Assembly (NCBI RefSeq): GCF_037975245.1 | Contig: NC_092583.1 | Span: 9,013,764 to 9,077,763 of the forward strand | DNA: 64,000 nt | Reading direction: 5' to 3' | DNA from: Apostichopus japonicus | Lineage: Eukaryota > Echinodermata > Holothuroidea > Aspidochirotida > Stichopodidae | Part shown: in pieces, positions 1 to 64,000 of the stretch | Numbering within the stretch: the first letter of the stretch is position 1 | Layout of the letters: the number at the start of each line of letters is the position of its first letter | Notes under the pieces: generated by a model | Database searches by the model: none | What the model was told of the DNA's origin: nothing | The model's input: only the letters and a program-made list of their open reading frames with translations | Translations under genes and position numbers: made by a program

Positions 1-1440
1 TGTCAACAGAGTAAAGACTGCAAAATTCATACAGCCATTGAAATCATTTTCATTACTTCTGAGGAGGGAAAGATGTAGCTAAGTACAGGCTTTACTTTAA
101 TAGGGATTTCATCGAGTCAGTTGACAGTCTTTTTGTCTGTTCTATTCAAGTGGTTCATTTCACTGATAGCCTATGATTTCCATTATGAAGAATGTTCGGT
201 GTAATGTAGTCCTTATAAGTAGCAATCAGTAAACATATTTTGGATGAACTCCTGACAATACTAAGTAGGTACAATTAAGCTGTACTACACTTATAATGTA
301 GGTCATATGGGATTAAGCAGGAAAAAAGGAGGCAAAGGTTAACTGCTTTGAAAAGTATGTCGATTTTTACGTTTTAAAACTAAGAAGGTAACTAAGAAGG
401 TAACTAAGAAGGTAATATGTTACTGCTGTGTATTCCTGTCCGTTTTGTGACACTAACGATTATGGACATCACTCTGTGTATGTGACGATACACAATATCC
501 TGCCCAATCGTCTAAATATGCAGTACATTAATTAACTGTAAAAAGTGAAGACCCCCATTTATTAGCTGTCACCAAGCCCACAGTGTAATGTATGCAATTG
601 CTATGCACATGGATTAAACATGATCATTGCTACCCATTGCATGAGAAAGAGTTACCACATGTCAACCCGTGAAAGAACATTGGTCTGCCTGTTAAAGTTC
701 TTTAAACATGTCATCAGGCCACACCATAAAATAGTAAATTATCTCAATGGGATTAAGTAACCCAGGAAACTTAGTTTAGCATTATAGTTGATAGTTGCAC
801 TTAGTTTGCAATCATTACATGTTTCACTGCATGCATTCCCTGTCATGAGGATCTGCATATCTCATAGTGCAGTAGCTGCACCAAAGGTAGTGTATACACC
901 AGTCTTAAAAAGTCTTGACAGTGCAAATGGACTCAACAAACTCGTGTAAAACAACACTGTTAATAATTAAGGAAAATGTGAGACGTAAGAAGGGGAGGAG
1001 TGGGTGGGGAGGGGGGGAGGGAGAGGGTTGTTTGTGTGTGCTTTTAATTAAATTTTTTAATATTACTGACCACCTACATAGAAGTCACTTTAGTTATGCT
1101 ATTTCTATGATCACATTCCCAGACAAACGGGTCGCAATTGGAATGTTTATTGGTTAAATATGGAGAATAATGTTAAGCCCAATAAATTATTAAGTTGGCG
1201 GCATAAAAATAAATCCATCAATACTTTTCATTTATTCTGAAATAGATATAATATTGTTGTTTAAGGAACTCAGGTAAATCACAGTCACATTATCCATACT
1301 TTCATCATTTTAAAATAACTACCTTTCTTTAAATATGTGTTGCTGTCTCAACACCTCAAATTTCTACATCTATGTCGTTTTATAGTGTGCTACCACCAGT
1401 ATATTTATTTCATTTTCTTCTTGCTTTCTTTTTGCTATAG
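1..1440. other. upstream sequence or intron, no gene recognised
   Basis: No exon is recognisable here. Exon 1 of the large DED/ZU5 gene begins at an acceptor at 1440, so its initiating exon lies either unrecognised in this stretch or outside the window. The 80-residue frame at 915-1157 has a Gly-rich, low-complexity composition and no flanking splice signals. A 12-bp direct repeat (unit actaagaaggta) occurs three times at 379-414. Confidence 0.5.
379..414. repeat. 12-bp tandem repeat, three copies
   Basis: The unit actaagaaggta is repeated three times without interruption. It is a short simple repeat with no apparent function. Confidence 0.9.
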
Positions 1441-1705
1441 AGTGACATCCTCTTTTACAGGCTCACATCATTGGAGTTATTGATTGAGAAAAATGACTGT
1501 AAGAAGCTACTTGCCTACCTTAAAGTTCCCGCCAAGGAATCAAAGGACATTATTAAGAGTGATTCACCCTTTTCATCCCTTGTCCACCATCTCAGAGAGG
1601 CAGGGAAGGTTTCTTTTGATGACATCAACTATTTAATGGCAGCATGCTCTAATAAAGGACTGAGTAAATTGATGGCAGTATTGACTCTCTACCAACAAGC
1701 TCAAG
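1441..1705 (+). CDS. exon 1: DED-like domain
   Basis: Encodes about 88 residues beginning SDILFYRLTSLELLIEK. The pattern of a leading Tyr/Leu helix, a central P-F-x-x-L-x-x-x-L-R segment and a closing L-x-x-Y helix fits a death effector domain. I chose the acceptor at 1439-1440 (long pyrimidine tract, phase 0) because it restores the first helix. A second acceptor at 1459-1460 is also in frame and would remove seven residues. The donor is CAAG|GTATGT, leaving phase 1. Confidence 0.75.
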
Positions 1706-4700
1706 GTATGTTTATATCAGAGAGCTTAAAGGTTCAATATGTTATGAATCGCAAAATATTCAAATGCATTGCCAACACAAAGCATAGATGCAATTTGAGG
1801 TAATATACTTGTATTAACTTCACTTACTTAACCCATTGTTGATAGATAAAATGGACACTTCAGCAATGACCTTGATACAGATAATGTGATAAATGAGTTG
1901 GCAAGGAATTGAATAACCGCAATGGCCTGTATAGTACTTCAAAATCAGTGCAAGAGAATCCAATTTGGATGTTCAGAAGAGTAATTATTCCACACTACAA
2001 TACATGTTTCATGCAATGTCAAGGTCTTGCATTACAGTTAAATATGTGCATAAGCCTGTAACTTATGGGATATAGTCAAACGTTTGATTTGGGATATGTT
2101 CAGACAAGATTGGTAAAACATTGGAATTTCCTTTCCTTTTGAAATTGATAATTTTGAGGATCATTGAAGGGACTTGACTGTGTTCAATTGCTCAGCAGCA
2201 GGGCCAAAATCAACACCAAGGAAAGTGAAAGATTTACAGTGTTACCTCAAATAACATGCCAAAGTTGGACCAAAATGTGAGCTCACTAAATTTGGTGCAA
2301 GTTTGTCACAATATTTTCCGGAAGTTTACCGCATACATTATTAAGATACATTGAACTGTGTTATTTACATAACTAAATTTCTTATGTAGAAGACAATCTT
2401 TAACCATATTTGCATCTCATATTTTTGTTTCAGCACCATAGGAAAGTGAAAGATTTACAGTGTTACCTCAAATAACATGCTAAAGTTGGACCAAATTTGA
2501 GCTTACTAACTTTGGTGCATGTTTGTCACAATATTTTCCGGAAAGGTTGTACAGCATAAATAATTAACATACATTGAACTGTGTATATTTACATAACCAA
2601 ATCTCTTGGGTTGAAGAAAATCTTTAACCATGTTTGCATCTTAAATGTTTGTTTCAGATTCAAAGTTTACCAAAACAGTACTAAATGATCAACTAATGGC
2701 ATTAGAAGACAAAGGGCATGAACTCTCTCACAAACTAACTGAATCAGAAGATGAAAATCAAGAGCTCACTGGAAGACTAAAGACAACGGAGGATGAAAGA
2801 CAACAATTGAAAGATACATTAAAGGCAACAGAGCAGGAAAGACAACAGCTGACTGGGAGACTAAAGACAACAGAGGAGGAAAGACAACAATTGATATATA
2901 CGTTGACGGCAACAGAGGAGGAAAGACAACAGCTGAAAAGAACATTGAAGGCAACAGAGGAGGAAAGACAACAATTGAAAGATGCATTGAAGGCAACAGA
3001 CAAAGACTTCAGACAAACATTGAATACAGCTGAGAACAAACTGAAGACATTGAAGGATGAGAAGGAAGAATTACTTCAGCAGCAGAGAGAGGTTAGACTT
3101 CTCATAACATGTGATATGGATATCTGATGACCAAGTTACCTGACTTGGGTCATGAGAAATTTATTTATTATCAACAAGATGACCATTCTGTTTGATCTAG
3201 TGGTGTTAAAGTGAATTTGTAGTTTACCATTTGCAAATACAACATGTATTTTCAGAAATTAGGGAATGTTTATGATGTTCAACAGTAGAGGTCCAATGAT
3301 GAACATATTAACAGCTCTTTGCCTCAAGGATTTTTGTGCAAGCGTGATATTTAGTTCATATGATGTAAATTTTAGTATTTACATATTAATAGAGGTCAAA
3401 GGTCATTGAGGGTTAAGCAAGGTCAATCAAAGTATGTAAACGTAAGACAATCAAGAAGTGGAAATTTGAAAAAAGATCCTTCTAGGCGTAAAACTTTCAC
3501 ATCACAAGTAAAAGATCTCTATTGTATTTAAATCTTTAAGTTCTACACCTAGTATACAGGTCTCTCTTGATTCACACAGGTAAAAATATTTAATTTCTTT
3601 ATATCAGTGACTCATCTTTCAGAGGGATGCAATGTATGGTGGAATGTTATGTTTATATGGAAGTTCTCTACTAAACTGAAGTTTTACAACATTGTCCCAA
3701 TTGTTAAAGTTCACTAGCAAAACTATGTATATGCTATTGCACAATATGTAATAGATTAAATCATATTATGGCACTCATTGACCATCAAAACATAAAATTA
3801 ATCAAACAAATTTATATAATTGCACGTCTGTCCTTCAATGTGATAGGGCTACATTCATTTTACAAAGACAGTTGTTCGGCCACCATTCCTGGAAGTTTCT
3901 TTTGGAAGTTAGGTCACAGATCTCTGCATTAATTTACTTTGAACATGTGATTTCTCTGAGGCAGGTAGTAAATGTGCAGTCACATCCTCAAGTAAAGATC
4001 AAAATATTATCAGTTCAGCCTGCCTGAAAATAATGTGAAGAAATTTGTCAACTTGGAGAATATGTTCCCTTTAGACCGGAGATACTTCAATGCTAGTATA
4101 CATTTTAATATGTGGCAAGTAATCACTGGGAGGTGCGTCCCTCTTGTCTCATTCACTGTGCTATTTACATTACAGGAGCTGGAAGAGGCTAAATCAAGTA
4201 TGAGAGCTACAAAAGATGAACTTGTGAAGTCTCAATTGGAATATGCCACAGAATCCATGGTCTTACAAGAGGTCTTGAAGCAGACTAGGGAAGCCTTGAA
4301 TCAGAAAGAAATGGTAATGCCCCTTTCATACTTTCCCAGATCGGGCAACGATTTGGAACAATCCGTAGTGCAAGGCGATGATGCGCACCCAGAACGGGTT
4401 GTTACGGGTTGATATGGGTCCAGTATGGGTTACTACGGCGTTGTTACAGGTTGATAAGGATTGTTACAGATAGATTCCCGGGTCTATCCCGTATATGTAC
4501 GTATAACTTACGGGTTCCAATATTGTTTTCTACGGGCTGTTACATATCAATGACGGGTTTAATATTACCAACCCTTCACAACATGTTCAAACCCGTAGCA
4601 AGTTGTATCAAGCCGTAGTTTATACGTACCAATACTTGGCACGATCTGTTTCTATATGTAACAACAGATCACATGATCACACCTTACATGGTCCACTACA

Positions 4701-7700
4701 TAGGGTTGCTACATAGCGTCTACTGGTTGTCTACTGGTTCTACGGGTCCTCCTACAGTGTTTTTGGTTCCTTGCTTTAGCAAAAGGGACATATGCAGTCA
4801 GGTTGGCGTGTGTGTGTGTGTGTGTGTATGTGTGCGTGTGCGCGTGTGTGTGTGTGTGCGTCTGTGACACTTGCTTGGGTACGCTCTATCTCAATAAGGG
4901 AATGTTGGATTGAGGCCAAACTTGGACTATAGATCCGCCATATGAAGAAGGTGTGCTCTATTGTTTTTGGTGCCCACAAAGGTCACCAAAGGTCAGTTAT
5001 GGTCCAAAAACAGAAACTATTAAAACTGCAATAACTCCCAGTGCCAATGTGCGACAAGGTTGATATTTTGGGACAAGTTGTGAACTGGTTTAGGGGAACA
5101 TTTTCAAACTTAACCGTCATGTGATCCGAGGTCACCAAAGGTCAGTTAATGATAAAAAACTAGTATTTTTGCGATAACTTGAGAACGAATTGTCCATTTG
5201 GGTTGGGAGTTGCCTCAATGTTATCCAATTGTAGACCCGCATCTTGGTGACCCTTGACCTCAATTTGACCTCTGGTGACCTTTACGTGTTTTGGGGATTT
5301 TTACTGTTTCGATGCTATTTTCAGATGTCAAAGGTACCTTCTGATCATAAATGTCAATAGGTTGACCCCGTGTGACCTTTCTGTGCAAAGTTATAAGGGG
5401 TCAAAGTTTTTCGGTCGGAGTTAGGATGGCTGTACAGACTTGTCGTTTTGTTTTTTGTAATCAGAAGATAAAACTACATCTGAAACCAAGGTCAAAAGGT
5501 CAAAGGTCACATTAGAAAAAATGTGCTTATTTAGGGAAGAAATGAACGAAAAAGAAAATATTTGGTTTTGATGCTAGATTTGGATATCAAAGGTACCTTC
5601 CGATCAAAAATGTCAATGGGTTGGCACCCCTGTGACCTTCGTGTGCGAAATTATACGAGGTCAAAGTTAATTTTCAGACATTTAATGCAATAACTCCCAG
5701 TTCCAAGGTGTGACACGGTTGATATTTTTGGACAAATTGCAAATGGTATAGGGTAATATTTTAAAACTAAACGGTCATGTGATCCGAGGTCACCAAAGGT
5801 CAATAAATGTTAAAAAACTAGTATTTTGGGGGGAGAAAATGGGCAAAGACAAAAATGTATGAATTGTTATAGTTTGATGCTATATTCACGTCACACCGAT
5901 CAAAAATGTGAATGGGTTGACCCAAGGTGACCTTTGTGGATCCAGTTATATGAGGTCAAAGTTAATCTTCAAACATTTAGTGCAATAACTCCCAGTGCAA
6001 CGGTGTGTCATGGTTGATATATTGGGACAAGTTGCAAATGGTATGGGGGAATATTTTCAAACTTAACGGTCATGTGATCCGAGGTCACCAAAGGTCAATT
6101 AATGTTGAAAAACTAGTTTTTTGGCGATAACTTGAGAACGAATTTTCCGTTAGGGTTGGAAATTGCTTCAATGTAATCCAATTGTCAACCCGCATCTGGG
6201 TGACCTTTGACCTCAATTTGACCTCTGTTGACCTTTACTTGTTTTTGGGATTTTTACAGTTTCCATGCTATTTTCAGATGTCAAAGGTACCTTCTGATCA
6301 TAAATGTCAATGGGTTGACCCCCCGTGTGACCTTCGAGTGCGAAGTTATACAAAGTCAAAGTTAAATTTCAGATATTTAATGCAATAACCCCCATTGCCA
6401 AGGTGTGACATGGTTGATATTTTTGGACAAGTTGCAAATGGTAAAGGGGAATATTTTCAAACTTAACGGTCATGTGATCCGAGGTCACCAAAGGTCAATT
6501 AATTTAAAAAAAAACTAGTATTTTGGGGGGAGAAAATGGGCAAAGACAAAAATGTATGAATTTTTATAGTTTGATGCTATATTCACGTCACACCGATCAC
6601 AAATGTCAATGAGTTGACCCAAGGTGACCTTTGTGGGTTCAGTTATATGAGGTCAAAGTTAATCTTCAGACATTTAGTGCAATAACCCCCAGTGCCAAGA
6701 TGTGTCACGATTGATATTTTGGGACAAGTTGCAAATGGTATAGGGGAATATTTTCAAACCTAACGGTCATGTGATCCGAGGTCACCAAAGGTCAATTAAT
6801 GATAAAAAACTAGTTTTTTGGCGATAACTTGAGAACGAATTGTCCGTTAGGGTTGGATAATGCTTCAATGTAATCCAATTGTCAACCCGCATCTGGGTGA
6901 CCTTTGACCTCAATTTGACCTCTGGTGACCTTTACTTGTTTTGGGGATTTTTACAGTTTTGATGCTATTTCAGATGTCAAAGGTACCTTCTGATCATTAA
7001 TGTCAATGGGTTGACCCCCGTGGGACCTTCGTGTGCAAAGTTATTAATGTTACAAATTAATTAATGTTAAAAAAACTAGTATTTTGAGGGGAAAAATAGG
7101 CAAAGAAAAAATGTTTGAACTTTTACAGTTTTGATGCTCTATTTAGGTCTCACCGATTAAAAAGGTCAATTGGTTGACCTCCGGGTGACTTTTGTGTGTG
7201 TTGCTATGTATACAAGTTCAAAGTTAATTTTTAGACATTTAATGCAATTAAATCCCAATGCCACGGTTGATATTTTGGGACAAGTTGTGAATGGGGTGGT
7301 GGAACATTTTCAAATTTCACGGTCATGTCATCTGTGGTCACCAATGTTGTCATATTTGTTGATCTGCTTGTAGGTCACCTCATATCTCTTACATTTTTGA
7401 CGCCATGTTCAGATCTCAAAAGTGCATTTTGATCATAATCCGATCACAATTTGTGATCACAAAAGTGTTGGCTATAGTGTTGGTTACTTTATGGGTACGT
7501 GTAGGACCACAATTACTTGACTATTTGAACCCAATCTTGCTTGATAATATTATGTGTATTGTCATATACCCCTTCGCAAGGAACCACAGTGCCCTTCGGC
7601 TCTTGTTGATCCTTGGTTAGACTCGAAAGTGTTTAAACATTTTCAATACTTTTCCACGTATCTGAAGGCCGCTACAGATCGGTACGGGTTGCCACAGATA

Positions 7701-10536
7701 GCTACGTAACCTCTCGGTTCATGGCAGATCAGACCACAGATCACATGCCGGATGTACCGGTCAGCCAAGACCGGGCGTGTGATCTGGTAAAGTGTAAAAT
7801 GTGCTTTAAACGTATGATTAAGTTTAGTAAGTGAACTATTACTATAGAATCGTGTGTATGTGCACCAGTTTACCATCAGTAGAAAAGAAGTTTATGAAGT
7901 TTGGAAAATATTGTGACTAGACTATACTAATGTGTTGAATTTATGATAAAATATTCCACAGTTGAAGGTATTACAAGGTGACAACATAATCTTGAGCTTT
8001 ACAGAAAACAGTTCAATGAGTTAAGAAATGTTCTTTATTCATGCTCCATTTGATTACATGCAGTGTAAAGTTAGTATGAGTACATGCACATATGCTAAAA
8101 TCAGTTGGTTGTTTCAGCTGAAGACATAACTGGTGTAACTTGACAGTTGATTGATAGGAAAACAGTTTTTTTTGGTTACTTGCCAGGCAGGCGAGAAACC
8201 TATGCAGTCAAGTTGGCTTGTGCGTGTGTGTGGGTGCGCAAGGGTGTGCTGTGTACATGTGACGCCCTAGCAATTGTAAACACATTATCTCAAGATCGGT
8301 AACCTCTGCAGTTATTTGGCATGTGGCTTCCCCACATATCATAAAAATAACCCTATTGGTTTTGGTGCTGGTCTAAAAGTAATTTCGGGTCAGCAGATGG
8401 CAAAATGTGAATATCTAAAAACATCTCCAGAACCTGAACATCAAAGGAGTTCATATGTATAGTAGGATAGCCTTATGAAGTTTAAACATTTTTCTTTACA
8501 ATTTGGTGTACGTCAAGAATTCATTTAAGGTCACCAGGGATAAAAATACCTTCAAAATAGGAAACTTTGTTGGCTCTATTTAGTAGCTTCCTTAACATGA
8601 GTACAAGAACCTTATTGCTTGTGGTGGAGGTCAAAGGTCATTTGGGGTCATCAAAGGTCATATTCTTTAAAGCCTTATGAACAAACCTTGTAAACATGAT
8701 ATATATCAAATGTGTTACATGACATAGCTCATATCTGGCATGTGTCTTCCTTATAGTGAGTACAAGAAACCGTTTATTTTGGGTGGAGGTCAAGGCAAAT
8801 AAGCGCTGGGAGTTGTTAGTTTCAGTTTATCAAATAAGATATCTTTTGTATGTATTTATTTGCAGGCTTTATATGCATCTGCTCCGGGGAAAGAAACCCT
8901 ACATGAAGAAAATGTAACTTCAGACATATCACAGAAATCAAGTTTGGCAGGTAAGATCATAATGTAAAGATAATTACTGCTGCTCAATGTAAATATCAAG
9001 CAGGCAGTACAATGTTTCCTTATATCAGTCTGTTTGTTCTTAAACATTCCTACCTGCATATCTCCAAAGCTGCCAGGGGGATGTAGGAAGAGCAGTTGGG
9101 GAGCTAGGGGTATTGGTCGTCGGGGGGGGGGGGACAGGAATGGTCTGTAGGGGCGCTTTCGACACTACCTAAGCGGAGCGCCACCACAGGTTGGCGCGGA
9201 GCGTACAGGCATTTCTTGAGTAAAGATCCTCCCTAGATCGCCGGAAAAGACCCTTTCCGGACCTTGCTAATTTGCAGATAAACGACGAATAAATAGGTGT
9301 CATCGCCATTTGTGACAACTCGAAAGTTTATATGAGTGTTGAAAGTACCTGCGCTTCATCACAATGTGAGTGCTCATGTTTTCGTAGCCCTGACACAATG
9401 CCTGTTGTGCCTATTAGGTATTCTGGACCTGTAAATGCCAACAATACCACATCTGGGGGACGACATTTTGCCAACACCTATATTGACAGAAATATGTCAC
9501 ATGATAGTATGATACTTAAAATATACTACTATAAATTGAAAAAGAAGCATACCTCAACGATCAATCATTCATGAGACATGGGAACATTCACATTCGACAA
9601 GCACAAAAAGTGTTATCTTGGCTTCATTTTCCTCCCCTTTGATTTTGAGAATCGATCAATCACATTGTCCAAATCAAGTTGGTCAGCTATATTGCGCTCC
9701 ATGCTTATAATAGCAAGATTATAGAGCCTAGTCTGACCCATGGTTGATCGAAGGTAGTTTTTTATCATTTTTATCCTAACAAATTACCTACTGCACTAAT
9801 CAACACACTGATCATGGACTGCATGCCGACTTAAAAGTTGGTGTTTATTACTATTTCAGCCACTGTGCGTGGCGTATCGTCTTAAAATAGATCGAAAACC
9901 CCGTACAGTTCATGGAAATAGTTTTGTACAACGGAAAGTGCCGTAAATTAAAGACCGCTGTTAGAGCATTTTGTCAGAAAATTACACCAACAAAATGTGA
10001 CAAATGCCAATTGGTAGATCAGAGCGCAATAAAAAAAAATCAATAATCGCGAAGAAGTAAAAAGTGTTAAAAGCTGAAAAGGACGCCAGCAGCCCATTTG
10101 AGTCCATCAAGGGGTGGGCATCCGCCCCTCCTGACTGTATGGACGCTCTGCCACTGAGGAAGAGGGACAGAGGGGTGGGGTGGGCCTTTTGTCAATTAAA
10201 TTAGTGTAGATGCATTGTCAATCATGTTGAGATATTACAATTCTAGTGAGCTGTGCACAGGTGTCAATATATCAAGGGGTATTACTGAAACAGGTAACTT
10301 CTTTATTAAAAGCAAATTGTCCAGAGATATTTTAATTTGTGACATATTATGCCAGATGCAGACTTGGTACGGAAATGATTGTACAAGATGTGTAGTCTAC
10401 CTTGTTAATCTATTCCTGGTTCTGTCGGATCTTCTTTCTTACCTGAGATCATTGAAGCAATACACTGGTACTAATTTACTACTAAAGTTTCTCCTCACTC
10501 TTCTGTGTATTGATGAGTGTTTATGAAGATGGAAAC

Positions 10537-10586
<50 letters not shown>

Positions 10587-10599
10587 TATATATTTATAT

Positions 10600-10649
<50 letters not shown>

Positions 10650-13600
10650 AGCAAATAACATAAGGCATATCAACACCTGCAATGTATTTCTTGTGAAATA
10701 TTGTAGAAAATAAAAGCCTCACCTAATTCCTCTTTATAATGTTTCTACTTTTCTGTTATCAAGTGAGGTAGATCACATCCTCCTTATAACGGTAAAGTAT
10801 ATTTAAGATTTGAAATCAATATTCATCTAAAAAGGTGACAGTTAAGTAGCTATGGTATCACATATGCTTGTAGTGTAGATGAGCAGTTACATCAAGAGTA
10901 CTTCAAAAAGGAACTAAATTTATTCATATTCCACATAAATTATATCTTCTTCCGCTATTGAACTGATTTTTGGCTTTGATGATCATCGTAACCTTTGCAT
11001 TTATAATGGTGTATGGGTGCGAGTGTGTGCATTTGTGTGTGTGTGCGTCCGTGATGCCTATCTTGTTAACACAATATCTCTTGAAGGGAAGGTTGGACCA
11101 ATTAGATATTTGGTGGGTAGATGTACCACATTTCGTACAAGAAGCCTTTTGTTTTTGGTGGAGGTCAAAAGTTATTTGGAGCCACCAGTGGTCATTTGTG
11201 GTGTGTAGAAGAACCACATTTAGTACAAGAAGCCTATTGTTTTTGGTGGAGGTCTAGGGTCATTTGGGGTCACCACCTTGAAGGGAAACTTTGCAGACCT
11301 CATACTTAAGGAACCTACTATTGGTTTTGGTGGAGGTAAAGGTCATTTGAAGTAAACAAATGCCAAAACTTTACTTCAATCCCCTCTTACCTGTCTCTCT
11401 ACGCTAGAACACCTTCCTTATCATAATATTACAAGGGAAGCTTGGACAGTTCGCAATTGTTTTGGTACGTAATTTTTACCACATTGAGTACAAGAAGCCT
11501 TATGTTGTGGGCAGAGGTCAATGGTCATTTGAGTTCACCCGGGGTCAAATTGTGAAAAACATGCTTTACACAATATTTCAACAACGACAGATTTCATATG
11601 AAGTATGTTGATGTATCTATCTCGTTTAGTACAAGAAGCCACATTGTTGAGGTCAATGGTCATTTCAGGACAGCCTGTGTCATTGTGAAGTTTTTGTTGT
11701 CACATCATACTGCTTTTCACTGTATTACTCAGATTTGTTGTACACCAACACTATACATTATGTCAGATTCACGAAGAGAACTGCTCATGTTACATCATCA
11801 AAACCACTATGCATTTTGCATTGTGGTAAAGAAACGGTATTTTGTTGTTATAGATTATTGCGATATAAAGCAATCTAATAATCAAATGATAAATAGGAAA
11901 ATCTGATCTTATGCATTATTTATTAACCAGTTTTATCAATTGGTTTGTTGTGCTGAGTGTGATCTTTAACTACATTTTATGTTTTTTTATTTTCTTTACA
12001 TTTCAGCTGATTATGGCAGATTGATGGTCAATGTTGCTGAAGATCTTACTCTAGACAGCACTCTGAAATTAGCTACTCTGTTTGGTCTACCACCGGCAGA
12101 AACTGATATGCTACGCCGGGTTTCTCTGATAGAGACACCAGGAATCACTTTGATTAAATTCATGAAAACACGAAACATCATCAACATGTACGATGTCACT
12201 AACCTACAAAAGGGTTTGGTTTATATTCAGCGAAACCAAACAAATAAATACCTATTAGCCCCATATCAGGCTAAAATTGACCCCTTTCAGTTTGAAGAAA
12301 ACCAATCACCAGAACTGCTTGACTGGCCAGGTAAGAACAAATGTAAGGATGCAATCAGAATACATAAAAAAAATAGTACAGTACAGTAAAACTCTAGAAA
12401 TGTGTGTTAGTCAGGAGTTAATATTCAGCTTTCAGGCAATGTGTTGATTTAAACTACTGTATTAACTATCACAGTGTATGTTGGGTTAAAAGAATCAAGT
12501 AGATCTTTGGACCAATTATTTGTTGCCATTTGGTTCATATCTTTATCGTAAATAAGATTGAAAATACAAAGATTATCCCTAGTTTAGGGCTCAAGGATTA
12601 GCCAAGGATCCATTTAAGCCATCTGGTGACCCTCAGACACCATGCTGGATTCTTTTGATACTCCTGTTGTCTGCTGCCACTCGTCTAATTCTCTAACAAC
12701 GTAAAGCTTGTCATGTGATCCGAGGTCACCAAAGGTCATTGAATGTTAAAAAACTAGTATGTTGGGAGGAGAAAATGGGCAAAGAAAAAAATGTTTGAAT
12801 TTGTATAGTTTGATGCTCTATTTAGGTCTCACCAATCAAAAATATCAATAAGTTGACCCAAGGTGACCTTTGCATGTTAAGTTATATGACGTCAAAGTTA
12901 ATTTTCAGACATTTAATGCAATAACTCCCAGTGTCAAGGTGTTACACGGTTGATATATTGGGACAAGTTGCAAATGGAATAGGGGAATATTTTAAACCAT
13001 AACGGTCATGTGATCCAAGGTCACCAAAGGTCAATTAATGATAAGAAACTAGTATTTTTACGATAACTAGAGAACAAATTGTCCGTTAGGGTTGGGAGTT
13101 GCTTCAATGTAATCCAATTGTCGACCCTCATCTGGGTGACCCTTGACCTCAATTTGACCTCTGGTGACCTTTCCGTGTTTTGTGGATTTTTACAGTTTGG
13201 ATGCTATTTTCAGATGTCAAAGGTACCTTCTGATCATAAATGTCAATGCGTTGACCCCCGTGTGACCTTCGTGTGCGAAGTTATACAAGGTCAAAGTTAA
13301 TTTTCAGACATTTAATGCAATAACTCCCAGTGCCAAGGTGTGACAAGGTTGCTTTTTTTGGACAAGTTGCGAATGGTATAGGGGAATATTTTCAAACTTA
13401 GCGGTCATGTGATTCAAGGTCACCAAAGGTCAGCTGATGTTAAAAAACTAGTATTTTGGGGGCAGAAAATGGGTAAAGAAAAAATGTTTGAATTTTTACA
13501 GTTTTGATGCTCTATTTAGGTCTCACCGATCAAAAATGTCTATTGGTTGACCTACCGGTGACATTTGTGTGTAAAGTTATGTATACAAGTTCAAAGCTAA

Positions 13601-16600
13601 TTTTTAGACATTTAATGCAATTAAATCCCTATGCCAAGGTGTGACACGGTTGATATTTTGGGATAAGTTGTGAATGGGGTGGTGGAACATTTTCAAACTT
13701 AAAGGTCATGTCATCTGAGGTCACCAATGTTATCATATCTGTTGACCCGCTTGTAGGTGACCTTATATTTCTTACATTGTCGACGCCATATTTAGATCTC
13801 AAAAGTGCCTTTTGATCAAAAATCCGATCACATTTTGTGATCACAAAAGTGTTGGCTAAACTGTTGGTTACTTTATGGGTACATGTAGGACCACAATTAC
13901 TTGGACTATTTGAGCCCAATCTTGCTTGCTAATATTATGTGTATTGTCATATACCCCTTCGCAAGGAACCACAGTGCCCTTGGGCTCTTGTTTTATTATG
14001 ATTCCTTCAATAATACCTCTTTCATAAATCAGTAGCAAGGCTATTGTATTGTTGAAGAACGTTTTATTCACGAGGCTCTGTATGGCAAATTTGTTTTTTA
14101 GTATGTTAAGGCTCCAGTTACCAGTGTTTCCATTATATTATTTTTAGCTGAAAATGATACATTTGTCCCTGATGACAAATCGACACCAGCACAAGGTTCT
14201 GAAGAAAGAGAGGAATATCATGACCGTAGTAAAGAAAGTGTGATGGAGAGATCAGAGAGAGAAGAACTACCAAAACAAAGAAAAGATTCAAAAATACTTG
14301 AAATGATGCAGAATCACTCATACATTGAACATAGGATAAAGTTTGAAGGTGGAACCATTAGCGTCATGGGGGTACATCTGACTATTCCTGAATACGCTTT
14401 ATCATGTGAAGATGTAATTTCTGTTAAAGTGATCTATGTTCCTGACATACACCTCCCTGGAAGTGCTCGTAGAGGCAGAATGACACCCCTGATAAAACTA
14501 GAGCCAGAAGGACTGGCCCTCAACAAACCAGCCCAGCTGACTATTCCTCACTCGGCTATTATCCCTGAGCCAGATCGACATGATGTTATCATCTTCACTG
14601 GTCTGAAAGATGAAGAAAATTTACAAGAAGGTAAAAATGGTGAACAAAGAGCACTTTAAATGCATTTGATTAATTTACCAGGAGAAGTAAAATTAGTTAA
14701 ATACTCAGAATTAGTATGGTAAAATATATCTTACTTAATAATCTCTTGATAGTCACTGTATTTAGGATTACCAAGTAATATATTTTGTATAATATTACTT
14801 ATCATAGGTGAAATCACTTGGACTGAAGAGAAGTCTGTTGATTCGAAGCTAGAACGGGAGAAGATCAAACTTGATATTAACATCCTGAGCTACGTCTTTG
14901 TTAATTTAGTCAGCCAAGAAACGGAACAGAAGCATATATTCCGTATTGTTCCATTTATCGATGGGATACTTGATACCAAAGATGATGTCTTAATAACTGT
15001 TTGTTTCTGTAAGGACAGTGATGAAGATTACAAGGTGAGGCTAATCTCCTGTTACCATGGTGATATCTGTAGCAGTTTGAGGTGAATTCTGCCTTGTGCT
15101 GTGATCTATAAGTCGGATACTGGGAATCTTGCTTTCTTTCATGATTTGTAAGATGGATTTTATCATGTTATACTGGCAAATTATGAAGTGATTGGTTAAG
15201 GGTGCATTTGTGTGACATATTTATTGATTCATAATAGCACATAAAAAGGAAAACACTGTTACATTTGAAATACAAACTTTTACTCTTAATTTGCAACAAG
15301 GAAGAGGATCTGACAGAAACAAGCAACATTAATTGGTAATTTTATTCATTTAAGGTAACAGAAGCTGCTGTTACTTGCTATAGCAGTATTGATGAAGAAT
15401 AGTGAAGCCGCACAACAAATTGCATAATTGACTCTTGCTTTTTTTTATTAATTAACTATTCCATATTATTATGTTTTAGTTGTTGTTAGAGGACTACCAG
15501 TCCAAACTGAGTCTAGGAAACTATACAACATTTCAAGTTACCCGGACATTGAATGACGGCAGAGATTCTGCTTCTAACGTTGATCTGATGATGTCATCGC
15601 CCGGTGATAGTTACCATATGATGAAGGAAGAATCAACAAAGGTTTGTAATCACCAATGCTATTCAAATTTGTCTCCTAACATTATATGTAAGACTTGTAG
15701 TTAAGGATTGGTTACCTAAACTGGATCAAAATGTTGTACTGGTTAGCATTTTAGCCCTACAACTACTACTTTCTGGTTATAAAAAAATCCAACAGGGACC
15801 AGATTCTATGCACAACTTCTGGTCAGCAGTGTTGTTGGGCAGAAGTTTGTGAGGGTTGGTATTTTCGGTTCATGAATTGTGAAGTTCGGTCCTATATTGT
15901 TTCAAATGGTTTCCTAAAAAGCTTCACTCATCATGGCTGCACTTTGGTGGTGATTAATTGGGATGTCTTTAATTCACCTCCCTTTGTAGTTTTAGTTATT
16001 GTTCAGGTGATGTGGCAGATTTGCAGTTGCAGGAATAGCTTGTTGATTAGGTAGCTGTCCTGTGAGCAGGAAAGAGTGAGACAATTACATGCCCTCCTAG
16101 TAATTCTCTGAACACTCATCGAAAACAGAAGGATTGATATAGCTGGTATACATCTACAATCACATGAACATCAATGGGTCGACTTTATTTCTGAAAGGTT
16201 CCTATCCCATGGGACATAATAAAGCTGAATGATGTTATGGAATTCTTTATTAAAATAGAGAGTGTAATCTTCATTTCCTGCCCATGAAATATAAGGATAT
16301 TTTACATGGTCTTTTACATGTCTTGGGGGGGGGGGGCAGGTGCGTAGCCAAGGATGGGGGGGGGCAAAGGGAGCAACCGCCCCCCTTGAGCATATTTTTT
16401 TGTATGTTTTCATGTTATCGCTAGTAATATCAAGCTTAGATGCAACTTACAAGGCCTGGGAAGTGCCATTTCCAGCAATCTAGGAGGCATTTTCACACCT
16501 TTTTTTTCAGCCAAATTTTCTTGTATGCGTAGCGCCAACACAATACAGAATCAATGCAGAATCTATGGTTCTGATAGTTTGCCGACAGGTTCGCCCCTCC

Positions 16601-19600
16601 CTTGGCAAATTACTGGCTACGCGCATGTTTGGGGGTTCCAAGCAAGCAAGGAAACTACGCGTTCAACTTGGCGTGTGTGTGCGTGCTAGGGTGTGTGTGT
16701 GTATGTGACGCTTGGCTTGTGTACACGATATCTTAATAAGGAAATGATGTATCATGATGAAACTTGTTGGGTGGATAGCCCATAGTAAGAGGAAGATCCC
16801 TATTGTATTTGGTGCCTGCAAAGGTCACCAAAGGTCAGTTAGATACCAAAAACCAATATATTAAAAACAGCAATAACTCCCATTGACAGGGTCCGACATG
16901 GTTGATATTTTGGGAGTAGTTGTGAATGGGGTAAGGGATCGTTTCTAAACATAACGGTAATGTGTTCAAAGGTCAACAAAGGTCAATTAACGATAAAAAA
17001 GTAGTATTTCTGCGATAACTTGAGAACGAAATGTCCGTTAGGGTTGGGAATTGCTTCAATGTAATCCAATTGTCGACCCACATCTGGGTAACCCTTGATC
17101 TCAATTTGACCTCTGGTGACCTTTACATGTTTTTGGGGATTTTACAGTTTTGATGCTATTTTCAGATGTCAAAGGTACCTTCTGATCATAAATGTCAATA
17201 GGTTGACCCCGTGTGACCTTCGTGTGCGAAGTTTTATGGGGTCAAAGTTTTTTGGTCGGAGTTAGGATGGTTGTACAGACTTGTCGTTTTTTTTTTGGAA
17301 TCAGGAGATTAAACTACATCTGAAACCAAGGTCAAAAGGTCACAGGTCATATTAAAAAAAAATGTGCTTATCTTGGGAGGAAACGAGCAAAAAAGAAAAT
17401 GTTTGGTTTTGATGCTACATTTTGATACCAAAGGTACCTTCCGATCAAAGATGTCAATGGGTTGACACCCGTGTGACCTTCGTGTGTGAAGTTATACGAG
17501 GTCAAAGTTAATTTTCAGACATTTAATGCAATAACTCCCAGTTGCAAGGTGTGACATGGTTGATATGTTTGGACAAGTTGCAAATGGTATAGGGGAATAT
17601 TTTCAAACTGAACGGTCATGTGATCTGAGGTCACCAAAGGTCAATTAATGTTAAAAAACTAGTATTTTGGGAGGAGAAAATGGGCAAATAAAAAAATGTT
17701 TGAATTTGTATAGTTTGATGCTCTATTTAGGTCTCACCGATCAAAAATGTCAATAAGTTGACCCAAGGTGACCTTTGTATGTTAAGTTATATGAGGTCAA
17801 AGTTAATTTTCAGACATTTAGTGTGATAACTCCCAGTGCCAAGGTGTTACACGGTTGATGTTTTGGGACAAGCTGCAAATGGTATAGGGTAATATTTTCA
17901 AACTTAACGGTCATGTGATCCGAGGTCACCAAAGGTCAATTAATGATAAAAAACTAGTATTTTTGCGATAACTTGAGAGGAAATTGTCCATTAGGGTTGG
18001 GAGTTGCTTCAATGTAATCCAATTGTCGACCCGCATCTGGGTGACCCTTGCCCTCAATTTGACCTCTGGTGACCTTTTCGTGTTTTGTGGATTTTTTTCA
18101 GTTTCGATGCTGTTTTCAGATGTCAAAGATACCTTCTAATTATAAATGTCAATGGGTTGACACCCGTGTGACCTTCGTGTGCAAAGTTATACGAGGTCAA
18201 AGTTAATTTTCAGACATTTAATGCAATAACTCCCAGTTCCAAGGTATGACACAGTTGATATTTTTGAAGTAGTTGCAAATGGTACATAGGAATATTTTCA
18301 AACTTAACGGTCATGTGATCCAAGGTCACCAATGGTCAATTAATGATGAAAAAGTAGTATTTTTGTGATAACTTGAGAACGAATTGTCAGTTAGGGTTGG
18401 GAGTTGCTTCAATGTAATCCAATTGTCGACCCGCATCTGGGTGACCCTTGACCTCAATTTGACCTCTGGTGACCTTTTCGCGTTTTGGGATTTTTACAGT
18501 TTCGATGCTATTTTCAGATGTTAAAGGTACCTTCTGATCGTAAATGTCAAAAGGTTGGCCCCCGGATGAGCTTTGTGTGTGAAGTTATACTAGGTTATAC
18601 AAAGTTAATTTTCAGACATTTAATGCAATAACTCCCAGTGCCAAGGTGTGACAAGGTTGATTTTTAGCTCATACCAGCATGCTGGTGTGAGATATTGTTA
18701 CAGTGCGGCGTCTATCACTCTATCCGTCAACAATTGGTAAAACCGCTCCCACTCGCACAGTGTTCGATGGAGTTTCATGAAACTTGGACACAAGGACCAT
18801 TAGGTATAGGGCTTTCAGAGATGGTCCAAAATTTGGGGTCAAAGGTCACCTGTGGGCCATATTGGGCCATTTTGTGGAAATACGCAAAATTCTTCTTCTC
18901 CTACAGATTCCATGGTACAATGTTGAGGGTTTGTCACGATAGTACTATGGAAGTTTTACCTTCAGGGTGTTCATGAATTTGAGATCAAAGATCAACTAGG
19001 GGTCTTTTGTGGCCCGGGCCGCGGCCCTATACTTTCAAAATGCTCCTGTTCGTACAGTGTATGGCCAGTTATAATGAAACTTGGTCACAACGTTCCTCGG
19101 GATGAGAGTTACGAGGGTTGTTCGGAAAATTGATGTCAAATGTCATTTAGGGGGTCATCTGGGTCATTCTTTGTAATATTTTCAAATATCTCAATCTCCT
19201 CAAGATTTTGATGGATCATATTCAAAGTTGAACTGATGATTGTTGGATTATGTATAAATAAGGTGATGCCTAATAATTTTTGGTCAAAAGTTAATTAATT
19301 ACAATTAATCCCCATTGTTTAAAAAAATCTGAGCTTTCACCTTTTGCCAAAGCTCCTTTAATTTGTCTCCCAGTCTCTGCAGTGCTTGTTTACATTTGTG
19401 GTTAAGCTCTGCAGAGGCTGTTAGTGGAATTAAAGCAGGACTGGGAGTTGTTATTAACTGTTGAACTGTAAGCATGAGAGCCCTATAGCCAATCAGCACT
19501 TGCCCATTCTTAGAAGTCTTTGAGCCTGAGGTATGTAGGCAGCCAGCCAAACTTTTGGCAAGGAGTGCTTCAGGTCTGCTAAGGTAGAGGGGAGAAAGTT

Positions 19601-22600
19601 TAATAGGGTAGGTCAGTGGAAAGGTATTGTTTGAGATAGTGGGTAAAACAGGATTTTAAGGGGGAAAATAGGAATTATAGCTAGTGGTGTGGCCAGGATT
19701 CTGCTAACTGAGGGGGGGGGGGGTTATGCCTCATGGGCCCAAAATTGGTGGAATCTGAAAAATGGCCTGAAATTTGGTGGGCCATAAAGTTTTGTGGGCC
19801 CTACATTTTTAAGCTTGAAAAGGTATGAGCTTCTGCACCATTGTTGCTCTAGTTTTTGACAAGTTGCGGATGGTATAGGGGAATATTTTCAAACTTAGCG
19901 GTCATGTGATCCAAGGTCATCAAAGGTCAGATGATGTTAAAAAACTAGTATTTTGGGGGAGAAAATGGGCAAAGAAAAAACGTTTGAAATTTTACAGTTT
20001 TGATGCTCTATTAAGGTGTCACCAATCAAAAATGTCAATTGGTTGACCTACGGGTGACCTTTGTGTGTAAAGTTATGTATACAAGTTCAAAGTTAATTTT
20101 TAGACATTTAATGCAATTAAATCCCAATGCCAAGTGTGACACGGTTGGAACATTTTCAAACTTAAAGGTCATGTCATCTGAGGTCACCAATGTTATCACA
20201 TCTGTTGACCCGCTTGTAGGTGACTTTATTCTTACATTTTCGACGCCATATTTAGATCTCAAAAGTGCCTTTTGATAAAAAATCCGATCACATTTTGTGA
20301 TCACAAAAGCGTTGGCTATAGTGTTGGTTACTTTATGGGTACATGTAGGACCACAATTATTTGGACTATTTGAGCCCAATCTTGCTTGATAATATTATGT
20401 GTATTGTCATATACCCCAAGCAAGGAACCACAGTGCCCTTGGGCTCTTGTTCCATAATTCTTTTACATGTATTTTGCATTGTTTCTTTGAGTATATATCA
20501 AGCATTCTGATCGTTAGTATAATTGATTTTCAATATCCTTTATCCATTAGCATATAGACATTGGTCACCTATGTGCTGCCAGTAGAGTCTTGCATCAGTT
20601 CAGACTTAAAAGAAACGACGATGGACATACTGTCATGGTTGATGTGGAGTTAAAAGTATCACAACATGAGAAGAACCAGACAGCCCTTATCCTCCAATCA
20701 AAGGTGAGTTATATTTGCTGATTGCCTTCCAGCTGTTTTGGTTCTCATATGTTTCTTGATTATGTAATATTAAGTGGCGTCTTCTCTCTTCTGATCATTT
20801 CTTTGCTTAGTAATGTCCTGTCTGTTGGAAGTCTTGCAACAGTTTTCAGGCTCACTGAATAATGTCAGTGCTGTGACTGAATTCTAGTTATTTGTTGGCA
20901 TGTTCTCTCATGAATCATTTTCTTTGTAAACTTGATGGTGGATGACAATTGAATTTAATTGAATTATAATAGTCTTTTATTCAAGTACTATCTTTTTTTC
21001 AGTCGCTCACTGGTGTACCTAAGTTTCTTATTTTGATACCGTTTTCCGAGTCTTTGGTGTCTTGTTAAAAATATTTAACTCAAAATGCAGTGAAATGCTG
21101 AAAACAATATACATATCACAAGTGTTTTATGCTTTGTACTGGTCAACAGTTACTGGAAATTTTGTTTCGTGGGTATCTTAGGTACCAATTTAATACTCCA
21201 TAGTGATAGGTATATTTTGTCATAAACATAATCCGCTTCCTTGGGATTTCACACATTTATTATGTGTTGTTCAATGTCTGTTTCAGCCCTTTTTTTCTAC
21301 ATTATGTTTCTACATTAAACCGTACCATCCACATGGGTGTGATAGATAGTCTGCAATATTGTTGTTAAACATACATACATTTAACGTTTTTATCGGTCAT
21401 AAATTTTGTGTTTTCCTTCAGGTGAAAAACATTCTCTTATCTCCAGAAAGTCAGAAAATTCTTTTCAGAGAACTACATTTAGGTGAGTTTTTAAGTGAAT
21501 TTTAACGAATGGTTGGACATGGGGTTTTATAAGTCCACCCTGACCTGCATCTAAAGTGAAATTGGATCAAAAACTAACATGAACGCTCATTATCCTTGAC
21601 ATGCACCAGGTTAGTGTGTGTTAGTGGAGATAAAAAAGTAAGCAAACATACAGAACATGGACCCAGGTGAGTGTCTAAGTAGACGTGAAAATGTAATAGC
21701 ATTTGGTTTTACAAGTAGACACACCTGAGTGTCACTTAAAACAATTAAGGTTATTGGGAAACATTTAATCAAAAACTACTTTGTAGCTCAAAGCTACTTT
21801 TGAAAGTGAAACTGTAAACAAGACTAGAATTTATGCACAAGACGAGGGGTAAAAGTTGAAAAGTTGCAGGAAAGGTTTGGATAGTATAATTCACCAATTT
21901 ATTGTGTGCACGCACCAACGTTCTCCATGCAGGTTGCATGCTTCTCGTGGGCCAGTTATGTACTTACTTGTTTATGTTAGTTGTGAACATTGCTCATTGT
22001 TCAAACCTGGCACACAAGTAGCCTGTGATTCATGCACTTTTAGTTATACATGTGAATCTAGTCTTTTCTCTCATTTGAATGTAATGTGAATGTTGTTGTT
22101 CTCACTTCAGACTTAGACAGATATGAAGAGTTGAGAAGAGAGATTGCAAAGCTTCTGGATAAACAACATTGTGAACAGCTAGGCATGTTCTTTGGGCTCA
22201 CCCCAGCAGAAAAAGAAAAAATTCAGAAAACACCAGAATCTGGAGAGATACTGATGAAAATATTGGATGAAAGAGAACTTATCATGCCAGATAGAATGAT
22301 TGGACTGTATGAAGGATTGAAAGCTATTCACTATAATAAGCTGGCAACACAGGTGCTGAAGTACATTGATACGTCACAGAAGAAGAATGGAAAGGAAAAG
22401 GAAGGAGCGAAAGATGATAAGAAAATAGTATGCGCTTAGTAAAAACTTGTTAAGACATAATACAGCGTGAAAGCAAAACAAAAGTCACTTTGAATAAAAT
22501 CAAGATCGTAGAAGGTTAGAAGGCCTAGTACAGACTGTAATCTCTGATATGTAAAGTATATATTTTTTTTCTCTCATGCAAGTCTGTCTGAAATGTTTCC

Positions 22601-25600
22601 TTTCACTAATTGTAACAGTTTCTGCTCACATGAAGTTACATATGTAGAGATCAAATGTACAGGAAATCTGTGTAGAAATTTACTAAGCCAAATCAAATAC
22701 AGTAATTAGTTTTCTATCTTCATGACATAATGATAAAATGTGAATTTCATAAACAATTTTTAATATTTCAACATTATTCCTTCAGGTAAAAGTTCCACAG
22801 AAACAGGTAGTCATGTCAAAAAGGGAACCACAATTGTCAGTAAATTTCAAAATTTTGATAGAAGAGGGATACAAGAGACTGGATGTCCAAGGAGCCTTGA
22901 AATTGTCTCATGGAAAACTGGACTTGGGAAGACGGCTGTTGCTGCTTGCTAAGGAAGAGCATGGTAAAGTACACATATAGTCAGCTACATTGGTATTTCT
23001 TATTTATTTTTTCCTGATATAATTTACCTCAATCTTATATGACATTGTAGGACAACATTTCATGCCGCTGGCTGTTTCAGTGTTCATGGAAGGAAAAGGA
23101 TTTTGTTATTTATTTTTGTAGGAATATTACGCACAAAATAGCTGAAAAATAGAAATATAATCTAGATGCTGTAAATAAACCTAATTCTTGTTACCTTTAA
23201 TGAAAAGTTCTCTTCTCTATCTGTTTCCATGAATCGCATCAAACATGTCTAATGTTCACTCTTCCACAGTCAAGTATGGTTTTGATTCTTCATTATTGTA
23301 GACAAATATCCAATAGAAGCAGTGTGGGGTAAGAGAGGCTATTTTCATAATGTGAATTGAAACAGTAAACATTTAAACAAATTAAAAAATAAACAGTAAC
23401 AATTAACAGATGTTTAATGATAGTGGCAAAATACTTTCCTTTCACATGAAATATATTACTTTTTTTCCTACAGAGAGACTTCCTTTGTTTCCAGGGTCAA
23501 ATCTTTATAAAGAACAATACTTTGATCAGCGTGGAGGAGAGATGTTTGTTGCAGGTGTTTGCCTGCTTGTACCAGCTGGTGCACTACACACTGGAAGGAT
23601 TGTTAGTCTGTGGGTTTCTACTGAACCTGCCATTAAAGGACCTTTCTCAAACAAGAGTCTGAGGTTGACCCCCTTTGTGAAATTTGGCCCAGAGAGCCTT
23701 ACCTTACACAAGCCTGTCACCTTGATTATTCCACACTGTGCTTTAACTAAAACTAACCAGATGGGTATTGATGTGTACTCTGGTGTCTTACAAACAGGTC
23801 TGTTCCTTTCTTCTTTTACCATGTGTTTTTCTACTCCAGTGAACATGTATATATATAGTCACTAAAATGTGTATTATCAACAGAGGTATGCATATAAGCT
23901 TGTGTGTACCACCTCTTGTTCGACTTGTAAACATGATAGCCAAAAAGTGTATAAGGTTATTATTTGACACTGTGTGTGTGGTTCCATATTAAATGAATAC
24001 AAAATACCCTGTTTTTCTGTAGAGGTCAAAGTCTGAAACATTTGTAAGCACAATGATTCAAAACAGGTTGTGTGAACTTCGTTGGTACTATTTAGATTCG
24101 ATGGGTTATGTTAAACAAATTTAAAGTGTGTTGTGCTGGTCATATGGTCATTTATAGTCAATATGTGTCAAAGCCTGAAAACCTTCTAAACCTTCATAAC
24201 TGCTGAAGTAAAGCTGGACTGAAAGTCACACTTAATATATAAAACCATCTGGTACACAAATACAATATTGAGAAGAAAATCACTAAACTTTCTGGTTCTG
24301 TGAAATGTTGAATTCAATATCTCAAGAACGTGGCTATGTCCAGACAAATCATTTACATTTCAAGGAACCTTTCTCGTATGAGTTGTACCTTCTGACATGT
24401 TGCACATTTAAGGGAAAAATAAACATTACCCAAGGGAAATAGTACCTTTCGAGCTGTGTTAAACTTAAGGGTTTTATCTATTGACCTTGCATCCATACAT
24501 AGCGTTAGAAACATGATATTTTACTATTTTGATATTCTATATATGCAGTGTTGCATTTTCTTCCACCAGACTGTCCCATTAAAGTCATCTATGGTATAGT
24601 TAAGGATTGGTGTTCTACCTTTCACCATGTTATTAAACTTACTAGCAAAATGTTTTTGAATTTTTCTTCAGATAAATCTGTCAAATGGACTTTAGAAAAG
24701 AAACACCTCAGCTGCTCTATGAATAGCCAGCACCTTGAAGTTGAAGCTCAGAAACCCTGTTACATTGGTCTTCACGTCCCTTTCATACCTAAGATGAGGA
24801 AGCGTGTTTGTATTTTACCGATTGCAAACAGAGTTTCTGATTCGGGGGATCAATTGACAATCCATCTTTGGTTTCACAATGATGACACACTGGAACATAA
24901 AGTAAGTAGCAGATTTTATCAGCTCAAGTGGTATTGCTAATTATCTCGTGGATTCCAGTTTAATATCTGCCTTTCTGAATGACACATGGTTCATACACAG
25001 ATTTATACAGGTTGATTCATTGTTAACCATATTAGTTATGGAAATGAAATAGTTATAGCTTGATGCACCCTGCAGGCTCAAACCTCTCCGACAGTCAACT
25101 TGTGAAGATATAATTAAGGGAAAGATCAAGTGAGATAAGCTGGTTAAGGCAGTCTGTAGTCATCAATGGTTGACAATTATAACTTTGCACTGCTCAAATA
25201 CACACTGATCAATTGTCCTAGAACAAAATTGAATCTTCAATAATTTATTGTTGTTGAACATTGACAACTGGCAACAAGTTTTGTAATTACAGACACATAA
25301 ACACACCTTAACCAGGTGTCCAAGATAAGACAGCACTGATGTTTATATCAGAACATAGGCTGTTAGACTATTAATGGTCTTTGACAATGCATCATACCAG
25401 ACAGTCACACCTCATTATATTATATATTAACAACATCTCCCTTATTTATCAAACAATGACCACCCCAGATAGGGCCATACTGAGGAGCAGTTCTGCTTCC
25501 TGGTCATACATAGGACCACTAAGCAGTGTGTGCATGGATGTTAATATTAATATTAACATTTACATAAATAATAATAAAATCTACAATTGTTTTATTTTTT

Positions 25601-28074
25601 ATATTAATAGAGTCTTATCCATGAAGAAATCTACCAGCAAAAGGGAACCATAATTCATGATCCTGTGTCATTTCTGATCCAATCTATGACTTCAACTTTA
25701 CATGTTAGCACTAACTCCAGCAGATCACAGTGTAACCCACATCCTAGAAAAGTGGTTAGTAATATTTGTTAAATATACTTATTTATTTGAAGCAACAAAT
25801 TCCTGTTCCACAGGTAGTAATTTGCATTTGTTGGAAGAATAGTTATATGTACTGTTGAGTGGTACGTATATGGTGTTAGCATATGTTTGTATACAAATAA
25901 ACATTTAATTTTAAAACTTGTCTCCTGTCATTCCTAATATTCAATGAATGAAAATGGGGTCAGATGGTCCCAGCTGCAGTTGTCTATACAGTTGATTTCA
26001 ATCTGCACTAGTCCTTCATTCCATCCTCATCAACTGTCCATGTATTGATTATATAAATACTTTGAAATGAGTGTGATGGTCTCTTATTTTTTTTTTTTTT
26101 TGCTGATACGAAAATAATTCTGTTCAAGCTTATAAGAGCTGACTTGAATTTGAATATGAAGTTGATAGTTTATAGTCTTGCCTGAAAACCAAAGCCTTGT
26201 CAAGTTGATTTACAATGCCAATTATATTTAAATATGCATAATTCCATTAGTTGGTCATAGAGTACTTCAGTTTACCATGTATTTGTCCACTGGGTGACAT
26301 AGGTATAGTCAAAGTCAAGGACACAGCTATATTTACAAATAACCTTGCAGTTTCCAATGTATCAGCCAATACTCATAGCTAGTACAGTAACTACTGTTCA
26401 TGTTTCACAACCGTGCATCAGTATAAATTACTGCGTTGTATTTGTAACACGGTAACATGTGTGACAGTGTTGGCAAAGTAATTACTGCAAGTTTTTTCAT
26501 ACTGCAAATTTCAAATTACAAATTTTAAGTTTTAAAAATTAAAAAAAAGTAACGTTTATGTTTTTTCATTTAAAATTACTGCAAATTTTAAACTGTCAGA
26601 CTCGTAGTTCACGTGTAACAGCTTTCAATAACTACTGTGCCAACTGTAATACGTGTTTTACAGTGTTGCAAACACAGCGCAGTAGTTACTGATGCACGCT
26701 TGTGAAACATGGACAGTAGTTACTGTACTAGCTATGAGTATCGGGTGAATGTATACACCTGGATGAAGACAATTGAAGTTATTTCCCTGCCTAAGGCTAG
26801 ATTGTAACATTCCAGTAGACCAGTTCTGGCACCTGCATTCTCTAAATTGCAAGCCCATTGCCCTTACAACTTGACCACCATGTTCAAGACTCTCAAAAGG
26901 TTTACAAATGAATAAGTAATCATCTCTTAATTTCTCTCTTCAAGGATGTTGCTATGGAAACCCTATGGTTAAAGAACAGACACAAGGTAGAATGCCATCT
27001 TCAGAATAAAGGGATCAAAGATACTGTCACTCTGGAAATAGAAGCAAGATATGGGATGTCCGAGAAGAATCTTTTCCAGCTTAATATTCAGTTGCAGGTA
27101 ACTTAATATGTGGTTTAAATAAACACAGATAAAAATGAATACAAGGAATTTAATGTTTCACTTTGGATTTATCTTATCTAATGAGACTCGTTTTATGTTT
27201 ACCTTGTATTATACTTGTTTTTTATACTCTAGTTTAGTCAAGTTTCTATTTCTATGGAAATCTCTACTTCATTTTGCCTAAATTTATGAACTAATTTCCA
27301 ATATACGATTTGAAATATAATGTTACAATTTTACACAAAATACAGCCTTGTGACAATCTCTCTTCATATTACAAATGTAATACATATAAAATATCCTAAA
27401 CAGTTAGTACTAATTAGCATATCTAAACATTACCACTTAAACTACTTTTTGATACACACTGTCAGATGATAGAGGTGAGATATTCACAAACTAATTTTCT
27501 AGCGGAATCATCATTTTTTTCCTCTTCATTTTGTCTTCACAGATTGACAAATTACTACATATTGACCAAATCACATCTCCATTCCAGCTCGCCCTACCTG
27601 AATGTGAGTACTTTATAACGTTATTAACATTTAAAGGCATGTTATTAAATCGAAGACCAGTGTTGATGTTTGCTTTACAATCATTACATATGAGATGTGT
27701 ACACCTAATCCTACTTTCCATAGAGGAGTCCCGGCTGCAGTTGCTATGTCAACTGGTGGACCAACTGTCAGCTATTTGCAATATTTGATATTAATGAAAA
27801 TCAGTTTTTACACCAAAGCAACACACTTAAAGACTGAGTATGTATACTGTATTGAAGTATCACTGCAGTGAACAATAAAAATTAATGAAATACAACCACC
27901 TCTTTAAAAAAAAACATTCTGGAGATAAATCATATTTTATATTTAGGATCATTGAAAACTCTGAGCTTTTAAGGTTTATTTTGCCCGTGTGTGTAAGAAA
28001 CACATCACTGTTGTCCCACAATTCTGAATATTGTTTGCATGAAACAGGTTCTGCTGAATTTATTGTATGTAGAG

Positions 28075-28122
<48 letters not shown>

Positions 28123-28455
28123 TTAACAATTTCCTTTTCTTTAAACCTCACAGCCATCATCAAATCTTTTGATCAGCTAAAGCAGAACATATCAGAAAAT
28201 CTTGATGTAGACCAAACTACCCTGCTGGCAACTATTTTCCATATTCCCGAGGAAGGAATCTCTGATATCAAGAAGCACAACAAACCAGGAACTCTTTTGT
28301 TAGAGAAGCTGACCCAAAAATCACTGATATCTCCCACAAACATCACAACATTGGAAAATGCCCTAACAGAACAAGGAAATGAAAAATGTGCGAAACTTCT
28401 CAGAGAATTCAGAAGTAAAAATCCTGTAGTTCAAGCAACAATGTGCCCAGAATAA
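1441..28455 (+). CDS. multi-exon DED / coiled-coil / double ZU5-UPA scaffold protein (5'-partial gene)
   Basis: Eighteen exons join in one open frame of 4,041 nt, giving 1,346 residues plus stop TAA (28453-28455). Domain order with approximate residues: DED-like 1-85; coiled coil 95-279; linker 280-307; DED-like 308-395; ZU5 455-575; UPA 577-757; linker 758-777; DED-like 778-870; ZU5 943-1050; UPA 1051-1226; linker 1227-1246; DED-like 1247-1346. ZU5 and UPA occur together in UNC5, PIDD and ankyrins, usually before a death domain. DEDs are homotypic adaptors in caspase-8/FADD signalling. A cytoplasmic signalling scaffold is therefore inferred. No signal peptide, membrane segment or protease domain is seen. 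The N-terminus is missing. The death-fold domains lack the Trp typical of classical death domains and match the DED pattern better. Every boundary has AG/GT and compatible phase; exact boundaries need transcript data. Confidence 0.85.
2213..2657 (+). repeat. tandem duplication of an intron 3' end with its splice acceptor
   Basis: About 221 bp ending in a pyrimidine-rich tract and gtttcag is present twice, at roughly 2213-2433 and 2434-2657, differing by scattered substitutions and small indels. Both copies end in an AG acceptor (2433 and 2657). Only the second is followed by the exon 2 reading frame; the first is followed by the next repeat copy. Confidence 0.85.
2658..3091 (+). CDS. exon 2: coiled coil with 14-residue repeats
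   Basis: Encodes about 145 residues that are almost entirely charged or Leu heptads. The core is a 14-residue, 42-nt unit of the type TEEERQQLKRTLKA, repeated about five times with a degenerate copy on each side. The spacing of two heptads per unit and the Leu at the d-like position predict a long parallel coiled coil for oligomerisation. The entry phase completes an Asp codon with exon 1. The donor is GAG|GTTAGA, phase 0. Confidence 0.85.
4176..4313 (+). CDS. exon 3: coiled coil continued
   Basis: Encodes 46 residues starting ELEEAKSSMRATKDELVK, continuing the heptad pattern of exon 2. The acceptor is ttacattacag and the donor ATG|GTAATG, phase 0 on both sides. Confidence 0.8.
4330..4750. 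repeat. degenerate TACGGGTT-type motif cluster
   Basis: The motif TACGGGTT and its complement AACCCGTA, with variants, recur irregularly between the exon 3 donor and repeat copy A. A shorter stretch with related words (tacgggttgccacagat, agatcacatg) lies beyond copy A at about 7665-7800, so copy A may have inserted into it. I do not recognise the family. Confidence 0.4.
4755..7607. mobile_element. AGGTCA-rich dispersed repeat, copy A (probable non-autonomous DNA element)
   Basis: The left end reads cagtgtttttggttccttgc and the right end, reverse-complemented, contains cactgtggttccttgc, an imperfect terminal inverted repeat. The right end closes with ggctcttgtt, as in copies B and C. A (TG)n tract at 4809-4860 follows the left end. 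The interior consists of variable-length tandem units carrying the conserved phrases gtgatccgaggtcaccaaaggtca and gataacttgagaacgaatt. No transposase frame is present. The superfamily is unknown. Confidence 0.6.
8160..8810. repeat. second AGGTCA-containing dispersed repeat family
   Basis: Starts with a hairpin-like end (ggttacttgcc, then ggcgagaaacc) and a GT-rich stretch similar to the left end of copy A. The body differs: the phrase gtacaagaa, then a Thr/Leu-poor AT-rich stretch, then gtggaggtcaaaggtcatttgg. It contains a perfect AGGTCA-A-AGGTCA at 8628-8640. Related sequence recurs at 10985-11660. Confidence 0.5.
8866..8950 (+). CDS. exon 4: linker
   Basis: Encodes 28 residues (ALYASAPGKETLHEENVTSD onward) with no domain signature, linking the coiled coil to the second DED-like domain. 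The acceptor is ttatttgcag and the donor CAG|GTAAGA. It enters in phase 0 and leaves in phase 1, as the following exon requires. Confidence 0.7.
9060..10190. other. intron segment with possible decayed mobile element
   Basis: Bounded on the left by a poly-G run (9121-9132) and GC-rich hairpin words (ggagcgccacc / ggttggcgcggagc), and on the right by ggacgctctgccactg near 10140. These words resemble element ends common in marine invertebrates, but I could not match the two ends to each other. No coding frame is supported. Confidence 0.25.
10540..10648. repeat. (AT)n microsatellite, two blocks around a 29-bp centre
   Basis: Two long AT dinucleotide runs flank the short centre acagtatatatttatattgc. 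The whole array can fold on itself. Frames translated through it are artefacts. Confidence 0.95.
10985..11660. repeat. second AGGTCA-containing repeat family, internal tandem units
   Basis: The phrase accacatttcgtacaagaagcc and variants recur near 11126, 11214, 11476 and 11615, each followed by a ttttggtggaggtca-type phrase and a catttggggtca-type phrase. This matches the family at 8160-8810. A GT-rich stretch lies at its left (11015-11050). The 95-residue frames here run through the repeat and are not genes. Confidence 0.55.
12007..12330 (+). CDS. exon 5: DED-like domain
   Basis: Encodes about 108 residues. The first 85 form a death-fold: helix 1 around LMVNVAEDL, then KLATLFGLPPAETDMLRR, ITLIKFMKTRNI and VTNLQKGLVYI. 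It resembles exons 11 and 18 in hydrophobic spacing and in the (L/M)-x-x-x-F-x-(L/I)-(P/T) motif. It lies directly before a ZU5 exon, unlike most ZU5-UPA proteins, where the death fold follows. The acceptor is tttcag and the donor CCAG|GTAAGA; phases 1/1. Confidence 0.8.
12708..13992. mobile_element. AGGTCA-rich dispersed repeat, copy B (left-truncated)
   Basis: Joins the family abruptly at gtcatgtgatccgaggtcac and runs to the common right end ggctcttgtt. It shares the interior phrases of copy A in the same orientation. It lacks the GT-rich left end. Confidence 0.6.
14148..14630 (+). CDS. exon 6: ZU5 domain 1
   Basis: Encodes 161 residues. The first 60 are acidic and polar. The ZU5 domain follows: FEGGTISVMGVHLTIPEYAL, then VISVKVIYV, then MTPLIKLEPEGLALNKPAQL and TIPHSA. 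Gly-Gly-x-(I/V/L), the (I/V)P-x-x-AL turn, P-x-(I/V)-K-x-(E/G)P and IPH are the family's usual landmarks. I see no His-Phe-Ser autoprocessing motif like that of PIDD. The acceptor is tttttag and the donor GAAG|GTAAAA; phase 1/1. Confidence 0.88.
14808..15034 (+). CDS. exon 7: UPA domain 1, first part
   Basis: Encodes 76 residues starting GEITWTEEKS. The run INILSYVFVNLV followed by a beta-rich segment (IFRIVPFIDG, DDVLITVCFC) fits the start of a UPA domain. Its counterpart in the second module is exon 14 (227 versus 230 nt, same phases). The donor is AAG|GTGAGG. Confidence 0.78.
15480..15641 (+). CDS. exon 8: UPA domain 1, middle part
   Basis: Encodes 54 residues starting LLLEDYQSKLSLGNYTTFQV. 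Phase 0/0. Position and phase match exon 15. The acceptor is atgttttag and the donor AAG|GTTTGT. Confidence 0.72.
16341..16625. mobile_element. MITE-like element with TGCG(CG)TAGCCA inverted ends
   Basis: The left end is tgcgtagcca and the right end tggctacgcgca, reverse complements apart from one CG insertion. The element is about 285 bp, has G-rich and C-rich runs just inside each end and encodes nothing. A related phrase (gtgtggccaggat) occurs near 19688. It abuts repeat copy C. Confidence 0.6.
16630..20451. mobile_element. AGGTCA-rich dispersed repeat, copy C (interrupted)
   Basis: Begins gggggttccaagcaagc followed by a GT-rich stretch, and ends ggctcttgtt like copies A and B. The family sequence stops at 18665 and resumes at 19853, with a foreign segment between. 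It has the same internal phrases and orientation as A and B. Confidence 0.6.
18666..19852. mobile_element. element nested inside repeat copy C
   Basis: Flanked on both sides by ttttt (18661-18665 and 19853-19857). Outside these, the flanks join as the continuous family sequence seen uninterrupted in copy B near 13345. The left end carries the near-palindrome ctcataccagcatgctggtg; the right end contains ggtatgagct, inverted relative to agctcatacc at the left. It includes its own ggtcaaaggtca phrase at about 18838. The 81-residue minus-strand frame inside matches nothing I know. Confidence 0.55.
20551..20703 (+). CDS. exon 9: UPA domain 1, last part
   Basis: Encodes 51 residues starting HIDIGHLCAASRVLHQF and ending in a beta strand (VMVDVELKVSQ) then TALILQSK. 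Exactly 153 nt, the same length and phase (0/0) as exon 16. The acceptor is tatccattag and the donor AAG|GTGAGT. Confidence 0.75.
21422..21482 (+). CDS. exon 10: linker between UPA 1 and DED-like 3
   Basis: Encodes 20 residues (VKNILLSPESQKILFRELHL) plus one base. It is 61 nt with phase 0/1, identical in length and phase to exon 17. Too short to stand alone, it is supported by the phase fit and by its counterpart. Confidence 0.7.
22111..22427 (+). CDS. exon 11: DED-like domain between the two ZU5-UPA modules
   Basis: Encodes 106 residues: DLDRYEELRREIAKLL, then CEQLGMFFGLTPAEKEKIQK, a GEILMKIL helix, MIGLYEGLKAI and a closing helix, then a Lys-rich tail. The pattern parallels exons 5 and 18. 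The acceptor is ctcacttcag and the donor AAAATA|GTATGC, phase 1/0. Using the donor avoids the nearby stop at 22437. Confidence 0.78.
22786..22963 (+). CDS. exon 12: inter-module linker
   Basis: Encodes 59 residues starting VKVPQKQVVMSKREPQLSV, with no domain I recognise. It is mixed basic/hydrophobic and ends RRLLLLAKEEH. It has no counterpart in the first module. Phase 0/1, which the ZU5 exon that follows needs. Confidence 0.68.
23474..23797 (+). CDS. exon 13: ZU5 domain 2
   Basis: Encodes 108 residues: FDQRGGEMFVAGVCLLVPAG, IVSLWVS, LTPFVKFGPESLTLHKPVTL and IIPHCAL. The landmarks correspond one to one with ZU5 1 in exon 6 (GG-x-(I/M), VPAGAL, TPFVKFGPE, IIPH). It lacks the N-terminal acidic extension of exon 6. 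The acceptor is ttttttcctacag and the donor CAG|GTCTGT, phase 1/1. Confidence 0.87.
24672..24901 (+). CDS. exon 14: UPA domain 2, first part
   Basis: Encodes 76 residues starting DKSVKWTLEKKHLSC, with CYIGLHVPFIPKMRKRVCIL as its core and ending DDTLEHK. It is the counterpart of exon 7 in length, phase (1/0) and the shared KSV-x-x-x-(L/K)E start. The donor is AAA|GTAAGT. Confidence 0.75.
25611..25754 (+). CDS. exon 15: UPA domain 2, middle part
   Basis: Encodes 48 residues starting SLIHEEIYQQKGTIIHD, aligning with LLLEDYQSKL in exon 8. It is 144 nt, phase 0/0. I place the donor at AAAGTG|GTTAGT. Ending two bases earlier at AAAA|GTGGTT would break the frame into exon 16 unless it dropped exactly one codon, so the choice affects one Val. 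Confidence 0.68.
26369..26741. mobile_element. foldback (long inverted repeat) element
   Basis: The left arm at 26369-26450 (atactcatagctagtacagt onward) is nearly the reverse complement of the right arm at 26655-26741, with a handful of mismatches. The centre of about 200 bp is AT-rich and also partly self-complementary. No coding. It lies in the intron between exons 15 and 16. The transcript of this intron would form a stable hairpin. Confidence 0.8.
26945..27097 (+). CDS. exon 16: UPA domain 2, last part
   Basis: Encodes 51 residues starting DVAMETLWLKNRHKVECHL with a beta strand (DTVTLEIEARY) and ending LFQLNIQLQ. Exactly 153 nt, phase 0/0, like exon 9. The acceptor is tctcttcaag and the donor CAG|GTAACT. 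Confidence 0.76.
27543..27603 (+). CDS. exon 17: linker before the C-terminal DED-like domain
   Basis: Encodes IDKLLHIDQITSPFQLALPE plus one base. It is 61 nt, phase 0/1, the same as exon 10. The donor is GAAT|GTGAGT. Confidence 0.7.
28077..28119. repeat. (TA)n microsatellite
   Basis: Uninterrupted TA dinucleotide run 35 bp upstream of the exon 18 acceptor. It replaces the usual pyrimidine tract region almost up to the acceptor. Confidence 0.95.
28154..28455 (+). CDS. exon 18: C-terminal DED-like domain and stop
   Basis: Encodes 99 residues and the stop TAA. The death-fold pattern is FDQLKQNISENLDVDQTTLL, ATIFHIPEEGISDIK, GTLLLEKL, NITTLENAL and CAKLLREF. The Leu-rich segment and the final L-x-x-F helix match a DED better than a classical death domain (no mid-domain Trp). 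The acceptor is aacctcacag. No AATAAA follows within 1 kb; a GATAAA variant is at 28495. Confidence 0.8.
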
Positions 28456-30360
28456 TGACTGAATTCATAATGTGGTTCATTGTAACCAAACAATGATAAA
28501 TACGAACATCATATCACCATTAGTGATGTACCCAGGAATTAATTCACTTAAAAGCGGGGGGGGGGGGGGGAGTTGGTGAGACATTTGTACAAACCGTTAT
28601 TTACAGTCAGAGCTCATAAAAACAGGACTATGAGTGTAATTACACCTGTAAGAGTTACATGAAATATTCTCCTCTCCTTCTTAACACTGTTATGTATGTA
28701 TATGCTCTATTTGACCAAGTCCATATTGGTATACTTATACCTTTAATAGCATAAAATGTTAAATCGTTCTATATCAGAATAATAGTAACTTTGACAGAGT
28801 TTGAATATGGAAGGCGCATTGTTTTTAGAATATCTAACAGTTCTGTTTGATGAAGATGGGTTGAGGTCAACAGATGTTGAAACCTGACAAATTTTGTAAA
28901 CATGGTGTCTTAAGAAATGCAAAAATTGCCAATCTTCTAGACACCTTATACAGATTTCTCTGTCATTTGATAACGTTGGATAACATTTCGCACCTGGACT
29001 GATGTCTGTACTGATGTTTAGCATCTTACTTAAAGATGATGTTCAGTAAATTCCATCAAGATTGGCCTGAAAACTATATTCCGGTTGCTCAAACCATTCT
29101 TAGATATTTACTGCTTCCTTTGGCCAAACCACATCCGAATAGCCTTTTTTGTGTGGAAAGATATGAATTTATTAAATTTGATCATAGTAAGTTGTGGATG
29201 CATATGGTATCATGGTAATTGATCTGAAAGTGTTTCTGTTTTTCTTCCTAGTATCCATATCATGTTTGTATAGAGGTATACAAATTTTCAAGAAAATCTG
29301 AGAACTGATGATCTATCTGGCTTTCAAAGAAATGTACATATTCACTTTATTTTATTGACAATACATAAACAAACTCAGTAACCATGGGTTATTCCTAGAG
29401 TTGTTATTACCCCGATTTTTTAGGTTGATGGAAGAGACTATGGAAATGCCAAATTTATCTCTGGATAATGTGGAGGCAACATATTCAAAATACTTTACAA
29501 CAGACCTCTCAATGCACATTAAAATACATGGATCAAATGGTTCTCATGAAGACCTTGATTATAGGTCTTTCTTTAGCATACCTATTCGTTCTTGACCCTT
29601 TTGGAAAAAAACCACAACCCTTGCTGACGTATATACCTTTGTGGAAACTTGTGGTTTTTGGCATTCCTGTAGACAGGTTGGAAAACATTAACTCCTAAGC
29701 ATGTATCAAGTAACTCTTCTAATCATTTATTAGTGGTGCTCTTTGCGTGACCCAGCAAGCGGGACCTCAACCTGTCAACGACAATCATCGCTTTTCTTTC
29801 GACGCAATGTTTTGTGTGCTTTGGTGATTTAAAAGTATTTTTAAGAATGAATATTGATAATTATTACATTGATTTATTGATATCTTGGACTTGTTTGTGA
29901 CATAATTGAACACAGCCAGGACATGTATATAGAACATGTATATAGAGAATAAAACTAATCTTCGCATTTTGCTGTATTATTACTTTTATGTAAACTGGAT
30001 GGCAGTAGCCTGTTTGCAGGGAGTGGGGTAGGGGGAAGCTGTCCCCCTGTGACTTCCACTTCCTAAATGGGAAACACCCTAACAAAATCGTTCATTAGCT
30101 TTACAAAATCACACTTCAATTCATTTTCTGTTTAAGAATTAAAATTTGAAGGCATAAAATGTTTTCGTTGAGTTTTACACATGAATAATTCTAATAAGAA
30201 AAGAGCGTCGGAGTGGGGTGGGGTGAGGGGGTATTGAAATCTGCATCGTATCATTAATGTCGAAGGAAAATTGTGGTGGTACAGGCCGCCTGGGCACAGG
30301 GGTCTGTTCCCACTCCCCCTCGTACAAACTTCTGCCCCCACATGTATATGTTTTATATCT
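28456..30360. other. intergenic, no gene recognised
   Basis: Contains the unmapped 3' end of the DED/ZU5 gene and a poly-G run (28557-28570). Short frames at 29036-29218 and 29401-29698 have no splice context or known motif. An AATAAA stands at 29948. The stretch 30000-30340 has GGGG/CCCC-rich words of the kind that mark decayed elements. Confidence 0.45.
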
Positions 30361-31252
30361 CTCTCTCTTTAATGGTGATCTGCCTTAAGGCGGGTCCCTC
30401 ACCAAACACAAAATCATAAGAACCGCTCTTCTGCATTTCTGCCATCTCTGATATCATCCATCAACATTATTCTCTTTCTCCCTCTTGGTCGCTTCCCGTT
30501 CATTCTTCCTTCAAGCACATCTTTCAGTAGTCCGTCATGTCTCAAGATGTGCCCAATCCACCTTTTCTTTCTCAGCTTAATAGTTTCTCCCAGCCTGCGG
30601 ACCTCACCAACCCTCTGTAGAATTTCCTCATTTGTGACCCTGTCTGACCACTTTATGTTCTCAGATTTTCTCCTAAGCTATATCTCCAATGCGTCTATTC
30701 TTTTTCTGTCCTCTTTCCTAAGTGTCCAGGTTTCTGAGCCATACAGGAATAAACCCCACACAAAATATTTCATTAATCTCTTCTTTAATTGTAACTCAAG
30801 ACTAGCAGTAAAAAGAGAGTTGTGTGGTTTGAAAGTTTCCTTGGCCATTGCCACTCTTGCTCTGATTTCGGTTTCACAATATACATCTTCCGCCAGTAGA
30901 CTACCAAGACATTTGAAGTGTCTGACCTGTTCAAGTTCCTTCCCCTCTATCTCTATATGAACTCTTCTTTGTTCCCTTCCAATCTTCATGACTTTCGTGT
31001 TCTTGATGTTAATCCTCATCCCATACTGGTTGAAAACTCTGTTGGTATTCTCCATCATACGTTGAAGTCCAGCCTCCACGCTTGCTAACATTGCCCGGTC
31101 ATCTGCAAAACGTACCGACTTCATCCATTGTCCTCCAACTTGTATTCCTTCTTGAATTTCATCAAGTGCGTCAGTTATCATGGCATCTGCGTAAATGTTT
31201 TATAGGACTGGAGACATAAGACATCCTTGTCTCACTCTTCTCCCTATTGTGG

Positions 31253-31256
<4 letters not shown>
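30361..31256 (-). mobile_element. 5'-truncated LINE fragment with decayed reverse transcriptase
   Basis: Read on the minus strand, the frame carries VRQGCLMSPVL, then FADD at the catalytic palm (KSVRFADDRAML), the YGMRINIKNTKVM segment, a SLL-x-ED block, LYGSETWTLRKED and a basic C-terminal region ending near 30410. This order is usual for APE-type LINE reverse transcriptases (RTE/L2-like; clade not resolved). In-frame stops occur at 31200-31202 (TAA) and around 30676 (TAG). The 5' side is cut off at the AT microsatellite, so most of the element is missing. Confidence 0.82.

Positions 31257-31306
<50 letters not shown>
31257..31306. repeat. (AT)n microsatellite
   Basis: Uninterrupted AT run directly at the 5' truncation point of the minus-strand LINE fragment. 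Confidence 0.95.
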
Positions 31307-31308
<2 letters not shown>

Positions 31309-31309
31309 A

Positions 31310-33440
31310 TACGGGATACCGTTAACCTTCGCCACTTCTACCCGTCGCTTGCACTCCTTATATTCGTGTACAATTTCAACTGCTACATCCTTGTCTCAAC
31401 CAGCAGTAACCAGTTGTTACGTCATTTGTGTTATTGTTTCGCAAAACAACTATATAATCCTAGGGAGGTTTAGGATTTAAATGCCTTAATAAGATTAATC
31501 CAGAAATCCCCTTAAAGTAGTATTTGTTTTCTGCAGAAGAGCTTCTTTAGCCATTAGCATCCAACCACACACCTGTTGTTGTCCCACGCCGTATATATTG
31601 ACGTGGTAAATGTCTCGTATGTGTCCTGACATTTTCTTATCGCAGCATTTTCAATCTAGTATTTTCCAAAGATGGACTGCTTTACTATGTAGTTACTTAT
31701 GACCAAAGCTATCCACAATTTCCAAAAGAAAATACTTCTTTTGTACATAAATCGGATTTCCTTCATTTCATATTGTATTCGAAAATTCCCTATGTAACCA
31801 GATGTTTGGGTGCCGCCATTACTCATATCATCTCGCTAAAGAAACTTTAACATAGTCCAGTGACAGTCCATATTGGCAGTTCACTCTCCTCTGTTGCCGT
31901 CCGTCATAGTTCCGTGTCTTTGCAGTGGGAGGGACCCGAATACCCCCTCCCCCAATGACATAACAGACTGCGTCGTGCAAATTCTAAACGTGAAGTTAAA
32001 CATCGCCTTGAACTTGTTTCTTTTGCAATGTGGATATTTCAGCGTTCCTATCGAGGGCGCTATCATGTTGTCCAAACCAGAGTAATTCTAAATATACGGC
32101 TTTGGTCCAACCAGAGCCGTGTAGAGAGATGGCTCTGGTAATAACAGTGCCGTAGTCCAGCTCTGGGTCCTAAAGTGCGTGATCTTCCCAATTACAGATA
32201 TTTAAAGATTTTGTGTAGCGCTTTAAACATACATCACAAAGTAATTCTCGGTGATTTCAGAGACTGCAACTTGTCAAGATTCGAGGAACTAGACAATACC
32301 AATATTAACTCGCCCTTGTCGATTTAGGGCGCGGCTGGATATTCCCATTGCTCAATCACTGGCGTAGATATTTTCGGGTCAAGTTTCACACACTTATTCC
32401 GCGTATCAAATGATCTGTGGTAAACCTCGTATTACTTAAAAATATGACCGGAGAAGCTCGTTGTAGTGTATTGCACAATCATTCCAGTTTTCTTACTTTT
32501 GGGTGAAAATAAGATAAAGAAATAAGTATAAGAGGAAGATTCCAAAGGAACCACTTTTGCAACTGTGTTAACGTACCATTCCTGTAAACTTCTTTGCAGT
32601 TGGAAAACAGATAGAACGGCTGACTCTAGAGACAAGTACCCTGCAACTGCCGATCATCAGTTATATATGAAATAGCCTACATGTGAGTGTATATAAATAA
32701 TGACGTACCTCCCTCTAACAGATATCCAAAGAACCCATTAAATTATAGTTACTTTTTGTTTCTTTCTTGAGTTGGAGCTGCATTGACAACTCTCGCTATC
32801 TCGTAATACCAATATTGGTTATGCATGTGGGGTATACCTAGTATAGATGGCGACCCGGCGTTTGCTTCCTTGTCACCCCATGCAGGGGATGCCGTCCTGG
32901 GGAGGGGGTAAGAAGAGGGATGCCCCCTTCTCGTTTGAGACATTTTGTTTATGTAAGATGGATTTGATGGAAAATGGTGCTATCTTTTACAAAGACTTTA
33001 ACTGATTATATCATGAACATGTGGCGACCCCCAAAGACTGGTTCTCGGGGCTGACCTCCCCCCCCCCCTTCACCACCGATGAGTACGCTGCTGGATCTAT
33101 GATATTAACTTAAGGACACCTTACGTCTTTTTTTTGCTCGTTGTTATCACAATTGCCACAACATTTTCATAATTGCGCGGTTTATGCACATTAAAACAAT
33201 GAAGACAAATGAAGAAAAAAAATCACATATCTGTCTCGATATAGCTGTGTTGAAAAAAGAACATATGTCAAGTATTTACACAACATTGCAATATATTGAT
33301 TTCACTTTCACGGTTCATTATTTTAATGACCGTTTTCTACATGTTGCCACTGCGGTACAACATTACGTTAAGACCACGTCTTTCTTTGCACACGACACCA
33401 TGTGATTTAAAGTTAGACGCAAGCGCAATGGTTATCACAT
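31310..33440. other. intergenic, no gene recognised
   Basis: Short frames (31873-32085, 32432-32635, 32749-32943) lack motifs and splice context. C-rich runs near 33058 and GGGG words near 32885 suggest decayed repeats. The last part may hold regulatory sequence for the carboxypeptidase gene, but only the TATA box below is specific. Confidence 0.4.
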
Positions 33441-33450
33441 CCCATGAGTA

Positions 33451-33460
33451 CTATAAAACA
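33451..33460 (+). promoter_or_regulatory. TATA box of the carboxypeptidase gene
   Basis: The sequence ctataaaaca lies 61-70 bp upstream of the predicted start codon. A transcription start about 25-30 bp downstream would give a 5' UTR of roughly 30-40 nt, typical of highly expressed secreted enzyme genes. Confidence 0.6.
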
Positions 33461-33520
33461 GCTTATATCCAATTTGAAGGAACGATATTGACATTAATTG
33501 TCATCTACAACTGATTTAGG

Positions 33521-44029
<10,509 letters not shown>

Positions 44030-44088
44030 TCATAAGCATATGCTATTGAATACTCTTAAGAACACACAATAATAGGATTGATATGACA

Positions 44089-44094
44089 AATAAA
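44089..44094 (+). promoter_or_regulatory. polyadenylation signal of the carboxypeptidase gene
   Basis: AATAAA stands 60 bp after the stop codon, a usual distance for a short 3' UTR. Confidence 0.7.
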
Positions 44095-44099
44095 GAAAA

Positions 44100-47000
44100 C
44101 TATGATGCATAAATGAATTTAGGAGGCATATAATGCAAGGTATAGGAACATAATGATAAAGCGCTATGATCTAGATGGAATAGCGCTATATAAATATTAA
44201 TTGTTATGTTATGTTATGTTAATGATATAATTCAGCAGTGAGTATAAATAGCTCGCAGTCGGCTTTGTCGGGGGGGGGGGGGGAGGGAATCTTCATTGGA
44301 AAAAATGTAGCATTTCGTTCTACTCCAAGCTATCTCCGCCATTCTACCAATACTTGCAATTCCACTAACATATATACCAACGGTCTTCTCATGTACGTCA
44401 AATGATGGTGCTGCGGTTACTGTAAATACCTACCAGTGTTGATCATATATTTATCTATTTAAGAAATATTTAAAGAAATGTATCTCATCATGTATTTGAA
44501 TTGAGTACAGTATCTGGATTAAAATAAGAGACATAGACAACTAGCAATAATTTGTTATTTATTTTCGAGCTAAATGCAAAAGAGTCATATCCATATGTTT
44601 GTTTTTTATAATCTAGTGGTGTACGTAATGAAGGCCAACTCAGTTAAAGGACCGGACTAGAAAAGCTTACTAGCTTCCTCTGGTTCTTTTTTCTTTCGTT
44701 TTCATATTTACGTTTATTGTTAATTTTCATTTAATTTTGACTAAAAGCTGTCATAAGAAGTCATCTTTATCGATGGTTTGTCACAAACGCGCATGCGTTG
44801 TCGTCCAACTGTTTTGGTCTGATTAACATATTGGCTAGTTAGATTATGCGTCGTTGTTTTTTACGTCAACCAAGTAGATCTAACTGACATGTCCTAACTC
44901 TGAACTGTGTGCCAAAACCTGGATATTCGATATGAGCTTATTTTGCGGCTTAATCTTAGTTAATTTGTGTTCATCGCAGTTGAAAAGGAAACCGCCCACC
45001 GGATAAAAGTCTTTTTCAATTATACCGTTCCAAAATTGTACGTGATTTGTTGTAATTGTTATTGTTCATTTTTTTTTAAGAATAAACTGTTATGAAGTGT
45101 TTATTTTTTTGGTGAATAATTTATTCTGCGTTACTGTCATTTAGGACTGGAAACGTTAAGGTCATGGATCGCATTTTCCTCATTTTTATTGTGCTTTCAA
45201 TGCAAGTTAAGTTCCCGATGAAGAGGTTTCCAACTATCTAACGGGGAGGGATTAGTGGAATTAAACACCCCCCCCCCCTCTCTATCTCCCTTTCTGAACT
45301 CACTTCAACTAATTCCCTTCCCCCGTCCTATGTTCTCCTTAAAACTTCCTTATGTCTTACCCTTCCTTTCTCATTCCCTGCCCTCTTTTCATCCGGTTCT
45401 TCCCCTACTAATTGCTATGATATATTTAGTTATTCAGACATCTACCGGCTGACATAATCGACGATAAACGAATGGAAACGTACGGTGTTATGGAGTTGGA
45501 GGGGAAGTAAATAAAATATTTTAAATGTACCTGAAAGTAGAGTGAAGTATAGAAGAGGAAAGAAAAATTGCCAGGATTATTAAGTTTACTGTGAAATTAT
45601 TTGGACTCCACCCCTAACCCCCCCCCCAAAAAAAAAACAACAACAAAAAACCAAATAAGCCAATGTTATGCGGAAACTATTGTCTGTGTTTGAATGGGAA
45701 TGTACCACCTCCCACAAACTCTGTATTCGCGTCCCAGGTCCTCCTGGGCCCGGAGGAGTGATCTGACATCCGACTAAAAATGGCGATGGAGGACATGTCC
45801 CCCTTCACCCGCCTCCTTGCGGACGCCATTGAAATCAGGTGGCTATAGGAATGCTAATATCAATGAAACTTCAACAAAAAAAACTGTATTTATTAAGAGC
45901 AATCGTTCTATAATAATGTTAACGAAAATAACAACAGAGGTTTTAAAGAATCTTACACGAGATATGAAGAAAGAGTTCTGTTTAAACATATCCAAATATA
46001 TACCATAAAGAGAACTACTGTACCAAAAATATTCATATTTTGATTATATGTAAACGGTATTTTATATCTTTATTATCTTACATATAAAATCTTTTCGGAT
46101 ATATCTAGTACCATAACACTCTACAGAAAAAAAAAACAGAAAATGTTCAAGTCATGGCCTTCCACCTTTGATTACAACTCAGTAGTGGTAATGGTATTCC
46201 ACATTTGATTAGAATGCGGTACTCGTAATATTAATGGCCTTCCACCTTTTAATTACAATTCAGTACTCGCAATGAAGAAATAAAGCAGCATTATCGACAA
46301 CAGTTGCCATGAAAGTGCCACATGTAACTGGAAACCTGAAAAAGAAAACAAACGCAAAAGTTAGTCCTTAGTCCCATCTGTATTAAATAATTCAGATGTG
46401 GCATCTTTTACGACACATGATCTCACTGTGATATATCAGTAACTATATGCAGTGTCAGCAATGAACTGCATAGATTTTCCGTTTCTTATTATCTTCTTTT
46501 ATATATGTTTTATATTTATTAGTAAATAATGAGGCCGCTACCAGGGCCCTGCCAAGCCCCCCCTCCCCCACCCCCTTAGAGTGAGTGAGTCCGTAAGCAC
46601 AGTGATAAGTACACCGTTACTGCATCATTTCGTGGAATATCCACCTCATACCAACAAAGCAATGTAATCAACCTACTATCTCAATCAGTTGATCGTTTAA
46701 GGGAATTGCAATGCACTATTTGTTTATAGATATTACGACTTTGGACCTCTGATGTATAACCTTATACTCTAAGGTGGCACAGCATCCAATGCTCAGGCTT
46801 CATGCGCCTACCAAGTTTCAACTTGAGGTTTAAGGGAACGTTTGCGGCATACTTTGTACACTAATATTGATGTTTGATCCCATTGGAATTTTAAAAATTA
46901 GATGTGGCGCTATAATAATTTCGTGCATGTAATTAATAATTTTTTATTCTTCGATTTATATAAGTACGGTAGCCTCTACTGTACACTGTCCTAGTCTAAC

Positions 47001-47560
47001 GTTAATAAACACCAAAATAGAATAAAAATGTTAGCAAACTGCTTATACACTTGAGAGCCTGTGTAAGAGAATGTGTAAAAGTAAGTAAATAAAAACCATC
47101 AGATATGCTAAAGAGATTATTTAATTCCATAACTTGAGTCATACTAGAGTAGATTTCATAAAGTGTTTGGGACATTGTACGAACAATTTAAAAGTCGAGT
47201 ACGAAAGTTCAAGTTTTGCTGAATGTGAACGCCAAATACAAACCCACGAGTTCGAGTGGGAAAAATGTACTCAAGAACGAGTACAGAATCGAGTATCACA
47301 AGTCTGGATTAGTAGTTACTGAGTACAAATCTTCAACTATTTGATATTTTTGTTTATTTCTTTCAACACGGTTTGATTTGCATTAAATTGCTAAATGTAT
47401 ATGATTGTTCGCAGCAATGGATTTTTAAAGTTTTAATCTACTTGTAGAATAGTTAACGAACAGTGGATATTGTGAAACATTTTACAACTTACCCTACATT
47501 TCTAAGTGACACTATAGTTCCTTGCAATAACTGGGAATACTGATCTGATTTCCTTTTTAC
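44100..47560. other. intergenic, no gene recognised
   Basis: Holds a tagcgctatataaat phrase with a (TTATG)n tail at 44180-44222, which looks like a SINE or LINE 3' tail; a poly-G run at 44271-44283; pyrimidine- and purine-rich stretches near 45255-45420; and poly-C/poly-A near 45619-45650. Frames at 45255, 45817 and 47134 show no motif. Confidence 0.4.
46150..46275. repeat. degenerate tandem repeat, three units
   Basis: Three units of about 43 bp share the order catggccttccacctttgat, tacaa(c/t)tcagta, tggtaat, with changes. No coding. Confidence 0.6.
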
Positions 47561-47773
47561 CCTGCTGTTACGGCTCCGTATGTGAACTACAAAAGACACA
47601 TAGTTTCGTTAGTTATCTTAGCACTACGCCTAAGCAGTTTAACGAAGCCTATATCAAAATCATCTAATTCGTACGCGTTTCTGACCTATCAGTCATATTT
47701 TAGCAGCCTATACGATAGCCTACCACAGGAGTGAATATTTCTTGTCTATTTTGGATTCATTCTCTTTATTGGA

Positions 47774-48694
47774 ATGCGTAAAAACGAACAGATTATTAAA
47801 GTCGGTACTCTTAACTGTCGTGGGATTTCCAAAGAAGAAAAACAACTTGAATTAATTGAAGACATCACAAGATACAATCTTGACATCACCGCTGTGCAAG
47901 AAACAAAGATTAGAGGTCCAGAAGAGGTCAAACTACCAAGGTCAGATCAATCCAATTCATATACATTTTTTAAAGCAGCTTGTAGCAATTTATATCACGG
48001 TGTCGGTTTCTTTGTTAAGAGAGGAATTGATTGTGTTTTTAAAACCATATCTGATCGCCTTGCTCTGTTGACAATTTATAGAACTTATAATAATAAAGTC
48101 CACCCACTACATATTATTAATGCTTATGCCCCTACATCAGCAATAACTTATAAGAATCCTGTAGAAACCGAACAATTTTACCAAAATCTTGAAGATCTAC
48201 TAAATACTGTCAATAAAAAAGAAGTGATTATATGTGGTGATTTCAATGCAAAAGTTGGCTCATCAAATCCTTTCTTTCCTAATCATATTGGAAAATACAC
48301 CACTGGAAATACTAATACTAGTGGTGATTTCTTAACAGACCTAATTGTACGTAACGATCTATACTTATGTAATACTTTCTACAAACACAAACTTGAGCAT
48401 ATCAACACTTATACAAGTAATTTTATACCCAATAATCACAGAAACCCAATCAGGAGCCAAATTGACTATATCATAGCCCCATTAAACTTCAAAATTATTA
48501 ATATTGATGCTCGAGCTTATAATGGCCTTCATATTAACACTGATCACAAAATCATTATGAGTAGTTTCACCCTGAATAGCTCAACAAGAAGACAAATTTA
48601 TCCAGTCAATAAGACTGTTGAAAGTAGTAATTCCTGCCATCTTAAATCAAACAAAATTGACTATAATGAAAACGTATTTAACACATTAAACTAA
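47774..48694 (+). CDS. LINE apurinic/apyrimidinic-type endonuclease domain
   Basis: A 306-residue frame of the exonuclease-endonuclease-phosphatase fold. Motifs in order: VGTLNCRG, VQETKI (metal Glu), HGVGFFVK, INAYAPT, CGDFNAKVG (catalytic Asp/Asn), a SQIDYII block and a final TDHKI (catalytic His). This domain nicks target DNA for retrotransposition. The set of catalytic residues looks complete. The frame ends at TAA (48692-48694), and the same frame then stays open into the reverse transcriptase, so the stop is probably a single mutation in one long ORF. The exact start (ATG 47774) is the first Met before the domain. Confidence 0.9.
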   Translation: MRKNEQIIKVGTLNCRGISKEEKQLELIEDITRYNLDITAVQETKIRGPEEVKLPRSDQSNSYTFFKAACSNLYHGVGFFVKRGIDCVFKTISDRLALLTIYRTYNNKVHPLHIINAYAPTSAITYKNPVETEQFYQNLEDLLNTVNKKEVIICGDFNAKVGSSNPFFPNHIGKYTTGNTNTSGDFLTDLIVRNDLYLCNTFYKHKLEHINTYTSNFIPNNHRNPIRSQIDYIIAPLNFKIINIDARAYNGLHINTDHKIIMSSFTLNSSTRRQIYPVNKTVESSNSCHLKSNKIDYNENVFNTLN

Positions 48695-50054
48695 ACCAAT
48701 TTTTCCCAATCACCAGCTACGTATTGGAAGGAACTGTCAACAGTTTGTTTAAACAATGCCCGAAACTTAAATCCACCAACAAAAAAAGTACGTTTTAATA
48801 ATACTAAAATAGCAAGCTTATCCAAGAAAAAAAAAGACCTAAGACTACAGATTGACAACTGTAAAGATATTGATCAAAAGAGAAATTTAAAAACTAAAAG
48901 GAACAAAATAATTAAACAACAACATTTTCTAGTCAAAACTACCCATGAACAAAAATTAATTGACGAAATTTCCGAAATTGAAAATTGTAAGGATGACTCC
49001 CATCGTTTCTTTAAAGCAATAAGAATAGTACAACAAAAGAGTAAGAGAGACCCTATTACAATTAAAATTGGCGATAAACATATAGGAGATACCGACGCAA
49101 AAATTAAAGAAATCAGCAAACATTTCGAAAAGACTTTTAACTGCAATATTCCAGATCCCAAACCAAACGTGTTTCCAGAGAAACTAAACACGCCCTTTGA
49201 TGAAGATGAAATTAAACAAGCAGTCTCATCCTTAAAAAATAATAAAACCCCAGGTTGTGACAAGGTCACAGCCGAACATCTCAAATATGCCCCATGCACA
49301 CACAAACACATAGCAAATATCTTAAATAGTATAGCCGAATCAGGAGATTTCTCAATTGAAATTAAACAAGGAATCCTAACTCCTATCCAAAAACCGGGAA
49401 AGACTAAAGGTCCACCAGAAAACTTAAGACCAGTAATTTTATTATCAACACTGAGGAAAATTCTTGCGGTTTGTGTGGCCAGGAGGATTCGTCCGTCAAT
49501 TGATGAGCATATCCTCCCCATTACCCAAACTGCCTACACTTCAGGACGTTGCACAGCTGAACTTGTCTTCGCTTTTAAAGTGTTAGCAGAAAAAGCTATA
49601 ACATCCATAGGTTACACTATAAATCTATTGATGCTAGATATGAGCAAGGCGTTCGACACAATTCAAAGAGGATCCTTGCTAACTGACCTAGAACAGGTTC
49701 TTGACAACGACGAACTTCACCTGATATCACTACTAATCGATAACGTCTCCTACACCGTCAAATTAGAGGGCAAACTAGGACTTCCTTTTAACACTAACAT
49801 TGGTTCACCACAAGGAGATAGTGCAAGTGCACTATTTTTTATAACTTATCTAGCCAACTTTATGAAATCAGATGATAATGATATCGATGCAGTTATCCTG
49901 CCATCGCAGTTAGTTGATCATGATTACAGCACTTCCACCACTAATTCTTTTTTTCACAGTAGACCAACAATACGCTGATGATATCTCTTGGGCATCAACT
50001 GGTCAGCATATACTGCAAGACATCGAAAAACGAGTCTCTGACAAACTGGCAGTA
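48695..50054 (+). pseudogene. LINE reverse transcriptase, disrupted
   Basis: Continues the endonuclease frame after its TAA. It has a Lys-rich connector, then finger and palm motifs: KTPGCDKVTAEHLKYA, NLRPVILLSTLRKIL, LMLDMSKAFDTI (first catalytic Asp), IGSPQGDSASALFF, and the catalytic box QYADDISWAS near 49968. The last is in a different frame: a run of seven T at about 49945 marks a one-base shift, after which the original frame ends at 49978. The domain is then cut at 50054 by the transposon insertion. Confidence 0.85.
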
Positions 50055-50437
50055 CAGTTGGAAGTCTGACCCCGTGACCTCGAAGAATGATCAACGATCA
50101 CGCATATCATTAAATTTGAATTTGCCCGCATTTAACGTAAAGTCGGTCCTACGTTTCACTCACAGAATTTACAGACATTGATAGTTTACAACTTACCGGA
50201 ACCTCACAGAATGGATTAAAAGTAATTCCGATGTATGGCAGGACAAAGATACCCGAGAAAAAATCAACGAAAACCTATGAAACAACGATTGCAATCCAAC
50301 TTCGTCCTCACACATGTATTCCTAACTGACACAAAATAGGTCAAAACGAACCAACGAAAGAGAGTTACAGCAAAAAAGTTCTCCCATTTGTGGATCTTGT
50401 ACTCTCCTACATGATGCTGTAAAGTTTCGGTGAAATG

Positions 50438-50518
50438 GTTGTCTAAGACGGCCAGTCACAAAACGATTACCTCGAATCGGCGATTTTGTTGCTGTCGCCG
50501 CCATTTTGAAATTAGATA
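50438..50518 (-). other. candidate first exon and donor, minus strand (left copy)
   Basis: On the minus strand an ATG in the context AAAATGGCGGC opens MAATATKSPIR and meets a possible donor GAG|GTAATC. The following intron-like words (atcgttttgtgac, cgtcttagacaac) resemble those after the donor of the exon at 54426-54599. It could be a truncated duplicate of that 5' gene end. AANATGGCGGC is also a known YY1-type site. No function is assigned. Confidence 0.3.
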
Positions 50519-51159
50519 GACTTTCGCCAAGCCGTTTTCATGCTATGGGCTACTACCGACAAGACTTCACTCAAATCGTTTTCAATGTAGTGGAACCCAT
50601 TCCTTTAGTGTACGGTCTATTAGGAATGTTAGGTTTTGTGGCGTGAAATTAAGTAATATAAGTTGTGCTAAGGTTTGGAAGAAATTTTGTCCCAAACTCT
50701 AATATATGATTAGGTAAAATGTGAAATTACTGAGAGCTGCGTATGGGAGGGGTAAGAGAGACAAAATGGGGGAGGGGGCAAGGGAGATGGTGTTTCCTTT
50801 CTAGCTAAATTAATGGTGGTAACTATTAAGGTAACACAAATTTTCCTGAGTCTGTTGTCAAAACTGAAGGGGTCATACCACATGTCGAATATACAAAGGT
50901 AACATGGCCTAGGCCAAACCTTATTTCTAGTTGCTTTCTAAGGAACTTCCAACAATACCAAATGATTTATACTTACCCACTTACCATAATTCCACAGTAG
51001 CCCTTACTCAGTGAGATTCTGCAAAGCTGGGTACTCATCTGTTGCTTATATTCATCAATAAATATCAGTTAACAGTTTTCCAGTCAATACCAATCCTTGT
51101 TTGGTTCATGTATCACACTACATAACCACTTGCCAATATTGAAGTTAAGTATTGTGGCT

Positions 51160-51330
51160 TGGGTAGGGGTGTGTTGTTTAGGGGAGGGGTGTGGTGTTTT
51201 TAGGGGTTTTGGGGAGGGAATGTGGTGCTTAGCGGATTTGGGGAAGGGTTTGGAGTTTCCCAGCTTTGGGATGGGTGTGGTGTTCACCAGCTTTGGGAAG
51301 AGTTAGGGTATTTTGGAGGGATGAGGTGGT
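51160..51330. repeat. G-rich degenerate repeat
   Basis: Words such as gggtgtggtgtt, gctttggga and ggggaaggg recur every 30-35 bp. Simple-sequence-like, inside the DNA transposon. Confidence 0.6.
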
Positions 51331-51999
51331 TTTGCCACATATGGGGACTTTAATTAAAAGCGGACTTTCAGTACACAGGACGCGTTTGGATACATCACGT
51401 TCTATGGATACTCTGACCAAATATTTTGAGTAGGGCTGTTTTCTTTTTCTTTTGCACATGCATAGTAGAACATTAGTCAACAGTGGAAATAGAGTTGCCT
51501 GGTCTTTTATTGATTTTATAACTGTAACAATAAGGCACTTTAAGCAACAGAAAAAAGAAAACAAAAAACATTTGGTGTGACACTCTCCATGAAAGAACAT
51601 GTTTTAATGTCCTGTGAAAATATGGGCATGAAAAATAAATTACTTCGATCACTTCAAAGTGAAATACTTTGTTCAAATGGAAGGAATAGCTTAACAAACT
51701 TTGAACACTTCTTGAAATGAAACACACTTCATACTGTGAAGACTTCATACAATAATATTGTCTGAAAAAAAAATCACACACAATGTCAAGTGCATTATGA
51801 CTGGAAGGGGTATTTCAAGGTGGCATAGTGAAGGCATGACATAGCAAAAACAGTTCAGGTGGCAGGATGGATAGTTTTGTAACTTTGAAATGGTGAGATA
51901 TACCTGTGACATATAGCATAAGATTAACATTAAAAGACAAATATATAAAAGTAAAAGGTAAGAGTAGAAAGTAAATAAATAAGTCCAAACTTGACATAT

Positions 52000-52460
52000 A
52001 ACTTTAACAACCTGGTCTTCTTCAGAAATAGGAGCACCAATAGCATCCGAACGTTTATACTTCCTTTCATATAATTCAAATTATTTCCAACTGACTTGCC
52101 CTCTGCCATTTCAGTTCTGAGGTACTTTTTCTTGAGTTGAATTTTGTTGGATAGAGAATCCATTTCGAACAGAGTACGCAAGGCATCCTAAGCATCACTT
52201 GGTTTGTCACTTGTTGTAATTAATTCCAGCTGACTAGATGCTATTGCAAGCACAATGGTGAAAAATGCCAGTTGTGTCTTTTTCAAGTTTGCACTCTTCT
52301 ACTTCTCACATACAGTAACCCCCAACTTTCATGAGCCATCCTCATAGCCCACAGGCCTTTTGCAAGAAACAAATGTCTCATCTGGAAATTCCATGTCAGC
52401 CAGTTCACTCCATCCATTTTGTTAATTTTCCACGTCATATCTTCTGTTGTTCCAGCCATA
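52000..52460 (-). pseudogene. Ty1/copia-like gag fragment, decayed
   Basis: On the minus strand, from ATG at 52458-52460, a frame carries the gag signature W-L-T-W-x-F-x-M-x-x-L then AKGLW. After stops and at least one frame change it resumes with a segment of the SNKIQLKKKYLRTEMAEGKS type, the second hallmark of copia gag (UBN2-like). Protease, integrase and reverse transcriptase are absent. Length is about one third of a usual gag-pol start. It lies inside the DNA transposon. Confidence 0.7.
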
Positions 52461-52586
52461 TTGGTCAGTTGTCACGACTAAATTAACCAATTTAAGTACC
52501 GACATTTCCCAAGAAATGGTTCCAAAATCAGCACATAAATTCCAAACAACAATCTATTGTACACAGTTAACTTCCAGTGTATGTGT

Positions 52587-52600
52587 CTGGGCCAATAACC
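52587..52600 (-). other. copia-type primer-binding-site-like sequence
   Basis: The minus strand reads GGTTATTGGCCCAG about 130 bp upstream of the gag ATG. As I recall, copia of Drosophila uses a nearly identical site (one difference) complementary to an internal part of initiator Met-tRNA. The position and orientation agree with the gag fragment. Confidence 0.45.
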
Positions 52601-52692
52601 TGTTCGAGTTAGCTAGAGAATAGGCATGAGACTGCTGAGTATATTACAGCCTGCTGCTGCACACAACTTGTTCTTTCTATAAGAGTATAACA
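52601..52692 (-). repeat. possible very short 5' LTR
   Basis: The segment directly before the primer-site-like sequence starts TGTT and ends AACA (minus strand), as LTRs do. At 92 bp it is unusually short, and no second copy was found nearby, so this is tentative. Confidence 0.25.
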
Positions 52693-54425
52693 GAAACTGA
52701 GGAAAAATGTAAATTACATATATATAGAAAACAAAATTGCTTAAAGGTAGCACACTAATAATACAACCTGATTAAACAAACAATAGTTTGGAGCAGAGTT
52801 GTAACAACAGGCACTTAACTGATCCACAGGCTGCATTCCTTCTTACTACGGGTACATATAACAGAGCTAGGAACTTAAAAGATATATAGTATTAAATAGA
52901 ATGTGAGACTACATTTATTAACAGATTTCTATAAATAAACTCTTATATGAAGACTTCAGATATGAGGATAATAAACATGAGGATGTAATAAACTCTAAAA
53001 GCTCTCTGGGCTAATACTTAATACCAGTGGAACTGCATTTTGCAATGTTAGTCATTATACATAACAAAACAAATCTAATAGTGAATGAAACTTTTCTTCT
53101 TTTTGGGAATAACTTTTTTTTGGTCATATATACATGGGAAAGCACCACCTTAGAGAAATCTGTGTGTGACACACACACACATAGGGAAGACTGCACGTGA
53201 ATGACTAACTAAGTACTTCTACTACTGTACCTATCATAGAAAACAACATAACAATAAAAAGATCGTAAACTCTCGTTAACAGCAAAACATGTTGTCACAA
53301 AATGATCCCTGATATTGTTTTAAGTCACCTGGAATTATAAGTAGCTATGTACAACTACATGGCTCTATGAGGTGCAATTGTTCTCAAGTACCAGCAGTAG
53401 GTCTAACTGTAATAGCAATAAGTATAAAGTGTAAGCAGTATAAAGCAAGCTAGTTTTATTTCTGTGTTACGTATCTTGCTCTACATATTAAGCATAGGGA
53501 ATTGGGCCTAGACTTAAGTCATGGATCTAATACCGGTCTTGAACACTTGTAACAAAGTGACATTGAAATGGATCCCGATCCCAGGATGGAGGAAATTTTC
53601 ACCCAGTCCAGCTTTAATAAAACTCATAATAAGCCATGATCTTAACTTATACATAGTACAAAGGCAGTCTACAAGTACTACTAATAATTTTTGTATAATA
53701 ATAATAATACTAAATTGTATCTTATGCAGTCCAAATCTTTTCAAGAACAGGCCCCTTAGAATTATTCCACAAGGACAAGAAGGCGTAGGCTAAGAACTAA
53801 AGGTTATAAGCCTTAGTCCATTATTAAAATTGGACTAAACTATGCAGGTATTCTAGTATTACTAAAACTAGGCTAGGGCCTACCTGTAGTAAAAACTTGT
53901 CGTAGTATATTACTTTAGTAAATACAAAAGTACTAGGCCTATCGGCTAGGGGCCTAGTACAGTAATATTACTGTCCGCTATGCCCTCGAATTTTTAAATT
54001 TTAACTATTTAGTAGCCATAAGTAGTACCGTGACTTATCAACTCCCTGATTTTTCCATATTAACGCAAAAAAATGAAGGGAATCTATGCCGAATAGAAAG
54101 ATTACGAAAAATACGAGACGTTGCAATCTAGCATTTGCTACATCATAGTCGACATATAGCGCTAGGCTGCACGTTATAGGATACGGTACTTTCGTGTATA
54201 TGTGTATTATGTACGTTAGGATACATGTATTAGGGGCAACCAAAACCACATAGGAGCACCATTTTCGTTGACCAAAAAATCACACTTTTCGGGGGAGTTA
54301 CAACTTTTCTGACAAATATGAGTAAGATTCAAGCTTATATATTACAAAAATGCTATTTTTACGGTTGAAAGTTGTCTAAGACGCGAAAGTCACATAACGA
54401 TAGACGTCGACTCGATTTGACTTAC

Positions 54426-54599
54426 CTTTATGTTTTTGCGTTGGTCGTCGATAAGAAAATGCACTGTTCTATTGGTAAAATCTTCGTTTCTTTCCGGAAA
54501 TGATCGTATTTGAATCTCTAAAGTATCCTTTATCGAGCTACGATACTCGTAAACCCGAATGACATTGGGATGTTTGCGAATTTTACCGATTACATCCAT
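54426..54599 (-). CDS. candidate first coding exon inside the DNA transposon
   Basis: On the minus strand ATG (54597-54599) opens 58 codons, MDVIGKIRKHPNVIRVYEYR through DDQRKNIK, ending exactly at the strong donor AAG|GTAAGT in phase 0. The composition is that of a normal soluble protein. I do not recognise it and found no following exon. A short upstream ATG overlaps it. It could be the start of the transposon's own gene or a captured host exon. Confidence 0.4.
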
Positions 54600-54723
54600 A
54601 CATGGAAGTAGCGAACCGAAGTCCGTAGAACCGGATTTGCGCGAAACAATTACTTCCGTGTCAAGTAGCTGTGCTCGAAAATTTGCTAGTAACGGTCATA
54701 TATTGAGGTCAGACTTCCAACTG

Positions 54724-55409
54724 AGTAAGAAATCTGAAAATCAATTGCACAAAAACTGAGAAATTTACAATCACAAGAAAAGGAAATGACAGTTGGAAGA
54801 AATGTAAATATGTTGGAAGCTTGCTGGGAACCGAAGAAGACATTAACAGAAGAATTGGTATAACCAACGGTGCTTCAACACACTGTCAAGCATTTTGAAA
54901 AGCAAAAACATAAGCCGGAAAATTAAGCTCAGGATCTTTGAGACTTTATTAAAGAGTATTTTTGTGTACAATTGCGAACTGTGGGGCACAACGAAGGATC
55001 TTGATCGCAAAATTGACACTTTTCAAAGGAGACTACTTCGAAATATTCTCAACATTAGATGGACCAATAATAATTGGTTATCAAATGATGAGCTCTACAA
55101 CGAAACCAACCAAACACCTTGGTCATCGATAGTCGCACATAGAAGATTGAGATTTTTCGGTCATGTAGCAAGACTCCAAGAGGACGCTCCAGCAAAGGTT
55201 GCTCTAAGAGAAGCACTGAGACATACTGCTAAACCAGTTGGAAGGCCCGTGACTACCTTGCTTGGAAAAATAAAGTCGTAATTCAAGGACATTAATATTA
55301 ACAGTTTCGAGGAAGCAATAAACCTTGCGCAAGATCGTAAAACGTGGCGGAGGTTAATCACTGAGCATGTCGAATAGACGAGACTCAACTTACTACTACT
55401 ACTACTATA
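54724..55409 (+). mobile_element. APE-type LINE, 3' part
   Basis: Resumes the reverse transcriptase thumb region (a KTEKFTI block, WKKCKYVGSLLG, EEDINRRI), then FVYNCELWG, the RRLRFFGHVARL block and a Trp-Arg-rich end with stop TAG at 55375-55377. Breaks: a one-base loss near 54875, and TAA at 55279-55281. It closes in a (TAC)n tail at 55390-55407, a typical LINE 3' tail, which marks the element's right end. Confidence 0.82.
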
Positions 55410-56746
55410 AGCTGGCTTCATCATATAAACTAGCGCCCTGCAATATATATTTCAGTGCGCATGCCGACACTGGCGTGTAGCTTCTTCATATTTTTTTTGT
55501 GGAAAGTATAGGAGTTATGAATTGAGCGCAATCGACGCTTTACATTATCTTTATACGCGTTGTTGTAACATAACCCGCAAGCATATAGTGCATACCCGTA
55601 CTCAGCCAACATATAACTACACCCAAAGATGTTTCACGCGCTGTACATATATATCTGAAACTGTACTGTACAGAACTTTCCAGAAGTTCCGAAGACGCTA
55701 TATCAATGCGTATCGATGACCATGTCAACGCATTGCAAGTATATTGTGTTGAGCACTACGATGCGCAGTGCGTTCCACCACGCACATGTCAACATGGTCG
55801 CCACGCAGGGTTTTCATGACGTCACACAGACGAAAACTACGAGTATTGGATACCGTGGCAACTTACCCTTTAGTTCAATTTGCCTAGCATCACGAACACA
55901 TAGTACTTACTTTACCTAGCGAATACAGCGATTTATATCCAGAAACTGGAACCCACTGCCTCAAATTTATATTTCTGGTGAGTATAAAGTTTCTTTAGAT
56001 AATTTTGTTCACAATTTACCACCAGAAAATATTGAGAACTTAGCTTATTTACCGTAGATGTACACCTTTATATGGTGTGTGATAGGGGTTTCATTATGCG
56101 TACGATTTTCCAATACTTTATTGTTTAAAACTAAATATTTCCACCATATTAATTCTAACAATTAAGGCCCGATGCTAACATATCGGACGGTTTGATTCAG
56201 CAGTGTGAAAGTGGTGGAGGAGTGGGGTTGGGATTAGGGAGTAGGGTTGGTGGAGGTCTCTCGGAATTATAACAATTACACATTACAAAAAGGAACATGT
56301 TGCAAGAACAATAAACTTAATATTAGAATGCATTAAAAATATTTTGTTAACAAATCATCTTTTGTTCAGCCTTGTTTATCGCGCTATTTCAATTTTGTAT
56401 GTGTGTAGCGTTTGTAGCCTATATGTTTGGTTTTCCCGGTTTGTCATAAATAAAAAAGTAAATAACCGATACCTTTTAATTATCTATGAGGCTAACAAAA
56501 GTGTTGTACTTTACAATATACGCTGCATAGGCTAATGTGTGACCTTGTTGAGAATAACTTACACGCCGGCTATAGGTTATCCTAGCATAGACTATATCCC
56601 TAACATAGTCCACTCATTCTTACAAAGTGCCTGTCTTGTTTACTTTGTTTACATTTAGGAAAAAGTGAGACCTTTTCAAACTAAAAGTAAACTATAAAAC
56701 AATGATATTTACGTATAACACTATGAAATTTTTCTTTACTTTTCAG
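55410..56746. other. intergenic / upstream of the kinase-like gene
   Basis: No motif-bearing frame. The short frames between 55430 and 55919 overlap on both strands without splice context. Poly-G/T-rich words at 56210-56260. No convincing TATA box was found. Confidence 0.4.
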
Positions 56747-56814
56747 TTGATGACAATGTTATCCAGACATATGAAGGAATTTCAACACCAGCAAACCCAA
56801 CCGGTTCTTTTTAG
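56747..56814 (+). CDS. kinase-like gene exon 1: probable start
   Basis: After acceptor ttttcag, the frame TTG ATG ACA ATG opens and runs MTMLSRHMKEFQHQQTQPVL to a phase 2 donor TTTTAG|GTAAGT that fits exon 2. ATG at 56750 is the likely start; an untranslated exon must precede it. Confidence 0.6.
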
Positions 56815-57459
56815 GTAAGTTCAATAAACCTTTTCGATTTAAATTATGAATTGGGGCGACAAATAAACAAATTGTATATAGTTTTAGGTCTGTATATAAA
56901 TTCGCAGTTACTTTAAGGGGCTCCATGTGTGCAATACGTATTGTGGTCTGTCATTAATGGAATGTCATAAATGAATACTTTCATGTCACAACAGATGTTC
57001 CAGAACAAAATACTAATTTCCATAGATAATAATCAGGGTGGTACTTACTTCGTCAATAACTAAACATTTGCGAATAATTTCTCGTAAATTTCATTATTAA
57101 TGGGGGAACATTTCGCAGCGTGTTTGTGTTTTCTTGTTTAGTTCCTTGAGTTAAAGTATGTTTGAATCAATGTTATAAACAGAGCCACAAAGCGAAAATA
57201 TAGCCCCTCTCCCTGTCACCCCATCTCGCATTGTAAATGTATACGAGTCATCTTAATTAACCATTCTTTTGGGAAGTGAGAAACATTACAATTTTTTCCC
57301 CTATTTATTCAGGATTATTAAACATGTATATGGTACATCGATTATATTTAGAGTTTCGATAACAACATAGGTATGTCATCTGAATGAGAAATATTACAAT
57401 TAAGAAGGCTAAAAATCCGACGTAAAATTGTTAACTCTTGCTTCGTAATTTCTTTGCAG

Positions 57460-58077
57460 ACGTTCGGTTTGGAAAAAGGTCGTTTCGACCTTGAACTGTT
57501 GTAGCCATCTTCGATCTAATACTTACGAAGTTTGTGAACCGTATGAACCAAGACCATCATCATCTGCCCAAACTTCATCTCATGGATCGAGAAACAACTC
57601 GCAACAGAGAGTCGGTCACGTGACCGACCTACAAGGGAAAGCATCTCCACCCTTGGAAACGCAAAGCTTTCAAACAAAGTGCAGCATTATCAAGGCGAAG
57701 TCGCCTCTGAACGAACCACCAAAGCTTCAACGGAAGGTCAAGAAATCTTCCAGCCCATTAAGAAAGATTCATACCTCTCCAGAGGTCACTCTTATCCAGC
57801 CCACCAACACCCTTGTAAATAATAAAGGGCGCCGTCATCCCACCAAGCTACAAGATATGACCAAACTTAGATGCCAGCTAAGTGGTATCAATCTGACTGA
57901 TCCAGAGAAAACAACGGCTGAACCAGTCAAAGGAATAGCTGAACCTGTCAACGGAACGGCTGAACCGGTCAAAGGAATGGCTGAAATAGTCAGAGCAACG
58001 ACTAAGCCAGTTAAAGCACTATCTGAACCAAAGATGTTCAAGCCTAAACAGACTCAGGAAAAGAAAGTTGTTGTAAG
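57460..58077 (+). CDS. kinase-like gene exon 2: Ser/Pro/Lys-rich region with AEPVKG repeats
   Basis: Encodes about 205 residues of low-complexity sequence rich in Ser, Pro, Lys and Thr. Near its end (57914-58030) a 7-8-residue unit of the type AEPVKG(I/M/T) occurs about six times with decay. Probably disordered; many basic Ser/Thr-Pro sites. Acceptor tctttgcag, donor GTAAG|GTGAGA, phase 2. Confidence 0.65.
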
Positions 58078-58744
58078 GTGAGACCAAATATTTGGTTTCA
58101 TTCAGTTAAGTAGTATTTTGACATGAGTTGTCACATTAGAACAGAGAAGAGCAAAGTTTATCGACAGCTGTAGATAACAATTATATAAGAACCCAGTGAA
58201 ATTGTCGCCAAACACTTGGAGATAGGAAACTAAAACAATACAGAATACATACTGGGCTACTGTAACTGTTTTCGTATGATCGATGGTGGATTTTGATGAA
58301 ATATTAGTGATTAATACGGATTGGAAAACATGAAAGAACGACTTTATTTTCATTAAAAATAAATAAAGATCAATGTTTCAAGCCTACAAAATGGTACCAG
58401 CTGGGATTTTTCTGTATAGACCTGTCCTAAAATAATGTTTCCGTAAATTCAGGTGGAATAGGAGGAGGAGAAGGGGTGTAGGAGGGGTAATGCGGGCAGA
58501 GGCGGAGTGATTGCAGGGAGGTTTTAATGTGTGGAATGGATGATCATTTCCCATTAATTATAATCCGACAGCGAAAAAATATTATTCGAAAACGACAATG
58601 CATTTAACATATGTTTAGTTAAGACTCACATACAATTGATTCCACGTTTACGCGTGTTCGTTATACTTGTAAGACGGTATAATAAACGTTCAATGTAAGG
58701 CACATTTAGCTATCACTTTTTTTTTATATTTCATTTCCATTTAG

Positions 58745-58964
58745 GAAGACAAAGAAAATGCTAAGGCTGCAACGTGTCTTTCCAGAATGTGAGTTGTTAT
58801 TGCAGAGTGATCTTCAGCATGTTTTACATCTAACCACAAACAAACCGATAACTCTTGGCAGAGGAGCGTTTGGAGTAGTAAGACTAATGAAAAACATCAA
58901 AACTGCAAGGCTTTGTGCTGTAAAAACCTTTCAAAATCATCTTAGAAATGCGAAAATATTCAAG
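58745..58964 (+). CDS. kinase-like gene exon 3: kinase N-lobe
   Basis: Encodes KTKKMLRLQRVFPECELLLQ and then the N-lobe: ITLGRGAFGVVRLMKN (glycine-rich loop) and LCAVKTFQNH (ATP-anchoring Lys). Acceptor ccatttag, donor AAG|GTTAGC, phase 2/0. Confidence 0.8.
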
Positions 58965-59574
58965 GTTAGCAAACCAATTAAATTGAACTAAAAATTGATG
59001 ATAACTTTTTATTGATATAATAATGTATCAAATAATATCGATATATCATTAGTCAACATCAAATTCATATATTTAAAATTGTATCAAAAAGTTAACATGT
59101 AATTTTTATTTGTTCGTCAGCAAATCGGTAACAACCGAATTAATAATACAGTTTTAACATTAACGTTACTTTTCCCATGAAAAATCAACAATTTTTAGGA
59201 TTTATATACATGAATATCCATTAGAACGAACTTTTTGACTTCAACCATACCCACCAATCCCAGGTAGCATACGCTTTTTACAAAAGAATACATATAGTCG
59301 ACTGCAATCATACCGTAGAGATATGATGGCGAAGGGGGACATGGGACATGAGTTGGAAAGACGATAAACATTCCCCGCCTACCCTTCCCCCTCCCCCAAC
59401 CAACCCCTGCCTGTTTTATTAACCACCAAAACACATCGCGCCCAAATGTAGCACAATAAATTGTGTTCTCTTTGCTACCACCTACATTTTCCCATGACCG
59501 TTTTCTTAAAACACTTACGGTAGAGTAAGTGATCATTTTCTGTTGACATTACGACCAACCACCTCATCTCCCCC

Positions 59575-59690
59575 AAAGCACCCTCCCTCAAGTCCCCCTC
59601 CATCAATTCCTTCTCCCTCAAATCCTCCTCCCTCAAATCCCCCTCCCTCAAAGCTCCCTCCCTTAAAGCCTTCTCCCACTCCCACCTCAC
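59575..59690. repeat. pyrimidine-rich minisatellite
   Basis: A 12-13-bp unit of the type ccctcaaatccc recurs about eight times inside the intron before exon 4. Frames across it give Pro- or Gly-repeat artefacts. Confidence 0.8.
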
Positions 59691-59949
59691 TGAGCCCTCT
59701 CCATATTCTGTATCGCATTGTCATAGCAGATATTAACATTATACTTATTTGCTTATAAACTGTGTTGGTTGAAGAGAACCCAATGGTTGAACAAATGTTC
59801 TTTTAAGATCTTGCTGCAAAGATAGCTATGCAGCTCGAGTCAAACATAGAATTAGTGAGTCAACGCCATAGTGTCATAATATAGTTGCTTCTTAAATGCA
59901 AATATGCTCAAAATGGAAAATAAAGAAAAATTCTTTTGCTTATATTTAG

Positions 59950-60760
59950 AATGCAAAGTTGGAGATTCAGATGTTAACTAAACTACGCGGTTTAAAGTGC
60001 GTCCCAGAACTGTACGGTATTGTACCAGCAGAGGGGAACACCGGGGTACCTTCTGTCGTTCAAGAATTTATCGGTGACGAAAACACTTTGAAGACATGGA
60101 CTCTCCAAGCCGCTCTCAAGAAGAAGATCCTTTCCACTGCTGCAATTGTCCGTATTGATCTGAGCATCGTTAAAGCCCTTATTGATGTTCACTCCAGAGG
60201 TGTCCTTCACTGTGATCTTAAACCTGACAATATCATGCTGATGACTGGATTTCAAAACCAGAAAGATCCTCAAATCAAAATTATCGATTTGGAAGGCAGT
60301 TAATATGGCCGATAAGCCAAAATATGAACATTTCAGACTAAAGAGACAAGCAGAAGTTCTTAAAAGGTGCTACCATATCGACCCGGCGGTCATCTTAGGG
60401 ACAATGCCATACACTGAATATTCAGAGATATATTCACTCGGTATGATGTTCATGCAAATGGCAGGAAACCAGATTCCATACTTGAAAAATACTGGCGAAA
60501 TGTGCGTGAATAAGAACTTTGTTCAAAGATCAACAAAGGACAATGTCCTGATGTTACTGACGACATACATAGGTATCTTATAAAAAACTTTACGTCATAA
60601 AACGAGGGCGGTATGTACGCCGAGATTGCCAAGATTGCCGTCTCGGCGATTGGCAACCAAGAGCATCTTATGATTACGACAAAAACATGTGGTACGGCAT
60701 CAGCGCGGATCATTACCAATGTCTCTGTAACAACGATCACTTGGAACAAATATATAACAA
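59950..60760 (+). pseudogene. kinase-like gene exon 4: catalytic lobe, frame-disrupted
   Basis: Opens with NAKLEIQMLTKLRGLKCVPE, then HSRGVLHCDLKPDNIMLM and IIDLEGS, and stops at TAA 60301-60303. One base later the next frame (60305-60583) continues the domain without loss: MADKPKYEHF, ILGTMPYTEYSEIYSLGMMF. Near 60530 homologous-looking sequence (VTDDIHRYLIKNF) moves to another frame, and from about 60600 a Cys/Trp/His-containing segment (RRDCQDCRLGDW, ADHYQCLC) is in the third. Mg-binding Asp and the catalytic Asp are present. Confidence 0.72.
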
Positions 60761-60769
60761 TAATATTGT

Positions 60770-63700
60770 TTCATACATATAAAATTGCTATGATTTTAAC
60801 TAAAGTCGAAATGCAATCATACGATAATATAAAAACATTAATAAGAAAGAAATTCTTTCCCTTTTTCATCTTTCCTGTCATGATATACTTGTTTTTACCC
60901 CTTCACTTCTCCCTTACCTTACCACGCCACCCACATATAAACAAAAGCTATGACGCATTCAATGGTACTTTTTAGCGAAAGCAAATAGTAAGAGAAACAA
61001 GCGAGATGGGCAATGTCAAGCGACAATTGAGAATTCTATTTCATTGGGTATATTCAGTCACTTGTTAAGGCTAAATTTTGTATTGGGTTATATAACTTTG
61101 TATAATTCTAATGGAATCATGAAATATTCACACAAAATCTTGGATCTTACTATGAGTAATTTATGTTTTAAAGAGTGTTTTCAACCATTTAGCTACTTCT
61201 TAATATATCTAGATATTAATAGTTTAATGCAGTCAGACAATTCAATGTATTCTTTTTTTTTAAATTACTAAACAACTTTGAAACGTACAAGCCTCGCTTT
61301 ATCGGTTCTGATTACGTAAGAGGCGAATCCAGCACTTTGGAGAGGCAAAGTGCGGTATTAAGTCATTGAAGTGAACTATATCATGCAGATGGTGTCAAGG
61401 TTCAAGGAGTCCTCCACCCTACCCCACCTCTACCAGACAAAATCATACAATTTATACAACAAATGGTACACTTTAAAGTGGCCAGGACACGACAATTTCA
61501 ACGTCCTGTCTTTTTAGAATCCATCTAAGCATGCCCTCTAGAACATATATCAAACATTTTGTCAGTTAAAAATTTGATTTTGGCCTTCGAAAATTGAGAT
61601 TTAATTTACCCTCTTCGGGCTTGAAAAGTTTGTTCGGCTGAAAATTTTCCTAATCTGATAACGTCATGTTATGAACACGATTTAACTCTCGCTGCTTCCT
61701 CCGAACACATATCATACTTACAGTACGACAAGTGTACATAAATACACAAAACAATCGATAACAAGTCGGCGCGCAATCAGATCGAAATTCCCCTTGGAAT
61801 GTCAGATTTAAAACCAAATGCGGCAACCGAAGTTCAGAGTGATAGTGGTTCTTCACCAGGTAGTGAAATTGGGCTATAATTAGAGTGCCCTTTCTCATAT
61901 TCGAAGCAGAGAGTGAAGGCGATGATCATGCCAATATTGAACCGAACGTTGAGGGTTGACCTGAGGTGTTAGAACCGTAGGCCCTATCAGTTCGAGCCTG
62001 TTAAACGAGCCCAAATTAAAGCTCCACAACATATCGAAGAACAAACCCGTTCGGAACATTCAACGTGGTAAGAATTTATTAACGAAGCATTTAAAAACAA
62101 ATCCAGTCCATTTTGTGCATGTGTTGTTGGAATTCGTGGAACCCCCTAAACCGTATTATGCGTTGTGTTACGGTGACTTACAACACACATGTACATTGTG
62201 TTGGCTATGTATTCATATACATGTACAATGATCACCACTTGCCCCATTGGAGGTTTTCTGTTCTCCAATCTAGTCTTAGGAGTGTTTAATGTGGAACACT
62301 TTACAGAAGAACAAATCGTTTATGTCGACCCGTTTTTGTTTTATTTCATAAAATAGGAGGGATCGTAGTATGCTTCCGTGAAGTGTTCGCTACATACGGA
62401 GCTGTATACTGGCTAGGCCCAGTGAATCGGCGCTGGTGTTGTGCACTACCTTGGTCATAATCGCCGTGTTTTTTTCGTCCTTCGCCCATCGATTATTGTA
62501 ATGAAAAACGCATACATAGGCTTAATGAGTTTGAACAGTAATGTTATATTGTGGTAGATACAATCAACATAGCCACACGCTCAGCTACATGGCTAGCATT
62601 TGGGTAAGATTTGAATTATTGTTCCTTTAAGTAAAGGATCATTATTTTATGAGCATGAAATTAAATTGATAAATGAAAATAATGATAATTGTTGCAATAA
62701 TAATTAAAGAAAAATTCCTCTGTTTTGCCCAAGTTGAAAAAAATTATTCCAGTTAAAACAGGCTGTGCGAAGTCATACAATCTGCAAAAACACTGAATAT
62801 AATTTTGGTAACCTAAACCATTCATTCTGAAAGAGATGCGAATTGAAGTCAAATTTATAGATTTCTTTGGTGACTGAAAATATCCAAGTATCGTGTTGGC
62901 TGGCGCCTACGTATATGTTAACACGCTAAGTAAACAGTATACAGTAAACAATGGGCGCATGGTGGTATAATATTCACGCTGTTTGCTCTTGAACGACAAG
63001 GCAATGCTGTAAACAATTTGGCAACGTTTTGTTCTGAAATTGAAGCAAACTTTAGACGTTTGTCGGAAACCTTAGATGTATTCCGGAGGTGACACAGGGA
63101 ATTCTGTTTTAATCAATTCATAACAGTGGATTTCTCGACCATGTGAATACGTTACCGTCTGAGATAAGCTTATAAGACATAGTTTGAAGAGGGTGGCAAA
63201 GTTAAATATTTGAGATATTATGTGAACTTTGGCTAGACTACGTAAGCTGCATAACTTTGTACAATAGGTGCGAATTTAAAGTAAAGGTTGTCAGCGAAAT
63301 CTGACACCCGCTTGCATCATTCGAACAATTTTCTTTTTATCACGTTTTGATGTGTAATGCCGACATAGTTAAATGGATTAAGTATACATGACCTTTAGGC
63401 CTTCACAAATCTGTTTTCATGCCACCGTCGTATTTCAATACAAGCTCAGGCAATGCCAATGGGAGACAGTCATTAGGCTAGGTCTAAGTTAGGCTTGAAC
63501 CTATCAATTGTATATGAGGTAAAATGCGTAATACTGTACAGCTGCCAAAACACAGGGTTGCATATGCAAGTAATCAAGAAAACATTTTAATAACACCCAC
63601 CCCTCCTCCACCTCACTTTCATATGACATATAATAAGGTGAAACTTTGATTTTTATGAAGTACTAGGACATAAATCACACAGCGTAAGTTAGTGCTAGGC

Positions 63701-64000
63701 CCTCTACTGTAATTCGAACTTTGGCTAAAGCCCATAAGGTCTAACAATAGGCCGTTTCTACATTGTATGTTAAAATTATGGTTTGATGTATCTTGGAACT
63801 AATGACATGAACTGGCATGTTGGAGCAATGTTAGCTACTGATGCTAGGTCTAGCAGGCCCCCTATCAATACAAATGTAATTAATGTACTGAAAGATGTAA
63901 ATTACTTTAACAAAAGTACAGACAAATGTGTGTTCTTCTGTTGGCCACAATGGTCCAACCTTTGTAGAATTTTATAACTTATTCAGGGAAACATTTAGTG
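60770..64000. other. downstream sequence, no gene recognised
   Basis: AT-rich with short unconvincing frames on both strands (61044-61271, 61650-61898, 62661-62852, 63783-63977), none with motifs or splice-flanked structure. No repeat with clear ends was found. Confidence 0.4.

Follow-up and report, generated by a model that had tools for sequence, protein, structure and literature searches.

Alternating ZU5 and DED-like domains in the predicted product of a multi-copy Apostichopus japonicus gene

Introduction

PIDD1 carries its domains in the order LRR-ZU5-ZU5-UPA-Death, and in UNC5b the ZU5, UPA and death domains pack together. A stretch of 64,000 nucleotides of Apostichopus japonicus DNA (contig NC_092583.1, positions 9,013,764 to 9,077,763), here called the window, raises the question of whether a single gene can alternate ZU5-UPA units with DEDs, and what the product of such a gene might do. 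An earlier note on this DNA had proposed one open frame over 18 exons, encoding four DED-like domains, a coiled coil and two ZU5-UPA pairs. The exon chain and both ZU5 domains stand; the two UPA assignments are not confirmed by sequence, and the borders of exons 1 and 11, the start of the gene and the content of exon 12 are corrected below.

Gene structure

Rebuilding the locus from open frames, splice-site scores and codon use gave 18 exons on the forward strand, with AG/GT borders and consistent phases. The chain from 1461 to 28455 is most likely a single protein-coding gene with at least 19 coding exons, namely the 18 in the window and a probable tiny first exon upstream of it. The 18-exon chain of the earlier note is retained as real, with the following corrected borders (window coordinates):

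1461–1705, + strand: exon 1, DED1; acceptor 1460, alternative acceptor 1440
2658–3091, + strand: exon 2, coiled coil of 14-residue (two-heptad) repeats; 42-bp tandem repeat
4176–4313, + strand: exon 3, coiled coil, continued
8866–8950, + strand: exon 4, short linker; from splice scores
12007–12330, + strand: exon 5, DED2; aligns with DED4 and DED3; no Pfam match
14148–14630, + strand: exon 6, acidic linker and ZU5-1; Pfam ZU5 E 9.8e-8
14808–15034, + strand: exon 7, last part of ZU5-1 and beginning of UPA-like region 1, by position; dN/dS 0.33
15480–15641, + strand: exon 8, UPA-like region 1
20551–20703, + strand: exon 9, UPA-like region 1; 153 nt, matching exon 16 in length and phase
21422–21482, + strand: exon 10, linker; 61 nt, matching exon 17 in length and phase
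22111–22427, + strand: exon 11, DED3 with a charged tail; splice donor GT at 22428
22786–22963, + strand: exon 12, UBA-like segment
23474–23797, + strand: exon 13, ZU5-2; Pfam ZU5 E 2.3e-13; UNC5B and ZO-1 in the PDB
24672–24901, + strand: exon 14, last part of ZU5-2 and beginning of UPA-like region 2; alternative acceptor 24569
25611–25754, + strand: exon 15, UPA-like region 2
26945–27097, + strand: exon 16, UPA-like region 2
27543–27603, + strand: exon 17, linker; undetected in two of nine copies
28154–28455, + strand: exon 18, DED4, ending in a TAA stop; Pfam DED match under the cut-off (E 0.008)

Exon 1 had been started at 1441; because 42 of its 53 genomic matches begin at residues 7–10, that is, past the acceptor at 1460, the start is most likely 1461. 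Exon 3, searched together with the reading frame behind it, is found at 54 places in the genome, and 35 of these matches end at residues 47–55, near the end of the exon (46). Exon 4 recurs in frame, with equal length and with its AG and GT kept, in the next gene copy on contig C23 (L052), a copy that has no exon 3 and whose phases still fit. The length of the coiled coil varies between these two copies, exon 2 encoding 144 residues in the window and 175 in L052.

With the first exon added, the assembled protein has 1,343 residues and reads MVEKLTSLELL at its beginning. Its predicted domain order, DED1-coiled coil-DED2-ZU5-UPA-DED3-UBA-like-ZU5-UPA-DED4, in which UPA is named by position, is well supported. 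The Pfam search revealed no enzyme or catalytic domain above the cut-off in this protein.

One gene across the exon 11–12 junction

Exon 11 reads in frame into a TAG (22437–22439), which is followed 54 nt later by an AATAAA at 22493, and exon 12 contains an ATG (22813–22815) that is the sole candidate start there. Together with exon 18, a paralogue of exon 11 that is a terminal exon, these signals led us initially to favour two neighbouring genes, the first ending with DED3 at the TAG and the second running from ATG 22813 as UBA-like-ZU5-UPA-DED4. This model was overturned when the region from exon 11 to exon 12 was aligned in 26 copies, the window copy included. The donor GT at 22428 is kept in all 26 and the acceptor AG ahead of exon 12 in 25, whereas the ATG is present in only five and the AATAAA in nine, and the stop shifts, reading VCA-stop in ten copies (the window gene among them), lying one codon later in seven and further on in nine. 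Because donor and acceptor are kept while stop and ATG vary, we conclude that exon 11 is most likely spliced from 22427 to exon 12 and that the gene is one; the two-gene model has become very improbable. The earlier note had named a split between exons 11 and 12 as the outcome that would speak against its single gene, and this is contradicted by the 26 copies, in which the splice sites at this junction are conserved but no internal start or stop is.

The same alignment moved the end of exon 11, previously put at 22352. At 22353 stands another GT, within a Val codon, which 25 of the 26 copies also keep. The 75 nt that follow the rejected donor are, however, as well conserved as the exon is elsewhere, and with them helix 6 of DED3 becomes complete, for which reason 22427 is preferred. 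Identity to the window over the 26 copies is 89.5% with 0.3% gaps in this tail (22353–22427) and 81.6% with 4% gaps at 22434–22520. The 27 nt of exon 12 that precede the ATG are 84.4% conserved, compared with 78.9–82.4% for the intron, and have 0.4% gaps as against 4–6%.

The early VCA-stop in ten copies, again with that of the window gene, and the AATAAA in nine would also suit alternative transcripts, a short form stopping past DED3 and a long form splicing on, at least in those copies that carry both TAG and AATAAA. Neither signal is conserved in the remaining family, however, and we consider this arrangement quite unlikely compared with a single spliced form of the gene.

Start of the gene

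Exon 1 of the window copy has no opening ATG, and the gene, which had been taken to start inside the window at this exon, most likely begins upstream of it. The string ATGGTGGAAAAGTGAGTGC (ATG GTG GAA AA followed by a donor; MVE/K across the junction) occurs in two units 3.1–3.3 kb ahead of exon 1 in the window copy; in the next copy it precedes exon 1 by 1.9 kb. The likely first exon, encoding MVE/K, would lie 1.6–1.8 kb ahead of the window. Genome-wide, with up to two mismatches, the string gave 103 matches, compared with seven for the reversed control. Among the 100 matches listed, 83 have an exon 1 on their own strand no more than 8 kb downstream, and 88 no more than 25 kb downstream; with the strand flipped there are none. 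When two partial exon-1 places are left out, 36 of the 51 others have the string within 8 kb, among the matches listed. The string often stands in tandem units about 213 bp apart, the unit used not being fixed, and its conservation may partly reflect this tandem repeat.

Ahead of the window start by ~1.6–1.8 kb, C23:9011946-9012177 is such a ~213-bp tandem repeat with units that contain ATGGTGGAAAAGTRAGTGC, and the repeat precedes many gene copies. It may provide several interchangeable first exons or promoters.

Two other candidates for the 5′ part were rejected. A putative upstream exon at 17914–18017 of the stretch L049+L050 has a broken frame in the next copy. A protein kinase copy lies 18–19 kb upstream of exon 1; the probable first exon intervenes, and none of the 37 kinase matches listed is on C15, on C16 or in the vicinity of the C19 arrays.

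Domains of the predicted protein

Against the Pfam profiles by which the earlier note expected its domains to be recognised, the ZU5 domains pass the cut-off, the DEDs fall below it and UPA finds no match. ZU5-1 and ZU5-2 score 32.6 and 50.6 bits (cut-off 21), in agreement with the two ZU5 domains proposed, and a PDB search matched them to ZO-1 and UNC5B about equally well.

The four DED-like domains are unequally documented. DED1 (exon 1; E 0.015–0.03), DED3 (exon 11; E 0.0006) and DED4 have Pfam DED matches below the cut-off, the scores on single exons being 15 to 20.4 bits for a gathering score of 35.9, and DED2 (exon 5) has none. The C-terminal domain, DED4, has this weak DED match and no Pfam Death match, which indicates that there is no C-terminal death domain. 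DED3, the only one modelled, is supported by its AlphaFold model, which has the six-helix DED fold. Its best fold matches are solved DEDs, led by the viral FLIP MC159 and chains of caspase-8/c-FLIP assemblies, and it is closer to DEDs than to other death folds, the FADD death domain standing at row 22 of the list. The usual charge motif of DEDs is RxDL. It is absent from the assembled protein of the window copy, the one copy in which it was sought, and given this absence the DEDs may assemble differently from usual.

By sequence, the nearest solved relatives of the DEDs are c-FLIP chains, at E values (0.24 and 0.11) that are not significant. These resemblances in sequence and fold, and DEDs without a protease or any other catalytic domain above the Pfam cut-off, would suit a dominant inhibitor or decoy of DED signalling like c-FLIP and the viral FLIPs, whose many copies would tune a threshold. 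This is the main rival of the signalling scaffold that we propose below. Non-significant matches and the resemblance of one DED do not reveal a function, however, and the coiled coil and ZU5 modules suggest a regulated platform; we regard a decoy as possible but rather doubtful and prefer the scaffold.

The UPA domain that had been claimed after each ZU5 fits by position, and neither unit has a Pfam UPA match. A UNC5-type gene of the same genome matches this profile at 5e-14, and one of six family members gave a match to UPA_SH3BP4 at E 0.12. UPA-like regions 1 and 2 resemble each other by a shuffle test, in which five of 2,000 shuffles reached their score, although a profile comparison gave only E 0.13. 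Neither region resembles the UNC5 UPA, with 72 and 1,895 of 2,000 shuffles reaching the score. A profile alignment with the UNC5-type gene of the same genome spans the ZU5 and its end and then stops, and UPA alone found no match. The AlphaFold model of exon 14 is of low confidence (mean pLDDT 53). Position suggests that the two regions after the ZU5s are UPA-like, and we use the name in this sense.

According to PMC3210808, autocleavage of PIDD, NLRP1 and CARD8 takes place at an HF/S or SF/S site where ZU5 ends, UNC5b carries Leu in place of the buried Phe, and the UPA-like part of NLRP1 was aligned with less confidence. Placing the site by eye, we found no HF/S or SF/S motif at the ZU5 end of either unit. 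Unit 1 reads LSY at this position in 11 of 11 copies, with Leu and not Phe as in UNC5b, and unit 2 reads K[PS]C in all nine readable copies, so that by eye a Ser or Cys is kept at the would-be cleavage site despite the absence of the motif.

Exon 12 encodes a segment that was missing from the earlier domain list. In a PDB search it matched the CBL UBA domain (E 0.011 with a single sequence, 0.0081 with a nine-member profile), and six of the ten entries listed are CBL or CBL-B. None of the nine members has a Pfam match in this exon, to UBA or otherwise, and we treat the UBA identity, a weak match, as a lead.

A family of about 50 copies

The genome searched comprises 671.6 Mb in 35 contigs. Exon 12 is found at 53 places, distributed over C15 (24), C23 (14), C19 (9), C16 (4) and C11 (2). 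Exon 1 is also found at 53, two of which look like pieces of one while two more, on C11 and C12, are weak. Exon 4 has 12 places including that in the window, 11 of them on C23; eight have E values above 0.1 and four below. For ZU5 there are at least 150 matches (from 150 scored out of 204 candidates), other ZU5 families included.

The surroundings of the 53 exon-12 places are alike. An exon 1 lies within 40 kb upstream on the same strand at 46 places and on the opposite strand at none; an exon 3 lies within 30 kb at 46; and a ZU5 lies within 3 kb downstream at 47 or more. At least 38 places combine exon 1, exon 3 and the downstream ZU5, and at least ten have a ZU5-1-type match within 12 kb upstream, among the matches listed. 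The ZU5 counts per place are lower bounds, the matches listed omitting even the window copy's own ZU5-1. Ten paralogous stretches were selected because each has a pair of ZU5s on one strand; in nine of them exons 5 to 18 follow in window order, exon 17 being undetected in two. By the exon places, the gene is a member of a family of about 50 copies, in arrays on a few contigs, which looks like an expansion of intracellular signalling scaffolds.

Up to nine copies were used for dN/dS estimates, made without a significance test on 12 exons (all but 1–4, 10 and 17) with the stretches P4 and P10 left out. All 12 values lie below 1. The lowest is that of DED2 (0.23; five copies, the most diverged one left out) and the highest that of DED3 (0.59; nine copies). 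Between these are UPA2a (0.25), UPA1a (0.33), ZU5-2 (0.38), UPA2b (0.40), UPA1c (0.41), DED4 (0.43), the UBA-like segment (0.45), UPA1b (0.47), UPA2c (0.52) and ZU5-1 with its linker (0.53). By this measure the copies look like genes under constraint, with DED3 the freest.

Individual copies are damaged. In P4, one of the nine ordered stretches, exons 14, 15 and 18 contain frame breaks or stops; P10, the tenth, has exons 5 to 12 only and lacks exons 13–18 in the stretch examined; and the place at C15:27132899 has a stop within exon 12. Such cases would be expected of a family of mostly decaying copies without function, but the dN/dS range of 0.23–0.59 in all 12 exons, obtained without P4 and P10, and the 52 of 53 exon-12 places that are stop-free leave this reading only a slight chance.

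Discussion

The locus carries a genuine single gene, present in many copies, with a new domain order built from known parts; a function can be ascribed to it by inference. Our search of open-access PubMed Central, outside which most subscription papers lie, returned no description of an architecture that alternates ZU5-UPA with DED, and within this literature the claim that alternating ZU5-(UPA-like) and DED units are undescribed is supported. The nearest report concerns marine invertebrates, whose DED and TRADD-N proteins have expanded in particular lineages and are in some cases fused to FIIND or UPA-ZU5 (PMC8195603). A lineage-specific DED expansion, with UPA-ZU5 or FIIND in some members, is common to both; our gene differs in having no Pfam TRADD-N match, and the tandem ZU5-UPA-DED with a UBA-like segment is not described in the available part of that paper. 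DED proteins with new domain combinations have also been reported from amphioxus, sea urchin and sea anemone (PMC2575513, PMC2246300), in main texts that do not contain the word ZU5. In an older survey the purple sea urchin has three DED proteins and amphioxus 57 (PMC2246300).

Each of the better known systems shares some features with the gene. UNC5 proteins (UNC5B, UNC5CL) have the same succession of ZU5, UPA position and death-fold domain. The gene differs from them in having a DED-like domain for the death domain and two tandem units preceded by a coiled coil and more DEDs; no transmembrane segment is visible by eye, and its UPA is unrecognisable by sequence. PIDD1 likewise holds two ZU5s in one scaffold with a death-fold end, but the ZU5s of our gene alternate with DEDs, and it has neither Pfam leucine-rich repeats nor an HF/S motif. 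With the FIIND-CARD part of NLRP1 and CARD8 it shares a ZU5-UPA type module beside a death-fold domain, which is a DED instead of a CARD, and it differs again in lacking SF/S and any Pfam NACHT or LRR. Caspase-8, FADD and c-FLIP have the six-helix DED fold in common with DED3, while the gene has no protease and no RxDL, and places ZU5 modules between its DEDs.

We propose that the protein is a death or immune scaffold that nucleates through its DEDs, is held closed by ZU5-UPA and is opened without autoproteolysis, a scheme that we consider evenly poised. A ZU5-UPA-DED half-unit would have been duplicated once, ahead of the spread of the family, and the whole gene then copied to about 50 members in arrays. 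The coiled coil would join protein chains, and each ZU5-UPA would fold back on a neighbouring DED and hide it, as ZU5-UPA does on the UNC5b death domain. Opening would follow the binding of a ligand, for which ubiquitin chains recognised by the UBA-like segment are one candidate, and the exposed DEDs could seed a filament with FADD- or caspase-8-type proteins. Release by opening and not by autoproteolysis is assumed because both ZU5s are without an HF/S or SF/S site. The scheme draws on PMC3210808 and on what is generally known of these proteins. Homo-oligomerisation and a part in apoptosis or immunity, which the earlier note had put forward, are suggested by the usual roles of DED, ZU5 and coiled-coil proteins.

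A scaffolding role unrelated to cell death, comparable to that of ankyrin or ZO-1 and with the DED-fold domains as structural adaptors only, would agree with ZU5s that match ZO-1 as well as UNC5B and with the missing RxDL. However, a chain with four DED-like domains and a family this large are more in keeping with immune or death adaptors, and DED expansions with some UPA-ZU5 fusions are reported from marine invertebrates (PMC8195603), which makes such a role improbable beside the death or immune scaffold preferred here.

A further reading, unlikely in our judgement, extends the preferred scaffold to a signalling repertoire. About 50 near-parallel scaffolds, with fast-changing DED3 and ZU5-1 and a conserved DED2, would sense or nucleate different death or immune assemblies and be opened by ubiquitin without autoproteolysis. 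DED3, with the highest dN/dS, would then be the variable surface, possibly shaped by DED decoys of pathogens.

The timing with which a death-fold domain is released is governed by ZU5-UPA modules in UNC5, PIDD, NLRP1 and CARD8, as PMC3210808 describes in part. Two ZU5s that alternate with DEDs, with no recognised cleavage motif and in about 50 copies, provide a comparative test of how DED assembly could be gated by closure without autoproteolysis. If some 50 copies are intact, the family would add close to 200 DED-like domains, a figure obtained by multiplication and not by counting.

Other features of the window and the genome

Several features lie downstream of the gene in the window:

30678–31199, − strand: separate weak reverse-transcriptase fragment
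42460–42708 and 43748–44026, + strand: M14 zinc carboxypeptidase exons (E 3e-15 and 3.7e-12)
47735–49975, + strand: non-LTR retroelement with endonuclease and reverse transcriptase
58710–58988 and 59950–60300, + strand: protein kinase exons (Pfam Pkinase E 1.6e-11)

Close copies of the kinase (73–96%) are found in the C23 array at 8.86–9.33 Mb, and others at C23:1.40 Mb (72%) and on C9 (65%). A second family of ZU5 genes is represented by L006 on C16 and L007 on C12, and many of the ZU5 matches listed for the genome fall on C12. The exon past the ZU5 of this family has no Pfam UPA match and reads LKNFSWEKF, by eye near the HF/S motif; its products may be self-cleaving. The UNC5-type gene (L001, 742–2874) contains ZU5, UPA and Death in one open frame of 711 codons.
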